64,000 nt of DNA, taken from NCBI RefSeq assembly GCF_029350975.1, contig NZ_JARKMR010000005.1, positions 124,001 through 188,000 of the forward strand, read 5' to 3'. Numbering within the stretch: the stretch's first letter is position 1; every line of letters begins with the position of its first letter. Both the position numbers and the translations under genes were made by a program. Origin of the DNA: Maribacter zhoushanensis (GTDB lineage Bacteria > Bacteroidota > Bacteroidia > Flavobacteriales > Flavobacteriaceae). A model generated the notes under the pieces. It worked only from the letters and a program-made list of their open reading frames with translations. It was not told where the DNA came from and searched no databases. Shown piece by piece: positions 1 to 64,000 of the stretch.

Positions 1-277
1 GGAAAATGCGTATACTAAGAGCGATAATGCCCTTTTTACAGCTGCAGGTAATGAATTGGCACAGTTGGCAATAGAGAACCCTGGTAAGTATTTACAGGTG
101 TTACAAGGTTTAAAAAGGATAGAGAACAATACAGGTAGAACAATAGAAAATTTTAGGTTTGTTCAAAAGGGATTGTTCTTGGCATTACCAAAAGCTCCAC
201 AAAAACCCGGAGCTGAAAAAATGTATGTAGACGAAATCAATTCATTATTTCTAAAACAGCTGGAAGTATATGATTGA
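1..277 (+). CDS. C-terminal part of an unrecognised protein (5' end outside window)
   Basis: The reading frame is open from the first full codon at position 2, so the gene starts before the window; the in-frame TTG at 56 is not a convincing start. About 91 residues remain, soluble, basic and rich in Leu and Gln, with a proline-rich PKAPQKPG stretch near the end. No family is recognised. Its stop overlaps the start of the next gene by eight bases, so the two are almost certainly cotranscribed and translationally coupled, suggesting a shared membrane-associated function. Confidence 0.6.
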   Translation, partial: ENAYTKSDNALFTAAGNELAQLAIENPGKYLQVLQGLKRIENNTGRTIENFRFVQKGLFLALPKAPQKPGAEKMYVDEINSLFLKQLEVYD

Positions 278-2024
278 TGGTTATTCATTTTTACAGCAAG
301 ATTTGATAGTTCCCGTAATTATGGGCGGTGTGTTGTTGCTTGCAGTCTATATTTTTAAGGAATGGAAGGCACCAAATAAAGGGCGGTTTATTCTGAATTC
401 GTTAATCGCATGTGTCTCAATTTTATCGTTGGCATTACTAATTCTTGAACCTACCAAAGAATTGGCTTTACAAGATAAACAAGGACTGCTTTTAACAGAT
501 GGTTTCAGGAAAAAGCAACAAGACAGTTTAGAGCGTATTTACAAGGGTATTCAGGTGTTAGAGTATAATCCTAAGAAATCGATTCGTTCGGCTTTAGATT
601 CGCTCACCAATCTAATCATTATTGGTAATGGGGTAGAGCCCTACGATTTTTATGCATTTGATAGTCTCCCTACAACGTATATTCCCAATAAAATTCAGTC
701 TGGCATTACACAGTTAGACTTTACTAAGCAAATTGTTTTAGGAGATGATGTAAAGGTAAAAGGGAAAATTTCTAAACCCATAGAAGGTTCATTTCTTGTA
801 TTGCAAGATTCTAGAGGAAATGGTCTTGATTCCATTGATTTTAAAGAGAATTCTGTGAATGATTTCTCGTTGAAGTCGGTTCCAAAAGTGAGTGGCGATT
901 TTGTTTTTCTATTGACAGAAAAAGATAGTGTTGGTAAAGTGGTGAAGGCAAATCCGTTACCGATAACTATTCGGGAAAAGGAGAAAGTCAGCATTTTAAT
1001 AGTCAATACGTTTCCTACGTTTGAAACTAAATATCTAAAAAACTTTCTTGCCGATGCAGGTTATGAAGTAACGGTACGCAGTCAACTCACAAAAGGCAAG
1101 TATAAGTTTGAATATTTTAATACCAAGGCATCGCCCGTTTATCAATTTACCGAAGAATCTTTGAATACTTATGATGTGGTCATTGCAGATGCAGATACCT
1201 ATTTCAATTTTGGTAGATCTGTAAAGCATCGTTTTGAAAATAGTATTAGGGAAAACGGATTAGGTCTTTTTCTACAACCAAGTGATTGGTTATTTAATTT
1301 AGGAGCAAATACCTCTTATTTTACATTTAAGAGAGACGGTATCAAAGAAGTTCAGTTACCAAATACTAACATTACATTAGAAAAATATCCATTTAAGTTT
1401 ACGAAAGATTTTGCTACAAATGTTATAAGAGTCAATGGAGCTACAGATTTGTCATTTTATAAACAAATGGGCTTAGGTAGGGTTGCAACTACAACAATGT
1501 TAAATAGTTATCAATTATTGTTGAATGGGAAAGATCAAGTATACAAGAATATTTGGACCCAGATTTTAGATAACGTAGTAAAGCAAAAAGAGCTGTCGGT
1601 ACAGTGGCAATCCCTAACAGAAATACCTAAAGTTGATGAGCCTTATTCTTTCGCATTACGTACAAGTTTAGAAGAATTATCTGTTATACAAACAGATGAA
1701 AATAGGGTTTCTTTGCTTCAGAATGCAACGGTTCCTTTTAAATATACGGGAACAATTTATCCCACGAAAAAAGGATGGAATACCTTAAAAGTTAAGTCTG
1801 ACAGTACCTCAAAATTTTCATACTACGTGTATGGTCCTGATGATTGGAAATCTTTATCCGCATTCAAAAACAGAGCTGCCAATACCAAACATTTTAGCGC
1901 TGAGGTAAAAGAAAATAGGGCAGTAGTAATAAAAAGCCCTATGTCTCCAATTCTATTTTACATCCTATTTTTATTGGGTGTGGGGTGGATGTGGCTGTCT
2001 CCTAAAATATCAAACCACAGTTAA
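270..2024 (+). CDS. Large membrane-anchored protein, BatA/glutamine-amidotransferase-like architecture
   Basis: 584 residues. Two hydrophobic segments at the N-terminus (about 13-28 and 41-60) and one near the C-terminus (about 560-577) bracket a large domain expected outside the cytoplasm. A central stretch (about residues 240-340, with VSILIVNTFPTFETKYL and YDVVIADADTY) looks like a Rossmann-like or class I amidotransferase-like fold. That arrangement is common in the Bacteroidota membrane proteins that follow MoxR/DUF58/BatA genes, but those partners are not visible here, so this is an architectural guess. No catalytic residues are identified. It overlaps the preceding gene and converges on the DUF6691 gene with only seven bases between stops. 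Confidence 0.6.
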   Translation: MIDGYSFLQQDLIVPVIMGGVLLLAVYIFKEWKAPNKGRFILNSLIACVSILSLALLILEPTKELALQDKQGLLLTDGFRKKQQDSLERIYKGIQVLEYNPKKSIRSALDSLTNLIIIGNGVEPYDFYAFDSLPTTYIPNKIQSGITQLDFTKQIVLGDDVKVKGKISKPIEGSFLVLQDSRGNGLDSIDFKENSVNDFSLKSVPKVSGDFVFLLTEKDSVGKVVKANPLPITIREKEKVSILIVNTFPTFETKYLKNFLADAGYEVTVRSQLTKGKYKFEYFNTKASPVYQFTEESLNTYDVVIADADTYFNFGRSVKHRFENSIRENGLGLFLQPSDWLFNLGANTSYFTFKRDGIKEVQLPNTNITLEKYPFKFTKDFATNVIRVNGATDLSFYKQMGLGRVATTTMLNSYQLLLNGKDQVYKNIWTQILDNVVKQKELSVQWQSLTEIPKVDEPYSFALRTSLEELSVIQTDENRVSLLQNATVPFKYTGTIYPTKKGWNTLKVKSDSTSKFSYYVYGPDDWKSLSAFKNRAANTKHFSAEVKENRAVVIKSPMSPILFYILFLLGVGWMWLSPKISNHS

Positions 2025-2031
2025 ACCAGTT

Positions 2032-2445
2032 TTAATGAGGTAACTTGTCTTTTATGATACCATATACGAAAGTTCCAAGAATGGCACTTGCAATTACAAT
2101 TAAAATTGAAAAATAGCCTGCTCCTGCAAGCACATACATTGGTCCTGGGCAAGCACCTGCCAACGCCCATCCTAATCCGAAGATGATACCACCAATTAAA
2201 TAACGGGCAACACTTTTGTTTTTAGGGTGTAAGTTCATTTCAGTACCGTCTATAGATTTAATATTGTTCTTTTTAATGATTTGTACACCCACAACACCTA
2301 TGGCCAATGCAGAACCAATAATACCATACATATGAAAAGATCCAAATTGGAACATTTCATAAATTCGAAACCACGACGCAGCTTCAGATTTATACATGAT
2401 GATACCGAAAAATATACCTATGGTCAAATAACTTAAATACTTCAT
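2032..2445 (-). CDS. DUF6691 / YeeE-YedE C-terminal half, sulfur-compound transporter subunit
   Basis: 137-residue membrane protein with four hydrophobic segments and the family signature GACPGP (Cys99). In many bacteria the YeeE/YedE transporter is one chain; here it is split, with this gene as the second half starting directly after the stop of the first. Characterised YeeE (TsuA) proteins take up thiosulfate through a path lined with conserved cysteines, so a role in thiosulfate or another sulfane-sulfur substrate is likely by family. Direction of transport is not shown by the sequence. Context supports sulfur traffic: same predicted operator as the two persulfide dioxygenase fusions and the TauE exporter. 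Confidence 0.85.
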   Translation of the reverse strand: MKYLSYLTIGIFFGIIMYKSEAASWFRIYEMFQFGSFHMYGIIGSALAIGVVGVQIIKKNNIKSIDGTEMNLHPKNKSVARYLIGGIIFGLGWALAGACPGPMYVLAGAGYFSILIVIASAILGTFVYGIIKDKLPH

Positions 2446-3006
2446 TTAGCTAAAAATTAGAGGGAATAAAAGGTGAATCATAACTAGCCCACCAATAAAG
2501 AAACCGACAACGGCAATTAAAGAAGGCAATTGCAAATTACTTAGACCAGATATAGCATGACCGCTAGTGCAACCACCGGCATAACGTGCACCAAAACCAA
2601 CCATGAATCCGCCTAAAATTAAAACAGCAAGAACAGAAGGGTCGGTTAGGTTTTCAGAAGCAAATAGCTCAGGTGGTAAATATGCCTCGCCGGCACTATT
2701 TATTCCATAATCCGTAGCAAGTTGTTGAGCAACCTCCGGATTAATATTTACCGTGTTGTCCGACATGAAATTTGAAGCAATAAAACCGCCGATTATGGCA
2801 CCTAGCACAACTACAAGGTTCCAACGTTGCGCTCTCCAATCAAATCTGAAAAAATCAGAATATTTAGCCGCTCCACCAATAGAACACATGGTTCTAAGGT
2901 TTGAAGACATGCCAAACTGTTTACCTACATAAAGCAGAATAAACATTGTCAAGGCAATTAAAGGACCGGCAATATACCATGGCCAGGGATCATATAGTAA
3001 ATTCAT
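2446..3006 (-). CDS. YeeE/YedE family transporter, N-terminal half
   Basis: 186 residues from the chosen start, with several membrane spans and two conserved cysteine sites: Cys41 in RTMCSIGGAA and Cys146 in YAGGCTSGHA, the signature of the thiosulfate-type YeeE/YedE family. I place the start at the ATG at 3006 (MNLLYD). The frame is open to a TTG at 3057, but that start would lie upstream of the transcription start predicted near 3027 from the -7 box. The gene is the first of a two-gene operon with the DUF6691 partner, and a regulon A palindrome lies 58 bases upstream of the ATG. Confidence 0.85.
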   Translation of the reverse strand: MNLLYDPWPWYIAGPLIALTMFILLYVGKQFGMSSNLRTMCSIGGAAKYSDFFRFDWRAQRWNLVVVLGAIIGGFIASNFMSDNTVNINPEVAQQLATDYGINSAGEAYLPPELFASENLTDPSVLAVLILGGFMVGFGARYAGGCTSGHAISGLSNLQLPSLIAVVGFFIGGLVMIHLLFPLIFS

Positions 3007-3033
3007 TTTCTTGAAAAATCTAGTTCTAAAGCG

Positions 3034-3077
3034 CAAAGAACGTATAAAGGACATCAATATAAAGTAACAATAGTTAC
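3034..3077 (-). promoter_or_regulatory. Regulon A operator and promoter for yeeE/yedE
   Basis: Perfect inverted repeat GTAACAATAGTTAC at 3064-3077. Reading toward the gene, a weak -7 box GTTCTTTG lies at 3041-3034, its 3' end 36.5 bases from the palindrome centre, the same spacing as the other sites. Only the TTTG half of the box matches, as expected for an activator-dependent promoter. Confidence 0.75.
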
Positions 3078-3131
3078 ATAGTTATATTCCAAACAAGGTT
3101 ATGATGTTTAAGTGTCTAATAGTGAGTGATT

Positions 3132-3431
3132 TTAGCTATTGTTAAGTTTTTGATAAACTATTTTTGCAACGACCAAAGCTAAACAGCCACCTAATGTGGA
3201 TACTACTAAATTAATGGTTAATAGTGAGCTGCTAAAATCGCCGTCTTCTATTATATACCAAGCGTTAAAGCCTAATCTACCAAAGGTTTGAATGACGAGA
3301 ATACTGCCAAATACACCTATAAGCGTGTTTCCGGTGACACCAAATGAATAGTGCTTAAACATCAACCCCATAATATTTGCAGCTATAATACCCATAGCTA
3401 TGCTTAAAAGAGAAATTAATGAGCCAGTCAT
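3132..3431 (-). CDS. Small integral membrane protein, third gene of the cydAB operon
   Basis: 99 residues with three hydrophobic segments (about 3-24, 31-50, 68-92). The second, GVTGNTLIGVFGSILV, resembles the glycine-rich segment of the GlsB/YeaQ transglycosylase-associated family, but the match is loose. It begins 15 bases after the cydB stop on the same strand and so is very likely cotranscribed with cydAB. It is much longer than CydX, which is about 40 residues with one span, so it should not be called CydX. Function unknown; a role in assembly or stability of the bd oxidase is possible only by position. Confidence 0.65.
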   Translation of the reverse strand: MTGSLISLLSIAMGIIAANIMGLMFKHYSFGVTGNTLIGVFGSILVIQTFGRLGFNAWYIIEDGDFSSSLLTINLVVSTLGGCLALVVAKIVYQKLNNS

Positions 3432-3446
3432 TATTATAAAATTTTT

Positions 3447-4523
3447 TTAATGCTCTCCATAGCCCACGTCATCCATTTTACCGTTGAAAATGCGGTATTG
3501 TACAAACATGTAAACGGCAACTAAAACTATGGCAATGGCAAACCAGTAAACACCAACGGATAATCCGTATTCATCAGCTGCCACGTTATAAATAGTCAAT
3601 GATGGGTTTATAGAATTGGTAGATGGTAATACTTTTGGAAAAATAGAAGCCGCCGTAGAGGCAAAACCACCAAACAGAAATAAAGCCGAAAAGAGAAAAC
3701 CATATCCGTCTTTTTTAAATTTTTTAATCCAAAATTGACCAACAAGACCTGTTATAGTAATAGTAGGGAAAAGCCATAGAAAAGGTTTGTCAAGAAAATT
3801 TGTAAATGGTTTAGGTTCTATGATATGCCAAATAAGTATTGAAGTAATTACAAGTGCCAACAATACAAAATTCAATTTAAAAATTATTGATTTTAATCTA
3901 GTATTCAATTCTGCATTGGTCTTAAAAATAATCCAGTTAGCACCATGTATGGTAAGTGCAACCACACTAATGATACCTAGCAATAAGGTAAACCAATCTA
4001 TAATACCTAAATGTTCTGCCGTGGGACTAAAGGTGGGGTTCCATAGGGGTAAAAAGAAGTAATGGGCTTCATAGGCAGATTCTCCATTTTCTACCATACC
4101 TAAATTTACACCACGTACAACATTGCCTAAAGCTACACCAAAAAATAGTGCTAGTAACAAGCTTGCTATACCAAAAGCCTTGTCCCAAATAGACTCCCAC
4201 ATCTCGTTATGGTATTGCCCCCTAAGTTCTAGACCAATGGCTCTAAAAATAAGCAACCATAAAATCATTATTAGCGGTAAGTAAAAACCACTAAAAGAAG
4301 ACGCATACAGGGTAGGGAAAGCAAAAAATAAAACTCCACCAGATGCAATTAACCAAACCTCATTGGCATCCCAAAAAGGACCTATAGCGTTAGTTACCGC
4401 TTTTTTATCTTTTTCTTTTTTAGCAAAGAACAGATGTACTATACCAGCACCAAAATCGTAACCATCTAGAATGACGTACATACCAAGCATGCCCATTAAA
4501 ACAATGTACCAGAATAATTCCAT
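3447..4523 (-). CDS. cydB: Cytochrome bd ubiquinol oxidase subunit II
   Basis: 358 residues, multi-spanning membrane protein with the CydB signature near the N-terminus (MYVILDGYDFGAG) and the conserved GPFWDANEVWL segment. Subunit II pairs with CydA in the inner membrane and helps form the oxygen-reducing complex; length is typical (E. coli about 380). The gene starts three bases after the cydA stop. The bd oxidase is known in E. coli to keep working in sulfide, which fits its predicted co-regulation with sulfide-handling genes here. Confidence 0.95.
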   Translation of the reverse strand: MELFWYIVLMGMLGMYVILDGYDFGAGIVHLFFAKKEKDKKAVTNAIGPFWDANEVWLIASGGVLFFAFPTLYASSFSGFYLPLIMILWLLIFRAIGLELRGQYHNEMWESIWDKAFGIASLLLALFFGVALGNVVRGVNLGMVENGESAYEAHYFFLPLWNPTFSPTAEHLGIIDWFTLLLGIISVVALTIHGANWIIFKTNAELNTRLKSIIFKLNFVLLALVITSILIWHIIEPKPFTNFLDKPFLWLFPTITITGLVGQFWIKKFKKDGYGFLFSALFLFGGFASTAASIFPKVLPSTNSINPSLTIYNVAADEYGLSVGVYWFAIAIVLVAVYMFVQYRIFNGKMDDVGYGEH

Positions 4524-4526
4524 AAT

Positions 4527-5858
4527 TTATAAGTTTTGAAGTTCAGGTCCTTTTTTTATGATTTTACCGGCGAGAATTAAAAATAACATTCCCAGCAATA
4601 AATACAGCCCTATAAATCCTAAAAGGGTAAACAGCGTATTGCCTGCAGATACGGTAGGTGAAGCACCTTCAGAGGTTCTTAGCAGGTTATATACCAACCA
4701 GGGTTGGCGTCCAAGTTCAGCAGTGTACCAACCAGTGGTATTTGCAATGTATGGAAAAGGAAGCATGAACATGATAGACCATAAGATCCACTTGCTAGTA
4801 TATAATTTTTTACGCCATAGTTGAAAAGCAGCTATACCCATTAAGCCTATGAAAATAGTTCCCAAGCCAACCATAATATGATAAGAATAGTATAATCCAG
4901 GTATATTTGTAGGGTAGTCTTTTTCATCGAACTCATTTAGACCTTTTATTTGGGCATGCCACTTTTGATACGTTAGAAAGCTAAGTACATTGGGAACGGC
5001 AATTTTATTGTCCAGTTTTTTGAACTCCATATCTGGTTGCCCGATCAATACAATTTCAGAACCACCTTCTTCAGTTTCAAAAATACCTTCCATTGCAGCA
5101 AATGTCACAGGTTGATATTTTACTACATTTTTTGCCACAAGATCACCAGTTGGGAATGCAACAAGTACAGAAGACACCAATCCGAAAATTACACCGGTTT
5201 TAAGAAATAATTTACCAAATTCATTATGCTTCTTACTTAACAAATAAAAAGCACCAATGCTCGCTACTACAAAAGAAGCCGTTATAACGGAAGCTAATTG
5301 GTTGTGCAAATAAGATGGTAGTAACCACGGATTAGAAAATAATGCACCAAAATTATTTAAAACAAATTTTCCGTTTTCTAAAATTTCAAAACCTACAGGG
5401 TTCTGCATCCATGAATGTGTAGCAATTATAAGATAACCACTGGCCCATGAACCTAGAAATACTAAAAAGCCAGTTAAGAAATGCAGCTTTTGACCCATTA
5501 ATTTTTCTCCGAAAAGAAAGAGACCTAAAAATGATGATTCCAAGAAAAAAGAGAACATACCTTCCATAGCAAGTGTCTGTCCTATTATTCCACCTGTAAG
5601 TTCAGAGAATTTTGCCCAGTTAGTCCCAAACTGAAATTCCATAGGTATACCCGTGACTACACCCATAGCAAAATTAAGAGCGAAAATTTTCATCCAAAAT
5701 TTAGCGGCATCATTATATTTTATAATTTGAGTTCTAAGAAATTTCCATTTAAAATAGACGATCATTAATGAAAGCCCCATAGTAAGTTGTGGAAACAAAT
5801 AATGGAAAGTAATAGTGAAAGCAAATTGCATTCGGTCATAGAAAAGCATGTCTTCCAT
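4527..5858 (-). CDS. cydA: Cytochrome bd ubiquinol oxidase subunit I
   Basis: 443 residues. His19 matches the E. coli heme b595/d ligand position, Glu99 and Glu107 match the conserved glutamates of the proton and heme pocket, His185 aligns with a heme b558 ligand, and GRQPW is present near the C-terminus. It oxidises quinol and reduces oxygen to water without pumping protons. The quinol (Q) loop is of the short type, since the chain is well below the 520 residues of the long E. coli form. First gene of the operon cydA-cydB-small membrane protein, preceded by a regulon A palindrome. Confidence 0.96.
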   Translation of the reverse strand: MEDMLFYDRMQFAFTITFHYLFPQLTMGLSLMIVYFKWKFLRTQIIKYNDAAKFWMKIFALNFAMGVVTGIPMEFQFGTNWAKFSELTGGIIGQTLAMEGMFSFFLESSFLGLFLFGEKLMGQKLHFLTGFLVFLGSWASGYLIIATHSWMQNPVGFEILENGKFVLNNFGALFSNPWLLPSYLHNQLASVITASFVVASIGAFYLLSKKHNEFGKLFLKTGVIFGLVSSVLVAFPTGDLVAKNVVKYQPVTFAAMEGIFETEEGGSEIVLIGQPDMEFKKLDNKIAVPNVLSFLTYQKWHAQIKGLNEFDEKDYPTNIPGLYYSYHIMVGLGTIFIGLMGIAAFQLWRKKLYTSKWILWSIMFMLPFPYIANTTGWYTAELGRQPWLVYNLLRTSEGASPTVSAGNTLFTLLGFIGLYLLLGMLFLILAGKIIKKGPELQNL

Positions 5859-5889
5859 AGTCTAAATTCTTTTCAATTTTTTTTATATG

Positions 5890-5932
5890 TAAAGGTATAA
5901 TTCACATGATAATTAAAGGTAACCAATGTTAC
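5890..5932 (-). promoter_or_regulatory. Regulon A operator and promoter for cydAB
   Basis: Perfect inverted repeat GTAACCAATGTTAC at 5919-5932, 61 bases upstream of the cydA ATG. On the minus strand the box TACCTTTA (5897-5890) matches TAnnTTTG except for the last base. Centre to box end is 35.5 bases, one base less than at the other sites. Confidence 0.8.
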
Positions 5933-6060
5933 ATTTAAAGGCGAATAATTATGGTAAATATGTTTTAAAATTCATGTAATGAAAACAGGTTTAGTTTTAA
6001 TCTAAAAATCACCTATTCAAAAGGTTGTTCTATATTTTTCTTAAAATGATAGTAAAAAAA

Positions 6061-6092
6061 ATCCCCAAAACTTGTTTAGCAAATTTTGGGGA
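6061..6092 (-). terminator. Rho-independent terminator after dps
   Basis: Perfect 10-base-pair stem ATCCCCAAAA / TTTTGGGGAT with a 12-base loop, followed on the minus strand by a run of seven T (complement of 6054-6060). It lies just downstream of the dps stop. Confidence 0.85.
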
Positions 6093-6114
6093 TATAAAAG
6101 ATATTTTTGAGAAT

Positions 6115-6594
6115 TTAGTCTTGATAGGCAGATAGCATCCAAACCAATTTCTCTTGTTCGGTAATATAATCGCTCATTAAAGAAACAGTGCCTTCATCCT
6201 CGGCTTCGGCAGCTATTTTTAGGGTAGCTCTTTCTTTTTTTAAAAGTATGCTTAAACTATCTAAAATGTTGTCTATAGCTTCATCGCCATCAACTACATT
6301 TTCACTAGCCTCTATTTCAGATTGTTCAATATATTTGGTAAACGTATGTATTGGAGTGTTGCTCAAGGTTAGCACTCGTTCTGCAATTTCATCAACCTTG
6401 ATTAAGGCATCATTATAAAGTTCCTCGAATTTCAAATGAAGCTCAAAAAACTTTCGACCCTTAATATTCCAATGAAAACCCCTAAGGTTCATATAAAACA
6501 TTTGGTAATTTGATAATAGGTCATTTAAATGTGTTGCAATATCGTTTGAATCTTCTGTATTTAATCCAATCTTCGATAAACTTGAATTTGCCAT
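6115..6594 (-). CDS. dps: Dps-family DNA-binding/iron-storage protein
   Basis: 159 residues, all-helical ferritin-like. The ferroxidase-site pattern of Dps is visible: the GFHWNIKG segment, then FFELHLKFEELY, then KVDEIAERVLTL. Dps forms a dodecamer that oxidises Fe(II) with hydrogen peroxide and stores the mineral, protecting DNA. The N-terminus lacks a lysine-rich tail, so direct DNA binding is uncertain. Monocistronic: a strong terminator follows, and a hairpin separates it from the DsrE gene upstream. No regulon A or B palindrome is seen in front of it. Confidence 0.93.
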   Translation of the reverse strand: MANSSLSKIGLNTEDSNDIATHLNDLLSNYQMFYMNLRGFHWNIKGRKFFELHLKFEELYNDALIKVDEIAERVLTLSNTPIHTFTKYIEQSEIEASENVVDGDEAIDNILDSLSILLKKERATLKIAAEAEDEGTVSLMSDYITEQEKLVWMLSAYQD

Positions 6595-6661
6595 TGTTAA
6601 TATTTAAAAGTTATAGTAATGTAATCTTTTCAAAAGTCGCTTTTGTATGTAAACCTTACGC

Positions 6662-6679
6662 CTTATCTAAATAGATAAG
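6662..6679 (-). terminator. Hairpin directly after the DsrE-family gene
   Basis: Stem CTTATCT / AGATAAG with a four-base loop, three bases beyond the stop codon of the DsrE gene. The run of T after it on the minus strand is short, so it could be a weak terminator or an RNA-stabilising hairpin. Confidence 0.45.
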
Positions 6680-6682
6680 TGC

Positions 6683-7210
6683 TTACGGCATAAAAATATA
6701 TCCGTCCATTTGATAATTGGCAAGAACCATCATTGCGGATAATCCTAATTCTGTATTCGGGTTTAAATCTGCAGCGCTAATATCTCTTGCGGCAGCAGCT
6801 TGCGCGCAAACATAAAATTCTACTCCGTAATCTTTTAATAATTTTATTACAGCTTCATTTGGGTTTGCCTTTTCATATTTAGCCTTGTATTTAGTTTCGT
6901 TTAAAGCAGTGAAAGTGGCACCACCATGTACAGCAGCGATGATATTTACTTTATCGGCAGAAACGCCCCCTGCACCTAGCATATTAATCATTCTTGCAAT
7001 TTTAAAATAACCAATATTAATGCCATCCAACTCACGCTCATCTTTTAGGTCAAAAACAAGTTTATATTCTTTGTTAGGGTCAGGTTGTATGGCTACCTCT
7101 TTGAATTCCTTAATTTTTCCATAACCTTCTATTATAGGTGTTGTCCATTCTTGTGCCGTTGTAAGTTGTACTGCCATAATCGCTATAATAAGTAAAAGTG
7201 TTTTTCTCAT
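6683..7210 (-). CDS. Exported DsrE/DsrF-family protein
   Basis: 175 residues with a clear signal peptide (MRKTLLLIIAIMAVQLTTAQ), so periplasmic. The DsrE/F-like fold is indicated by the AAVHGGATF turn and a conserved cysteine, Cys135 in EFYVCAQAAAARDI. Cytoplasmic DsrE/TusD proteins carry persulfide on this cysteine; exported versions are common in Bacteroidota and their exact role is not established. Its neighbour across the divergent promoter is the TsdA-type cytochrome. Leftward from the 7318-7331 palindrome a weak box TACTTTCA lies at the standard spacing (7295-7288), so it may be a divergent member of regulon A. Confidence 0.85.
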   Translation of the reverse strand: MRKTLLLIIAIMAVQLTTAQEWTTPIIEGYGKIKEFKEVAIQPDPNKEYKLVFDLKDERELDGINIGYFKIARMINMLGAGGVSADKVNIIAAVHGGATFTALNETKYKAKYEKANPNEAVIKLLKDYGVEFYVCAQAAAARDISAADLNPNTELGLSAMMVLANYQMDGYIFMP

Positions 7211-7317
7211 GTGCTCGTTATATTTAAAATGAATGATTTGTTGGTTTAATAATATGAGTTACTAATGTCCGTAATTTTAGAAAAGAATGAAAGTAAGTTA
7301 AAGCATTTAACGCAAGT

Positions 7318-7361
7318 GTAACTATTGTTACATCAATAAACTTTCAATATTTATAGATTCG
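7318..7361 (+). promoter_or_regulatory. Regulon A operator and promoter for tsdA
   Basis: Perfect inverted repeat GTAACTATTGTTAC at 7318-7331. A box TAGATTCG at 7354-7361 (one mismatch to TAnnTTTG) ends 36.5 bases from the centre, predicting a transcript start near 7368 and a short leader before the ATG at 7392. Confidence 0.82.
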
Positions 7362-7391
7362 TTATTTAAATTAGCGTAAGATTACATTTCT

Positions 7392-8429
7392 ATGGGTGAT
7401 TTACGAATTTTAGCGAAACAACTATTTAAGCTCTTTACAATTGTGTTTGTGTTAGTAGGGCTAGTCTTTATATGGCTTTTGAACTATGAGCCTACTAAAG
7501 AAAGTGAAGAAACAATACAAGTAAAGGATATTGTAGTTATTGACAAATGGCAACCCAAAGATGCAATCGCTGAAATTAAGAATATGTCGACGGTGGTCAA
7601 AAAAGGCTATTATTTAATAGCTGAGACTTCAAAATATATGGGTCCCAATGCAGCCCGTGCCGAAGATAGATATAGCGGTAATAATTTGGCTTGTGCCAAT
7701 TGTCATTTACAAAAAGGAGCTCAGGCAGGTTCAGGGTCATGGGTAGGTATTTTAGAGAGATTTCCACAGTTTGGTGGTAGGGGCAATAAAGTGGGTACTA
7801 TTCAAGATAGAATTAATGGGTGCATGGAGCGCAGTATGAATGGAAAAATGCTTCCGTCAGACTCAGATAAATTGGTGGCCATAGTAGCTTATATGGATTG
7901 GTTGAGTGAAGGGGTGCCAGAGGATAGAAAGGCCGAGTTTAAAGGATACCCAAAAATAAAGATACCTGCTGTAGCTGTGAATTTAGAAAAAGGAAGACAG
8001 GTATATCAAAAAGAATGTGTTATCTGTCATGGGGAAAATGGAGCGGGAGTTCTCAATGCTATTGATGGTAAAAGCTACACGTATCCACCACTATGGGGTC
8101 CAGATAGTTTTAACGATGGTGCAGGTATGAATAGAGTAATCACTTCGGCAGAATTTATTAAGAGTAATATGCCCTATTTACAAGCGACCTGGGATAACCC
8201 TAAACTGACCGACGAAGAAGCGTATCATGTAGCAGGATATATTAATAGTTTCTCTAGGCCACATAAATTGAATACTGTAAACGATTATCCTGATAAGAAG
8301 CTAAAACCAGTCTCTACACCCTACGGACCGTGGGTAGATGATTTTTCTCCAGAGCAACATAAAAATGGACCATTTTTACCAATAATGGATTTCTATAAAG
8401 AGAAATACGGAATCACTAAAACAAAGTAA
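7392..8429 (+). CDS. tsdA: TsdA-like diheme thiosulfate dehydrogenase, membrane-anchored
   Basis: 345 residues: an N-terminal membrane anchor (about 12-31) and two cytochrome c domains with heme motifs CANCH (101-105) and CVICH (209-213). Cys144 in DRINGCMERSMNG matches the unusual cysteine axial heme ligand that marks TsdA, and Met260 in SNMPY is a likely ligand of the second heme. TsdA converts two thiosulfate to tetrathionate, or the reverse in some organisms. Here it has an uncleaved anchor rather than a cleaved signal. No TsdB cytochrome is adjacent; instead an outer-membrane barrel gene starts four bases after its stop. Direction of the reaction cannot be read from sequence. Confidence 0.88.
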   Translation: MGDLRILAKQLFKLFTIVFVLVGLVFIWLLNYEPTKESEETIQVKDIVVIDKWQPKDAIAEIKNMSTVVKKGYYLIAETSKYMGPNAARAEDRYSGNNLACANCHLQKGAQAGSGSWVGILERFPQFGGRGNKVGTIQDRINGCMERSMNGKMLPSDSDKLVAIVAYMDWLSEGVPEDRKAEFKGYPKIKIPAVAVNLEKGRQVYQKECVICHGENGAGVLNAIDGKSYTYPPLWGPDSFNDGAGMNRVITSAEFIKSNMPYLQATWDNPKLTDEEAYHVAGYINSFSRPHKLNTVNDYPDKKLKPVSTPYGPWVDDFSPEQHKNGPFLPIMDFYKEKYGITKTK

Positions 8430-8433
8430 CCCC

Positions 8434-9768
8434 ATGCGATTAATATATCTGCTCATTTTTTGTCTGCCTATATTTTCTAAGGCACAAGATTCTGTTGCGG
8501 TAAAGAAAAAAGGCACATTATCTGGGCAATGGCGAACCTATTATATGATGACGTCAAATAAAGGGGAATTGAAAGATTTTCATGCATTGGCAACGGGTGG
8601 TAAAATAAAGTACGAGTATAAATTATTAAAGAATTTAGAATTAGGAGTGGCCCTTTACAACTCAACCAATATTGGCTTACAAGATTTGAAGGCACCTGAT
8701 GCCACCACAGGAAGAATAAGTAGGTATGAAGAAGGGTTATTTGATAGGCTGGATTTAAGTAATGATGCTCTCTTTTTATTGGGAGAACTGTATGCGAAAT
8801 ATCACCTAGCTCAGCATTCATTTGCGCTTGGGCGGATGAAAATTAATACACCGTTGATTAACCCAGAAGATGGCAGAATGATACCTACTTTGGTCCAAGG
8901 GTTTTGGTATAATTTTAATGTAGAAAAAACAAAGTTTCAATTAGGTGTACTAAATGAAATAGCACCAAGATCTACCGGAGAGTTTTATGGAATAGGAGAA
9001 AGCATAGGAACTTACCCCGTAGGTAGGAACAAATTAGGTACGGCATCGCGGTATGCCAATAATACGGCATCTGATTATATACTATTGGCAAATGTGGATT
9101 ATAAGATAACCGATAAATTTAAAGTGAATATATGGAATCAATTTGTAGATAATATATCGAATTCTATCTATTTAAAACCATCTTATAGTATATCTGAATC
9201 ATTGATGTTAGAAGGGGAGTGGTTGCATCAAAATAAACTGGGTAATGGTGGAAGCAGTGTAGACTCGCTTCGCTATTACAACCAAAATTCTGCAGATATA
9301 GTAGGATTAAAAATTGCTCATGAAAGCAAAGCAGGACTGCTATCTTTGGCATACAATAGAATATTACCCCATGGTCAATTTATCTCGCCAAGAGAATGGG
9401 GTAGAGAAGACCTTTTTAGTTTTCAAAAGCGAGAACGTAGCGAAGGTTCTGCAGATAATCATGCATTGGTTCTAAATTATAAAGAAGACTTTGCATTGTT
9501 AAATGATCTAAATCTTATATCTATATTAAGTATTGGTAAGCACTGGAAACCAGATCCAACCAATGCTGTTTTAAATAAATATGCTATGCCAGATTACACG
9601 CATATAAATCTAGATATTTTCTTCAATATTAAAAAGCTGAAGCGTTTAAGACCAGAGCTATTATTGACCTCTAAAATAGGAAATGGTGATATACCAGATA
9701 ATCCTAATTTATTTTTTAATAAGGTAGATATGTTTCATTTAGATGTCATTCTAAACTATAATTTTTAG
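8434..9768 (+). CDS. Outer-membrane beta-barrel (porin-like) protein cotranscribed with tsdA
   Basis: 444 residues with a signal peptide ending near residue 17 (FSKAQ), long alternating beta-strand patterns and a terminal phenylalanine (LNYNF), the usual outer-membrane barrel ending. It resembles OprD/DcaP-like or alginate-export-like porins in general architecture; no substrate residues can be named. The four-base gap to tsdA implies one operon, so a role in passage of thiosulfate or tetrathionate through the outer membrane is a reasonable inference, not a demonstrated one. Confidence 0.8.
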   Translation: MRLIYLLIFCLPIFSKAQDSVAVKKKGTLSGQWRTYYMMTSNKGELKDFHALATGGKIKYEYKLLKNLELGVALYNSTNIGLQDLKAPDATTGRISRYEEGLFDRLDLSNDALFLLGELYAKYHLAQHSFALGRMKINTPLINPEDGRMIPTLVQGFWYNFNVEKTKFQLGVLNEIAPRSTGEFYGIGESIGTYPVGRNKLGTASRYANNTASDYILLANVDYKITDKFKVNIWNQFVDNISNSIYLKPSYSISESLMLEGEWLHQNKLGNGGSSVDSLRYYNQNSADIVGLKIAHESKAGLLSLAYNRILPHGQFISPREWGREDLFSFQKRERSEGSADNHALVLNYKEDFALLNDLNLISILSIGKHWKPDPTNAVLNKYAMPDYTHINLDIFFNIKKLKRLRPELLLTSKIGNGDIPDNPNLFFNKVDMFHLDVILNYNF

Positions 9769-9780
9769 ATAATAATCTTA

Positions 9781-9984
9781 CTATTTAACCTTACAAGTAC
9801 TGCCACCAAATAGCGTATACAGAGGGCAAAAACTTACGAAAGAAGTTAATATAAAAATCGCTGCAATAGCTAATGCAACATAACCCAAAATACCAGTAAC
9901 TGCATTTGTGAAAAACGCAATTAGAAGAATAGCGGCAATTATGAATCTTATAAACTTATCTGTTGTTCCCATATTTTTTTTCAT
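9781..9984 (-). CDS. DUF2892 (YgaP-type) small membrane protein
   Basis: 67 residues with two hydrophobic segments and the family pattern NMGTTDKFIRFIIA followed by SFCPLYTLFG. In other bacteria this domain is often fused to a rhodanese (YgaP) or sits beside sulfur or low-oxygen genes, matching this neighbourhood. Cys54 and the late Cys64 could handle sulfur, but no function is established. It converges on the tsdA operon and has no regulon A palindrome at the standard distance. Confidence 0.8.
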   Translation of the reverse strand: MKKNMGTTDKFIRFIIAAILLIAFFTNAVTGILGYVALAIAAIFILTSFVSFCPLYTLFGGSTCKVK

Positions 9985-10160
9985 GATACTAGTTTTTAAA
10001 TTATGATTTAAAACATTATGTAATGTTGTTGCTCAATTTTAGACTTAACTTAAAGTAAGCAACGTTTAGTTAACTTTTCAATGGTAAGGTAGTACTAAAT
10101 TGAAGTGCTAAAAATGATATTGGTCATAAGTAAAAATGCTAAAAATCAGTCAATTGAAAT

Positions 10161-10204
10161 GTAACATTGGTTACAGTGATTTTGTTATTTAAAAAGTATT
10201 TTTG
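10161..10204 (+). promoter_or_regulatory. Regulon A operator and promoter for the fatty acid hydroxylase gene
   Basis: Perfect inverted repeat GTAACATTGGTTAC at 10161-10174, identical in sequence to the site at 17552. A perfect -7 box TATTTTTG at 10197-10204 ends 36.5 bases from the centre; the ATG follows at 10222. Confidence 0.85.
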
Positions 10205-10221
10205 CAAAAAGCGTTATAGTA

Positions 10222-11097
10222 ATGAAAGCATATTTAGATGCCTTTTTAAATGCAATTACAGGAACTTTAAGTTGGACATGGAAATCCATTATTTTCGAAG
10301 TGCCCTGGTACCTAAATTACTTCTGGGGACTCATTCTAATTTCCTTGATTGTATGGTCATTAGAAATTGTTTTTCCTTGGAGAAAACAGCAGGGTGTATT
10401 TAGAAAAGACTTTTGGTTAGACGGTTTTTATATGTTCTTTAATTTCTTTCTATTCGCCATAGCCATAAGTGGTATTTATAAATTATTACAGGTTTTTTTT
10501 AATGATATTGGTATAAAAGCAAATAGTTTAGCGATCATAGATATATCTGCCTGGCCAATGTGGGGTCAATTACTATTATTTTTTATCGTTCTAGATTTTG
10601 TACAATGGTTCACGCATACCTTATTGCACAAGTATGCTTTTCTTTGGAAATTTCATCAAGTTCACCACAGTGTCAAAGAAATGGGTTTTGCGGCGCATTT
10701 ACGATACCATTGGATGGAAAACTTATTATACAAACCTTTAAAAACTTTTGGTGTAATGATTCTTGGTGGTTTTGAACCCGAGCAAGCCTATATTGTACAT
10801 TTTGCAGCAATTGCCATTGGGCATTTTAATCATTCTAATATAAAGATTACATGGGGACCTTTAAAATATATAGTAAACAACCCGGTAATGCACCTATATC
10901 ATCACGCCTATGATTTACCTGAGGGTACTTATGGTGTAAATTTTGGTATTAGCCTAAGTCTTTGGGATTATATATTTAAAACCAATTACATACCAGAAGA
11001 TAGTGGTGATGTAAGATTAGGTTACCCGGGTGATGAAGATTTACCACAAAACTTTTTAGGACAAATAACCCATGGTTTCAAAGCAAAGAAGAAGTAA
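10222..11097 (+). CDS. Sterol desaturase / fatty acid hydroxylase superfamily membrane protein
   Basis: 291 residues, several membrane spans, and the three histidine boxes of the diiron hydroxylase superfamily: HTLLH with WKFHQVHHS, GHFNHSN, and HLYHHAY near the C-terminus. Members use oxygen and a diiron centre to hydroxylate or desaturate lipids; the substrate is unknown. It is monocistronic, driven by a regulon A promoter, and ends inside a bidirectional terminator. An oxygen-using lipid enzyme in a sulfur/low-oxygen regulon is unexpected and hints at membrane remodelling. Confidence 0.88.
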   Translation: MKAYLDAFLNAITGTLSWTWKSIIFEVPWYLNYFWGLILISLIVWSLEIVFPWRKQQGVFRKDFWLDGFYMFFNFFLFAIAISGIYKLLQVFFNDIGIKANSLAIIDISAWPMWGQLLLFFIVLDFVQWFTHTLLHKYAFLWKFHQVHHSVKEMGFAAHLRYHWMENLLYKPLKTFGVMILGGFEPEQAYIVHFAAIAIGHFNHSNIKITWGPLKYIVNNPVMHLYHHAYDLPEGTYGVNFGISLSLWDYIFKTNYIPEDSGDVRLGYPGDEDLPQNFLGQITHGFKAKKK

Positions 11098-11117
11098 TTT
11101 ATATTACTTCTTCTTTG
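11084..11117. terminator. Bidirectional terminator between convergent genes
   Basis: Perfect 15-base-pair inverted repeat CAAAGAAGAAGTAAT / ATTACTTCTTCTTTG with a four-base loop. It contains the stop codon of the fatty acid hydroxylase gene and lies six bases from the stop of the HMA gene on the other strand. Confidence 0.75.
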
Positions 11118-11122
11118 TGTGA

Positions 11123-11392
11123 TTAATTAGATAGTTTACCCGTGGCGCAACTTACATAAGATTTAGCTTTTGAAAGCATAGAGTTATCATCATCTAAACT
11201 AGGATAACCTATTAATTTTAATTTTGTTTTTGCGAGTAGTATATCTTCTGGTTTCAAAGCATCAAAAGAGACCGATGACGATTCTACAGATACCGCTACA
11301 TTGGTAATTGTTGCTATCTCCTCTAATTTTGAAACGATTGTTTTGGCACAACCGCCACATTTTAAATTTTGAATAGGAATTACTGATGTCAT
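11123..11392 (-). CDS. Heavy-metal-associated (HMA) domain protein
   Basis: 89 residues, with the metal site Cys12-Gly-Gly-Cys15 in LKCGGCAKTI and the beta-alpha-beta pattern of CopZ/Atx1-type proteins. Such domains carry Cu(I) or another soft metal; the usual Met before the site is replaced. A C-terminal extension of about 20 residues contains another cysteine (YVSCATG). It starts three bases after the stop of the Tll0287-like gene, so the two form an operon. Copper delivery to an oxidase or simple metal buffering are both possible. Confidence 0.85.
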   Translation of the reverse strand: MTSVIPIQNLKCGGCAKTIVSKLEEIATITNVAVSVESSSVSFDALKPEDILLAKTKLKLIGYPSLDDDNSMLSKAKSYVSCATGKLSN

Positions 11393-11395
11393 ATT

Positions 11396-12037
11396 TTATT
11401 TATTTTGATCGTCTTTAAAACTAATACTCCAAATACCTCTAACCTCATTTTCTGTATAGCCAACAGCCTGGTCATATGGGTATTTATCGTTCAAAAGCTG
11501 TGTAACCTTTGGGTCGATATTTGTTTCTGGTATACCATGGCAATTTAGACACATGGTGTTCGTAACAATAGGGGAATAAAAATTTGTGATTCCATTATCG
11601 TTCGTTAATATAGGTTTATAAGACTCGTTGTTATTAATTTTTGATTTAAAAAATTCAATATATTCAAGCTCTTTTTCGCTTGCTTTATTATTAGTATTTC
11701 TTGGTCTGTCAGTTACTCTCTTAATCTTGGCATGATGTACAATAGCCATACTATCTGTTAATGGATATGCTTTTTCATTACAAAATTCTACAGCACCTAC
11801 AAGACCATTTTTTTGAATGTTTAACATAAGGTTTTGGCCCAATACTTTTTGCGTGCTTTGGGCTATCATTTTACCTTTTTTTAAAAATATACTATCATTT
11901 GTTTCGGTATCAGCATCTTTTATAGAATCATATGAAAATTCATCTTTAGAATTATCAATTGTCTGTTGTTTTCCTTTAGAAAAATCTTTGCAACTAAAAG
12001 CAAAAACAATTGTGAGTAATAAAAATATCTTTTTCAT
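11396..12037 (-). CDS. Tll0287-like (DUF3365) heme-binding lipoprotein
   Basis: 213 residues from the chosen start at 12037 (MKKIFLLL); the frame stays open to 12079, but the longer form would hide the signal peptide. A lipobox ends at Cys16 (FAFSC). The Tll0287-like domain is recognised by the helical AVEFCNEKAYPLT region, the KRVTDRPRN segment and a c-type heme motif CLNCH in the loop NTMCLNCHGIPE. Tll0287-like domains bind heme and are thought to act as redox sensors or electron carriers; precise function here is unknown. It is followed directly by the HMA gene. Confidence 0.85.
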   Translation of the reverse strand: MKKIFLLLTIVFAFSCKDFSKGKQQTIDNSKDEFSYDSIKDADTETNDSIFLKKGKMIAQSTQKVLGQNLMLNIQKNGLVGAVEFCNEKAYPLTDSMAIVHHAKIKRVTDRPRNTNNKASEKELEYIEFFKSKINNNESYKPILTNDNGITNFYSPIVTNTMCLNCHGIPETNIDPKVTQLLNDKYPYDQAVGYTENEVRGIWSISFKDDQNK

Positions 12038-12138
12038 AAATTTATATTTATAGCCAATTCTATAATTTTTAGAACGCATATGATTAACAAATTAATGTAG
12101 GGTATTAAGCAAACCGTTAAATGATTGCTCGTCTACTT

Positions 12139-12486
12139 TTAATTCCAAGAGTTATAACCACCTTTTAAATCAAATACTTGCTCAAAGCCCATTTTTAAAA
12201 GTCTACGAGCTGCTTTTTGACTTCTGGCGCCTGACCTGCAATAAACATAAACAGGCTTTTCTTTATCTAATTTTTCAAAATAATTTTTGAAGTTACCAGA
12301 ATTGAAAAAATCAATGTTTATCGCTTTCTTAATATGGCCGCTATTATATTCTGATGAGGTTCTAACATCAAAAGGTTTTATGTTATTGGCAATAATTTGT
12401 GTGGCATATTCTCTTTTGTCCAACACAGTTATATTGCCTGTAGTTTCTTGTTCTTTATTACCAAAGAGTGTACTTAAAAATGACAT
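12139..12486 (-). CDS. Single-domain rhodanese
   Basis: 115 residues, rhodanese fold with the active-site loop starting at Cys83 in YVYCRSGARS. It should move sulfane sulfur from persulfide or thiosulfate to an acceptor thiol in the cytoplasm. A short N-terminal extension of about 20 residues precedes the domain and there is no signal peptide. It lies between the Tll0287-like gene and the two MBL-rhodanese fusions; a terminator precedes it, so it probably has its own promoter, in which no regulon A palindrome is visible. Confidence 0.9.
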   Translation of the reverse strand: MSFLSTLFGNKEQETTGNITVLDKREYATQIIANNIKPFDVRTSSEYNSGHIKKAINIDFFNSGNFKNYFEKLDKEKPVYVYCRSGARSQKAARRLLKMGFEQVFDLKGGYNSWN

Positions 12487-12521
12487 GATGTTTTGTTTTA
12501 ATTAATACTTAATGATAGAAA

Positions 12522-12548
12522 GAAACGGTCTTGGTATATGACCGTCTC
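12522..12548 (-). terminator. Terminator after the first MBL-rhodanese gene
   Basis: Stem GAAACGGTC / GACCGTCTC with a nine-base loop and one mismatch, in the gap between the fusion gene and the rhodanese gene. On the minus strand it is followed by TTTCTATC. Confidence 0.6.
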
Positions 12549-12572
12549 TTTCAATAACCAACCAATAAAAAA

Positions 12573-13982
12573 TTATAATGTAGTAGGGCAAACAAATTCC
12601 GTTACAGGTATACCAGCTTCTTTAATTGCTTTGAATCCGCCTTTTACATCTATAAGGTTGTGAATACCTCTGCTTTTTAAAATTGAAGAAGCAATCATAC
12701 TTCTATATCCACCGGCACAATGCAGGTAAAAGGATTTACTGTTAGGAAATTCAGCTAAATGATCGTTTAAATAATCTAGCGGAGTGTTCACGGCATCTAT
12801 AATATGCTCAGATAGAAATTCAGATTCTTTTCTAACATCAAAAACAGAAACATTTTCAGTTTCAATTAATTTTTTAAGTCCGGCTGCATTCACTTGACTT
12901 ACGGTATCATATTCCATTGATGCTTTTTTCCAAGCATCGAATCCGCCTTCTAAAAAGCCTAGTGTTCCATCAAAACCAACTCTAGATAATCTAGTTACGG
13001 TTTCTTCTTCCATTCCTAACGGTGTTACCAGTAATATAGGTTGTAGCACATCTGCAATTAGAGCGCCTACCCAAGGGGCAAAACTACCATCTAAACCAAT
13101 AAAGATGGATCGTGGTATGTGTCCTTTTGCAAAATCATCTTGGTGACGAACGTCTAATACTATAGCTCCAGTTTCGTTTGCAGTTGCCTCAAAAGCAGCG
13201 GGCGATAATGCCCTTGTACCACGTTCAAGTACTTTTCCAATATCCTCGTAACCCTCTTTATTCAGTTTTACGTTTAAAGGAAAGTATTGTGGTGGTGGTA
13301 AAAGACCATCAATTACTTCTTCAATGAACTCTTCTTTGGTCATATCTGAACGCAAGGCATAATTCATTTTTTTCTGATTGCCTAAGGTGTCTACAGTTTC
13401 TTTCATCATATTCTTGCCACAAGCAGAACCGGCACCATGAGCAGGATAAACAATTACGTCATCTGCCAAAGGCATAATTTTATTTCGTAAACTATCATAT
13501 AAATAACCAGCAAGATCTCTTTCTGTTAACTCGCCCATTTTTTGAGCAAGATCTGGTCTACCAACATCACCTAAAAACAAAGTGTCTCCGCTGAATATAG
13601 CATGGTCTTTTCCTTTATTATCTTTTAATAGATAGGTAGTACTCTCCATTGTATGACCAGGCGTGTGTAAAGCCGTAATGGTGATATCACCAAGTTGAAA
13701 CACTTGATTGTCAGTAGCAATAATGGCATCAAAAGACGGATTGGCTTTAGGACCGTAAATAATTTGAGCTCCCGTTTCCTTTGCTAAGGTTACATGGCCA
13801 CTTACAAAATCGGCATGAAAATGCGTTTCAAAAATATATTTGATTTTGGCATTATCGGCATTTGCTTTATTAATATAAGGCTGTACTTCTCGTAGAGGAT
13901 CAATAATTGCCACCTCTCCTTTACTTTCAATGTAGTAAGCACCTTGCGCTAGACAGCCGGTATATATTTGTTCTACTTTCAT
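12573..13982 (-). CDS. Persulfide dioxygenase-rhodanese fusion (CstB-like), copy 1
   Basis: 469 residues in three parts. An MBL-fold domain (1-245) has THFHADFVSGH (His54, His56, Asp58), His110, Asp133 and His182, the ligand set of ETHE1-type mononuclear-iron persulfide dioxygenases. A first rhodanese-like domain (about 255-350) has no cysteine where the active loop should be (ILLVTPLG). A second rhodanese (about 365-460) has Cys422 in HCAGGYRS. This MBL, pseudo-rhodanese, rhodanese order is that of Staphylococcus aureus CstB, which turns persulfide into thiosulfate. It has its own regulon A promoter and a close paralogue immediately upstream. Confidence 0.92.
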   Translation of the reverse strand: MKVEQIYTGCLAQGAYYIESKGEVAIIDPLREVQPYINKANADNAKIKYIFETHFHADFVSGHVTLAKETGAQIIYGPKANPSFDAIIATDNQVFQLGDITITALHTPGHTMESTTYLLKDNKGKDHAIFSGDTLFLGDVGRPDLAQKMGELTERDLAGYLYDSLRNKIMPLADDVIVYPAHGAGSACGKNMMKETVDTLGNQKKMNYALRSDMTKEEFIEEVIDGLLPPPQYFPLNVKLNKEGYEDIGKVLERGTRALSPAAFEATANETGAIVLDVRHQDDFAKGHIPRSIFIGLDGSFAPWVGALIADVLQPILLVTPLGMEEETVTRLSRVGFDGTLGFLEGGFDAWKKASMEYDTVSQVNAAGLKKLIETENVSVFDVRKESEFLSEHIIDAVNTPLDYLNDHLAEFPNSKSFYLHCAGGYRSMIASSILKSRGIHNLIDVKGGFKAIKEAGIPVTEFVCPTTL

Positions 13983-14004
13983 ATGCTTTAATTTAGTATT
14001 GAAA

Positions 14005-14048
14005 CAAAAATAAAAATGTAAATACAGCTATACAGTAACTTAGGTTAC
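14005..14048 (-). promoter_or_regulatory. Regulon A operator and promoter for fusion copy 1
   Basis: Perfect inverted repeat GTAACTTAGGTTAC at 14035-14048. On the minus strand a perfect -7 box TATTTTTG (14012-14005) ends 36.5 bases from the centre; the predicted start near 13998 leaves a leader of about 16 bases before the ATG. Confidence 0.85.
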
Positions 14049-14064
14049 ATAGTATTTAGAAATT

Positions 14065-14094
14065 AACAGCTCTGAAGAAGAAATCAGAGCTGTT
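14065..14094 (-). terminator. Terminator between the two fusion genes
   Basis: Perfect 11-base-pair stem AACAGCTCTGA / TCAGAGCTGTT with an eight-base loop, 13 bases past the stop of copy 2. It insulates copy 1, whose operator begins 17 bases further on, so the two paralogues are separate transcription units. Confidence 0.7.
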
Positions 14095-14107
14095 TTTAAA
14101 TGTAGTG

Positions 14108-15523
14108 TTATAATAGTGTCGACGGGCACACATATGCTGTCTTAGGTATGTTTGTCTTTGAAATAGCTTCAAAACCACCTCTAACATCTGTAAAATCTGT
14201 CCAACCTCTTTGCTTTAATATAGATGCAGCTATCATACTTCTATAACCGCCTGCACAATGTAAAACAAACGCATCGTCTTTTGGAAATTGGGCCAAATGC
14301 TGGTTAATTTCATTTAAAGGAATGTTTATGGCACCAACCACATGTTCAGAATCGAATTCGCTCTTTTTTCTAACATCAATAATTAAAGGTTTATCGGCGT
14401 TATATTCAGCTTCTAATCCATCGGCATCAATTCTGTTGCTTACCTCAAAATCTTTTCCTGATTGCTTCCAAGTATCAAAACCACCATCTAAAAAGCCAAC
14501 GGTATTGTCATAGCCAACTCTTGCTAAACGGGTAATGGCTTCTTCTTGCTTGTCTTTGTAAGTGACCAATAAAATCTCTTGTTTAATATCGGGTATCATT
14601 TCACCGACCCATTGGGCAAAACTACCTTCTAAACCAATGTTAATACTATTAGGAATAAAACCTTTTGCAAAATCTTCGGCATTTCTAGTGTCTAAGACCA
14701 AAGCACCTGTTTCATTGGCAACAGCCTCAAAAGCATCTGGTAAAAATGGGGTAGTAGCCCTATCCATAATCTTATCTAAACTTTCATAACCTTGTATATT
14801 CATTAAAACATTTTTAGGGAAATAACCTGGGGGAGTGGTTAATCCTGTCAATAATTCCTTAATGAATTCTTCTTTGGTCATATCTGGGCGTAAAGCATAG
14901 TTTACTTTCTTTTGATGTCCAAGGGTATCAGTAGTTTCTTTACTCATCATCTTACCACAAGCAGAACCTGCGCCATGGTTAGGGTAAACGATTAAATCAT
15001 CATTAAGTGGCATGATTCTATTTCTAAGCGACTCGTATAAATACCCGGCAAGCTTTTCTTCGGTTAAATCTGCAACCACATGTTGTGCCAAGTCTGGTCT
15101 ACCAACATCGCCAATAAATAAGGTGTCACCGGTAATAATACCATGTTCTTTACCGGTCTCATCAATCAAAAGATATGTGGTACTCTCCATAGTATGACCA
15201 GGAGTGTGTATTACTTTTACCTTATAATCACCTAATTCAAATACTTGGTTGTCTTTAGCTGTAGTTGCTTTATATGCAGGTTTTGCACCAGGTCCAAATA
15301 CAATTTCTGCACCTGCTTTCTTTTGTAAATCTAAATGTCCGCTAACAAAATCGGCATGAAAATGAGTTTCAAAAACGTATTTTATTTTTGCATTGTCTTT
15401 CTTGGCCCTGTCTAAATAAGGCTGTACCTCACGCAGTGGGTCAAAGACTGCCGCAACTCCCTTACTTTCTATATAATAGGCTGCATGAGCCAAACATCCG
15501 GTATAAATTTGTTCTATTTTCAT
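14108..15523 (-). CDS. Persulfide dioxygenase-rhodanese fusion (CstB-like), copy 2
   Basis: 471 residues from the ATG at 15523 (MKIEQIYTGC), the same N-terminus as copy 1. The frame is open to an ATG at 15550, but that codon lies inside the predicted -7 box, so it cannot be on the transcript. Domain order and ligands match copy 1: THFHADFVSGH, HTPGHTMES, a GDTLF aspartate and YPNHGAGSACG, then a rhodanese-like domain without its cysteine and a C-terminal rhodanese with Cys423 in HCAGGYRS. It should oxidise glutathione-like or protein persulfide and yield sulfite or thiosulfate. Copies 1 and 2 are clearly paralogous along their full length. Confidence 0.92.
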   Translation of the reverse strand: MKIEQIYTGCLAHAAYYIESKGVAAVFDPLREVQPYLDRAKKDNAKIKYVFETHFHADFVSGHLDLQKKAGAEIVFGPGAKPAYKATTAKDNQVFELGDYKVKVIHTPGHTMESTTYLLIDETGKEHGIITGDTLFIGDVGRPDLAQHVVADLTEEKLAGYLYESLRNRIMPLNDDLIVYPNHGAGSACGKMMSKETTDTLGHQKKVNYALRPDMTKEEFIKELLTGLTTPPGYFPKNVLMNIQGYESLDKIMDRATTPFLPDAFEAVANETGALVLDTRNAEDFAKGFIPNSINIGLEGSFAQWVGEMIPDIKQEILLVTYKDKQEEAITRLARVGYDNTVGFLDGGFDTWKQSGKDFEVSNRIDADGLEAEYNADKPLIIDVRKKSEFDSEHVVGAINIPLNEINQHLAQFPKDDAFVLHCAGGYRSMIAASILKQRGWTDFTDVRGGFEAISKTNIPKTAYVCPSTLL

Positions 15524-15549
15524 GTTGTTGTATGTTTTGATTAGTAGCA

Positions 15550-15593
15550 TAAAATTACCCTTTGTAATAGTCTTATACTGTGACTTTTGTCAC
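15550..15593 (-). promoter_or_regulatory. Regulon A variant operator for fusion copy 2
   Basis: Inverted repeat GTGACTTTTGTCAC at 15580-15593; with its flanks it reads TGTGA-N6-TCACA, the classical CRP consensus. The minus-strand box TAATTTTA (15557-15550) ends 36.5 bases from the centre. It differs from the other regulon A sites at one base in each half. Confidence 0.75.
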
Positions 15594-15605
15594 ATAAGCC
15601 AAAAT

Positions 15606-16406
15606 TTATTTAAAGAATTCCATATAGAAAATAAAGACAGCCATAACAAGAATAAAATAGCCAAAACCTTGCTTTAGTTTTTTACCGTCAATGAAACTAC
15701 TGAGGTAACTACCAATAAAAATACCTACGAATGAGATTGATGTAAAAATGGCAAGAAACTCCCAGTCTATGAGCATTGTCATGGCGTCGCCCAGAAAGAA
15801 ACCCATTAAAGATTTAATGGCAATTATAATTAAAGAGGTGCCTACGGCAACTTTCATTTCAACATTCGCCAAAACCACTAATGCCGGTATAATCAAGAAT
15901 CCGCCTCCTGCACCAATTAGTCCCGTAATGCTACCTACCAATAGTCCTTCTAATAAAATTAAAGGGTAGTTATAGGCAACCACTCCCGTATTCTCAATCT
16001 TCTTTTCTTTTTTAAGCATTGAGTACGCCGCAGGAATCATTAAAATTGCAAATAGACCAAACATGGCCATTCTACGTGTAAATTGAAAATTATCAATTTC
16101 AAATAAAATATTGGGCATTGCCGGTACCACATAATGTCTAACCAACGTTACACCTATTATTGCAGGAATACCAAAAACGATAGCGGTACGCCAATCTACA
16201 TAACCTTTTAAATGTTGTTTCCAGCCACCTACAAGTGCACTGGCACCAACTATAAAGAGAGAATAGGCGGTAGCGGCTTTTTCGTTAATAGAAAAAAGAT
16301 AAGCTAAAACGGGCACAGCAAGAATAGAGCCGCCCCCACCAATAAGACCTAAAGATATACCGATTATTAGGGCACTGATATACCCAAAAATATGCAAGAT
16401 TTCCAT
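15606..16406 (-). CDS. TauE/SafE family sulfur-anion exporter
   Basis: 266 residues, about eight membrane spans in two homologous halves, each with the family glycine motif (LIGGGGSILAVPVLAY early, LIGAGGGFLIIPAL in the middle). TauE/SafE proteins are inner-membrane permeases, several of which export sulfite, sulfoacetate or similar anions. Placed between the two persulfide dioxygenase fusions and the regulator, with its own regulon A promoter, it is a good candidate for expelling sulfite or thiosulfate made by the fusions. Substrate is inferred from context. Confidence 0.88.
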   Translation of the reverse strand: MEILHIFGYISALIIGISLGLIGGGGSILAVPVLAYLFSINEKAATAYSLFIVGASALVGGWKQHLKGYVDWRTAIVFGIPAIIGVTLVRHYVVPAMPNILFEIDNFQFTRRMAMFGLFAILMIPAAYSMLKKEKKIENTGVVAYNYPLILLEGLLVGSITGLIGAGGGFLIIPALVVLANVEMKVAVGTSLIIIAIKSLMGFFLGDAMTMLIDWEFLAIFTSISFVGIFIGSYLSSFIDGKKLKQGFGYFILVMAVFIFYMEFFK

Positions 16407-16424
16407 GTAATATAATTAATATTA

Positions 16425-16468
16425 CAAATGTAAATTGAGTAAGAAACCTGCGCAGTAACAATGGTTAC
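16425..16468 (-). promoter_or_regulatory. Regulon A operator and promoter for tauE
   Basis: Perfect inverted repeat GTAACAATGGTTAC at 16455-16468, starting seven bases past the stop of the regulator gene. On the minus strand a perfect -7 box TACATTTG (16432-16425) ends 36.5 bases from the centre. Confidence 0.85.
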
Positions 16469-16475
16469 AGAGGTA

Positions 16476-17108
16476 TTATAAATCTAATATTTCTAAATAA
16501 TTACGGTGAAGTTTAATTTTACCCATTTCTTCTAACTTCTTTAAAAGTCTAGAAATAACCACTCTAGAGCTATGTAGGTCATAGGCAATATCTTGGTGGG
16601 TACTATGAATAATATTGTCATTTGTTACTCTTGCCTTTTCTTTCAGATAACCAATTAAGCGCTCATCCATTTTTTGAAAAGCAATATTGTCCAAGGTGCT
16701 TAAAAGCTCATTTAATCTAACATGGTAGCTATTAAATACGAAGTTTCTCCAAGATTTGTATTTAGCGGTCCATTCTTCCATTTTCTGAATAGGCACCATA
16801 ATCAATTTGGCATCTGTTTCGGCTATGGCTCTTATTTCACTTTTTTTATCGCCCATACAACATGCCATGGTCATAGAGCAGGTATCACCTTTTTCTAGAT
16901 AATATAAAAGTAACTCATCACCATCTTCATCTTCTCTTAAGATTTTAATGGCTCCAGAAATTAATAAAGGCATACCTCTAATGTAGTCACCGATTTCCAT
17001 GAATTTATAACCTTCTGGCACTTCTTTAAAAGTACCTACTTGTACAATTTCATTGATGAGCTCTTCTTCAAAGATATCTCCGTATTCTTCCTTTAAGTCC
17101 TGAATCAT
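16476..17108 (-). CDS. Crp/Fnr-family transcriptional regulator, proposed master of regulon A
   Basis: 210 residues: an N-terminal cyclic-nucleotide-binding-type beta barrel (about 10-115), a dimer helix (about 118-150) and a winged helix-turn-helix (about 165-210). The barrel has three cysteines, Cys77 and the adjacent pair Cys83-Cys84 (TCSMTMACCMG), and no N-terminal FNR iron-sulfur cluster motif. The recognition helix SSRVVISR keeps the two arginines of CRP (SRETVGR) but has Val where CRP and FNR have the base-reading Glu. The gene is cotranscribed with DUF983 from a promoter bearing the GTAAC palindrome, so it is likely autoregulated. A thiol-based sulfur sensor is inferred. Confidence 0.88.
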   Translation of the reverse strand: MIQDLKEEYGDIFEEELINEIVQVGTFKEVPEGYKFMEIGDYIRGMPLLISGAIKILREDEDGDELLLYYLEKGDTCSMTMACCMGDKKSEIRAIAETDAKLIMVPIQKMEEWTAKYKSWRNFVFNSYHVRLNELLSTLDNIAFQKMDERLIGYLKEKARVTNDNIIHSTHQDIAYDLHSSRVVISRLLKKLEEMGKIKLHRNYLEILDL

Positions 17109-17114
17109 TCTTGG

Positions 17115-17504
17115 TTAATTAATTTTCTTTGCTATTTCTTTATCAAATTTAAAAAATATATTCGCCCAAATAGATTTAGAAACTGCAGCGATCCAGGGCA
17201 TTGCTAATACCAATGCGGTAACTATCACTACAAATAACGCACCTATAGAAAGCTCTAGGCCAAAAAGTAAGGTTAGAACATACGCTGCAGCAGCTACGGC
17301 AATACCAACTGCATAAGACACGTACATAGAACCTGTGTAAAAACTAGGTTCAATGCTATATTTTAAATCACATTTTGGACAACGCTCTTTTACTTTATTG
17401 AAGTTACTTAATTTATAAGGATTAGCCTCAAAGAATTCACCTTTGTGGCAACGTGGGCATTTCAAAAATATAATACTGTACAATTTAGAACCCTGTGGTA
17501 ACAT
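17115..17504 (-). CDS. DUF983 family membrane protein with zinc-ribbon-like cysteines
   Basis: 129 residues. Two Cys-x2-Cys pairs near the N-terminus (KCPRCHKGEFF and ERCPKCDLKY) form a likely zinc ribbon, then FYTGSMYVSYAVG leads into two membrane spans. DUF983 proteins are widespread in Bacteroidota and alphaproteobacteria, with no settled function; some lie beside cytochrome oxidase assembly genes. Here it is first in an operon with the Crp/Fnr regulator (six-base gap), and its promoter shares an operator with hemN. Confidence 0.85.
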   Translation of the reverse strand: MLPQGSKLYSIIFLKCPRCHKGEFFEANPYKLSNFNKVKERCPKCDLKYSIEPSFYTGSMYVSYAVGIAVAAAAYVLTLLFGLELSIGALFVVIVTALVLAMPWIAAVSKSIWANIFFKFDKEIAKKIN

Positions 17505-17521
17505 GCTATTAAATTTAAAAA

Positions 17522-17595
17522 CAAAATTATTAGATCTTACATGTTAGTATTGTAACATTGGTTACATAAGCCTGTCTATTGATCCGTTAGTTTTT
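17522..17595. promoter_or_regulatory. Bidirectional regulon A operator between DUF983-regulator and hemN
   Basis: Perfect inverted repeat GTAACATTGGTTAC at 17552-17565. Leftward, a perfect box TAATTTTG (17529-17522) and, rightward, a near-perfect box TAGTTTTT (17588-17595) both end 36.5 bases from the centre. One operator can therefore drive both transcripts, including the gene of its own presumed regulator. Confidence 0.82.
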
Positions 17596-17689
17596 TTGGA
17601 AAGTTATCTTTTTTCATTAATGCTTGAACTGATATAAATCATATTTTAAACTGGTAATGACATGTATGTTTGTCAAAAAACAAATTCAT

Positions 17690-19051
17690 ATGTGTTCGCT
17701 TGTTCAAAAGTATAATGTGCCTGGTCCTCGCTACACCAGTTATCCTACGGTTCCTTTTTGGGATATCAATACCTTTTCTGGAAAAAAATGGGAAGCTTCG
17801 GTAAAAAAGAGTTTTCATGTGAGCAATGCAGTATCTGGTATTAGCCTTTATATACACCTGCCTTTTTGCGAAAGTATTTGTACGTTCTGCGGATGCCATA
17901 AGCGTATTACAAAACGACACGATGTTGAAATGCCCTATATAAAATCTGTCTTAAAAGAATGGAGATTATATAGTGATATGTTTGATGAGAAACCTATAAT
18001 AAAGGAACTGCACTTAGGTGGAGGCACACCAACTTTTTTCAAACCAGAGAATTTAAAGTATTTAATAGATGGAATTTTAAGAATTGCCGATAAAGCAGCT
18101 GATGCCGAGTTTAGTTTTGAAGGACACCCAAACAATACTACCAAAGAGCATTTACAAGCTTTATATGATGTTGGTTTTAGAAGGGTAAGTTTTGGGGTTC
18201 AAGATTATAATGAAACCGTACAGAAGGCAATTCATAGAATTCAGCCTTTTATAAACGTAAAAAATGTTACAGATTGGTCTAGGGAAATAGGCTATGAATC
18301 TGTAAGTCATGATATAATTTTTGGCTTGCCACATCAGAAATTGGAACATGTAAAAAATACCATAGAAAAGACCAAAGAACTGAAACCAGACCGTATTGCC
18401 TTTTACAGTTATGCGCATGTGCCTTGGTTGGCAGGTAATGGACAAAGAGGGTATAACGATGCAGATTTACCTGCGGGAGATGAAAAGAGAAAGCAGTATG
18501 AAGCAGGTAAGGAATTGCTTTTGAACTATGGCTATCATGAAATAGGTATGGATCACTTTGCTTTACCTACAGATGGTCTGTACAAGGCTATGCAAAATGG
18601 TAAACTACATAGAAATTTTATGGGCTATACCAGCTCTAACACCCATTTAATGATTGGGTTAGGGGCATCTAGTATTAGTGATAGTTGGTATGGTTTTGCG
18701 CAGAATGTAAAAAATGTAGAAGAATATCAGAATTTGGTAGATAATGATATTATACCGCTTTATAGAGGTCATATTTTAACAGAGGAAGATCAAATTATAA
18801 GAAGACATATCTTAAATTTAATGTGTCAGTTTAAAACATCTTGGAGCGAATTTAAATTACATCTACCACAAATGGATAGTATTCTAGATAGGTTAGAAGA
18901 AATGAGAGAAGATGGCTTGGTAAACATTACCGAACGTAGTCTTCAAGTAACCGAAAAGGGTAGACCATTTGTTAGAAATGTATGTATGGCTTTTGATTTG
19001 CCATTACAAAAGAAAAAACCGGATACCAAGTTGTTTTCAATGACGGTTTAA
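17690..19051 (+). CDS. hemN: Oxygen-independent coproporphyrinogen III oxidase
   Basis: 453 residues from ATG 17690 (MCSLVQKYNVPGPRYTSYP); an ATG at 17657 would add eleven residues unlike the family N-terminus. The radical-SAM cluster motif is CESICTFCGC (Cys-x3-Cys-x2-Cys), followed by HLGGGTPTFF for SAM binding and an ENCORE-type C-terminal HemN domain. It decarboxylates coproporphyrinogen III to protoporphyrinogen IX without oxygen, supplying heme. Co-control with cydAB and a diheme cytochrome makes sense: these are heme consumers. The universal stress gene follows closely on the same strand. Confidence 0.95.
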   Translation: MCSLVQKYNVPGPRYTSYPTVPFWDINTFSGKKWEASVKKSFHVSNAVSGISLYIHLPFCESICTFCGCHKRITKRHDVEMPYIKSVLKEWRLYSDMFDEKPIIKELHLGGGTPTFFKPENLKYLIDGILRIADKAADAEFSFEGHPNNTTKEHLQALYDVGFRRVSFGVQDYNETVQKAIHRIQPFINVKNVTDWSREIGYESVSHDIIFGLPHQKLEHVKNTIEKTKELKPDRIAFYSYAHVPWLAGNGQRGYNDADLPAGDEKRKQYEAGKELLLNYGYHEIGMDHFALPTDGLYKAMQNGKLHRNFMGYTSSNTHLMIGLGASSISDSWYGFAQNVKNVEEYQNLVDNDIIPLYRGHILTEEDQIIRRHILNLMCQFKTSWSEFKLHLPQMDSILDRLEEMREDGLVNITERSLQVTEKGRPFVRNVCMAFDLPLQKKKPDTKLFSMTV

Positions 19052-19104
19052 GTAATAAAAGAAAAAGAAGTTCCTAATCTTAATAAATGCTAAATAAAAT
19101 TACC

Positions 19105-19926
19105 ATGAAAAAAATAATTGTACTTACAGATTTTTCAAAACAATCAGAACAAGCACTAAAGGCAGCATCTGATTTGGCTAAAAAGCATGATGTTGAGCTG
19201 TTAGTGGTTCACATGTTAGAACTAAATCAGGCAATACTATCATCACCTGATGGTATTTATATTGAGCAAACCGTATTCTTGGTAAAGCTTGCAGAAAAGA
19301 ATTTAAAGGAGTTTTTGGAAAAACCTTATTTAGAAGGGGTAAAAGTAACGCCGGTAATAAAGCATTATAAGGTATTTAGTGAGTTAGATGCCATTGCGGA
19401 AGAACATAATGCAGACTTAATTGTAATGGGTTCTAATGGCGCTAGCGGATTAGAAGAAATGTTTATTGGTTCTAATGCTGAAAAAGTAGTTCGTAACGCA
19501 ACGGTACCTGTTTTAGTAATTAAAGGCGAGATTACTAATCTAAGTTTAGACCGTTTTGTGTTTGCGTGCGATTTTAACGATGATAACTTACCTGCCTTTC
19601 AAAAAGCTAAGGAATTTGCAGAAATGTTAGGTGCTAGTATGGAGGTTGTTTTCATTAATACGCCAAACGATGAATTCTTAAGTAATAGAGATGCCTATCA
19701 AAAAATAAATAAATTTTTAACTAAGGCCAATTCGGCACAACAAGTTGAGATTTACAACGATTACAGTGTAGAACAAGGTATATTGAATTATGGTAATACC
19801 ATTTTAGCAGATGCCATAGCAATGCCTACACATGGCCGTAAAGGAATCTCACATATGTTCAATGGCAGCATTGGGGAAGATGTAGTTAATCATGCTAGAA
19901 TACCTGTAATCACATTTAAAATATAG
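19105..19926 (+). CDS. Universal stress protein with two UspA domains
   Basis: 273 residues from ATG 19105 (MKKIIVLTDFS); the frame is open from 19087. Two tandem Usp domains: the first (1-145) has the ATP-binding pattern VMGSNGASGLEE...GSNAEKVV (G-2x-G-9x-GS), and the second (about 150-273) has a related GRKGISHMFNGS segment. Such proteins bind ATP or AMP and help survival during energy stress or low oxygen. It is 53 bases after hemN on the same strand with no terminator between, so probably shares the regulon A transcript. Confidence 0.88.
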   Translation: MKKIIVLTDFSKQSEQALKAASDLAKKHDVELLVVHMLELNQAILSSPDGIYIEQTVFLVKLAEKNLKEFLEKPYLEGVKVTPVIKHYKVFSELDAIAEEHNADLIVMGSNGASGLEEMFIGSNAEKVVRNATVPVLVIKGEITNLSLDRFVFACDFNDDNLPAFQKAKEFAEMLGASMEVVFINTPNDEFLSNRDAYQKINKFLTKANSAQQVEIYNDYSVEQGILNYGNTILADAIAMPTHGRKGISHMFNGSIGEDVVNHARIPVITFKI

Positions 19927-19952
19927 CTACTAACCTATACTATAGATAAGAA

Positions 19953-19980
19953 TAAACCCAAGGTGAAAGCCTTGGGTTTA
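19953..19980. terminator. Bidirectional terminator
   Basis: Perfect 11-base-pair stem TAAACCCAAGG / CCTTGGGTTTA with a six-base loop, between the convergent universal stress gene and haloperoxidase gene. Confidence 0.85.
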
Positions 19981-20007
19981 TTTGTTTTAGATATTCTTAA
20001 AAGACAC

Positions 20008-21465
20008 TTATTTAATACCTAAATGCTCATTATAAAATTTCCATGCTTGAGCTGCAACATCTCTGCCTAATTCTAAACCGGCTATGTTGTCCGCTTGAAT
20101 ATGGTAACCTCCCATAACTCTAGACATACCAGCCATATTTGCTGATTCTGTAAATGTTGGGAAGGTTATAGTCACTGGTTTTCCGTAAAAAGCAGCATCA
20201 ATTTCAGTTAAGGTTCCTGGTGTTAATTCTACCGATTCACCAAAGTAATCATCGCCAGTAAATAAACGCAGTACTTCTGCACAGCCACCACTAATGGTAC
20301 TATGACCAGAAGTATAACTAGGAAATGGTGGGCATAAGAAAATATCTGGAGAATAAGGTCTCCAATCTTGTCCTTTCATTTCTATTACACCAACTCCAGG
20401 TCCGCCCCAAGCTTTAATCGTTTTGTCTTTGTAATATTCATGAACCAATGCGTAAGGTCTTGCATAGTCATAAAACATCTTAGAATCCCAAGACGCTATA
20501 AAGGCATCCATAGCGGTAATCTCAGTTAAGAAATACATTTTTACATCTTGGTCTAAAGTATGTTTGTCACGTCTTGAGACATCTTGGGCAAACTTTAGCC
20601 AGTGGCCAGCTTGTTGAACAGATTGTGGGCCGTCACGCATGAACTCGACCAAAGCCTTATCTTCATCAGAAAGGTTGGCTTGTAAATCAACTACTTCTTT
20701 TACTTCTTTTTTCAACTGCTCAGAACCATACATTGGTGGCGGTCCCGGTCTAAATTGATCGGCAGATGTCATAGTAACAGGTGTTACTTTTTGCCAGTAT
20801 GGCGTAAGGCACCCTGGTGCATATTGTCCCCCTTTTCCATCAGAAAAGTACTTAGGTTGCCAACGGTTAATGTCTGTACTTTCATCTGCAGTATTTACAG
20901 GATTATAATTAGTATAGTCAAAATAAGCTTCTCCGTTCGAGCCTTCTGAATTGCCATATTGATTACTACCATCATTTTTTCTTGCTTCTATAGTTGCTTT
21001 GGCGGCTAAGTTTCCAATACCTTCAGGGGTAGTGGGGTCCATTGATGTGTTGTCTGGATCAAGACCTAATTCAACCATAAATTTCCTGAACATTTCGGTA
21101 TCTGAATAATAGTATTCTTTCATGGCGCCAAAAGCGGCATAACTAATGGCAATTTCTTTATTTGAAAGTATTTGTTCAGCTAAAGGTCTTCTTTCTATAT
21201 TTTTTAGGTAAACAGGAATTGCATTTTCATCATATAACGACCATGCATCAAAAATAGAAATGAAAATCAACCCTAAATATCGCGAAGTAATTGTTGGTCT
21301 TGGTTTAAATTTTTCGGTATCGGATGCTGTTGCATCCAAAGCCATTTTTCCCCATTTATAGGCTATATTATTAACACCTTTGGGTTCTTCTTTTTGTTGT
21401 TGGGCAATAGTAGTTTCTGCACTAAGAAATATTAGTGTTATTGCTAAAAGTAAGATGCGTTTCAT
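20008..21465 (-). CDS. Vanadium-dependent haloperoxidase / PAP2-type phosphatase family
   Basis: 485 residues with a signal peptide ending near residue 21 (TTIAQ), so exported. The three vanadate-site motifs are all present: K-x6-RP (Lys329, Arg336), PS-x2-SGH (Ser386-Gly-His388) and SR-x5-H-x3-D (Arg449, His455, Asp459). These bind vanadate in bacterial haloperoxidases and phosphate in the related acid phosphatases. Marine Flavobacteriaceae such as Zobellia have vanadium iodoperoxidases of this size, so halide oxidation with hydrogen peroxide is likely, but the halide, or a phosphatase role, cannot be decided from motifs. Monocistronic. Confidence 0.85.
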   Translation of the reverse strand: MKRILLLAITLIFLSAETTIAQQQKEEPKGVNNIAYKWGKMALDATASDTEKFKPRPTITSRYLGLIFISIFDAWSLYDENAIPVYLKNIERRPLAEQILSNKEIAISYAAFGAMKEYYYSDTEMFRKFMVELGLDPDNTSMDPTTPEGIGNLAAKATIEARKNDGSNQYGNSEGSNGEAYFDYTNYNPVNTADESTDINRWQPKYFSDGKGGQYAPGCLTPYWQKVTPVTMTSADQFRPGPPPMYGSEQLKKEVKEVVDLQANLSDEDKALVEFMRDGPQSVQQAGHWLKFAQDVSRRDKHTLDQDVKMYFLTEITAMDAFIASWDSKMFYDYARPYALVHEYYKDKTIKAWGGPGVGVIEMKGQDWRPYSPDIFLCPPFPSYTSGHSTISGGCAEVLRLFTGDDYFGESVELTPGTLTEIDAAFYGKPVTITFPTFTESANMAGMSRVMGGYHIQADNIAGLELGRDVAAQAWKFYNEHLGIK

Positions 21466-21526
21466 TTTTTATTCGTTAGTTATTCTGGTATATTAAATAT
21501 AGTAAGGAGTTTAAAAAAAATAAAAT

Positions 21527-22018
21527 TTATGCTGTAAGAACATTCTGCATAAAGTCTAGTAATTGCTGCATTTGTGGCTCGCCTTTCTTTTTACCACTTC
21601 TACCGGCAAAATATAATACAAACCAAATAAGAACCAATAGCACCATAAGACCAACTTGTATATGATAGTTTTTACCTAATGATGCACTTGAATATGCCCA
21701 AATACCTATAATTATAAATAAAGTAGCAACTATAAAGTGTACAAACATAAAGAAGGTCCATAGGGTAGGGTTAGGACCAAAAACACCATATAGCTTACAG
21801 CTAATATCATCTACTTCATCTATTTCTAAATGGAGCTGTGGTGACCAAAAGTGATGCTCTTTTTGATTGAATTTAATGAATACATGCTCATCTAATCGTT
21901 TTACCAAAAACGGATTCTCTTTTGATTGTTGAAACCTGCTAAGAACAATTTCTTTATTCTTTGGAATGTGCAGTTGAAACCTAGGGCGAAGTACAATCTC
22001 GTTCGGTAACGGTTTCAT
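21527..22018 (-). CDS. Membrane protein of unknown function at the end of the cco operon
   Basis: 163 residues: a soluble N-terminal part of about 85 residues rich in beta-type sequence, two membrane spans (about 88-110 and 121-138) and a short charged tail with GRSGKKKGE. I do not recognise the family. It begins 27 bases after the SafE-like gene stop on the same strand, so it may be the last gene of the cbb3 oxidase operon. A role in oxidase assembly is only suggested by position. Confidence 0.6.
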   Translation of the reverse strand: MKPLPNEIVLRPRFQLHIPKNKEIVLSRFQQSKENPFLVKRLDEHVFIKFNQKEHHFWSPQLHLEIDEVDDISCKLYGVFGPNPTLWTFFMFVHFIVATLFIIIGIWAYSSASLGKNYHIQVGLMVLLVLIWFVLYFAGRSGKKKGEPQMQQLLDFMQNVLTA

Positions 22019-22045
22019 ATGAATAGATTTATTTGGATATCGTCA

Positions 22046-22750
22046 TTAGTTATGACATTCTATAGCACTAGATACTAATTGGGTAACTGGGGCAGGGGAT
22101 ACATAAGGAATGCCCAAGCCAAGACCTCTAAGAATAAAGAGAGCACCAATGATAATAACAAATACAGGAATGGCTTTTTGCACTTTTTGACGTATACCGC
22201 CTTTTAATAAATTACTGAAGTAAATGGCAGCTGTCATAAGTGGTAAAGTGCCAACGCCAAAAAGCATCATGTACAAACTACCTTGTAAAGCATCGCCCAT
22301 AGCAATAGATCCAAAAAGAGCCATGTAAACCAGACCACAGGGTAAAAATCCGTTTAAGAAACCTATGGTTAAAAATGTATCTGGCGATTTCTTTTTAAGC
22401 TCTTTACCTAATTGGTTCTTTACTTTAGATATGACTTTGTAAATAGGTTTTGATAGGTTGTATTTGTTGAAGGTTTTGTAAGGAATCAATACAATCAATA
22501 TCATGATAATACCTATACCAATAGACAGTTTTTGTTGTATGCCAAAAATGGAAAGTCCTTTTCCTAACAGACCAAAAACAAGACCAATTAGTCCATATGC
22601 CATTAATCGACCAAAGTGATAAATGAATATTTGTCCAAATTTTTTATAATTGTTTGTTCTATCTACCGGAAGCATAAAGGCAATGGGTCCGCACATACCA
22701 ACGCAGTGCAAACTTCCCATGAGACCTAATATGAGGGCAGATAATAGCAT
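22046..22750 (-). CDS. SafE-like membrane protein of the cbb3 oxidase cluster
   Basis: 234 residues, about six spans. The first span carries LMGSLHCVGMCGP, with His, Cys and Met residues typical of the DsbD_2/SafE-like proteins that accompany cbb3 oxidase genes and are often linked to copper or assembly. General annotation as sulfite exporter is probably misleading here because the neighbours are ccoG, ccoH and ccoI. It starts three bases after the ccoH stop. It is not closely related to the TauE protein at 15606-16406. Confidence 0.8.
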   Translation of the reverse strand: MLLSALILGLMGSLHCVGMCGPIAFMLPVDRTNNYKKFGQIFIYHFGRLMAYGLIGLVFGLLGKGLSIFGIQQKLSIGIGIIMILIVLIPYKTFNKYNLSKPIYKVISKVKNQLGKELKKKSPDTFLTIGFLNGFLPCGLVYMALFGSIAMGDALQGSLYMMLFGVGTLPLMTAAIYFSNLLKGGIRQKVQKAIPVFVIIIGALFILRGLGLGIPYVSPAPVTQLVSSAIECHN

Positions 22751-22753
22751 AAT

Positions 22754-23200
22754 TTAAAATGTTATACTCTCTTTATGAAGAAACTCTTTTTCTTCGTGTT
22801 CCCAGAAAACCTTAATATCCCAACGACCATCCAACAATTGATTGTCAGGTATGAGCAAATGTGAATTGGATAAACTAATGGGTAAGTCAAAATCCAAATT
22901 CTTGTTGGATGGTCTATAAAGGGATACGATACCTTTTACATTGGTATCATCATATCCATCAGGAAAAATTACGAGTAAACCCTCAGGAGATTTTTTAATT
23001 TCTATTTGTGAAGAGGCAATACTTGCATTTCTTTCAGCATCGATTTCTTTCTGGTAGCCAAGTTCGGCTTTATAATATTCTTCTGTTACCAAATCATGAT
23101 TAGCATCATGACTAGTAGTCATTGTAACTACAAAAAACATAATAAAGCTAATGAATGCTACAATGGCAATTACAATACCGGTACCCCAATTAATCTTCAT
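22754..23200 (-). CDS. ccoH: FixH/CcoH-family cbb3 oxidase assembly protein
   Basis: 148 residues: one N-terminal membrane span (about 5-27), then a periplasmic domain with the FixH pattern (EEYYKAELGYQKEIDAERNA, followed by beta strands ending in GRWDIKVFWEH). CcoH/FixH is needed for stable assembly of cbb3 oxidase in proteobacteria. Position between ccoG and the SafE-like gene, with gaps of 18 and 3 bases, confirms the assignment. Confidence 0.88.
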   Translation of the reverse strand: MKINWGTGIVIAIVAFISFIMFFVVTMTTSHDANHDLVTEEYYKAELGYQKEIDAERNASIASSQIEIKKSPEGLLVIFPDGYDDTNVKGIVSLYRPSNKNLDFDLPISLSNSHLLIPDNQLLDGRWDIKVFWEHEEKEFLHKESITF

Positions 23201-23218
23201 AATATTTCTGTTTAATTA

Positions 23219-24637
23219 CTATTTATAACTACGTGGTGCTAGAAAGCGAGCCGTAGTGGTCTCAATTAGTTTATCATTACTGTACACCCCAATTTTAAGG
23301 TTGTTCTTATCACCACTTAAGGCAGATTGGTTAATTTCAATGAACAATGTACCTTCTGCCAAAGCCTCTGGGTCAACATCAAAATTTTCGTGGCGCACCA
23401 GTTTAATTTCTCCTTTAGGTGATATCAATTTAAAATGAACATCTTCTACGGTTTTCGTAGTCTTGTTCAGTAATTTATAGGTGTATACATTACTTATAAT
23501 ATTACCTTCTTTGTGTTCGTAAAGCTGACCAGGTAACCTTAAAATATTTGCTTCTAGGTCATTTCTTAAGAACATCATACCAACTAGAACACCCGTTAAA
23601 ATAACTAGAACTGCAGTATACCCTTTTAGACGTGGTGTAAACTTGAATTTCTCTTTTTTGGTAATTTCATCTTCACTGGCGTAGCGGATCAAGCCTTTTG
23701 GCAGATTCACTTTTTCCATAATAGTATCGCACTCATCTATACAAGCGGTACAGTTAACACATTCTAGTTGCGTTCCATTTCTAATATCTATTCCTGTAGG
23801 GCAAACATTTACACATTGGTTGCAATCAATACAATCACCATTGCCTAGAGCTTCACGGTCTTCATTCTTACGCCATTTTTTTCTGCCATTTTCAGCTTCG
23901 CCACGTTCATAATCGTACGCAACTACAATAGATTTATTATCAAGAAGCACCCCTTGCATACGACCGTAAGGGCATGCAATGATACAAACCTGCTCTCTAA
24001 ACCAGGCAAAAACAAAATAGAAAACACCGGTAAAAATCAATAAGGATACCATGGTGCTTACGTGCTGGGCAGGACCATCTGTGATGTATTGAATTAAACG
24101 GTCGCTACCAATAAGATAGGCAAGAAAGACATTGGCAATAATGAATGAAATGATAAAAAAGATAAACCATTTCAAGACACGTTTTCTAATTTTTTCAGCA
24201 TTCCATTCTTGTCTATCTAGTTTTATTTGGGCACCTCGGTCTCCGTCGATCCAGTATTCTATTCTACGGAAAACCATTTCCATGAAAATAGTCTGCGGAC
24301 ACATCCATCCGCAGAAAATACGTCCAAAGGCAACTGTAAACAGTGCTATAAAAATTACCCCGATAATCATTGAGATTACAAAGAGGTGAAAATCTTGAGG
24401 ATAAAATGGAAAACCAAAAATGTTAAAGCGTCTTTCCAGTACATTGAACATTAAGAACTGGTTGCCATTTATTTTTATAAAAGGAGATGCAATCAAGAAA
24501 ATAAGCAGAACATAACTTACATACTTACGGTACTCATAAAGCTTACCACTTGGTTTTTTTGGAAATACCCAAGCACGTTTACCATCTTCCTTAATGGTAC
24601 CTATGGAATCTCTAAAATTATCTTGATCTTGTGACAT
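23219..24637 (-). CDS. ccoG: CcoG/FixG cytochrome cbb3 oxidase accessory protein
   Basis: 472 residues. Membrane spans with NapH-like cysteine motifs (CGWMCPQTIFMEM and CIIACPYGRMQG), then a ferredoxin-type domain with two 4Fe-4S motifs (CIDCNQCVNVCPTGI and CVNCTACIDEC), a last span and a C-terminal immunoglobulin-like FixG domain (about 370-472). CcoG is reported to reduce copper during cbb3 assembly. It lies 47 bases downstream of ccoP in the operon. Confidence 0.95.
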   Translation of the reverse strand: MSQDQDNFRDSIGTIKEDGKRAWVFPKKPSGKLYEYRKYVSYVLLIFLIASPFIKINGNQFLMFNVLERRFNIFGFPFYPQDFHLFVISMIIGVIFIALFTVAFGRIFCGWMCPQTIFMEMVFRRIEYWIDGDRGAQIKLDRQEWNAEKIRKRVLKWFIFFIISFIIANVFLAYLIGSDRLIQYITDGPAQHVSTMVSLLIFTGVFYFVFAWFREQVCIIACPYGRMQGVLLDNKSIVVAYDYERGEAENGRKKWRKNEDREALGNGDCIDCNQCVNVCPTGIDIRNGTQLECVNCTACIDECDTIMEKVNLPKGLIRYASEDEITKKEKFKFTPRLKGYTAVLVILTGVLVGMMFLRNDLEANILRLPGQLYEHKEGNIISNVYTYKLLNKTTKTVEDVHFKLISPKGEIKLVRHENFDVDPEALAEGTLFIEINQSALSGDKNNLKIGVYSNDKLIETTTARFLAPRSYK

Positions 24638-24684
24638 TATTTCTCTCTTTATAGGCTAAGAGAGGTTTTACCCTCTCACTATAC

Positions 24685-25641
24685 TCAGTTCATGGTGACC
24701 GCAGCAGAATCTATAACTACCTCAGTAGCTTCTGCCTCAGCGGGAGCTTCTTGCTCTGGAGCATTTGGATCTACCCAAACATCACCTTCGGGCGCCTTAG
24801 GGTTAGCAGGTGTGGTACCTTGAAAACTTAAAACGTAACTAGCTACCTGAGCAATTTCTGCAGGTTTTAAGTTCTGTTTCCAAGCGATCATACCCTTACC
24901 GTCACGACCACCTTCAGAAATGGTATGGAAAACGTTTTTAATACCACCACCAAGAATCCAGTTTTGATCTGTTAGGTTTGGTCCAATACCACCGCCACCA
25001 TCTGCCATATGGCAAGCAACACAGTTACTTTCAAAAATGCCTTTACCGGCACTAATATCAGATGCATCGGTTAATAATTCTACCGTATTGGCATCAACAA
25101 GACCTTTGGCTGTCTTTTTATATGCTTCAATTTCTAATTGTGCTGCAGCAACTTCTTGTTCGTATTCCAGTTTTTGATTGTAATCATTAAAGACATGAAA
25201 ACGAAGTAGGTAAACTACTCCAAATACAATAGAAGCATAAAATAGATACACCCACCAAGGTGGTAAGTTGTTGTCCAACTCGCGAATACCGTCATAGTTA
25301 TGGTCAAGAATAATTTCACCTTCAGACTCTATAGGTTTACTGCCCAACATTTTGTTGTACATGTTTTTTCCCCATGTCCATTCCCATTTTTCTTCTTTGG
25401 CTTCTAAATAGCGCAGTCTTGCTTCTTCATCTAGCGTATTGTATAAAACATTCTCAATAGCTTGAACTATAAAGGCTATTGCTATTAAAAGCAATAAAAT
25501 AAGAGCCATAAAGCCAAACATCATTGTAGGGTAAGCTAGAAAAGCTGGTTTATCACCACTATCAATGTAAACTTCCATAAGTACTACGACCAGGAAAAAG
25601 GCCACTGTTATTCTTAACCACCAGGCTGTATTGTTTTTCAT
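24685..25641 (-). CDS. ccoP: cbb3 oxidase subunit III, single-heme form
   Basis: 318 residues: two N-terminal membrane spans (about 9-26 and 41-61), a cytoplasmic segment with EEKWEWTWGKNMYNKML, the CcoP span preceded by LPPWWVYLFY (about 127-146), and one cytochrome c domain with CVACH (207-211). Classical CcoP has two c hemes; only one motif is present here, as is usual in Bacteroidota. It passes electrons to the catalytic subunit. The C-terminus is an acidic, proline- and alanine-rich tail. Its start overlaps the ccoQ stop by four bases. Confidence 0.94.
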   Translation of the reverse strand: MKNNTAWWLRITVAFFLVVVLMEVYIDSGDKPAFLAYPTMMFGFMALILLLLIAIAFIVQAIENVLYNTLDEEARLRYLEAKEEKWEWTWGKNMYNKMLGSKPIESEGEIILDHNYDGIRELDNNLPPWWVYLFYASIVFGVVYLLRFHVFNDYNQKLEYEQEVAAAQLEIEAYKKTAKGLVDANTVELLTDASDISAGKGIFESNCVACHMADGGGGIGPNLTDQNWILGGGIKNVFHTISEGGRDGKGMIAWKQNLKPAEIAQVASYVLSFQGTTPANPKAPEGDVWVDPNAPEQEAPAEAEATEVVIDSAAVTMN

Positions 25642-25829
25642 AATTGGTTGTTTTGTTGGTTATCTTCTTCTAAAGGCAATTCGCTAACTTCTTTAATGTA
25701 TGATTTTGATGCTGTAATAACCCACCAGAATAATAGGGTGAAAAACACAAAGAAGATTAGTAATGATATCATAGGGTAGGTTGCTACCCCATCTATAGTT
25801 TCCATGTAACCTTTTACAAATTTGAACAT
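25638..25829 (-). CDS. ccoQ: cbb3 oxidase small subunit
   Basis: 63 residues with one membrane span (about 18-39) and a polar tail, the size and layout of CcoQ/FixQ. It sits exactly between ccoN/O and ccoP, 11 bases after the former and overlapping the latter by four bases. Sequence conservation in this family is low, so the call rests mainly on size, topology and position. Confidence 0.85.
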   Translation of the reverse strand: MFKFVKGYMETIDGVATYPMISLLIFFVFFTLLFWWVITASKSYIKEVSELPLEEDNQQNNQL

Positions 25830-25840
25830 GATTTTTTGTT

Positions 25841-28039
25841 TTAGTTATCAGATAATAATTCACCAGTTTCCTTGATCTTAATATCGGTACCCAAACGTTG
25901 TAGGTATGCAATTAAGGATACAATTTCACGGTCTCTCATTTCTATGAATTCCTCTCCGTTTTCAGCAGCATACTTTTTGTCTGCCTCATAAGATTTTGCA
26001 AAATCCGGATCACTATATAAGTTTTTCTCAATTTTTTCTGCCTGAGCATCCATCAATTCGTACGCATTTGCAATTTCTTCTTCAGAATAAGGAACACCTA
26101 AAGTCACCATTGCTTCCATTTTCGTTTGAATATTACTTCTGTCATGTTCATCTCTAACAAGCCAAGCATAGGCAGGCATTATGGAACCAGATGAGGTACT
26201 TTGAGGGTCGTACATATGGTTCAAGTGCCAGTTGTCTGAGTATTTACCACCGACTCTTAATAAATCTGGACCGGTACGTTTACTACCCCAAAGGAATGGG
26301 TGATCGTATACGAATTCACCAGCCTTGGCATATTCGCCATAACGTTCTACTTCACTTCTAAACGGACGAACCATTTGTGAGTGACAGCTAACACAACCTT
26401 CACGAATGTATAAGTCACGACCCTCTAGTTCTAAAGGTGTATATGGTTTTACACTTGTAATGGTGGGTATATTTGATTTTACCAAAATGGTAGGTACAAT
26501 TTGTATAAGACCACCGATCAAAATAGCTACAGTTGCTAAAATGGTTAATTGAATAGGCTTACGCTCTAACCAAGTATGAAAAGTTTCACCCGCAGTTCTT
26601 CGTTTAGAAACTGTTGTAAGTGCTGCTGCTTCTGCCAATTCATCTTCTATTACGCTACCAGATTTAATAGTGCGTACAACGTTGTAGATCATAACACATG
26701 CACCAACAATATAAAGGCTACCACCAATGGCACGCATCCAATACATAGGCATAATTTCGTGTACAGTTTCTAAGAAATTACCGTAAACTAAAGTACCATC
26801 TGGGTTAAAGTCTTTCCACATTAAGGCCTGGGTAAACCCTGCAACGTACATTGGTAGGGTATACAGTATAATACCTAGTGTACCAATCCAGAAGTGGAAA
26901 TTAGCCAATCCAATAGAGAATAATTTATTTTTCGTCATTTTAGGTACCAACCAATAAATCATACCAAAGGTCAAGAATCCGTTCCACGCTAAGGCACCTA
27001 CGTGTACGTGAGCAATAATCCAATCACTAAAGTGGGCAATTGCGTTTACGTTTTTAAGTGAAAGCATTGGACCTTCAAAAGTTGCCATACCATAACCGGT
27101 AATTGCAACTACCATAAATTTTAAAACTGGATCTGTACGAACCTTATCCCAGGCACCACGAAGTGTTAGAAGTCCGTTGATCATACCACCCCAAGATGGA
27201 GCCAACAACATAATTGAAAAGGCTACCCCTAAATTTTGTGCCCAATCTGGTAAAGCAGAATATAATAAGTGGTGTGGACCCGCCCAGATATATATAAAAA
27301 TCAATGACCAAAAGTGAACTATAGATAATCTATAGGAGTATACAGGTCTATTTGCGGCTTTAGGTACAAAATAGTACATAAGACCTAAGAAAGGTGTAGT
27401 CAAGAAAAATGCAACCGCATTATGACCGTACCACCATTGTACTAATGCATCTTGTACACCAGCATATACAGAGTAACTTTTTAATGCACTAACAGGTAAT
27501 TCTAAATTGTTGAAAATATGCAGTACCGCTACAGTTACAAAAGTTGCCAGATAAAACCAGATAGCCACATAAAGGTGACGCTGTCTTCTTTTTATCATGG
27601 TACCAATTAGGTTAACACCGAAGGCAACCCAAATTACGGCAATAGCAATATCAATAGGCCATTCAAGTTCGGCATATTCTTTAGAACTAGTATACCCTAG
27701 AGGTAGCGTAATGGCAGCAGAAACAATAATGGCTTGCCAGCCCCAAAAATTAAGTTTACTAAGAAAATCGCTGAACATACGCGCCTTTAGCAAACGTTGG
27801 GTGGAGTAGTAGACTCCTGCAAAAATTGCATTACCTACAAATGCAAAAATTACTGCATTGGTATGTAATGGACGTAAACGACCAAAACTTAACCACGATA
27901 TACCATCGGTTACATTGGGGAAAATGAACATAAAGGCTAACAATAAGCCTACAGACATACCCACAATACCCCAAAACATAGTGGCATAAAGGAAATTTTT
28001 CACGATTTTGTTATCGTAATAAAACTGCTGTACTTCCAT
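25841..28039 (-). CDS. ccoN: cbb3 oxidase fused catalytic subunit I and heme c subunit II
   Basis: 732 residues. The N-terminal 480 or so are CcoN: about twelve spans with heme-copper oxidase signatures such as YSTQRLLKARMF, WWYGHNAVAFFLTTPFLG, GPHHLLYSALPDW and HVHVGALAWNG. After another span (about 498-520) the chain continues into CcoO with a c heme at Cys549-Val-Ser-Cys552-His553 followed by SQMVRPF. Separate ccoN and ccoO genes are usual in proteobacteria; the fusion is a known Bacteroidota trait. The complex reduces oxygen at very low concentration and pumps protons. Confidence 0.95.
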   Translation of the reverse strand: MEVQQFYYDNKIVKNFLYATMFWGIVGMSVGLLLAFMFIFPNVTDGISWLSFGRLRPLHTNAVIFAFVGNAIFAGVYYSTQRLLKARMFSDFLSKLNFWGWQAIIVSAAITLPLGYTSSKEYAELEWPIDIAIAVIWVAFGVNLIGTMIKRRQRHLYVAIWFYLATFVTVAVLHIFNNLELPVSALKSYSVYAGVQDALVQWWYGHNAVAFFLTTPFLGLMYYFVPKAANRPVYSYRLSIVHFWSLIFIYIWAGPHHLLYSALPDWAQNLGVAFSIMLLAPSWGGMINGLLTLRGAWDKVRTDPVLKFMVVAITGYGMATFEGPMLSLKNVNAIAHFSDWIIAHVHVGALAWNGFLTFGMIYWLVPKMTKNKLFSIGLANFHFWIGTLGIILYTLPMYVAGFTQALMWKDFNPDGTLVYGNFLETVHEIMPMYWMRAIGGSLYIVGACVMIYNVVRTIKSGSVIEDELAEAAALTTVSKRRTAGETFHTWLERKPIQLTILATVAILIGGLIQIVPTILVKSNIPTITSVKPYTPLELEGRDLYIREGCVSCHSQMVRPFRSEVERYGEYAKAGEFVYDHPFLWGSKRTGPDLLRVGGKYSDNWHLNHMYDPQSTSSGSIMPAYAWLVRDEHDRSNIQTKMEAMVTLGVPYSEEEIANAYELMDAQAEKIEKNLYSDPDFAKSYEADKKYAAENGEEFIEMRDREIVSLIAYLQRLGTDIKIKETGELLSDN

Positions 28040-28041
28040 AA

Positions 28042-28251
28042 TTATACTTGTTTATTTAGTTGGATTTTCTCTTGTTTAAAATCTTTAGTTTTGGTCTCTT
28101 TTGGTTTGACCAGTTCATCTTCAAAAAGCATACGTACAGATGGGGTGTAAGCATCATCGTATTGTCCTTGCTTGACCGATACGATAAAAGCGACAAAAAA
28201 GATAATTGCCACAACTAGACTAATTGCTAGTAAAACATAAATTACACTCAT
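28042..28251 (-). CDS. ccoS: cbb3 oxidase assembly protein CcoS
   Basis: 69 residues from the ATG at 28251 (MSVIYVLLAISL); the frame extends to a CTC/ATG region at 28290, but the regulon B promoter predicts transcription from about 28264. One membrane span (about 3-25), then the CcoS pattern SVKQGQYDD with two acidic residues and YTPSVRMLFED. CcoS is required for cofactor insertion into cbb3 oxidase. It is the first gene of the cco operon, two bases before ccoN. Confidence 0.9.
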   Translation of the reverse strand: MSVIYVLLAISLVVAIIFFVAFIVSVKQGQYDDAYTPSVRMLFEDELVKPKETKTKDFKQEKIQLNKQV

Positions 28252-28270
28252 ACCTACCTGAATTATTCCG

Positions 28271-28314
28271 TAAAAGTAAGAGTGAAGCAAACCTTAGAAA
28301 ATGACAATTGTCAT
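28271..28314 (-). promoter_or_regulatory. Regulon B operator and promoter for the cco operon
   Basis: Perfect inverted repeat ATGACAATTGTCAT at 28301-28314. On the minus strand a box TACTTTTA (28278-28271, one mismatch) ends 36.5 bases from the centre. The core TGA...TCA is that of the FNR box (TTGAT-N4-ATCAA). Between this site and ccoI (28315-28537) there is only AT-rich DNA with an imperfect hairpin at 28424-28461. Confidence 0.82.
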
Positions 28315-28537
28315 ACTTTAAAAATTTTCTTTAAATATTTAAAATGACTGATAAGTTTGGTGCTGTTTTGTAGTTATTAAGTAGCGGAAAATCAACAAAT
28401 AAAATTAATTTGTAAATGGCGTGTTTCTGTGGATTAAATTATTTTAATACGGCTACAGAAAGAAAAAATGAATACTAGATTTACCATCTTAAATTACTAA
28501 GATTGGTGTAAAATGAATTTTGATAATAATTCTTTGC

Positions 28538-30934
28538 TTATGGAAGTTTTCTGCCAATGAGGTTGGTCATAACCGTAGTAAAAATAACAATGCTAATAGA
28601 ACTTAAAGGCATAAGAATTGCCGCTATTACGGGTTCTAATTGACCTGTTATGGCAAAATATAGACCCACGCAATTGTAGAGTAATGACAATATAAAACTC
28701 ATTTTAATAATTCGCATTGCTTTTTTAGACGCCAGTATATAAGAGTATAGCTGTTGAAATTTTGTAGCATCTAAGATAGCGTCGCAGGCAGGGGAGAAGA
28801 CATTGATGTTTTCAGAAATGGCAATGCCTACGTTACTTTGCGCAAGCGCCCCTGCATCATTTAATCCGTCACCCACCATTAAAACTTTTTTGCCTTGGTC
28901 TTGTAAAGATTTTATGAACTCTAGTTTTGTTTCTGGTTTTTGGTTAAAGTACAACGGAGTCAATTTTGGCAACAGCGCTTCTAGTCGTTCTTTTTCGCCT
29001 TCATTATCACCAGATAGTATTGCCAGGTTTAAAGTTGCAGACATGTTTTTAAATACAGATGAAACTCCATCACGATATTGATTTTGAAAAACATACCGTC
29101 CTTTATAAGCGTCGTTAGAGCTGATGTAAATAGAAGTATCCAATAGATTTTCTGAGTTGCCCTTACCTACAAAATTGGCAGAGCCGATCTTCATGTTTAT
29201 ATCATCTTTTGAGCTTTCAAGCCCTTTGCCAACATGTTCTTCATACTCATCTAAGGTGATGATATTCTGCTCTTTAAGTAGATCATATAAAGATCTGCTT
29301 AAAGGGTGGTTAGAAGCTCTTATGGTGTTCTTTAAAATAGATTCTTCTTCTGGGGATAATGGCATACCTTCATAATGAGCCGTACTTTTTTGAGAAGTGG
29401 TAATTGTTCCGGTTTTATCAAATATGGCGGTATCTATTTTTGCCAAACGTTCAATAGTTTGGGTGTCTTTGATATAGAATTTCTTTTTACCGAAAATACG
29501 CAGCATATTGCCTAACGTAAACGGTGATGCCAGCGCTATGGCACACGGGCAAGCAATAATCAATACTGCAGTAAAAACGTTCATGACTTTAGACGGGTCA
29601 TAGTATAGCCAAAAAGCAGTGGCAATAAATGCAATAGAAAGTACGGCAATGGTAAAACGTTTACCAATACTATCGGTAAGGTTTTGAAAAGCGGTTACTT
29701 TATCCGTTTTAAAAACAGCATTTCCCCATAACTGTGTCAAGTAACTTTGTGATACGGATTTTAAGGCAATCATTTCAATAACACCGTTCAGCTGCTTTCC
29801 GCCGGCAAATACTTGTTCTCCAATTTCTTTGGCCACAGGTTCAGATTCCCCTGAAACAAAGCTATAATCTATTTGTGCATTACCGTATACCAAAGTACCG
29901 TCAACAGGAATCATCTCTTCGTTTCTGATCAAAATTCTATCGCCCTTTTCAATTTCTTGAACAGGTACCGTTTCTTCTTTACCTTTTAAATTTAATCTGG
30001 TAATAGCAATAGGAAAATACGATTTGTAATCGCGCTCAAATGATAAAAAGCTATAAGTTCTTTGTTGAAAGAACTTGCCTAGTAATAGAAAGAATACGAG
30101 TCCGGTGAGGGAATCAAAAAATCCACTGTCCAGGTTAAAAGCAATATCATATGTACTTCTTAGAAATAATACTAAAATACCCAGTGCAATGGGCACATCA
30201 ATATTTAAAAGCTTTGCTCGTAACCCTTTGTATGCAGACACAAAATAATCCCACCCGGCATAGAACACAACGGGTAATGAAAAGATGAACATCATCCACC
30301 TAAATAAGTCTTGATATTTATTCAACCAATACTCACCACCAGAAGCGGCACTAGTTCCTAAGTCAAAATAATCAGGAAAAGATAGAAACATGACATTACC
30401 AAAGGCAAAGCCTGCAACTCCAAGTTTATATATTAAGCTTCTATCAGATACCTTCTTTTTACCTTCAAAATCTTCTAGTGAGATATAAGGTTCATATCCA
30501 ATTTTTGCCAATAGCAATACCAGGCTCTTTAAGCTGAAATCTTCATTTTTGTAAGTTACCCTAATCGTTTTCTTAGGGAAATCTACCTGAGAGTTTGTTA
30601 TGTGCTTATTCAGTTTATTCAGGTTCTCTAAAATCCAAATACATGAACTGCAGTGAATGGTTGGTATATAGAGGTTGATGATTTGAATGTTACCATCATT
30701 AAACTCTGTCAGTTTCGCTATAATTTCTTCATTATCTAGAAAATCATATTTTCCTTCAATAGCATTAGGTGTAGAGCCTGCGGCTTCCTGTAGTTCATAA
30801 TAATGAGCTAGATCGTTTGTAGAGAATATTTCATAGACGGTTTTACAACCGGTACAACAAAATGATTTTTCGTCAAATGTTATATGTTGTCTATCACAAG
30901 GATCACCGCAATGAAAACATGTATCTGCTTGCAT
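28538..30934 (-). CDS. ccoI: Copper-transporting P1B-type ATPase for cbb3 oxidase maturation
   Basis: 798 residues. The N-terminus has a cysteine-rich zinc-finger-like region (CFHCGDPC, CCTGC), then an HMA domain with Cys95-Ser-Ser-Cys98, eight spans, the CPC translocation motif (Cys462-Pro-Cys464), phosphorylation site DKTGT at Asp506 and the VGDGLNDAGAL hinge. This layout is that of CcoI/FixI/CtpA, which exports Cu(I) for cbb3 assembly rather than for resistance. It is divergent from the FNR-like gene and shares its operator. Confidence 0.94.
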   Translation of the reverse strand: MQADTCFHCGDPCDRQHITFDEKSFCCTGCKTVYEIFSTNDLAHYYELQEAAGSTPNAIEGKYDFLDNEEIIAKLTEFNDGNIQIINLYIPTIHCSSCIWILENLNKLNKHITNSQVDFPKKTIRVTYKNEDFSLKSLVLLLAKIGYEPYISLEDFEGKKKVSDRSLIYKLGVAGFAFGNVMFLSFPDYFDLGTSAASGGEYWLNKYQDLFRWMMFIFSLPVVFYAGWDYFVSAYKGLRAKLLNIDVPIALGILVLFLRSTYDIAFNLDSGFFDSLTGLVFFLLLGKFFQQRTYSFLSFERDYKSYFPIAITRLNLKGKEETVPVQEIEKGDRILIRNEEMIPVDGTLVYGNAQIDYSFVSGESEPVAKEIGEQVFAGGKQLNGVIEMIALKSVSQSYLTQLWGNAVFKTDKVTAFQNLTDSIGKRFTIAVLSIAFIATAFWLYYDPSKVMNVFTAVLIIACPCAIALASPFTLGNMLRIFGKKKFYIKDTQTIERLAKIDTAIFDKTGTITTSQKSTAHYEGMPLSPEEESILKNTIRASNHPLSRSLYDLLKEQNIITLDEYEEHVGKGLESSKDDINMKIGSANFVGKGNSENLLDTSIYISSNDAYKGRYVFQNQYRDGVSSVFKNMSATLNLAILSGDNEGEKERLEALLPKLTPLYFNQKPETKLEFIKSLQDQGKKVLMVGDGLNDAGALAQSNVGIAISENINVFSPACDAILDATKFQQLYSYILASKKAMRIIKMSFILSLLYNCVGLYFAITGQLEPVIAAILMPLSSISIVIFTTVMTNLIGRKLP

Positions 30935-30954
30935 AATTATTAACTAATATATTG

Positions 30955-31028
30955 CAAAGGTGAAAATGAAACACTTTTTAAAACATGATAATTGTCACTT
31001 ATTACAATTATGGGCTTATGTAATTTTG
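30955..31028. promoter_or_regulatory. Bidirectional regulon B operator between ccoI and fnr
   Basis: Inverted repeat TGATAATTGTCA at 30986-30997. Leftward box CACCTTTG (30962-30955, one mismatch) and rightward perfect box TAATTTTG (31021-31028) both end 36.5 bases from the centre. It predicts activation of ccoI and autoregulation of the FNR-like gene from one dimer site. Confidence 0.82.
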
Positions 31029-31050
31029 CACCATATTTAAAAATGTAACC

Positions 31051-31740
31051 ATGGAAAATAGATGTGAAAATTGTATCATAAGACAGTTTAATTCTCTCCG
31101 TGCGTTAAACAAGGACGAATTAAAAAAAGTATCTGACTCTAAGATATCTAAGAAGATTAAAAAGGGAGAACCTTTATTTATAGAAGGGCAGAAGTTAGAT
31201 GGCGTATTTTGTGTTAGAGATGGTGTTTCTAAGTTGTCTAAATTAAGCAGTAATGGTAAAGAGCAAATTGTAAAGCTTACCAATAGAGGAGAAATAATGG
31301 GGCAACGATCGGTAATTGCCGAGGATTTTACCAATTTAAGTGCTACCGCCATTAATGATATGGAGGTTTGTTTTATACCAAAAGAAGTTATTTCAAACAC
31401 GCTGAATACCAATCCTAATTTTTCTTTAGAAGTGTTACGGCACCTGGCCCATGATTTAAAAGAGGCAGATGATGTTATCGTTAATATGTCTCAGAAAACG
31501 GTAAGACAGCGCTTGGCAGAGGCCTTTATCTATTTAAAGAAGAACTACGGAGAAGATGATAACGGTTTTTTGTCCTTAACCCTAAGTAGAGACGATTATG
31601 CAAATATAGTAGGTGCTGCTACGGAGTCTTTAATTCGTATGATTTCAGATTTTAAGAAAAAAGGATATATAAAAACAGAAGGTAAAAAGATAGGAGTTTT
31701 AGAAGAGGATACCTTACAAGAACTTGCCGATGGTTTTTAA
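31051..31740 (+). CDS. FNR-like Crp/Fnr transcriptional regulator, proposed master of regulon B
   Basis: 229 residues: N-terminal Cys5-x2-Cys8 (RCENCIIRQF), cyclic-nucleotide-type barrel with Cys54 and Cys107, a dimer helix, and a winged helix-turn-helix with recognition helix ATESLIRMISDF. E. coli FNR holds a 4Fe-4S cluster with Cys20, 23, 29 and 122; here the third N-terminal cysteine is absent, while Cys5, Cys8 and Cys107 correspond plausibly to the others. Glu and Arg of the FNR reading head are kept, matching the TGA core of its sites. Divergent from ccoI and autoregulated by inference. Confidence 0.9.
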   Translation: MENRCENCIIRQFNSLRALNKDELKKVSDSKISKKIKKGEPLFIEGQKLDGVFCVRDGVSKLSKLSSNGKEQIVKLTNRGEIMGQRSVIAEDFTNLSATAINDMEVCFIPKEVISNTLNTNPNFSLEVLRHLAHDLKEADDVIVNMSQKTVRQRLAEAFIYLKKNYGEDDNGFLSLTLSRDDYANIVGAATESLIRMISDFKKKGYIKTEGKKIGVLEEDTLQELADGF

Positions 31741-31754
31741 ATAATTATCGAAGT

Positions 31755-31797
31755 TGATAAATGTCATAGTTTCAATTCATTGGTGAAACTATTTTTA
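31755..31797 (+). promoter_or_regulatory. Regulon B promoter overlapping the fnr terminator
   Basis: Inverted repeat TGATAAATGTCA at 31755-31766 and box TATTTTTA at 31790-31797, ending 36.5 bases from the centre. The same bases form a terminator for fnr: stem ATAGTTTCA (31766-31774) / TGAAACTAT (31784-31792) with a nine-base loop, followed by TTTT, so the terminator T-run is also the -7 box. Confidence 0.7.
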
Positions 31798-31820
31798 TCA
31801 TCAAATGATGAGCCTCATTT

Positions 31821-32693
31821 ATGAAAAAAATTTTAATACCAACCGATTTCTCGTTAGCAGCATGGAACGCCACAACGTACGCCCTGCAATTGTTTGCAGA
31901 AACTGAATGCGTATTTTACTTCTTAAATGCCTATACGCCAGAGATGCACAGTAATCGCTTAATGGCGGGTAGGGCTTCAGATACGACAAAAGGATGTTCC
32001 GCTCAATCTGCTTCAGAAAAAGGATTACGAAAAACGATACATCGTATTAAAAAGGAATACAGAAATCCGCTACATAAGTATAGTTCTATTTCTACATTTT
32101 CAATGTTGGTAGATGAAGTAGAAGAAGTAGTCAAAGAAAATGATATAGATTTTATAATGATGAGTGCTAGCGGTGGTGCTGATGACGAATCTATATTCTT
32201 GGGAAGAAATACGGTAAAAATTTTGAATCATGCGTACCAATGTCCCGTAATGGTGATTCCGCCAAGGGTCCATTTTGAAAGTCTACAATCCATTTCAGTC
32301 ATATCAGAATTCAATCATTTACTTAAAGGTGATGAATTGAATCCTGTGGTAGAATTGGCGCGGTATTTTAATAGCACTGTACAAATTGCAAGCATGCAAA
32401 ATACAACTGCTCAAGTAACAGAATTACAGCAGTTGAATCATGAGACTTTTACTAAAAAGTTAGAAGGTATTTATCATAATTTCTACAAATTAGATGCCGA
32501 AAGTTCCTTAACGACTACTTTAAAAAACTATGTGGATCAGACTAATTGCCAATTACTTGTTATGTCTAATGATGTCAATGGGTATTTAAGAAATTTATGC
32601 CATGATTATATCGTTGGCAGATCTACATTTTGCTGTCATGTACCTTTATTGGCATTGTCACTTGTTGAGCATAATATCAGTATAAGCCGTTAA
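31821..32693 (+). CDS. Universal stress protein of regulon B
   Basis: 290 residues starting MKKILIPTDFSLAAWNATTY, a typical UspA N-terminus, with a first domain to about residue 155 including MMSASGGADDESIFLGRNTVKIL (phosphate-binding turn) and a more divergent second domain. It is downstream of the FNR-like gene but separated by a terminator/promoter overlap with its own regulon B palindrome. It is a paralogue of the Usp at 19105-19926, so each of the two regulons has a two-domain stress protein. Confidence 0.87.
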   Translation: MKKILIPTDFSLAAWNATTYALQLFAETECVFYFLNAYTPEMHSNRLMAGRASDTTKGCSAQSASEKGLRKTIHRIKKEYRNPLHKYSSISTFSMLVDEVEEVVKENDIDFIMMSASGGADDESIFLGRNTVKILNHAYQCPVMVIPPRVHFESLQSISVISEFNHLLKGDELNPVVELARYFNSTVQIASMQNTTAQVTELQQLNHETFTKKLEGIYHNFYKLDAESSLTTTLKNYVDQTNCQLLVMSNDVNGYLRNLCHDYIVGRSTFCCHVPLLALSLVEHNISISR

Positions 32694-32822
32694 TATCTTT
32701 TTCGTTAGGGTTGTTTTAACGCATATATCACAAAATATTTAATATTACTTTGGGCTTAGGGTAATGCTATCTATTAATTCTAAATATCTTTAACATCAGA
32801 TAAACTATAATCAATAGAAAAG

Positions 32823-33500
32823 GTGAGCGCGGTAAACGAAAAAAAAGTAGCAGCATTAGAAGCGGTAAAATATGTAAAATCTGGTATGACGGTTGGTCTA
32901 GGTACTGGATCTACCGCATTTTTTATGATAGAGGCAATTGGTGAAATGGTGGAAAGCGGAATGCAGATTAAAGCCGTTGCAACTTCTAATGAAACGGAAA
33001 AACTAGCTACAAAGCTAGGTATAGATGTCATAACCCTTGCAGAAGCTAAAAGATTAGATGTAACCATTGATGGTGCAGATGAGGTAGATGAAGACTTTCA
33101 GCTGATTAAAGGCGGTGGTGGAGCATTGTTACGTGAAAAAATCGTTGCGCATAATTCAGACTTGAATATTATTATCACAGATTCATCAAAGAGTGTTTCT
33201 AAGTTAGGAAAATTTAAATTGCCTATTGAAACAATACCTTTTGCTACAAATTTAATTATCAAGGAATTGGAAGCAATGAATTTGAGACCCGTACAGCGTA
33301 TGAACGGTGATGCCGATTATAAGACCGATGAGAATAACGATATTGTTGATATTGACATTTGGGATACTAATATCACTTTGACCGATTTAGAGCAGCAATT
33401 AAAAACCATACCCGGTATAGTTGAAACCGGATTATTCTTGACCACAACCAATTTGGTCATTATTGGTAAAGGTGAAGAAGCCATTGTAAAAAAGAGGTAG
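32823..33500 (+). CDS. rpiA: Ribose-5-phosphate isomerase A
   Basis: 225 residues from a GTG start. Conserved segments include VGLGTGSTA (phosphate loop), ATSNETEKLA, TIDGADEVDEDFQLIKGGGGALLREKIVA with the catalytic Asp, Glu and Lys. It interconverts ribulose 5-phosphate and ribose 5-phosphate in the non-oxidative pentose phosphate path. Downstream genes on the same strand, transketolase and transaldolase, belong to the same pathway, but a 243-base gap with its own promoter separates them. Confidence 0.95.
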   Translation: MSAVNEKKVAALEAVKYVKSGMTVGLGTGSTAFFMIEAIGEMVESGMQIKAVATSNETEKLATKLGIDVITLAEAKRLDVTIDGADEVDEDFQLIKGGGGALLREKIVAHNSDLNIIITDSSKSVSKLGKFKLPIETIPFATNLIIKELEAMNLRPVQRMNGDADYKTDENNDIVDIDIWDTNITLTDLEQQLKTIPGIVETGLFLTTTNLVIIGKGEEAIVKKR

Positions 33501-33675
33501 AGCCCTTTTGTTAGTATAGTTTAGATTGAACAAATTGATAAAATAGCGTCTAAACATAATTCGAAAACCCTTTCGCAAACATAAATCTTATAAACTGGTA
33601 GCGTATGAGTGCTTATCACTTGAATTCTATAGAATTATGTTGGTCAAAATATTTTAATTAGCGCCCATTATAAAG

Positions 33676-33683
33676 TATCTTTG
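33676..33683 (+). promoter_or_regulatory. -7 box of the transketolase promoter
   Basis: Perfect Bacteroidota -7 element TATCTTTG, 60 bases before the transketolase ATG. The spaced -33 element is weak (T-rich, around 33651-33656). The rest of 33501-33743 is AT-rich with no gene visible. Confidence 0.5.
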
Positions 33684-33743
33684 GGGGAGAATTTTAGTAG
33701 CGAGTAAAATAAACACGAACCTGAAAAATAATCTAATAATATA

Positions 33744-35774
33744 ATGAACAAGGAACTAGATCAATTAGCAGCCGACAATATAAGGGCATTAGCTGTAGCG
33801 ATGGTAGAAAAGGCAAATTCTGGACACCCAGGTGGACCAATGGGAGGCGCAGACTACATGCACATTTTATATTCTGAATTTTTCAACTACGATCCTTCTG
33901 ATATGAAGTGGCCGTTTCGTGATCGTTTTTTCATGGATGCAGGGCACTTATCAACTTTAATGTACGCTCAATACTATTTATTGGGAAATTACTCTAAAGA
34001 CGATGTATCTAATTTTAGACAATGGGGATCGGTAACACCGGGTCACCCAGAAGTTGATGTTGCAAGAGGTATTGAAAATACATCAGGTCCATTAGGTCAA
34101 GGTCATACTATGGGTGTTGGTGCTGCAGTAGCGGCTAATTTCTTGAAGGCACGTTTTGGAGATTGGATGAACCATAAAATTTATGGTTTTATTTCTGATG
34201 GTGGTGTACAAGAAGAAATCTCTCAAGGTGCAGGTAGAATTGCAGGTCATTTAGGCTTAAGCAACTTTATCATGTTCTATGATTCTAACGATGTTCAATT
34301 ATCCTCAAAAACAGATGAGGTAACTTCAGAAGATACTGCTAAGAAATATGAAGCTTGGGGATGGAAGGTAGTAACTATAGATGGTCATGATCATGATCAA
34401 ATAAGAAAAGCGTTGACAGATGCCAATGCAGAAACAGAAAAACCAACATTGATAATCGGTCAAACGATTATGGGTAAAGGTTGTGTAACTGCAGACGGTA
34501 CACCATATGAAGGTTATACAGAACTACACGGTAAGCCAATTGGCAATACAGGTGCGGATTATGAAAAGACCTTGGTAAATTTAGGTGCGGACGTAGCCAA
34601 TCCTTTTGATATCTATTCTAAAGTAGAAGAGTACTACGAAGGCATTATCAATAAAAAGAAAGATGAAGCACAGGCTAAGAAAAAAGAGATAGATGCATGG
34701 CGTTCAGAGAATGCCGAGCTATCTGCTAAATTAGACGGTTTCTTAGAAGGTAAATTACCAGACTTGGATTTCAGTTCGGTAGCGCAGAAAGAAGGTCAGG
34801 CAACACGTGCCGCTTCATCTAACGTTTTGGCATACTTGGCACAGAATGTAGAGAATATGATCGTTTCTTCTGCAGATTTATCTAACAGTGATAAAACAGA
34901 CGGGTTCTTAAAGAAAACCAGCGTGTTACAAAAAGGAGATTTCTCTGGAGCTTTCTTACAGGCAGGTGTAGCAGAATTAACTATGGCGACTATGGCAAAC
35001 GGTATTGCGCTTCACGGCGGGGTAATGGCAGTAGTGGCAACATTCTTTGTGTTCTCTGATTATATGAAACCAGCTATACGTTTAAGCTGTATTCAAGAAT
35101 TACCGGTGAAGTTTGTTTGGACTCATGATGCCTTTAGAGTAGGAGAGGACGGACCAACACACCAACCAATTGAGCAAGAAGCTCAAATACGTTTGTTAGA
35201 GAAATTAAAGAACCATAGTCACGAGCAAAGTTTTGTAGCATTGCGTCCTGCAGATTCTCAAGAAACCAATGTAGCTTGGAAAATGGCCATGGAAAATCAA
35301 AAAACTCCTACCGGACTTATTTTATCTCGTCAAGGAATAAAAGATCTTCCTGCTAAGAGCGGTGACCGTTATGAAGAAGCATTAGGAGCTGAAAAGGGAG
35401 GTTATTTGGTACAAGAAGTAGCAGATCCAGATGTAATTTTAATTGCGAATGGTTCTGAAGTGGCAACATTGGTAGCTGCAACAAAATTATTGGAAGAAAA
35501 AGATGGGTTAAAAGTGAATATCGCTTCTATTCCTTCAGAAGGTATTTTTAGACAACAGTCAGAAGCATACCAAGAAAAAGTGATTCCGCCGAACAAACCG
35601 GTTTTCGGACTTACGGCAGGTCTTCCTGTAAACTTAGAAGGTTTGGCAGGACCTAACGGAAAAGTATTCGGTTTAGAACACTTTGGTTATTCTGCACCGG
35701 CAACGGTACTTGATGAAAAATTCGGTTTCACCGGTGATCAAGTATACCAACAAGTAGTAGATTTTTTAAAGTAA
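33744..35774 (+). CDS. tkt: Transketolase
   Basis: 676 residues in one chain (E. coli 663). N-terminal signature NIRALAVAMVEKANSGHPGGP, thiamine diphosphate motif SDGGVQEEISQGAG...SNFIMFYDSND, pyrimidine-domain LFV-type segment WTHDAFRVGEDGPTHQPIEQ, and a C-terminal domain (about 545-676). It transfers two-carbon units between sugar phosphates using thiamine diphosphate and Mg. The transaldolase gene follows after 55 bases. Confidence 0.95.
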   Translation: MNKELDQLAADNIRALAVAMVEKANSGHPGGPMGGADYMHILYSEFFNYDPSDMKWPFRDRFFMDAGHLSTLMYAQYYLLGNYSKDDVSNFRQWGSVTPGHPEVDVARGIENTSGPLGQGHTMGVGAAVAANFLKARFGDWMNHKIYGFISDGGVQEEISQGAGRIAGHLGLSNFIMFYDSNDVQLSSKTDEVTSEDTAKKYEAWGWKVVTIDGHDHDQIRKALTDANAETEKPTLIIGQTIMGKGCVTADGTPYEGYTELHGKPIGNTGADYEKTLVNLGADVANPFDIYSKVEEYYEGIINKKKDEAQAKKKEIDAWRSENAELSAKLDGFLEGKLPDLDFSSVAQKEGQATRAASSNVLAYLAQNVENMIVSSADLSNSDKTDGFLKKTSVLQKGDFSGAFLQAGVAELTMATMANGIALHGGVMAVVATFFVFSDYMKPAIRLSCIQELPVKFVWTHDAFRVGEDGPTHQPIEQEAQIRLLEKLKNHSHEQSFVALRPADSQETNVAWKMAMENQKTPTGLILSRQGIKDLPAKSGDRYEEALGAEKGGYLVQEVADPDVILIANGSEVATLVAATKLLEEKDGLKVNIASIPSEGIFRQQSEAYQEKVIPPNKPVFGLTAGLPVNLEGLAGPNGKVFGLEHFGYSAPATVLDEKFGFTGDQVYQQVVDFLK

Positions 35775-35829
35775 ACGATCTTTAAGGCTTGCCCTAAAGA
35801 CATTCATAATAATTTTAAAATAAGACAAA

Positions 35830-36483
35830 ATGAAATTTTTTATAGATACAGCAAATTTAGACGAGATTAAAGAAGCTCAAGATATGGGTATTTTAGATGG
35901 TGTAACTACCAACCCGTCTTTAATGGCAAAAGAAGGTATTACAGGTGCCGATAATATTTTGGCACATTACAAGAAAATATGTGATGTAGTTGACGGTGAT
36001 GTTAGTGCTGAGGTGATTTCTACAGATTATGAAGGTATGATCGCAGAAGGCGAGAAGTTGGTTAAAATTAGCCCTCAGATCGTTATTAAAGTTCCTATGA
36101 TCAAAGAAGGTGTAAAAGCAATTAAGTATTTTTCTGATAAAGGATATAGAACAAACTGTACATTGGTATTTTCTTCTGGTCAAGCATTATTGGCAGCTAA
36201 GGCAGGTGCAACATACGTATCGCCTTTCATTGGTCGTTTAGATGATATCTCAACTGATGGGTTAGGATTGATAGCCGATATTCGTATGATATATGATAAC
36301 TACGGTTACCAAACTGAAATACTAGCAGCTTCTGTACGTCACGTAATGCATATTATCGACTGTGCTAAAATTGGTGCTGATGTTATGACAGGTGGTTTAA
36401 GTTCAATTACTGGACTATTAAAGCACCCATTAACTGATAGCGGTTTAGCTAAGTTTTTGGCAGATTACCAAAAAGGAAACTAA
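35830..36483 (+). CDS. tal: Transaldolase, short (MipB/TalC) subfamily
   Basis: 217 residues, a single beta/alpha barrel, with [11 protein letters not shown] and the Schiff-base lysine Lys87 in [11 protein letters not shown], then [10 protein letters not shown]. The length places it in the short subfamily that includes both true transaldolases and fructose-6-phosphate aldolases. Position directly after transketolase supports transaldolase (sedoheptulose 7-phosphate plus glyceraldehyde 3-phosphate exchange). A strong terminator ends the operon. Confidence 0.93.
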
Positions 36484-36510
36484 GTTGTAAGATTTAGTCT
36501 AATGATATAA

Positions 36511-36538
36511 AAAACCATCACTGAAAAGTGATGGTTTT
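36511..36538 (+). terminator. Rho-independent terminator after tal
   Basis: Perfect 12-base-pair stem AAAACCATCACT / AGTGATGGTTTT with a GAAA tetraloop, followed by a T-run (36535-36541). Confidence 0.93.
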
Positions 36539-36616
36539 TTTTGTTTTATATTAGTTGGCATATAAGATGGATATAGTAACTTGTTATCTTATACAGATGT
36601 TGTATCCAATTAAAAA

Positions 36617-37648
36617 ATGATGTTTCCTAACCAAGACATAAATACAGGAATTCTAAGTGGTCTACTTATTGACAATTCCTTTGGTCCTTTTGCAAAGGAA
36701 TACTCAGAGGTAATTTCTTTACCTGAGGAAAAAATCTATGTCTGGACCCCTGAAAAAGATGAGTACTCAAAGCTAATTTCTACAGTTAAGCCTTCAATTC
36801 ATAATCTGAGCTATTGGAAAAATTTTGGCATTTTGTTTAAATATGTAATGGCTTTGACTTCAGATTTTGAATCTTTAATAGAACTTGAATATAAATGGAT
36901 TGAAAATTTTGATAAAGGCAAGACTAAAAATGAGCTGATTTATCCCGATATGGAGAAGTATAGACATGATGAATTTATGTTCAACTATGATTTGAAGGAA
37001 ATTTACGAGCAGGGACGAGTTCTAAATTTATCTTATTTATTTGATAACAGAAGACTTTTTAATGAGCTCTACATCAATGATAAATTTTTCTTTGCAGTAC
37101 AGCATGTTGTTTCAGCTGTTTCAACTCATTGGTATTGCCATTTATGCGAACTGTCACCTCCACATTTGAGAAAGCATCCAAATCATGACTTTGAAAAATA
37201 TTATGAAGTTTTTGCACTACCACGTTTGGAAATTGCAATCATTCAGGCAACAAAAGCGGTTGAAGGTTTGTTGGGACAACCAGGCTCAAATAAAGAAAAG
37301 AGATTAAGAAGATGGAAAGAGGTTCTTGATATCGATCCAGATGAAAAGTTCTTAGATTCTAACAAATCATACTTCACCTTTCATTCATATCTCGTAAATG
37401 AAATAAGAAATAATGTTGCCCATAACATAAAGAACAAACCGTTCAAGGCAAATAGGAAGCTGACAATTCAAGCTCAGATTTACGCTTGGAAATTAGTTCA
37501 TGATTATTATGGTAAACTTTTGAAGTCAAATCTAGAAAATGAACCTATCACTTTTAATAGAGAAATTGAATCAAGAATTAGGAAAGACTTGGGAACAAAA
37601 ATAACAGCTGAAAATAAACTAGCTACAACAATATATAAACAGCATTAA
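36617..37648 (+). CDS. Unrecognised protein with a HEPN-type Rx4H motif
   Basis: 343 residues, soluble, no signal peptide. The C-terminal part (about 200-310) is helical and contains Arg264-Asn-Asn-Val-Ala-His269 in NEIRNNVAHN, which fits the Rx4-6H motif of HEPN RNase domains; an upstream helix with EIAIIQATKAVEGLL could be the first helix of such a domain. A Cys/His cluster (HWYCHLCELSPPH) lies near 171-183. HEPN proteins often act in toxin-antitoxin or antiviral systems, but the fold is not proven here. The gene is AT-rich and sits in a patch without housekeeping genes. Confidence 0.55.
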   Translation: MMFPNQDINTGILSGLLIDNSFGPFAKEYSEVISLPEEKIYVWTPEKDEYSKLISTVKPSIHNLSYWKNFGILFKYVMALTSDFESLIELEYKWIENFDKGKTKNELIYPDMEKYRHDEFMFNYDLKEIYEQGRVLNLSYLFDNRRLFNELYINDKFFFAVQHVVSAVSTHWYCHLCELSPPHLRKHPNHDFEKYYEVFALPRLEIAIIQATKAVEGLLGQPGSNKEKRLRRWKEVLDIDPDEKFLDSNKSYFTFHSYLVNEIRNNVAHNIKNKPFKANRKLTIQAQIYAWKLVHDYYGKLLKSNLENEPITFNREIESRIRKDLGTKITAENKLATTIYKQH

Positions 37649-37678
37649 AACGACCGTTTATAGTAATCGTTGTGCTTA

Positions 37679-38047
37679 ATGTTAAAAAAAGTGATGATAG
37701 ATAATGATATAAATCAATTAGCCTATAATTTGAATAACGAATTATTGGATTATATAAATCATCGAAATTTAAATAAACTTAATTCCAATTATGGAATAAC
37801 TTCTGCAATGTTTGAGGAAATTGAAGAAGTTATAAATGATGTGGGAGTTGACTTGAAAAAAGTAGGTTTAAAAATTAAAGGCGGAAAACTTCTTGATATT
37901 TGGGAATTTGATGAACTTAATGGGTATGGTGTTGAAGTGGATTTAATAACTATTAATGGCGAAAGAACAGATTTAACTTTGATAACTGAGTTAGATAAAG
38001 TTGGAGAAGGATATAAATTAGAATATCGACAGTTAGGGGTAATGTGA
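37679..38047 (+). CDS. Small immunity-like protein, function unknown
   Basis: 122 residues from ATG 37679 (the frame opens at a TTG at 37670). The composition is acidic, with Leu and Asn rich helices followed by beta strands (GVEVDLITINGERTDLTLITEL). It resembles small bacterial immunity or DUF7668-type proteins in general shape; I cannot name the family with confidence. It follows the HEPN-like gene on the same strand after 30 bases, so they may be a two-gene module. Confidence 0.5.
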   Translation: MLKKVMIDNDINQLAYNLNNELLDYINHRNLNKLNSNYGITSAMFEEIEEVINDVGVDLKKVGLKIKGGKLLDIWEFDELNGYGVEVDLITINGERTDLTLITELDKVGEGYKLEYRQLGVM

Positions 38048-38143
38048 CGTTTTTAAAATAAACTAAGCTTTAGCTTCTTGCGTAGACGGAAACGAAAAAT
38101 TTTTGCCTCCGCATTATAGTTAGGTATACCATGGGCAATAATT

Positions 38144-38695
38144 ATGAAAAAAAAATTCAAATGTTTGATTTTTGTAATAATAATGGCACTTTCATTTGTC
38201 TCAAACGGACAAAGGGAAAAGCCAAAATACACTTTCAAAATGGACGAAGTTGCTGCAGAATTCGAGGCTGAACTTACCAAAAAAAAAGTGGACACCATAA
38301 TGCAGGCATATTACCTGTATGATAATGGAAGAGGGGATAAAGCAACCAATCTATATTTTTGGACAAAGAACGGTAAACATCAAGTGAAGGCTATTGGATT
38401 TGGCAAGAAAAATAAAGCGAAAGATTTTGAAGCTAAAGCATGTCCAGAATTTGAAAAAATTCTAGATTTTTATTTTCAAAATATAGAAGCTATTTTTCAG
38501 TCAGTTCCTGAACAAACTCCTGGAGCGACTTTGTCTTTGGTTCACAATTATGGTTTTTTAATAAAACTAAAAATGAATCAGACAGAGTTCAAAACCTTTT
38601 TGAGAGATGAACGTAGAATAAAAAATACGCACCCTAGAGCCGAATGGATTAATATGATTGCGGAGGTAGCTGAACCATACATTGCGGGAAAATAA
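38144..38695 (+). CDS. Exported protein of unknown function
   Basis: 183 residues with a signal peptide (MKKKFKCLIFVIIMALSF...SNGQ). The mature part is alpha/beta with many lysines and no cysteine pair; YLYDNGRGDKATNLYFWTKNG is a possible beta hairpin. No family is recognised. It stands alone: 96 bases from the previous gene, 278 from the next. Confidence 0.6.
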   Translation: MKKKFKCLIFVIIMALSFVSNGQREKPKYTFKMDEVAAEFEAELTKKKVDTIMQAYYLYDNGRGDKATNLYFWTKNGKHQVKAIGFGKKNKAKDFEAKACPEFEKILDFYFQNIEAIFQSVPEQTPGATLSLVHNYGFLIKLKMNQTEFKTFLRDERRIKNTHPRAEWINMIAEVAEPYIAGK

Positions 38696-38794
38696 CTAAT
38701 ACCTATATAACCTAAGGGTATTGATGATCCTAGGGCAAAATGGAAAAGTCTGTGTATACGTGCCTAAAGTCAGGTAGGTTTATAAAACTGGTAA

Positions 38795-38812
38795 TCCCGA
38801 TAGCTATCGGGA
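38795..38812. repeat. Perfect 18-base palindrome in an intergenic region
   Basis: TCCCGATAGCTATCGGGA is perfectly self-complementary and flanked by AT-rich DNA between two exported-protein genes (38696-38973 holds no gene). It could be a dispersed repetitive extragenic palindrome or an mRNA hairpin; there is no T-run on either side long enough for a good terminator. Confidence 0.6.
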
Positions 38813-38973
38813 ATGGACTTAGTTCTATAACAATAAAAAGTAAAACCCTCCCAGATTTGCCTTTTCCGTACAAGCGGTAATAAGTTTTAGCTATGACGGG
38901 TGTCACAGCCAGGACTATAAATAATTACCATACAACAATCATAACCAAGCTTTATAGCTAATTTAAAAACAAC

Positions 38974-39381
38974 ATGAAAAAATTAATTTTACTAGTTTCG
39001 TTTATATTTTCAAATTTTAATTTTGCTCAAATTAATAGTGAGTTGATAAATAAAACTATTAAAGAAAATCAGAATACTGCTAATTTTGACAGCATTTCTA
39101 AAATACTAGGCTATAAAGGAGGTGATATAGTGAGAGTGTCAACAATGTTCATAGTAACCAAAACAGGAGAAATAGACAGTATTGTGGCAAAAGGTCCTCA
39201 TTCAATTTTTGAAAATGAGGCTATAAGGTTAATTAAAAAAATACCTCCGTTGAATCCGGCGGTTGTAAATGACACACAAATTAGTCAAAGATTTGCTCTT
39301 CCTATTAATTTTGTAATAGAAACCGAAAAACAAAGAAAAAAACGCATAAAAAGGGAATTGAAAGCGCTTAAAAACAAATAG
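38974..39381 (+). CDS. Exported TonB C-terminal-domain-like protein
   Basis: 135 residues with a signal peptide ending near FNFAQ. The mature part follows the TonB C-terminal pattern: a strand (VSTMFIVTKTGEIDSIVAKG), a helix (FENEAIRLIKKIPPLNPA) and a strand with ALPINFVI. There is no membrane anchor or proline-rich linker, so it is not a full TonB; such single-domain proteins are frequent in Bacteroidota and of unclear role. Confidence 0.7.
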   Translation: MKKLILLVSFIFSNFNFAQINSELINKTIKENQNTANFDSISKILGYKGGDIVRVSTMFIVTKTGEIDSIVAKGPHSIFENEAIRLIKKIPPLNPAVVNDTQISQRFALPINFVIETEKQRKKRIKRELKALKNK

Positions 39382-39492
39382 AAACTTCCCAACAGATAAT
39401 GGTTAGTAGACAGAAGGTTTGGGTACAAATTATGGATTACTATGAATCTATAATTCTAATCAATTATCGTTTTTGTACTTGATGAAAAATAA

Positions 39493-40461
39493 ATGAAAAA
39501 ACATATTTCAATACTAGCAGCATTAGTATTTATTTCTTGCGCAGATACAGTAGCAGCAAAGCAAACTACACAACAGGTGAAAACTAGTGTTCTAGAAGAA
39601 ACTTCTATTGTTGTTCTTGGTAATGTTCAAGATGCTGGATCACCTCAAATTGCTTGTAAAAAAGAATGTTGTGAAGCTTTATTTGAACATCCAGATTCTC
39701 AAAGAAGAGTGGTGTCGTTAGGTTTGGTAGATACGGAGAATCAAAAGTCTTACATGTTTGAAGCTACCCCAGACATTGCACAACAAACGAAAATGCTAAC
39801 CCAGTATACTGCAAATAGTACTAGTGAGCTAGTGAATGGAATCTTTCTGACCCACGCTCATATTGGTCATTATACCGGTTTAATGTATTTGGGTAAAGAG
39901 GCTATGGATGCTCGTGAAGCTCCGGTCTATGTCATGCCAAAAATGGAAGATTTTCTTCTGAACAATGGACCGTGGGATCAACTTGTTATCAGAAAAAATA
40001 TTCGACTGCATAAAATGGTTGAGCAAGTTGCCATAAATCTATCCGATAAAATTAGTGTCACCCCAATATTGGTGACACATAGAGATGAGTATTCAGAGAC
40101 TGTGGGGTATCATATTAAGGGTCCAAATAAAAGTGCACTGTTTATTCCTGATATAGATAAATGGGATAAGTGGAAGAAGAATATAATTGATGAAATACAA
40201 AAAGTAGATTATGCATTTTTAGATGCTACATTTTATAGCGGAAAAGAAATCAACAATAGAGATATTGCCGAAATTCCACATCCCTTTGTGGTAGAAAGTT
40301 TAGAGAAGTTCAAAGGGTTGAGCAAAACTGAAAAAAGCAAGATTGTTTTCATTCACTTTAACCATACCAACCCATTGTTAAATCCAAAAAGCGAAGAAAG
40401 CCAGTTCGTGCTTTCGCAAGGTTTTAAAATTGGAAGAATAAATGATGTCTTTAAGTTATAG
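39493..40461 (+). CDS. PqqB-like MBL-fold hydrolase, exported
   Basis: 322 residues with a lipoprotein-like N-terminus (LVFISC, Cys16). The family start VLGNVQDAGSPQIACKKECC resembles PqqB-like MBL proteins (QDGG-P-x2-GC). The metal motif is THAHIGHY (His121, His123, His126): Gly replaces the Asp of the usual HxHxDH, so metal binding at the second site may be altered. No other pqq genes are nearby, so a role in PQQ synthesis is unlikely; the substrate is unknown. Confidence 0.75.
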   Translation: MKKHISILAALVFISCADTVAAKQTTQQVKTSVLEETSIVVLGNVQDAGSPQIACKKECCEALFEHPDSQRRVVSLGLVDTENQKSYMFEATPDIAQQTKMLTQYTANSTSELVNGIFLTHAHIGHYTGLMYLGKEAMDAREAPVYVMPKMEDFLLNNGPWDQLVIRKNIRLHKMVEQVAINLSDKISVTPILVTHRDEYSETVGYHIKGPNKSALFIPDIDKWDKWKKNIIDEIQKVDYAFLDATFYSGKEINNRDIAEIPHPFVVESLEKFKGLSKTEKSKIVFIHFNHTNPLLNPKSEESQFVLSQGFKIGRINDVFKL

Positions 40462-40572
40462 TAGTTAAACTAATTTGTTTCTACTAATAAGAAATGGTTT
40501 TCAATAGCTATTGCACATTTTAGAACAAGCGCGTTACTACAAATTTTAGATTTAATAAGTATATTTAAATCT

Positions 40573-41706
40573 ATGAATAAAACCTTGCTTCAGCTTAGAA
40601 AGCAGCTACACCAAAACCCTGAACTTTCAGGAAAGGAATATGAAACTGCAAAAAGCATTATTGAGTTTGTAAAAGAGTTTAATCCTACCCAAATAATAGA
40701 AGCTATTGGTGGGGCAGGAGTAGCGGTGGTTTATGATTTTGAAGAAAGCGGACCAACGGTGGTAATTAGGTGCGAGTTAGATGCTTTACCTATTGTTGAA
40801 GAAAATACATTTGCCCATAAGTCTGGTAATTACGGTGTGTCACATAAATGTGGTCATGACGGTCATATGACTATAGTAGCGGGTTTGGCGGAGTGGTTGT
40901 CAATGGCTGAATTTAAAAAAGGTAAAGTAGTTTTGCTTTTTCAACCCGCCGAAGAAACAGGAGAAGGTGCTGCCAAGGTTTTAGAAGATGAGCGATTTTT
41001 AAGCCTTGATCCAGATTATGTTTTTGCGCTTCATAATTTACCTGGAGAAAAGATGAATGCTGTCATTGTAAAATCAGGTTTTTTTTCAGCAACGGTACAA
41101 AGCTTCAGAATTCAATTGACCGGGAAGAAATCGCATGCTTCTGAGCCAGAAAACGGAGTAAATCCTGCTATTGCGGTAGCTGAATTAATTCAAGAAATAC
41201 AATCGTTTACGAATGCAAATGCCAATAGTGCCGATTTTGCACTTCTGACGCCTGTTCATATCCATTTAGGAGAAAAGAATTATGGTATTTCTCCCGATAA
41301 TGCAGAGCTACATTATACTATTCGAACTTGGAGCGGTGAGGTAATGTCGGCTCTAGAAAGTAAGATAAAACAAGCTGTTAGTAAAGTGTCAAACACGCAT
41401 AAATTAAAGGCGGAAATAGATTGGTTCGAGTTTTTTCCAGCTTCCAATAATAATTCCGATTGTGTTTCATTAATTGAAAAAGCAGCGCATCAAAATAATC
41501 TTGAATTAGTAGAACATCCGAAGTCATTAAAATTCGGCGAAGATTTTGGGTGGTTTTCATCAAAATATAAAAGTGCTATTTTCGGTTTAGGGGCAGGGGA
41601 GCATCAACCTGCATTACATCATTCTGATTACGATTTTCCCGATGAGCTCATAGAAACGGGGCTTTTGATGTTTAAAGGTTTGATTACCGATATTTTAGGA
41701 AAATAG
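40573..41706 (+). CDS. M20D family amidohydrolase (N-acyl amino acid hydrolase type)
   Basis: 377 residues, no signal peptide. Metal-site motif CGHDGH (Cys93 to His98), FQPAEETGEG with the catalytic glutamates, and a lid domain (about 180-290). M20D enzymes cleave N-acyl, hippurate or indole-acetyl amino acid conjugates; the exact amide is not predictable. It lies between the PqqB-like gene and the sulfatase on the same strand, with gaps of 111 and 37 bases. Confidence 0.9.
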   Translation: MNKTLLQLRKQLHQNPELSGKEYETAKSIIEFVKEFNPTQIIEAIGGAGVAVVYDFEESGPTVVIRCELDALPIVEENTFAHKSGNYGVSHKCGHDGHMTIVAGLAEWLSMAEFKKGKVVLLFQPAEETGEGAAKVLEDERFLSLDPDYVFALHNLPGEKMNAVIVKSGFFSATVQSFRIQLTGKKSHASEPENGVNPAIAVAELIQEIQSFTNANANSADFALLTPVHIHLGEKNYGISPDNAELHYTIRTWSGEVMSALESKIKQAVSKVSNTHKLKAEIDWFEFFPASNNNSDCVSLIEKAAHQNNLELVEHPKSLKFGEDFGWFSSKYKSAIFGLGAGEHQPALHHSDYDFPDELIETGLLMFKGLITDILGK

Positions 41707-41743
41707 GTATCTTTAAGACAACCAACCTATTCCTATCAAAATA

Positions 41744-43303
41744 ATGAAAAATCCATTTGTATTAATTTTTGTTTTTACTGCATTTTTATCATGTAAAAGT
41801 GAAAAGAAAGTTGAAGAGTCAACGGCTCAAAAACCGAATATTATTTACATTTTGGCAGATGATTTAGGTTATGCCGAAATTGGTGCCTTTGGTCAAGAAA
41901 ATATAGAAACGCCCAATATAGATGCCTTGTCAAAAGAAGGCATGATTTTTACACAACATTATTCAAGCGCACCGGTATGCGCACCAGCCAGGTATATGTT
42001 TTTAACCGGTAAACATGCCGGTAATTCTTTTATTCGTGGTAATGATGAATGGAACGACCGTGGCGATGTTTGGAACTATGAAGCCATGGCAAGAGATTCT
42101 ACGTTAGAAGGGCAGCGACCTGTTCCGAAAGGAACAAAGACAATTGCTAATTATTTAAAAGATGAAGGGTATAAAACTGGTTTGGTTGGTAAATGGGGGT
42201 TAGGTGCTCCGCATACGCATTCCATTCCCAATGAAATGGGATTCGATTTTTTCTATGGTTTTAATTGTCAACGACAGGCGCATACCTACTACCCATTGCA
42301 TTTGTACAAGAATAGAAATCGTGTGCATTTGGCGAATGACACCGTAGCGCCAAGTTCACCCTTCCCAAAAGGCTTAGATCCAAAGAATCCAGAAAGTTAT
42401 AAAGACTATACGCTATCGGATTACGCTCCAGACTTAATGTTTAAGGAGCTTACGGGCTTTGTAGATGAAAATAAAGATAATCCGTTTTTCTTGTATTGGG
42501 CAACGCCCATACCGCATGTAGCATTACAAGCGCCGCAACGTTGGGTAGACTATTACAAGAAGAAATTTGGACCAGAAGAACCGTATTTGTCTGGTGAGGG
42601 TAACGGTTATTTTTCGCACCAGACTCCCCATGCCGCTTATGCCGCCATGGTTTCTTATTTTGATGAGAATATAGGTAAGTTGGTGCAGCAGTTAAAAGAC
42701 GAAGGTATTTATGATAATACCTTGATCGTGTTTACTTCAGATAACGGGCCAAGTTATGCGGGCGGAGCAGATCCTACATTTTTTGAAAGTGCAAAACCTT
42801 TTGACGCTGAGTATGGAAAGGGAAAAGGATTTGTGTATGAAGGTGGTATTCGTGTACCTACGTTCTTTACATGGCCAGGAAAGATTGAACCAGGTACCAC
42901 AAGTGATCATGCCTCTGCACACTATGATATGTTGGCAACTTTTGCAGATATGTTAGCATTTGAAAAACCAACAACAGACGGAATTAGTTTGTTGCCTACA
43001 TTACTAGGAGAAGAGAATCAGACAGCGCATGAATTTATGTATTGGGAATTTCCTGAATATGGCGGGCAAATAGCTATTAGAATGGGTGATTGGAAGGTAG
43101 TTCGCCAACATTTAAAAGATGATGAACAGCCCACATTAGAACTCTACAATTTAAAAGATGATCCTACCGAAAAATATAATATTGCCAACGAACATCCTGA
43201 AATTTTAGAACAAGCGGCTGAGATATTTAAAAAAGAACATACCAAACCGGAAACTGAACGTTTTCAAATTCCACTGCTAGAGAACGGGTTATTAAGTGAT
43301 TAA
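41744..43303 (+). CDS. S1 family sulfatase, formylglycine-dependent, lipoprotein
   Basis: 519 residues with a lipobox (AFLSC, Cys17). Catalytic motif Cys79-Ala-Pro-Ala-Arg83 (C-x-P-x-R) identifies the cysteine that is converted to formylglycine; Asp39-Asp40 in ILADDLGYAE and DNGPSY supply calcium ligands, and GKWGLGAPHTHS follows. It hydrolyses a sulfate ester outside the cytoplasm, probably on a glycan. The neighbouring beta-galactosidase and FGE genes point to desulfation of galactose-containing algal polysaccharide fragments. Confidence 0.92.
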   Translation: MKNPFVLIFVFTAFLSCKSEKKVEESTAQKPNIIYILADDLGYAEIGAFGQENIETPNIDALSKEGMIFTQHYSSAPVCAPARYMFLTGKHAGNSFIRGNDEWNDRGDVWNYEAMARDSTLEGQRPVPKGTKTIANYLKDEGYKTGLVGKWGLGAPHTHSIPNEMGFDFFYGFNCQRQAHTYYPLHLYKNRNRVHLANDTVAPSSPFPKGLDPKNPESYKDYTLSDYAPDLMFKELTGFVDENKDNPFFLYWATPIPHVALQAPQRWVDYYKKKFGPEEPYLSGEGNGYFSHQTPHAAYAAMVSYFDENIGKLVQQLKDEGIYDNTLIVFTSDNGPSYAGGADPTFFESAKPFDAEYGKGKGFVYEGGIRVPTFFTWPGKIEPGTTSDHASAHYDMLATFADMLAFEKPTTDGISLLPTLLGEENQTAHEFMYWEFPEYGGQIAIRMGDWKVVRQHLKDDEQPTLELYNLKDDPTEKYNIANEHPEILEQAAEIFKKEHTKPETERFQIPLLENGLLSD

Positions 43304-43526
43304 GTAAGTTCATTGATAAATACCATAATTATATGAAGCTGTCAGAGGTTTGATGGTTTTTAGATGTACAAGTTTAGTTGTATTTTGCAATGATGAAATT
43401 ATAGGTAGTACATAATAATTAATGTGCTAAAATGTGAATTTCATTTATTCTGATTGGCAAACATGAGAAATCACTATAATATTAGTGATTTTGTATGCTT
43501 TGAAACTAACACACTTGAACAACTAG

Positions 43527-46721
<3,195 letters not shown>

Positions 46722-46770
46722 AATCTTAGTATTGATAAAATTATTAAATAGGAGGAAGTATATTTAGCGT

Positions 46771-47904
46771 ATGAATAAAAGTGTACAGTTTTTAGGCTTG
46801 GGTTTATTGGTGTTAAGTATGGCAAACTGCAAGCCGGAAACCAAGAATAATGTAACAAAAGAGGAAGTTAATGCAAAGGTGGAAAAGCCTGCTCAAGTAA
46901 ATGAGCATACGCTTGTAACAGAGAGACCAAAAGCAGTTACCACACCAGAGGGTATGGTTTGGGTTTCTGGAGCAACTTTTAAGCAAGGTGCTGTTACTAG
47001 TGATAAAATGGCAATGGATCATGAAAAACCAGCTATAGAGGTTATGGTAGATGGTTTTTTTATGGACGCCACAGAAGTGACCAACGCCCAATTTGCAGCA
47101 TTTGTGAAAGCAACGGGTTATGTAACAGTAGCTGAAAAAGGTATTGATTGGGAAGAATTAAAAAAACAAGTACCTGCAGGCACTGTAAAACCTCATGATT
47201 CCATTCTAAAACCAGGGTCGCTTACGTTTAAAAAAGCAAAATCTTCTGTACCTAACTTATATGATTTTTCACAATGGTGGAACTGGACTATTGGTGCGGA
47301 CTGGAAACACCCTAACGGACCAAAAAGTAGTATTAAGGGCAAAGATAATTATCCTGTAGTGCAAGTGTCTTATGAGGATGCGTTGGCATATTGTAAATGG
47401 GCAAATAGACGTTTACCTACTGAGGCGGAGTGGGAGCTGGCATCAAGGGCAGGTTCTAATGGTACAATATATAATTGGGGCGATGATGTTTCTGTTTTAA
47501 AAGAAAAAGCAAATACCTGGGAGGGTGAATTTCCTGTAGAAAATACATTGACAGATGGGTTTGAATTACGTGCCCCTGTAAAATCGTATCCGCCAAATGC
47601 GTACGGATTGTATGATATGGCAGGTAACGTTTGGGAGTTGACGAGCGATTGGTATAATACCAAGTACTATAAAGACACTAAAGCAAAAAATACGGTTTTA
47701 ATAAACCCAAAAGGAGCAGAAAATCCATTTACACCAAATAACCCACTTGCAAAGGAACGCGTAATTAAAGGAGGTTCTTTTTTGTGTAGCGCATCATACT
47801 GTGCTAGTTACAGGGTTTCAGCAAGAATGGGTTCAAGTATGGACTCTTCATTAGAGCATACAGGCTTTAGAACTGTTGCTACCGTAGACATGATTACGGA
47901 ATAA
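46771..47904 (+). CDS. Formylglycine-generating enzyme, periplasmic lipoprotein
   Basis: 377 residues with a lipobox (SMANC, Cys20). FGE-sulfatase domain (about 62-370) with GMVWVSGATF, RRLPTEAEWELASRAG, GNVWELTSDWY and the active-site pair Cys339-x4-Cys344 in GGSFLCSASYCASYR, matching Cys336 and Cys341 of human SUMF1, which bind Cu(I). Many FGE-like proteins lack this pair, so this is likely an active enzyme. It would mature the sulfatase at 41744-43303 after export. It starts 49 bases after the beta-galactosidase. Confidence 0.88.
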   Translation: MNKSVQFLGLGLLVLSMANCKPETKNNVTKEEVNAKVEKPAQVNEHTLVTERPKAVTTPEGMVWVSGATFKQGAVTSDKMAMDHEKPAIEVMVDGFFMDATEVTNAQFAAFVKATGYVTVAEKGIDWEELKKQVPAGTVKPHDSILKPGSLTFKKAKSSVPNLYDFSQWWNWTIGADWKHPNGPKSSIKGKDNYPVVQVSYEDALAYCKWANRRLPTEAEWELASRAGSNGTIYNWGDDVSVLKEKANTWEGEFPVENTLTDGFELRAPVKSYPPNAYGLYDMAGNVWELTSDWYNTKYYKDTKAKNTVLINPKGAENPFTPNNPLAKERVIKGGSFLCSASYCASYRVSARMGSSMDSSLEHTGFRTVATVDMITE

Positions 47905-47910
47905 TTTTCG

Positions 47911-48606
47911 CTAATCAATGCAATTTAAAAGCTGGTCTAACTCTACTATTTTGGCTCGGCTAATCGGTATTTTCTTATTCTTGATCTCTAAGAACTCGTG
48001 GTTGTAGCGTTCCACCATTTTAAGGTTAGCGATGTAAGATTTGTGTATTCTAATGAATTTATCGGCTTCTAGTCTTTTATTAAAAGCGCTCATGGTAGAA
48101 AGAATAACATAGTTGCGTTCTTCGGTTACTACCTTAACATAATCGCCTAAAGCTTCTACATATAAAATACCATGTACATTAAGTTCCACCTGCTTAAGAT
48201 TGTGCTTAACCACTAATTTACTCTCAGGTTGTTTCTTTTTAATAGCTTTTACCTTGTCGATGGCTTTGGTGATAGCGGCATCAAATCTAGAGTTGCTAAA
48301 AGGTTTTAAAAGAAAATCGGTAACATTGAACTCAAATGCTTCAAGAGCATATTTTTGATCGTGACTGGTTATAATGACTTGAGGAGTTATTTTTAAACCT
48401 GCTAAAAACTCAAATCCGTTCATTGCTGGCATTTCAATATCAAGAAACAAAAAATCTATCTTTTGGTCATTTACCTGAGTCAAACTCTCACTTGTAGCAC
48501 TTGAAGAATGTACAAGTTTTAAATTTTTATTTTTATCTATAATTTGCTCTAGAAGTTTCCTTTGTATGTGGGAATCTTCTATAATAGCACATTTAAAAGT
48601 TTTCAT
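47911..48606 (-). CDS. LytTR-family response regulator
   Basis: 231 residues: receiver domain (1-120) with phosphoacceptor Asp56 in FLFLDIEMPAMNG and the switch Lys in FLLKPF, then a LytTR DNA-binding domain (about 135-231) with LYVEALGDYVKVVTE and FIRIHKSYIANL. No histidine kinase gene is next to it, so the partner is elsewhere. It converges on the FGE gene with six bases between stops. Confidence 0.92.
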   Translation of the reverse strand: MKTFKCAIIEDSHIQRKLLEQIIDKNKNLKLVHSSSATSESLTQVNDQKIDFLFLDIEMPAMNGFEFLAGLKITPQVIITSHDQKYALEAFEFNVTDFLLKPFSNSRFDAAITKAIDKVKAIKKKQPESKLVVKHNLKQVELNVHGILYVEALGDYVKVVTEERNYVILSTMSAFNKRLEADKFIRIHKSYIANLKMVERYNHEFLEIKNKKIPISRAKIVELDQLLNCID

Positions 48607-48763
48607 TCTAAAATAATATAAGTTCTACTATACATACGTAAAGAATGGGGGAAAGTTCATTTTTTCTAAATTTTATTTGCTCTTAATGTTAGAAAAACAG
48701 GCGAAAAATAGTAAATAGTTATCTTTATAGCTAATATTCGTATAAAAACTTTTGATAACTATA

Positions 48764-48795
48764 TTGTAAGTTTTTAGCTCAAAAACCTACTTTTG
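48764..48795 (+). promoter_or_regulatory. Promoter of trxB
   Basis: Perfect -7 box TACTTTTG at 48788-48795 and a TTG at 48764-48766, 21 bases upstream, the usual Bacteroidota -33/-7 layout. It is 31 bases before the trxB ATG and has no Crp/Fnr palindrome. Confidence 0.6.
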
Positions 48796-48826
48796 TTGTA
48801 GAGAATTAATAGAACCACTTGATATT

Positions 48827-49804
48827 ATGTCTGATAAAATAGAACGTGTAAAAACATTGATTATAGGATCTGGTCCTGCAGGTTATACAGCTGCAATATA
48901 TGCTGCCCGTGCAGATTTAAAACCTGTTATGTACACAGGTATGGAGCCAGGCGGACAATTGACTACCACTACAGAAGTAGATAACTTTCCTGGATACCCA
49001 GAGGGTATTGATGGTCCTACGATGATGGTACAATTGCAACAACAAGCTGAGCGTTTTGGTACCGAGGTTAGAATTGGTATGATTACTTCAGTGGAGTTTT
49101 CAAAAGAAAAAGGGGGAATCCATAAGGTGGTTGCCGATAATGATAAGCAAATAGAAGCTGAAACTGTTATTATTTCTACAGGTGCATCTGCTAAATATCT
49201 AAATATACCTAGTGAGCAACGTTTACGTGGCGGTGGGGTATCTGCTTGTGCGGTTTGTGATGGCTTTTTCTATAAAGGTCAAGATGTAGCAATCGTTGGT
49301 GCGGGTGATACTGCGGCAGAAGAAGCGTCTTACTTGGCTAACATTTGTAACAAAGTTACCATGTTGGTACGTAGAGATGAGATGAGAGCTTCTAAAGCAA
49401 TGCAGCACAGGGTACATAGCATCAAAAATATCGATGTACGTTACAATACTGAAGTTGATGAAGTTTTAGGTGAGCAGGTTGTTGAAGGTTTACGTATGGT
49501 AAACAACCAAACAGGTGAAAAAGAAGAAATTGCTATTACTGGTATCTTTATCGCAATTGGTCATAAACCAAATACCGATATATTCAAAGGTCAATTAGAT
49601 ATGGATGAAACTGGCTACCTTATTACAGAAGGTAAGTCTACCAAAACTAATTTACCAGGTGTTTTTGCTAGTGGCGATGCGCAAGATAAAGAGTATAGAC
49701 AAGCTGTTACTGCAGCAGGTTCAGGTTGTATGGCTGCCTTGGATGCAGAGCGTTACTTGGCATCTATAGGTTCTGTTGAAGAAGCTGTGGCAGATAAGTA
49801 CTAG
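48827..49804 (+). CDS. trxB: Thioredoxin reductase
   Basis: 325 residues. FAD-binding GSGPAGYTAAIYAARA, redox-active Cys141-Ala-Val-Cys144 in SACAVCDGFF, NADPH-binding VGAGDTAAEEASYLA and C-terminal GVFASGDAQD. It uses NADPH to keep thioredoxin reduced. Single-gene transcript with its own promoter and terminator. Confidence 0.96.
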   Translation: MSDKIERVKTLIIGSGPAGYTAAIYAARADLKPVMYTGMEPGGQLTTTTEVDNFPGYPEGIDGPTMMVQLQQQAERFGTEVRIGMITSVEFSKEKGGIHKVVADNDKQIEAETVIISTGASAKYLNIPSEQRLRGGGVSACAVCDGFFYKGQDVAIVGAGDTAAEEASYLANICNKVTMLVRRDEMRASKAMQHRVHSIKNIDVRYNTEVDEVLGEQVVEGLRMVNNQTGEKEEIAITGIFIAIGHKPNTDIFKGQLDMDETGYLITEGKSTKTNLPGVFASGDAQDKEYRQAVTAAGSGCMAALDAERYLASIGSVEEAVADKY

Positions 49805-49826
49805 AATGCAAAGAATTAGAATACAA

Positions 49827-49855
49827 AAGAGCCCATTCATTAGAATGGGCTCTTT
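49827..49855 (+). terminator. Terminator after trxB
   Basis: Perfect 13-base-pair stem AAAGAGCCCATTC / GAATGGGCTCTTT with a three-base loop, followed by T-run. It may also serve the convergent gene at 49875. Confidence 0.93.
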
Positions 49856-49874
49856 TTTTGTTTTATAAAATTAA

Positions 49875-50321
49875 CTAATCTATTCTAACATAGTTTTCCG
49901 AGAATGTTCTGTTACCTTCCTCATCTAAGCTTATTTGACTAAACCTATCATCGCTTAATTGAAGTTCAAAAGTGAAAATACGCATGGTGTCCATGGCTTG
50001 GATCATTTCGTTATCTCCGTATTCTAAGGTTTCCATGAGTTGGTCATCTGTAATGTTATAAGTGCCGTAACCGAACCTGCCTACTTTATCAACAGGTACA
50101 TATCTGCTCCACATGATTTTTCCGTTATAATACATTTTAACCTGCCTGTACCCATCAGTTGTAGGTACGGTATCAATAACTTGTTGTCCGTCGTAATTAT
50201 AAAAACTCTCTAGCTCCCATGTGCCTTGAATGGAATGCATGTAGTTTTCATTAATAGAATTTGTAGAGGCTGCTGAAACCAAAAGAAGCATCAACAATAC
50301 CAAACCTATAATTTTTTTCAT
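49875..50321 (-). CDS. Exported lipocalin-like protein
   Basis: 148 residues with a signal peptide (MKKIIGLVLLMLLLVSAAS). The mature part begins with IQGTWELESFYNYDGQ, the start of lipocalin-like (DUF4488/lipocalin-5 type) domains, and continues as beta strands. Ligand unknown. Single gene. Confidence 0.72.
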   Translation of the reverse strand: MKKIIGLVLLMLLLVSAASTNSINENYMHSIQGTWELESFYNYDGQQVIDTVPTTDGYRQVKMYYNGKIMWSRYVPVDKVGRFGYGTYNITDDQLMETLEYGDNEMIQAMDTMRIFTFELQLSDDRFSQISLDEEGNRTFSENYVRID

Positions 50322-50440
50322 AGTGATAAGGTGTTAGTTAATAAAAGAGTTGAATGTTACTAAAAAGATACGAATTAATTATTAGAATTTGATAAAATAT
50401 ATAGCAAATAATTGAGAATAATGCAATGATAATTAGTTAA

Positions 50441-51493
50441 TTATGCTAATTTAGGGTTGATGGTAGGGAAGGAATTTAGAATATAGCAAAGACTTAAAAT
50501 GTCTTGTTTTGTGTGTGAAGCGCTTAAAACTATACGACTCATTAAAGAATCCTTTTCTGTGGGATACCTGAAATTTGTAACTATAATTCCGTTTTCCTCC
50601 AGATAGGTAGCTAGTGATTCATTTTGAAAATTAAAGCTAGGATGCCCCTCTGCAAAGACAAAAATAGAAGGAGTTGATAATTTTGATAAAAAGAGCACGG
50701 TATTCTTTTGTAATTGAGCTCTTTTTAAATTGATAAGTTCTTCGGCATCTTTCAAAGTTGCCAATGAAGCAGGTGTAGCTGGGCTTGCACCACCAAAAAA
50801 AGGAGTTTGCTTTAATTGATAAATTCTCTTTGAGTTTCCAAATACGGCACCTGCCTGTATACCAAACCCTTTTCCTAAGGAGCAAGAAATCAATAGCTCT
50901 TTTGGTTGTAGAGATTGAAGAAATCTAAAGCTGCCGCCACCGTTCTTACCGGTAATTGCTATACCGTGAGAATCATCTACAACTAGAATTATATCTTTAA
51001 GAGGCAAGTTATCAAGGAATCTATAATCCGGATAGTTGTCACCATGAAAATCAATACTATCTAAAAACAGGACAGCTATCTTGTTAGTATTCTTTTTAAT
51101 AGCATTTTCAAGCGCGGTCCAACTTTTAAATACTTCTTGTTGATTTCTATGTAATGCAGAATGGGTATTTGGAGCGTAAAATAATTGATGATCTGTATTA
51201 CTAAAATAATCACATACCAATTGCCCTGCTAAATAACCAGAAGACATGGTAATGCAACTTTCGCTGCCTACTAGTTTTGCCAGATGGGTATCGACTTCAT
51301 CAAAAATGGAAATTTTAATATTAGATTTACGTGAAGCACTATAAGCGGTACCATATTTCTTTATATTATTGATGAAAAGCGATTGAAATTCAGCATTGGT
51401 CTGTAACCCTAAATAAGAAGTGCCACCAAAGTATAGGTATTCTTTACCGCTAACGCTAATAGTTCTATCAGGAAATTCATCAATAGTAAACAT
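50441..51493 (-). CDS. PLP-dependent alpha-oxoamine-synthase-like enzyme
   Basis: 350 residues, fold type I. DDSHG (Asp173-Asp174, His176) positions the cofactor and Lys208 in SCSLGKGFG binds it, as in 8-amino-7-oxononanoate synthase (BioF) and relatives. It is about 30-40 residues shorter than BioF, and no other biotin genes are present, so biotin synthesis should not be assumed. It overlaps the stop of the dipeptide epimerase gene by one base (TAATG), showing coupling with muropeptide or dipeptide turnover. Confidence 0.82.
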   Translation of the reverse strand: MFTIDEFPDRTISVSGKEYLYFGGTSYLGLQTNAEFQSLFINNIKKYGTAYSASRKSNIKISIFDEVDTHLAKLVGSESCITMSSGYLAGQLVCDYFSNTDHQLFYAPNTHSALHRNQQEVFKSWTALENAIKKNTNKIAVLFLDSIDFHGDNYPDYRFLDNLPLKDIILVVDDSHGIAITGKNGGGSFRFLQSLQPKELLISCSLGKGFGIQAGAVFGNSKRIYQLKQTPFFGGASPATPASLATLKDAEELINLKRAQLQKNTVLFLSKLSTPSIFVFAEGHPSFNFQNESLATYLEENGIIVTNFRYPTEKDSLMSRIVLSASHTKQDILSLCYILNSFPTINPKLA

Positions 51494-52506
51494 TAATCTA
51501 ACAATTGAACACCGCTACCGGCAAGTTTTGGGAAAATAACTTTTCCGTCAGGTTCAATATGAACACCCTTTGCAATATCACTTTTTAATAATAAAGCACC
51601 GTCCATATCAACGTAATCTAATTGTGAGATCAGCTGTGCTATTGCCGATATACCAACGGTAGATTCTGTCATGCAGCCCACCATTACGCTTATTCCCAAT
51701 TCTTTAGCTTTCTTAATCATGCGTAGGGCAGGGGTGAGTCCGCCACACTTGGTTAGTTTAATATTTATCCCACTAAAATGTAAAGCGCATTTTTCCACAT
51801 CACTTTCTACAATACAACTTTCATCAGCAATTACGGGTAACACGCTATGGTGCATAACCTCTTCCATACCAGACCAATCATCTGCTTTTAGCGGTTGCTC
51901 TAAAAATTCGACTCCCAATTCTTTTAATAATGGTGCATTGTGTATGGTCTCTTGTGCCGTCCATGCACAGTTGGCATCTATTCTAAAAATAGCATCGGTA
52001 TGTTTTCTTAATTCACGAACAATAGCGACATCATCGCTAGTGCCTAATTTAATTTTATAAATAGGCCATGGCATTTCTTGCATTTTTGCCAACATAACAT
52101 CAATAGATGCAATGCCAATTGTGTAGTTGGTTGTTGGGTAGTTTTTTATACTTGTGCCCCAAATTTCATATAATGGCTTACCAAGTAATTTTCCATACAG
52201 ATCATGGGCAGCCAAGTCTAGAGCACAAATAGCAAAATTTGATAAGCCTTTACGTACTAAAAAGGCATGAAAAACTTCTGGAGTAGTAAATTCAAATGAT
52301 TCAATATCAGATACAATGGCATTGATTTCATCCATCATGCTCTGTGTAGTGATTTTGTAATACGGATTGGAGGTGGCTTCGCCATACCCGGTTTTACCAT
52401 CTAAAGATAAAGATGCAATCATAGTATCTTGAAAATCATGAGATTCTCTAGAGATACTGAAGGTATGTTTTAGCGGTAATGTATATTTTTTAAGGTGTAC
52501 TTGCAT
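51493..52506 (-). CDS. Dipeptide epimerase (L-Ala-D/L-Glu epimerase type)
   Basis: 337 residues from ATG 52506 (MQVHLKKYTLPL); the frame opens at 52536. Enolase superfamily: Lys151-x-Lys153 in YKIKLGT, metal ligands Asp177 (RIDANCAW), Glu203 (EQPL) and Asp228 (IADES), and Lys253 in KLTKCGG. This set fits muconate-lactonizing-subgroup dipeptide epimerases, which recycle murein-derived L-Ala-D-Glu. Other dipeptides are possible because specificity residues cannot be judged here. Confidence 0.88.
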   Translation of the reverse strand: MQVHLKKYTLPLKHTFSISRESHDFQDTMIASLSLDGKTGYGEATSNPYYKITTQSMMDEINAIVSDIESFEFTTPEVFHAFLVRKGLSNFAICALDLAAHDLYGKLLGKPLYEIWGTSIKNYPTTNYTIGIASIDVMLAKMQEMPWPIYKIKLGTSDDVAIVRELRKHTDAIFRIDANCAWTAQETIHNAPLLKELGVEFLEQPLKADDWSGMEEVMHHSVLPVIADESCIVESDVEKCALHFSGINIKLTKCGGLTPALRMIKKAKELGISVMVGCMTESTVGISAIAQLISQLDYVDMDGALLLKSDIAKGVHIEPDGKVIFPKLAGSGVQLLD

Positions 52507-52544
52507 ACCACTAATATACAGATTAGGGGTATACAAAAAAATGA

Positions 52545-52570
52545 AAACCCACTGATATTTCAGTGGGTTT
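52545..52570 (-). terminator. Terminator after the GIN-domain gene
   Basis: Perfect 10-base-pair stem AAACCCACTG / CAGTGGGTTT with a six-base loop, then a T-rich stretch on the minus strand (complement of 52535-52541). Confidence 0.88.
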
Positions 52571-52596
52571 CAATGTTGAATTGATTGAGGAATATT

Positions 52597-53328
52597 TTAG
52601 TATTTGTGTACGCTACCAGAAACCGATTTGTTTTTTTGAACAGAAGGATCACCAACGTAAGAGATATTACCTCCGCTTGAAGCCTCTGCCGTTAAATTAT
52701 CAGTAACGTCAATGCTAATATTTGCACCGCTGCTTGCGTCTGCGTTAGCAACTAAAGTTGATAAATCTTTAGCTCTTACATTAGCACCGCTACTGGCATC
52801 TACATAAACTTCTTTAGCTGTACCTTCTAAAGAGATATTTGCACCGCTGCTGGCATCTATATCCATATTGGTAACAAGCACATTGGCATTGATAATGGCA
52901 CCGCTACTAGCATCGACCTCTAGTTTATCTGACTGAATTTTATTCTCGGTAGTCAAATGAGCTCCACTAGATGCTCGTAAACTAGTAACATTTGGCATGG
53001 TTACATATACTTTTTTGGTTGCTCTACCAATATTCTCTATACTGTGAATTCTTAATTTTCCGTTTTTAATATCGGTGCCAATTAAGTCAATGATATTTTC
53101 ATCTGCTTCAACTGCAATATCAAAATCAGGACCTTGGGTAACAAATACTTCTAAACCTTCAGCGCTAGAGATTTCTGTAAATTCACCTGTAATCTCTCTA
53201 GTTTCTTCAACGACTACACCGTTACCTTTTTCGCCAGATCCAAAATCTCCGAAGTTAATGTCAAAGCCACAAGATGAAAGTAATAGGGCTAATACAAGTG
53301 CTACTGTTATTCTTACTAATGTTGTCAT
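52597..53328 (-). CDS. Head GIN domain (DUF2807) lipoprotein with an SSGA repeat
   Basis: 243 residues with a lipobox at Cys20 (LLSSC). From about residue 110 on, a repeated ASSGA/ASSGG unit occurs six times at intervals of 18-21 residues, the regular turn of a right-handed beta-helix-like GIN domain. Surface exposure in the outer membrane is likely; function unknown. It is the third gene of the PadR-PspC-GIN set, 113 bases after the PspC gene. Confidence 0.88.
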   Translation of the reverse strand: MTTLVRITVALVLALLLSSCGFDINFGDFGSGEKGNGVVVEETREITGEFTEISSAEGLEVFVTQGPDFDIAVEADENIIDLIGTDIKNGKLRIHSIENIGRATKKVYVTMPNVTSLRASSGAHLTTENKIQSDKLEVDASSGAIINANVLVTNMDIDASSGANISLEGTAKEVYVDASSGANVRAKDLSTLVANADASSGANISIDVTDNLTAEASSGGNISYVGDPSVQKNKSVSGSVHKY

Positions 53329-53441
53329 GATTGTTCGTTTTTTGATTGATTACTATGTTATGATGATGTAAAAATGATTGTTTTTTAATTCCTTTTATAT
53401 TTATAAATACTGAATTGTTGTTTTAGATGTCTGAACTGTAG

Positions 53442-55232
53442 TTAGTTGATACTATCATTAGTATCTACCTTTACGCCGTTCTGATCTAACTTCATTTTAA
53501 ACGATTCTCCATTATCGTTAACGTCAATGTCTATTCCGTTTTCGTTGATGATGATTTTACCTTTGTCACCATTATCGTTGATATTAATGTCGATACCATT
53601 TTCATTGATATTGATGCGATTAGAACTGTCGTCATCTTCATTGTTCATTTCAATGAATTCAGGACAATCTTGACATTCAAGCTCACCGCTTTCGGTCATT
53701 TTCCAAATGTACCCTTCAAGACCTTCAACATCCCTATCCGTATTAACCGTGGTAATCCAATCTCTAGAATTTGTCTGATCATAGGTTAAAATTGTACCTA
53801 CGGGTAAAAATATGTTTACACGAACTTCCTGGTCTTTAAACTTAGGGCCTTGTGTGGTCAAATAATCATCAAAAGAGATAGTATTGCCGTTTACTTCATA
53901 TTCATAAACAATCTGACTGGCGATATCTTTTGCCTCTCTGTTGGATGGACCATCAGCCTCTTTTCTAATTTGAACACGAACCAAGGAGTCTTTAGACTTA
54001 CGAATTCGGAATCTAACATCATCGGAAACCAACACCTTATTGCCAGCTTCGTCATAAGAAATAAAGGTGTCGCCCATGTGCATATCCTTTTCGTAATCGT
54101 ACTCATCTGTAGACACTAATCTAATATTTAAAGTGTCTGTAGGTATCACTGTGGTAATCTCTTGTTCAACAGATGTGCTACCGGTATAGGCGTGTGCCGC
54201 AGCTTCTCTAATACCAAAGATGACCAAACATATAATTGATATCAACCATAGACCTAACAATGAGAATTTAGCAACGGTACCAATTGATTTTAAATTGTTT
54301 ACCAATATTTTTAATCCTAAGTACATTAAGAAGAAAAACGGAATACCTATAGCAAAAAATGCCAATAAAGATACAACCCAAATAGGGAGGTTGGTAGAAT
54401 TTACAACATTGTAGAAATCAATACCAGGTACATGAATGATATCTAAAATACCAACGGTGAACATGCCTACAAAAAGTCCTATCAATGTAGCAGCACCAAT
54501 GATAACTAAAAGAATACCAATGAATTTGCCAAAGATTTTGAAAAGAAACATTACGATATCACCAAAGGTGTCAAAAATCGTTTTACCTCCTTTTTTGACG
54601 GTGTCTCCTACTTTTTCATAGTCTACACTTTTTACACGATCCGCTACGTCATCAAAACCCTCTTTAACTTTACGTTCAATATTACTGATATTCACAGTTT
54701 CGCCGCTCATATCTAATTTTTGAGCGGTAGTTTTCGCTTCAGGTATAAGGATCCAAAGAAGACCATAGATAAAGATGAATCCTCCCCAAGTGAAAATAGT
54801 CAAGAAAATCCATAGTAAACGTATCCATAACGGGTCAATACCAAAGTAATGCGCTAATCCTGCAGATACACCGGCAACGTATTTCTTTTCAGTGTCTCTG
54901 TATAATTTCTTTACTCTTTCTTTAGTGAATGAAGACTTCGCCTTTGGTTCATCTTCAAAGATATCTTCGTCAACCATATAATCTTCAGGTTGCCCCATTA
55001 TAGCGATAACTTCATCTACTTCTTTCTGAGTGATAACCTGTCTTTCATTCTCTAATTTGTCATGAAAAAGTTCGGCTATACGAGCTTCTATATCTGCAAT
55101 GATTTCATCGCTGCCCGGTGTGTTGGCAAAAGAACGTTTTACAGATTCTAAATACCTACGCATTATATTGTATGCCTCTTCGTCTATATGGAAGAGCATG
55201 TTTGCTAAATTTATATTTACTGTTTTGTTCAT
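53442..55232 (-). CDS. PspC-domain membrane protein with a C-terminal 20-residue repeat
   Basis: 596 residues from ATG 55232 (MNKTVNINLANMLFHIDEEAY); the frame opens at 55289. N-terminal cytoplasmic part of about 100 residues, PspC domain (about 110-170) with RDTEKKYVAGVSAGLAHYFG, several further spans (to about residue 355), then a large extracytoplasmic domain. The last 60 residues are three tandem copies of a 20-residue unit beginning NENG/DQNG, such as NENGIDININDNG. PspC proteins act in envelope stress; this long form is typical of Flavobacteriia. The upstream PadR gene is two bases away. Confidence 0.88.
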   Translation of the reverse strand: MNKTVNINLANMLFHIDEEAYNIMRRYLESVKRSFANTPGSDEIIADIEARIAELFHDKLENERQVITQKEVDEVIAIMGQPEDYMVDEDIFEDEPKAKSSFTKERVKKLYRDTEKKYVAGVSAGLAHYFGIDPLWIRLLWIFLTIFTWGGFIFIYGLLWILIPEAKTTAQKLDMSGETVNISNIERKVKEGFDDVADRVKSVDYEKVGDTVKKGGKTIFDTFGDIVMFLFKIFGKFIGILLVIIGAATLIGLFVGMFTVGILDIIHVPGIDFYNVVNSTNLPIWVVSLLAFFAIGIPFFFLMYLGLKILVNNLKSIGTVAKFSLLGLWLISIICLVIFGIREAAAHAYTGSTSVEQEITTVIPTDTLNIRLVSTDEYDYEKDMHMGDTFISYDEAGNKVLVSDDVRFRIRKSKDSLVRVQIRKEADGPSNREAKDIASQIVYEYEVNGNTISFDDYLTTQGPKFKDQEVRVNIFLPVGTILTYDQTNSRDWITTVNTDRDVEGLEGYIWKMTESGELECQDCPEFIEMNNEDDDSSNRININENGIDININDNGDKGKIIINENGIDIDVNDNGESFKMKLDQNGVKVDTNDSIN

Positions 55233-55234
55233 GA

Positions 55235-55570
55235 TTAGCTGTTTTTTGAGTTGGTTACCAGGTTGGTGGCTTTTCTTAATTCGTCCCAAGTGGTATCTAA
55301 TTCTTTAAGGAATATTTTACCGGTCTCGGTTAGTGTATAGTATTTTCTTGGTGGTCCAGAAGTAGATTCTTCCCAACGGTAGTTCAGAAGTCCTGCATTC
55401 TTTAACCTGGTCAATAGCGGATAAATAGTACCTTCCACTACAAGCATTTTTGCATCTTTTAGCGTAGCTAAGATTTCAGAAGCATACTTATCATGCCCAT
55501 TTAAAATGGACAGGATACAATACTCCAAAACCCCTTTACGCATTTGTGCTTTTGTATTTTCTACATTCAT
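55235..55570 (-). CDS. PadR-family transcriptional regulator
   Basis: 111 residues from ATG 55570 (MNVENTKAQMRKGVLEYCIL); the frame is open to 55639 but the extra residues are unlike the family. Winged helix-turn-helix with the PadR pattern VEGTIYPLLTRLKNAGLL and SGPPRKYYTLTETG. It probably represses the operon it starts (PspC and GIN genes) and responds to an envelope or small-molecule signal. Confidence 0.93.
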   Translation of the reverse strand: MNVENTKAQMRKGVLEYCILSILNGHDKYASEILATLKDAKMLVVEGTIYPLLTRLKNAGLLNYRWEESTSGPPRKYYTLTETGKIFLKELDTTWDELRKATNLVTNSKNS

Positions 55571-55755
55571 AATCTCTTTTTGCTTTTTATGCAGTCCCGC
55601 TTTCGGAGGGGATTGCTCCATTGTCTCTGTTGTCTGCATAGGTTAACTGTTCGTTTTTTGTTCGATGAATAAACATCCTGATTGATTTTTTTTGATTGAT
55701 TAATAAACTCTTAAGGGTGTGATGAATACCCGATATATAATGTAAGCTGATGATG

Positions 55756-56238
55756 CTATTTAATAAATTTTATAGTGAAGGGATATTCAAAAACTTCTCC
55801 TTCATTTGTTTTTATAGTTGCTAATATGGTATATACTATGTTGATGATAAATAAGGCTGATTGAGCCAAACCAAGTAATGCTACAGGTATCATCCAAGGA
55901 CCGAATAAGTCGTCTGTGTCAAAATTAAAATTGATACTGTTGAAACTATGAACATTCACTAATCCGAAATTATCAAAGTCGAAAATGTTTGGTAGAAATC
56001 CGCCTAAGAAAAATGGAATACTGACCATACCTACAAGAATAGAGTAGAGCAGTATGCTAATTTGAAAGTTCAAAGCTTGTTTACCGTTGTGGTCTACAAA
56101 CTCATATTCTTTTTTATTCGCCGTCCATAATACCAAAGGAATGATGAAGTTCCCAAACGGAATAAAGAACTTAGAGAACGTGCTTGCATGAATAAGTGCA
56201 GAGAGGTTTCTTTCGTGTTTTGTTACTGATTCTGTCAT
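55756..56238 (-). CDS. DUF4870 family membrane protein
   Basis: 160 residues with four hydrophobic segments; the NGKQALNFQISILLYSI segment is the DUF4870 (Tic20-like) signature. The function is unknown. Between it and the PadR gene lie 185 bases without a visible gene. Confidence 0.85.
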   Translation of the reverse strand: MTESVTKHERNLSALIHASTFSKFFIPFGNFIIPLVLWTANKKEYEFVDHNGKQALNFQISILLYSILVGMVSIPFFLGGFLPNIFDFDNFGLVNVHSFNSINFNFDTDDLFGPWMIPVALLGLAQSALFIINIVYTILATIKTNEGEVFEYPFTIKFIK

Positions 56239-56432
56239 GATTGATTCGTTACTGATGATGATTGATTTTAATACTATGCGAAAGCTAATTACTTAGATTA
56301 CCTATTAACTTCCTATGCAAATATATGTCTAAAAAAAGGTACTATGTAACGCATAGTACTAATATTTAACAATATTTTAACATTTTAGAATGGTGTAAAT
56401 AATGGCTATTTTTATCGAAATTTTCAGATAAA

Positions 56433-56894
56433 ATGGCGGTAACACCTAGTAAAATCAATATGTTTTCATTTTTTAAACTACCGTCTGCATGGTGGTGCGG
56501 GGTACGTTTAAAAGAAATTGACAAAAACCGTTCAGTAGTGACGGTAAAGCACAGATGGTTCAATCAGAATCCGTTTAATTCCATGTTTTGGGCAGTGCAG
56601 GGTATGGCGGCAGAATTAACAACTGGGGCATTAATGATAGATCAAATTGAAGCAACAGGAAAGAAAATCTCCATGTTGGTGGCGAATAATACCGCAAATT
56701 TTTCTAAGAAAGCTACAGGTAGAATTACATTTACTTGTGAAGACGGACACTTAATTAAAGAAGCTTTGGATAAAACGATTGCAACCGGAGAAGGACAAAC
56801 CATTTGGATGAAATCTGTAGGAGTGAATACAGATGGAGTAGTGGTAAGCACATTCAAGTTTGAATGGACGGTGAGGTTAAAGCAGAAAAAATAA
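56433..56894 (+). CDS. DUF4442 hotdog-fold protein
   Basis: 153 residues, hotdog-like pattern with PSAWWCGVRLKEID, NPFNSMFWAVQGMAAELTTG and ANFSKKATG. DUF4442 proteins are related to thioesterases; no catalytic residue is firmly identified. Its end overlaps the open frame of the next gene. Confidence 0.82.
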   Translation: MAVTPSKINMFSFFKLPSAWWCGVRLKEIDKNRSVVTVKHRWFNQNPFNSMFWAVQGMAAELTTGALMIDQIEATGKKISMLVANNTANFSKKATGRITFTCEDGHLIKEALDKTIATGEGQTIWMKSVGVNTDGVVVSTFKFEWTVRLKQKK

Positions 56895-56899
56895 ATGGA

Positions 56900-57415
56900 A
56901 TGAAAGAAGGGGTACAGTTTAAGGAAACGCAAAAATTTACGCAATGGTGGTTGTGGTTGATTATACTTGCTCCAATAATTTTAGCAGTTTTGAATATTTT
57001 AAGTAGTATTCTATATGTATTTAGCGGTTTTTCTTCCGTTGATTCAGAAAATGTAAGTGTATCTTGGATATCGGGTAGGGTATCCACTATTCAATTTATC
57101 TACTTTTTAATTTATGTAGGGACCATATTATTTTTGGCATTATCTAAACTTAAAGTTGTCGTATCAAATAATGAAATAAAAATTCGTCATCTATTATTCT
57201 TCAAAAGAGTAATCAACCTAAGTGATATTAATGAGTCTAAAAATATCGATTATGATTTTGTAGGATATGGAATCAGAAAAACTAAAAAATACGGTACTGT
57301 CTATAATGTAAAGGGTAAAGAAGGAGTTGCCATAACACTGACTACTGGTAAAAAATACCTTATTGGCTCGCAAAAGTCAGAACAGTTTTTGAAATCTCTT
57401 TCAAAAAATAATTGA
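56900..57415 (+). CDS. Two-span membrane protein of unknown function
   Basis: 171 residues from ATG 56900 (MKEGVQFKETQKFTQWW). An earlier ATG at 56864 would overlap the DUF4442 gene by 31 bases and gives a less typical N-terminus. Two membrane spans (about 19-40 and 68-89), then a beta-rich PH-like part (KVVVSNNEIKIRHLLFFKRV). No family named. Confidence 0.65.
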   Translation: MKEGVQFKETQKFTQWWLWLIILAPIILAVLNILSSILYVFSGFSSVDSENVSVSWISGRVSTIQFIYFLIYVGTILFLALSKLKVVVSNNEIKIRHLLFFKRVINLSDINESKNIDYDFVGYGIRKTKKYGTVYNVKGKEGVAITLTTGKKYLIGSQKSEQFLKSLSKNN

Positions 57416-57477
57416 TTTGATGTAACAAAACGTCTACTTCCTGCAACTAATAAGCATCAATCAAAAACAATATACAA

Positions 57478-58275
57478 ATGAACGCACACGAAATAGACTA
57501 CGAGATTTTTGGAGAAGAAATGCAATACGTTGAAATAGAGCTAGACCCGCAAGAAGCAGTTGTTGCCGAAGCAGGTAGCTTTATGATGATGGATACCGAT
57601 ATTAAAATGAGTACCATTTTTGGTGATGGTAGCAACCAAGACAATAGCGTTTTAGGTAAAATATTTTCTGCTGGAAAAAGAATGTTGACCGGCGAAAGTC
57701 TGTTCATGACGGCATTTTTAAATATAGGTCAGGGTAAAAAGCAAGTAAGTTTTGCTTCTCCGTATCCTGGTAAAATTCTACCAATTGACCTTTCTGAAAT
57801 GGGTGGTCGTTTCGTTTGCCAAAAAGATGCCTTTTTATGTGCAGCACAAGGAGTATCCGTTGGCATTGAGTTTTCAAAGAAATTGGGTCGCGGACTCTTT
57901 GGTGGCGAAGGTTTCATCATGCAAAAACTAGAGGGTGACGGAATGGCTTTCGTTCATGCTGGTGGTACACTGGCAAAAAAGACTTTGGCACCTGGTGAGG
58001 TTATAAAAGTTGATACCGGTTGTATTGTAGGTTTTACCAAAGATGTAGATTACGATATTGAATTTGTAGGCGGAATAAGAAATACAGTTTTCGGTGGAGA
58101 AGGCTTATTCTTTGCAACCCTTCGTGGACCGGGAACAGTATATATTCAATCCTTACCATTCAGTCGTTTGGCAGGTAGAGTGCTGGCATCTATACCAAGA
58201 GGAGGAAAGGATAAAGGAGAAGGTAGTATTCTTGGTACGCTAGGAGATATTGTTGGTGGAGATACTAGGTTTTAA
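57478..58275 (+). CDS. TIGR00266/AIM24 family protein
   Basis: 265 residues, repeated glycine-rich beta strands. Start pattern EIFGEEMQYVEIELDPQEAV, then EAGSFMMMD and GGEGLFFATLRGPGTVYIQSLPF, all typical of TIGR00266. The fold is a trimeric beta-helix-like tryptophan-RNA-binding attenuator type; the function is unsettled. Single gene. Confidence 0.88.
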   Translation: MNAHEIDYEIFGEEMQYVEIELDPQEAVVAEAGSFMMMDTDIKMSTIFGDGSNQDNSVLGKIFSAGKRMLTGESLFMTAFLNIGQGKKQVSFASPYPGKILPIDLSEMGGRFVCQKDAFLCAAQGVSVGIEFSKKLGRGLFGGEGFIMQKLEGDGMAFVHAGGTLAKKTLAPGEVIKVDTGCIVGFTKDVDYDIEFVGGIRNTVFGGEGLFFATLRGPGTVYIQSLPFSRLAGRVLASIPRGGKDKGEGSILGTLGDIVGGDTRF

Positions 58276-58296
58276 GATTTAAGGACAAGGTAAAGA

Positions 58297-58580
58297 GTAC
58301 AAAGTAGGGGTACAAAGTGAAAAGTACAAAGTATTAAGTACTAAGTCTAAAGTTAGAAGCGTGAAAATAGAGTATAGAAAATAGACTTGTTTTGGATCAG
58401 GCATTTTAGGAGAATTAAGCGAAGCTAAATTGTAGTTTTTGCAAAAGCCAAAAGCCAAAAGCCAAAAGCCAAAAGCCAAAAGCCGAAGGTATTAAGTACG
58501 AAGTACAAAGAATATTTGAATTTGATTTTTGAGTTTGAGTTTGAGTTTGATTTTTGAACTTGACTCTTGAACTTGAGTTT
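58297..58580. repeat. Intergenic simple-repeat region
   Basis: The gene-free stretch 58276-58606 holds three kinds of repeat: GTACAAAGT at 58297, 58310 and 58324 (a partial copy at 58503), six perfect tandem copies of AAAAGCC at 58443-58484, and a degenerate TTTGAG/TTTGATTT run at 58515-58580. Seven-base units rule out a conserved protein repeat. No promoter or terminator is obvious. Confidence 0.85.
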
Positions 58581-58606
58581 ATTTTCCAACAACCAACAAC
58601 GAATAC

Positions 58607-59260
58607 ATGAGTTTCAAAAACCAGATAGAATTCCTTAAAGAATTGCAGAAAAACAATGCTAAGGAGTGGATGGATGCCAATCGTAAATGGTACAAGCAAG
58701 TACGTGATGAATACATTGATTGGCTTAATAGTATGAATAAAAGACTTGCTGATATTGATGATGAATATTATGATACTCCTGGTAAGAAGGGAATAAATCG
58801 TATTAATAATAACTTGATGTTTCATCCCAATAAACCGGTGTACAAAGACCATTTTGGAGCGGGATTTGACAAGAAACCAAAAACAGCGGATTTCTATTTT
58901 GAACTGGGAATTGAACGTTGCGTTTTCGCAGGCGGATTATGGAGACCAGAGTCTAAAGTATTACGCAGTATTCGTGATGCTATAGATTATGACGGGGAGG
59001 AATTAGTGAAAATTTTAGATAAGAAATCTTTTAAAACTCGTTTTGGAGATCTTTTTGAAGATGCGAAACTAACAAACGCACCTAAAGGATTTACCAAAGA
59101 TCATAAGCATATAGAATTGCTCAAAAACAAGACTTTTGCCGTTTTTCAAGAATTTGATACTAAAGATACCAACAAAGCTAATTTTAATGACGAGTTGATT
59201 AACGCCTATAAAGAAATGCTTCCGTTTAGGCGTTATTTGAACAAAGCGATTACAGTTTAA
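58607..59260 (+). CDS. DUF2461 family protein
   Basis: 217 residues, soluble. Recognised by NNAKEWMDANRKWYKQVRDE near the N-terminus, NRINNNLMFHPNKPVYKDHFGAG and GGLWRPESKVLRSIRDAI, the standard DUF2461 (TIGR02453) blocks. Function unknown. It converges on the M81 peptidase gene with adjacent stops. Confidence 0.88.
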   Translation: MSFKNQIEFLKELQKNNAKEWMDANRKWYKQVRDEYIDWLNSMNKRLADIDDEYYDTPGKKGINRINNNLMFHPNKPVYKDHFGAGFDKKPKTADFYFELGIERCVFAGGLWRPESKVLRSIRDAIDYDGEELVKILDKKSFKTRFGDLFEDAKLTNAPKGFTKDHKHIELLKNKTFAVFQEFDTKDTNKANFNDELINAYKEMLPFRRYLNKAITV

Positions 59261-60829
59261 TTATTCCACATCTGAAGCAGGAATCCACCTTGGTGTTAAA
59301 TCTGGCTGTGTCATTAAACTATCTAATGGAAACATTGGTCTTTTTATTCTCTTATATCCTAAACGATTCAGGTCTTGATCAACGCCTCCCGGAGTAAGCG
59401 CCATGGTCCAATCGCCACGCATATCGTACAACTCAGGTACTAGGTAGCCAATTTTCACAACTACAATATTAGCGTTTTTAGGGTTCAAACCTAAGTTGGT
59501 AAAATCGCTCATGTGGTGGTAAGGCTTTCGTTTTTTAGTCACGATAACATCAATATTCCCCACTTTTACAACGACTTCAACTTCGGCATTTGTATCGCCT
59601 TCTTTTATTGCAGTTATCGTCCCGTCCAATAATAAAGGTCCGGCGAATCTATGGTCTACGGCAGCACCTGCTTCCGCTTTAATTTTTCCGCCAACACCTA
59701 CTTCCTTTGCTTTTTCTACAAATTCTGGTCCTGGTATTGAAGCATAGATTAAGGACTTTCCGTTTTTAGATGTAAATTCTGGTCTAGCCAATAGCTCTTT
59801 CAAAGTCCAAGTTACATCACCGGCACCACCAGCGGTAGGGTTATCTCCCATATCACTAATCATGTAAGGTTTCTTATCACTTGCCAATGCCAATTTTAAA
59901 CTTTCGTCTAAGGTTGTTGTAGGTGCTACAAATTCAAATTCATTACGAACATCCCAAAAGCTTTGTGCTAATTTCTCGGCACCCTTTGCTACTTTTTCTT
60001 TATCATCACCCGTAACCATTACTACGGCATGGTTACGAGGTTCATCTGCCCAAGCATAACCAATCCAAATTGCTGCATCAATTACACCGTCTTGATCGGC
60101 AACTGTAGGTACTTTGGCATAAAGACTTTTACCTGGTTCTATACGCGTACTAGTTTTTTCTCCGGGTAATAGAATAGGTACAGGAACCCAAGCTTTAAAA
60201 GCCGGTTTCCCTTTACCGTTCTCCAACCTATCAATTAAATTGGTAACTGCTCGCTTTTTAGATTCAATAGCATCTTCATGCGGCGCCATACGGTAACAGG
60301 TGATTAAATCAGTGTGTTTAGCTAGTCGTTCAGAAACATTGCCGTGTAGATCCATAGAAGTTGAAATCAATACATCATTACCAAGAACTTTGCGAATACG
60401 AGCAATAAAATCACCTTCAGGATCATCTAGACCAACAACGCTCATTGCGCCGTGTATGTCAAAAAAGAGTCCGTCATACGGCTTGTTTTCGTCTAATAAT
60501 TGTAAACTTTTAGTCACCAAAGATTCGTATGCTTCTCGTGTAACCGTACCGCCAGGTAGTGATTTACCAACTAGCGTAGGTACCCATTCCGCTCTTTTTC
60601 TATTTACGGAGTCTGGTTGTAAAAATGGATATCTGCTAAAAACCGAGTCGCCCACTTTTGCGTGAAAAGCCTCTTCTGTAGAAAGGGCAGGTGAGAAGGT
60701 ACTACTTTCAATACCCAAACCGGCAATAGCAATTCTAGGTAGTTCTTTATGTTCGTCAGAAGCTTTGTCATCTTTACAAGAGGTTGAACAAATTAAAAGT
60801 AAAAAGGCGAAGAGGTAGAGTGGTTTCAA
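59261..60829 (-). CDS. M81 family (MlrC-like) metallopeptidase, lipoprotein-like
   Basis: 522 residues from a TTG start, with a hydrophobic N-terminus ending CSTSC. M81/MlrC blocks: GLGIESSTFSPALS, LFFDIHGAMSV with the metal-binding Asp and His, DLHGNVSERL and SDMGDNPTAGGAGD. Members hydrolyse the linearised microcystin tetrapeptide in sphingomonads, but the wider family is found in many bacteria and its substrate there is unknown. Confidence 0.88.
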   Translation of the reverse strand: MKPLYLFAFLLLICSTSCKDDKASDEHKELPRIAIAGLGIESSTFSPALSTEEAFHAKVGDSVFSRYPFLQPDSVNRKRAEWVPTLVGKSLPGGTVTREAYESLVTKSLQLLDENKPYDGLFFDIHGAMSVVGLDDPEGDFIARIRKVLGNDVLISTSMDLHGNVSERLAKHTDLITCYRMAPHEDAIESKKRAVTNLIDRLENGKGKPAFKAWVPVPILLPGEKTSTRIEPGKSLYAKVPTVADQDGVIDAAIWIGYAWADEPRNHAVVMVTGDDKEKVAKGAEKLAQSFWDVRNEFEFVAPTTTLDESLKLALASDKKPYMISDMGDNPTAGGAGDVTWTLKELLARPEFTSKNGKSLIYASIPGPEFVEKAKEVGVGGKIKAEAGAAVDHRFAGPLLLDGTITAIKEGDTNAEVEVVVKVGNIDVIVTKKRKPYHHMSDFTNLGLNPKNANIVVVKIGYLVPELYDMRGDWTMALTPGGVDQDLNRLGYKRIKRPMFPLDSLMTQPDLTPRWIPASDVE

Positions 60830-60939
60830 GGTTGTCGTAGTTTAGAGTTTGTATTGAAAAGATAACTAAAAAGAGTTTTATGGAACAATAGTTTTTGCTG
60901 GATAACGGATTTAAAGCTATTACCGTAGAAGAATAGCGG

Positions 60940-60986
60940 ACATAAGTACTTATGTTATGAATTAGGCGGTACTAGTTATATCTTTA
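60940..60986 (+). promoter_or_regulatory. Palindrome and promoter before nudK
   Basis: Perfect 16-base palindrome ACATAAGTACTTATGT at 60940-60955 and a -7-like box TATCTTTA at 60979-60986. Centre to box end is 38.5 bases, close to but not the same as the Crp/Fnr sites, and the sequence is different. Confidence 0.4.
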
Positions 60987-61011
60987 TAATCGAATTATAA
61001 ATTCAAATCAA

Positions 61012-61593
61012 TTGAAAAACGGAAGCATCAAAGACGTCGAGAAAAAATTACTTTCTGATAATTGGTATAGGTTACATAAATATACATTTAAGTATCAACG
61101 CCCAGATGGTACTTGGGAAACACAAGAGCGTGAAGCTTACGATAGGGGTAACGGGGCAGCTATTTTATTATATAGCTCTAAAAAAGGAACTATTGTTCTT
61201 ACACGCCAGTTTAGAATGCCAACATATGTGAACGGAAATGAAGACGGAATGATGATAGAGGTTTGTGCCGGACTCCTAGATGGCGATAACCCTGCCGATT
61301 GTGTACGTAAGGAAACGGAGGAAGAAACAGGATATAAAATAAGTAATGTACAGAAGGTGTTTCAAACCTACATGTCTCCGGGTTCGGTAACCGAAATCGT
61401 TTATTTATTTGTGGGCGAATATGACGATAGTATGAAAGTAAGTGAAGGTGGAGGTGCGGAAGATGAAACCGAAAATATTGAGGTATTAGAGTTAGATTTT
61501 AATGACGCTATGAAGATGGTAGCGAGAGGAGAAATCAAAGATGCCAAAACTATCATGCTGTTACAATATGCAAAACTGAACGGGTTAGTTTAA
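61012..61593 (+). CDS. nudK: NUDIX hydrolase, GDP-mannose pyrophosphatase type
   Basis: 193 residues from a TTG start; no ATG is available nearby. The Nudix box region is AGLLDGDNPADCVRKETEEETGY with Lys in place of the first Arg, as in NudK. Other NudK blocks are FRMPTYVNGNEDGMMIEVCAG and YMSPGSVTEIVYLFVGEYD. It hydrolyses GDP-mannose or related nucleotide sugars to GMP and sugar phosphate. The next gene starts six bases after its stop. Confidence 0.9.
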   Translation: MKNGSIKDVEKKLLSDNWYRLHKYTFKYQRPDGTWETQEREAYDRGNGAAILLYSSKKGTIVLTRQFRMPTYVNGNEDGMMIEVCAGLLDGDNPADCVRKETEEETGYKISNVQKVFQTYMSPGSVTEIVYLFVGEYDDSMKVSEGGGAEDETENIEVLELDFNDAMKMVARGEIKDAKTIMLLQYAKLNGLV

Positions 61594-61599
61594 TCATTG

Positions 61600-62118
61600 A
61601 TGACCGACTATAAGAATATGAAAAATGTCCATAAAGTCGGATTTGGTGGTGGATGCCATTGGTGTACCGAAGCTGTATTTATGGCGCTCAACGGAGTTGA
61701 AAAAGTAGAACAAGGTTTTATTTCCCCAAAAGAAAACCCAATAGATTTTTCCGAAGCCGTTATCGTACACTATAATGCTAGTAAAATTGATTTGAAAGAT
61801 TTAGTAGCTATTCATTTAGATACGCATAGAAGTACGGAAAATCATTCTATGCGAAATAAATATAGGTCTGCTATTTATTGCTTTAATCGCGAATTCATAC
61901 CTGTGCTGATGCAAATAATGACCGATAAGCAAGAGGAGTATAAGGGTGAATTAATAACGGCAATATTACCATTTGGTGATTTTAGATCATCTGAAGAAAG
62001 ATTCCATAATTACTATTTTAGCGATACGGAGAAGCCATTTTGTAAAACGCATATCTCGCCTAAAATTAAAATGTTGAAAGAGAAATACGCTAAAAATTTA
62101 TCTGCGAAAGTGAAATAG
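61600..62118 (+). CDS. Divergent MsrA-like protein
   Basis: 172 residues from ATG 61600. The MsrA nucleophile motif is present as GGCHWCTEAVF (Cys19, Cys22), but His replaces the Phe of GCFW, and the segment between it and SEAVIVHYN is shorter than usual; HLDTHRSTENHS and NKYRSAIYCF follow as in MsrA. Classic MsrA reduces methionine S-sulfoxide. The changed Phe, which packs against the substrate methyl, makes the substrate uncertain. Cotranscribed with nudK. Confidence 0.75.
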   Translation: MTDYKNMKNVHKVGFGGGCHWCTEAVFMALNGVEKVEQGFISPKENPIDFSEAVIVHYNASKIDLKDLVAIHLDTHRSTENHSMRNKYRSAIYCFNREFIPVLMQIMTDKQEEYKGELITAILPFGDFRSSEERFHNYYFSDTEKPFCKTHISPKIKMLKEKYAKNLSAKVK

Positions 62119-63387
62119 TCAATAGGTATCTCTTAGTGTTTTAAGCATTTGTTCCATTCTAGACCTTTCTTCCCTCGTTGACTTTCTATAATGATTGTTC
62201 ATAAAACTAAAAATCAAAGTTTTACCAGATGTTGTCAGTAGATATCCGCTAAGACAATAGTTATTGCTTAAACTACCAGATTTTGCATAGATGTAAGGTT
62301 GCCCATCACCAGCGAATCTATTCTTTAAAGTCCCGGATACTCCGCCAGTCGGAAAAATAGCAAACAAACGCTCTTTGGGAATTTGGTTATGAAGCTTATC
62401 TAAAACGCTTACCATGTTTTGTGGCGTAAATAGGTTGTAACGTGATAGTCCGGATCCATCTACCCATCTAGGGGTTTGTTTTAAATCTTTCAGTTCATTT
62501 TTTAGAATGTGAGTTCTTATCAGTTCACTGTTCAAGGTATCTTTCAATTCAGAACCAGCCAGTAGCAATAATTGTTCAGCTATAAAATTATCGCTTTCAT
62601 GCATCATTCTTACGTACAACGAATCTGAAGAAATACCGTATAAAGTCCGTTTTTTTCCAGAGGGCATAGCAACATTCATTCCTATCTTTTTATTCAATAG
62701 GTTTTCTAAAATTGATTTGGTAGTAAAGTTACTTGTGATAAATGGCGTTTCAAGAGTATCTCTAGATTGTGTGGGATAGTAAAAGGTATTAGAGAATTCA
62801 TTACGGTTATTCTTGTTTGTCAATTGAATAACACTGTCCTTAAAATAGGTAGGGGAAACTTGTAAAGCTTCATTACGATATGTCATTACAACATTACCAT
62901 GTATAGGTAAATTGCTTTTTTCTGGGGAATAGTACCATTGGTAATCATCCCAAGCCCAACCTGGTCCGTATTTTTTATCTTCAAAATTTCCAGAAGAGTA
63001 TACTAAATTATCATGCTGTTGTAAAAACTTTAAAGCAGTTGAATCTTTTAAATATGGATGTAAAAAGGACGGGTCTCCTGTTCCTTCAAAGTAGATGGAG
63101 TCGTTACGATCTATATATTTTAAAGAAGGTATTTCTGCAGGCAGTGTTTTAAGCGCAGCAAAAAGTGTAAAAATTTTAGTGTTACTGGCAGGTATAAAAT
63201 ATTTGTGGCTATTTAGATTATATAGCGTGTCTTTGGTAGTTGCATCAATAATCAAAACTCCGGTAAATTGATTTTGATAGAAAGTAGATGATAACTGTTT
63301 GTCAAAGGTTTTTGAAATCAATGATTTCTTTGAACTACATGCTGAAAATAGGATCAAAACTATTCCTAAAAAAAGAAAATTCTTCAT
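62119..63387 (-). CDS. dacB: D-Ala-D-Ala carboxypeptidase/endopeptidase, PBP4 (DacB) type
   Basis: 422 residues from ATG 63387 (MKNFLFLGIVL); the frame is open to 63420. Lipobox FSAC at Cys17. S13 family motifs: S-x2-K as Ser68-Asn-Thr-Lys71, DGSGLSRYN for S-x-N, and KSG in YAKSGSLSN. It trims peptidoglycan peptides in the periplasm. It converges on the MsrA-like gene with adjacent stops. Confidence 0.92.
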   Translation of the reverse strand: MKNFLFLGIVLILFSACSSKKSLISKTFDKQLSSTFYQNQFTGVLIIDATTKDTLYNLNSHKYFIPASNTKIFTLFAALKTLPAEIPSLKYIDRNDSIYFEGTGDPSFLHPYLKDSTALKFLQQHDNLVYSSGNFEDKKYGPGWAWDDYQWYYSPEKSNLPIHGNVVMTYRNEALQVSPTYFKDSVIQLTNKNNRNEFSNTFYYPTQSRDTLETPFITSNFTTKSILENLLNKKIGMNVAMPSGKKRTLYGISSDSLYVRMMHESDNFIAEQLLLLAGSELKDTLNSELIRTHILKNELKDLKQTPRWVDGSGLSRYNLFTPQNMVSVLDKLHNQIPKERLFAIFPTGGVSGTLKNRFAGDGQPYIYAKSGSLSNNYCLSGYLLTTSGKTLIFSFMNNHYRKSTREERSRMEQMLKTLRDTY

Positions 63388-63531
63388 GTATTCGAAATTA
63401 CAAAAATGGAAACTTATCAATGTTATAAAAATTTAACAAGTAAGTAATTACTTTAACTTTTTGTATGCAATATTAAAACTGCATTTCTGTTTACCTTTAT
63501 ACAACAACAAATCTATTAATCTAACAACAAA

Positions 63532-63729
63532 ATGTCTAAGTCTATGCTAGAGTATAGTAAAACAGTGCTTAAAAAGGTTAGTTTTGATACCTTATTATTT
63601 TGTAAAGAATTAAAGAAAGCGTTAATGACGCTGCTGCCAGAAGAGGCAGAGGAATTAAAAATCTGGTTAGAAAGTTATATAACAGATAAACCAGAATTAC
63701 ATCAAAGTTTAGTTTATTTAAAAGCATAA
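63532..63729 (+). CDS. Small conserved-type helical protein
   Basis: 65 residues, acidic at the C-terminal half, predicted all helix (EEAEELKIWLES). No known domain. It has a well-placed start, a clear promoter-sized gap upstream and a strong terminator directly after, which supports it being a real gene. Confidence 0.7.
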   Translation: MSKSMLEYSKTVLKKVSFDTLLFCKELKKALMTLLPEEAEELKIWLESYITDKPELHQSLVYLKA

Positions 63730-63732
63730 TAG

Positions 63733-63753
63733 AGAGCCACGTTAAGTGGCTCT
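63733..63753 (+). terminator. Terminator after the 65-residue gene
   Basis: Perfect stem AGAGCCAC / GTGGCTCT with a five-base loop followed by eight T (63753-63760). Confidence 0.93.
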
Positions 63754-63804
63754 TTTTTTTAGGCAACCATTTAATCTTTTTGGTATCTAGAATAAAAAAG
63801 CTCT

Positions 63805-64000
63805 ATGAACCTTAAGTTTCTATTTATATGTTTTGCATTATCATTTCTTGCTTGTGAAAGTAATGATGTAAATGATGATACACCAATTGACAATACTAAT
63901 TTAGTAGGTGAGTGGTTGTTGACAGCTTCATACGTTAGTCCTGGTGGTGCAACAGAGTGGAAAGATGTGGATAAAGGATATCGTTACTTCTTCAATGAAT
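63805..64000 (+). CDS. Lipocalin-like lipoprotein, 3' end outside window
   Basis: Starts MNLKFLFICFALSFLACES, with a lipobox ending at Cys17, and continues for 65 codons to the window edge. After an acidic linker the sequence NLVGEWLLTASYV is the typical beginning of a lipocalin-like domain. Probably an outer-membrane lipoprotein. Confidence 0.75.
   Translation, partial: MNLKFLFICFALSFLACESNDVNDDTPIDNTNLVGEWLLTASYVSPGGATEWKDVDKGYRYFFNE

Follow-up and report, generated by a model that had tools for sequence, protein, structure and literature searches.

A Crp/Fnr-family protein of 210 residues encoded at 16476..17108 in Maribacter zhoushanensis is, with a probability of roughly 0.8, a class II activator of genes for the handling of sulfide and sulfane sulfur that responds to reactive sulfur; we infer its binding, activation and signal from sequence. 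The window, meaning the whole 64-kb stretch of DNA analysed, covers positions 124,001-188,000 of the forward strand of contig NZ_JARKMR010000005.1 (assembly GCF_029350975.1). The sites, their phase to the promoter, their conservation, their targets and the association of the site with residue 183 of the regulator are computed results.

The exact palindrome GTAAC-N4-GTTAC occurs eight times in the window, against a mean of 0.06 and a maximum of 1 in 100 dinucleotide shuffles. Seven copies (starting at 3064, 5919, 7318, 10161, 14035, 16455 and 17552) and a GTGAC-N4-GTCAC variant at 15580-15593 are present where an earlier note on this DNA had placed them, all outside the main ORFs as it had stated. 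The eighth copy, absent from its list, lies at 20774-20787 inside ORF 20008-21465 (PAP2/haloperoxidase-like by eye); being coding, it leaves intact, for exact sites, the claim that the rest of the window has no site in a promoter position. The proposed extension to TGTAA-N6-TTACA fared less evenly: both sides are perfect at three of the seven sites (7318, 10161 and 17552), and on the plus strand the 5' T is missing from the remaining four. The candidate operators, the -7 boxes (TAnnTT[TA]) beside them and the genes concerned are as follows.

2032..3057, minus strand: YeeE/YedE pair with weak similarity to the thiosulfate transporter TsuA (NCBIfam NF052577, below cut-off)
3064..3077: candidate operator of the yeeE/yedE pair; weak -7 box GTTCTTTG, two mismatches
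3447..5858, minus strand: cydB and cydA, cytochrome bd oxidase (ORFs; names from the earlier note)
5919..5932: candidate operator of cydAB; -7-like TACCTTTA at 5890-5897 (minus), one base nearer than the usual phase
7318..7331: candidate operator of tsdA; -7 box TAGATTCG, one mismatch, at 7354-7361 (plus)
7392..8429, plus strand: TsdA/SoxA-like cytochrome c (Pfam PF21342, Cytochrom_C)
10161..10174: candidate operator of the fatty-acid-hydroxylase-like gene; -7 box TATTTTTG at 10197-10204 (plus)
10222..11097, plus strand: fatty acid hydroxylase/sterol desaturase-like (name from the earlier note)
12139..12486, minus strand: single-domain rhodanese (Pfam)
12573..13982, minus strand: metallo-beta-lactamase and two rhodanese domains, persulfide-dioxygenase-like (Pfam)
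14035..14048: candidate operator of the first dioxygenase/rhodanese gene; -7 box TATTTTTG at 14005-14012 (minus)
14108..15550, minus strand: metallo-beta-lactamase and two rhodanese domains, persulfide-dioxygenase-like (Pfam)
15580..15593: candidate operator in variant form (GTGAC-N4-GTCAC) before the second dioxygenase/rhodanese gene; -7 box TAATTTTA at 15550-15557 (minus)
15606..16406, minus strand: TauE/SafE sulfite exporter family protein (Pfam PF01925)
16455..16468: candidate operator of tauE; -7 box TACATTTG at 16425-16432 (minus)
16476..17108, minus strand: Crp/Fnr-family regulator, 210 aa (Pfam HTH_Crp_2, cNMP_binding, Crp), recognition helix SRVVISRLLK
17115..17504, minus strand: DUF983 protein; probably forms an operon with the regulator, which lies downstream on this strand
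17552..17565: candidate operator between DUF983-regulator and hemN, with a phased -7 box to either side: TAATTTTG at 17522-17529 (minus) and TAGTTTTT at 17588-17595 (plus)
17657..19051, plus strand: hemN, oxygen-independent coproporphyrinogen III oxidase-like (ORF; name from the earlier note)

The palindrome is conserved in relatives. Across 80 loci around regulator orthologues, GTAAC-N4-GTTAC is the commonest 5+5 palindrome at spacers of 0-12 and is present in 78. Its 231 intergenic and 8 coding occurrences are far from the equal coding density that the earlier note had set against its own proposal, and together with conservation before many orthologous targets they support reading the palindromes as a regulon. 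The most frequent single intergenic change is A to G at the third position (10 intergenic, 1 coding). Conservation before orthologous genes holds for many targets and not for all: the site is carried by DUF983 orthologues in 16/18 loci that have this gene, by hemN in 11/13 and by the fatty acid hydroxylase in 14/24. The regulator's probable operon bears the site, and the regulator gene itself does so in 13 of 79 loci.

The exact site with its box tracks the regulator genome by genome. Exact sites with TAnnTTTG number 193 in 94 of 149 family genomes, against 1 for the reversed control. They occur in 76/83 genomes where the regulator is at least 55% identical, in only 16/35 where it is 40-54% identical, and in 1/23 without a regulator match; for three genomes (G051, G081, G096) identities were set at 34-35% from E-values, which touches the 30-39% bin only. 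The 16476-17108 product proposed in the earlier note is the right candidate for the regulator. That a different protein binds the sites, the linked Crp gene being a bystander, is very improbable: three genomes without a regulator match (G088, G372 and G380) do carry one site with box each, but the sites follow the regulator by genome and co-vary with its recognition-helix residue. Furthermore, five PF13545 proteins were found in the Maribacter genome, and the SRVV helix is confined to this one, the other four carrying other helices. In G380 the site stands in front of an Hcp-like gene (L211, judged by eye), so another Crp/Fnr protein may use the same operator.

The spacing of the site to the promoter suggests how the regulator works. 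For 180 of 233 intergenic sites the distance from the centre to the first base of the -7 box is exactly 29.5 bp, and ten other phases account for 0-13 sites each; the remaining 53 lack the box at this phase. Of 277 oriented site-gene pairs, 106 have the strict form TAnnTTTG at the +29.5 phase. The phased box is absent from the earlier note, and it hints at the mode of action of the site. In F. psychrophilum and F. johnsoniae, according to two reports, the -7 box spans -12 to -5 (PMC9723704, PMC6847099). Given this published box position and the 29.5-bp phase, the site centre would lie at -41.5, the class II activator position, with starts placed from the -7 box.

A repressor released by its signal, as are SqrR, BigR and CstR, would be an improbable alternative. 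Those sulfide/persulfide regulators are described as repressors in the literature excerpts, where further repressors, alongside other types, appear among the matches listed. The single exact phase to the -7 box and the location of the site over most of the place of the -33 box speak for activation, because an exact phase is needed for contact with RNA polymerase and not for repression. SqrR/BigR (ArsR family) and CstR (CsoR family) resemble the regulator, as far as these excerpts go, in governing sulfide/persulfide oxidation genes and in cysteine sensing, here proposed; they differ in protein family and in being repressors.

The 4.26-Mb Maribacter genome has 16 copies of the exact palindrome and 13 of the reversed pattern. 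Eight of the 16 lie in the window and eight in the other 4.19 Mb; the motif excess is therefore local. Genome-wide density was discarded as a test of the motif, being uninformative because nearly all likely real sites fall in the window cluster. Of the eight outside copies, four lie within ORFs, one lies between two divergent genes, one lies 48 bp past the end of a gene and has no called ORF of 80 aa on its other flank, and two have no complete ORF over them in 3-kb loci. When up to three mismatches were allowed, a genome scan for the site together with its -7 box was swamped by chance matches (75 against 122 for the control), so only the match with one mismatch was used outside the window. 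This phased site precedes a Dps-like gene, and the regulon is consequently not limited to 15 kb as originally suggested.

The targets are mostly sulfur genes. Phased boxes in the 80 loci most often precede TauE (36/176) and dioxygenase/rhodanese genes (33/176), then SQR-like (13) and DUF983 (13) genes; sulfite dehydrogenase-like genes and the regulator itself are also among them. In class genomes, the names rhodanese, peroxiredoxin, dioxygenase, TauE and Hcp-like were assigned by eye. Under the preferred reading, activation by reactive sulfur, a dimer of the 210-aa protein would bind TGTAAC-N4-GTTACA centred at -41.5 of sigma-A promoters. There the site would replace most of the -33 box, and it is for this reason that a class II activator is proposed. 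An SQR-like product of the regulon would convert sulfide to persulfide, the dioxygenase-rhodanese fusions would convert persulfide to sulfite, and TauE and SorA-like proteins would export or oxidise the sulfite. YeeE/TsuA-like proteins and TsdA would take up and oxidise thiosulfate. The regulon would also include a peroxiredoxin and the regulator itself and, in Maribacter, cydAB; bd oxidase is sulfide-tolerant.

The signal could instead be low oxygen or general redox/NO stress, as for FNR-, DNR- or HcpR-like proteins, the same activator and sites inducing sulfur genes because sulfide accompanies low oxygen. We consider this unlikely. It would fit the non-sulfur targets hemN, cydAB and the Dps-like gene (the hydroxylase being a further one), the Hcp-like gene of G380, the source name 'anaerobic regulatory protein' of one orthologue (P0049), and the resemblance of the predicted regulator model to FNR and HcpR structures. 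However, the most frequent phased targets are TauE and dioxygenase/rhodanese genes, and cydAB, a target in the earlier note, does bear the site in Maribacter but rarely in relatives (2/10 loci with cydA). Moreover, a separate Crp/Fnr protein with an N-terminal CENC motif is encoded at ~31.05 kb. FNR has N-terminal cysteine ligands and one further cysteine, four in total; the regulator holds only Cys77, Cys83 and Cys84, all in the beta-roll, and has no FNR-type N-terminal cluster ligands.

With reactive sulfur as the signal, activation would most likely follow modification of Cys77 by reactive sulfur species, alone or with Cys83. In the aligned regulators, Cys77 and Cys83 are present in 81/81, Cys84 in 79/81 and Val183 in 80/81, but the cysteine figures for the 80 loci are biased because these were found partly with a peptide containing the Cys motif. 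Similarity over the whole protein was used to find the class set, in which Cys77 and Cys83 occur together in 77 of 79 regulators. Cys83 is missing in 6/20 and in 9/30 more distant regulators, and a sulfur-gene neighbourhood accompanies 6 of 8 regulators without Cys83, compared with 48 of 91 with it. A Cys77-Cys83 dithiol as the required sensor is therefore weakened. Since pLDDT in the predicted loop 63-86 is mostly below 50, no cysteine geometry is claimed.

Comparison with known proteins places the regulator in the Crp/Fnr superfamily (PF00027, PF13545 and PF00325 above cut-offs, plus fold matches). The NCBIfam scores for the CRP equivalog (47.2, cut-off 266 bits) and for NtcA (39.5, cut-off 244.95 bits) both fall short. 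The best solved relative by sequence is 3dv8, a Crp/Fnr protein of Eubacterium rectale whose corresponding loop also has the C-x5-C spacing, but whose recognition helix has Glu. HcpR of Porphyromonas gingivalis (9day), from the same phylum, is a nitrosative-stress regulator; it has the Crp/Fnr fold, but identity is 15% over the structural alignment. E. coli CRP shares the fold, the HTH and, by the site position deduced here, the -41.5 placement of class II CRP-dependent promoters. The CRP stretch GELGLF..RSA, which contacts cAMP, reads CSMTMACC..KSE in the regulator; the cAMP-contact residues were not found in this phosphate-binding stretch, where the alignment is uncertain.

Operator specificity points to residue 183. 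The half-site of CRP is TGTGA, here TGTAA, and the earlier note's description of an A in place of G is apt, since a Val of the regulator takes the position of a Glu in CRP. Val183 aligns with the Val of NtcA (2xgx) and with a Glu of CRP, Glu181 in CRP numbering. NtcA, the cyanobacterial global nitrogen regulator of the Crp/Fnr family, has the helix TRVTVTRLL, acts by class II activation and recognises the consensus GTA-N8-TAC, which GTAAC-N4-GTTAC fits. Its targets are different, and conserved cysteines in the ligand loop set the regulator here apart from it.

Class-wide, residue 183 and the site are associated. The 120 class stretches, from 117 genomes, are a hand-picked, non-random set of mostly stronger matches on longer contigs; omission of L289, which has no regulator ORF called, gave 119 loci, and coding palindromes were excluded from the counts. 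Regulators with Val183 go with 42 GTAAC sites and 1 GTGAY site, and those with Glu183 with 1 GTAAC site and 12 GTGAY sites, the latter resembling the CRP half-site (Fisher p 3e-10, the sites not being independent). Exceptions are L083 and L307 (Glu, GTAAC) and L350 (Val, GTGAC). Among 30 whole genomes with the residue read, GTAAC with box occurs in 6/12 Val and 2/18 Glu genomes (G245 and G305, the latter with a single site, in front of a TauE-like gene), and GTGAC with box in 4/18 Glu and 1/12 Val genomes. Independent changes amount to 4 supported pairs, of which 2-3 agree in direction, too few for an adequately powered sign test (p 0.25).

The best reading includes a natural one-residue Val/Glu specificity switch at 183 in this regulator class. 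At slightly less than even odds, the class Bacteroidia as a whole would have a Crp/Fnr reactive-sulfur sensor that is a class II activator, unlike the ArsR/CsoR persulfide repressors, with operator and sigma-A promoter joined in a single exact phase. GTAAC/GTGAY specificity would have switched several times by a Val/Glu change at one helix residue, with the regulon kept and the operators following. Among the papers listed in searches of an open-access library, none dealt with this regulator or site or named a regulator of sulfide oxidation in Bacteroidota; the wording of some searches may miss 'Crp/Fnr', and a subscription paper or a regulon database may contain one. The regulon model (operator, spacing, regulator, targets) is now usable for a phylum with unusual promoters, and the natural series in which one residue of a Crp-type protein seems to have changed along with the operators makes the evolution of transcription-factor specificity directly testable. 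Finally, the first ATG of ORF 14108..15550, at 15550, is probably not the real start, because the -7 box of the variant operator sits at 15550-15557.

Exact matches to the palindrome GTAAC-N4-GTTAC occur eight times within the window, against 0.06 expected. The seven perfect palindromes and one GTGAC-N4-GTCAC variant, from which the earlier note had proposed a regulon, lie where it placed them and are all intergenic. The eighth exact palindrome (20774-20787), absent from its list, is coding, inside the ORF at 20008-21465, and carries no phased -7 box. The whole genome (4.26 Mb) holds only 16 exact sites, against 13 matches to the reversed pattern used as a control, and the site is therefore a mark of the window cluster rather than of the whole genome.

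Sites, downstream genes and the regulator (window positions, except the last line)
3064, before yeeE/yedE; -7 box weak
5919, before cydAB; box one base nearer than the exact phase
7318, before tsdA
10161, before the hydroxylase gene
14035 and 15580 (variant), before dioxygenase/rhodanese genes
16455, before tauE
17552, between DUF983-regulator and hemN; boxes on both sides, serving both
16476-17108 (-), regulator, a 210-aa Crp/Fnr-family protein
Locus L003 (G000:C11:41165), outside the window; site between Dps-like and hydroxylase-like paralogues, the same two gene kinds as found in the window; box (one mismatch) toward the Dps-like gene

Conservation was analyzed in 80 named loci from one regulator scan, with up to 10 kb per side. 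When all palindromes with two 5-base arms and spacers of 0-12 were ranked, GTAAC-N4-GTTAC came first (231 intergenic vs 8 coding; present in 78 of 80 loci), and the next-ranked palindromes other than A/T runs were the same site in other registers. Targets were counted as loci with the site before a gene over loci having that gene, some genes being downstream operon members; family names come from assignments in this analysis or from the earlier note. The site precedes TauE (41/50), the first dioxygenase/rhodanese (36/53), DUF983 (16/18), an SQR-like gene (15/17), the YeeE partner (15/21), the hydroxylase (14/24), 1-Cys peroxiredoxin (11/12), hemN (11/13), a SorA-like sulfite dehydrogenase (9/9) and TsdA (4/4). 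Counts were only 12/40 for a single rhodanese, 11/35 for a Tll0287-like gene, 6/21 for the second dioxygenase and 2/10 for cydA, and the site stands directly before the regulator gene itself in only 13/79. In other genomes a secreted-looking protein of 105-125 aa follows the site and box at L167, L172, L176 and L189; the one scanned, from L167, matched no Pfam family. At L162, L163, L165, L166, L174 and L186 the site stands before a gene for a TolC-like protein (by eye).

Of 233 intergenic sites, 180 have a TAnnTT[TA] box that begins 29.5 bp away from the centre of the palindrome, on one side or (in 7) on both; ten other phases between 24.5 and 34.5 gave counts of 0 to 13. The strict form TAnnTTTG is found at the 29.5-bp phase in 106 of the 277 site-gene pairs, taken with their orientation. 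Flavobacterial sigma-A promoters are described with this -7 box at -12 to -5 (PMC9723704; PMC6847099), which places the site centre at -41.5, as predicted from these promoter sequences the position of a class II activator. TG directly follows the site on the promoter side in 91/187 cases and on the mirror side in 2/187; since it maps to -34/-33, the operator appears to merge with the end of the -33 TTTG box. Of the eight window sites, six have a box facing an annotated gene at the exact phase, with no more than one mismatch. At 15523-15550, the phased box of the second dioxygenase gene touches the first ATG of the ORF, so translation probably begins at the inner MKIEQIYTG. At L213 (genome G411), a single palindrome is flanked on either side by an exact -7 box and apparently serves two divergent promoters.

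The regulator was found in 126 of 149 family genomes (E 1e-20), 126 of 295 class genomes (1e-45) and 128 of 396 (1e-52). Of the 149 family genomes, 94 carry the exact site with box, with 193 occurrences in all compared with one for the reversed control, and its presence follows regulator identity: 76/83 genomes at ≥55%, 16/35 at 40-54%, 1/8 at 30-39% and 1/23 with no regulator match. Among 296 phylum genomes, where the control had no match, site and box were found in 16/30 of the same family (own genome counted), 1/6 of another family of the order, 9/37 of the remaining class genomes and 0/223 outside the class. Two of those nine (G372, G380) lack a regulator match at 1e-15. At L211 in G380, site and box precede an Hcp-like gene (by eye); another Crp/Fnr protein, perhaps HcpR-like, may share the operator. 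Of five own-genome proteins found with PF13545, only this regulator has the SRVV helix.

The best reading is that the regulator would activate sulfide and sulfane-sulfur oxidation genes and control its own operon, with a signal that we infer. Cys77 is present in every aligned regulator, and Cys83 in 81/81 and 77/79, being missing in 6/20 and 9/30 more distant ones; regulators without Cys83 have sulfur-gene neighbours in 6 of 8 cases. The Cys loop is poorly modelled in the predicted structure. With hemN, cydAB and Dps among the targets here, low oxygen or redox stress is a serious alternative for the signal. A second Crp/Fnr protein (about 31051-31740, +) differs in its recognition helix and bears an N-terminal CENC motif; it adjoins P-type-ATPase-like and Usp-like genes (by eye) and is a better candidate for an oxygen-type FNR. 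Sulfide and persulfide regulators in the accessible literature include ArsR, CsoR and MarR proteins and others, and in the accessible part of one review FNR appears solely as an oxygen sensor; among the matches listed, neither a Crp/Fnr sulfur regulator in Bacteroidota nor a GTAAC-N4-GTTAC operator was found.

Residue 183 of the regulator, here Val, aligns with Glu in CRP and with Val in NtcA. In the first set, 30 genomes in which this residue was read, GTAAC with box was found in 6/12 Val vs 2/18 Glu genomes, and GTGAC with box in 4/18 Glu vs 1/12 Val genomes. Across 119 class loci (Val 59, Glu 60), some from genomes also in the first set, intergenic palindromes near Val regulators were GTAAC 42 and GTGAY 1, and near Glu regulators GTAAC 1 and GTGAY 12 (p 3e-10, computed over non-independent sites). 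Most Glu loci have neither palindrome, GTGAY being present in 11/60, and the exceptions are loci L083, L307 and L350 and the whole genomes G305, G245 and G187. A tree built without the helix columns has six Val/Glu changes, at least four on supported branches. The pairing of Val183 with GTAAC and Glu183 with GTGAY may be a natural specificity switch; as only two or three of four independent Val/Glu pairs agree in direction, rarely with one opposite, kinship may still account for the association. The GTGAC sites with box in Glu genomes precede the same gene kinds by eye (rhodanese, peroxiredoxin, dioxygenase), and GTGAT sites are found before the regulator gene and before the YeeE partner.
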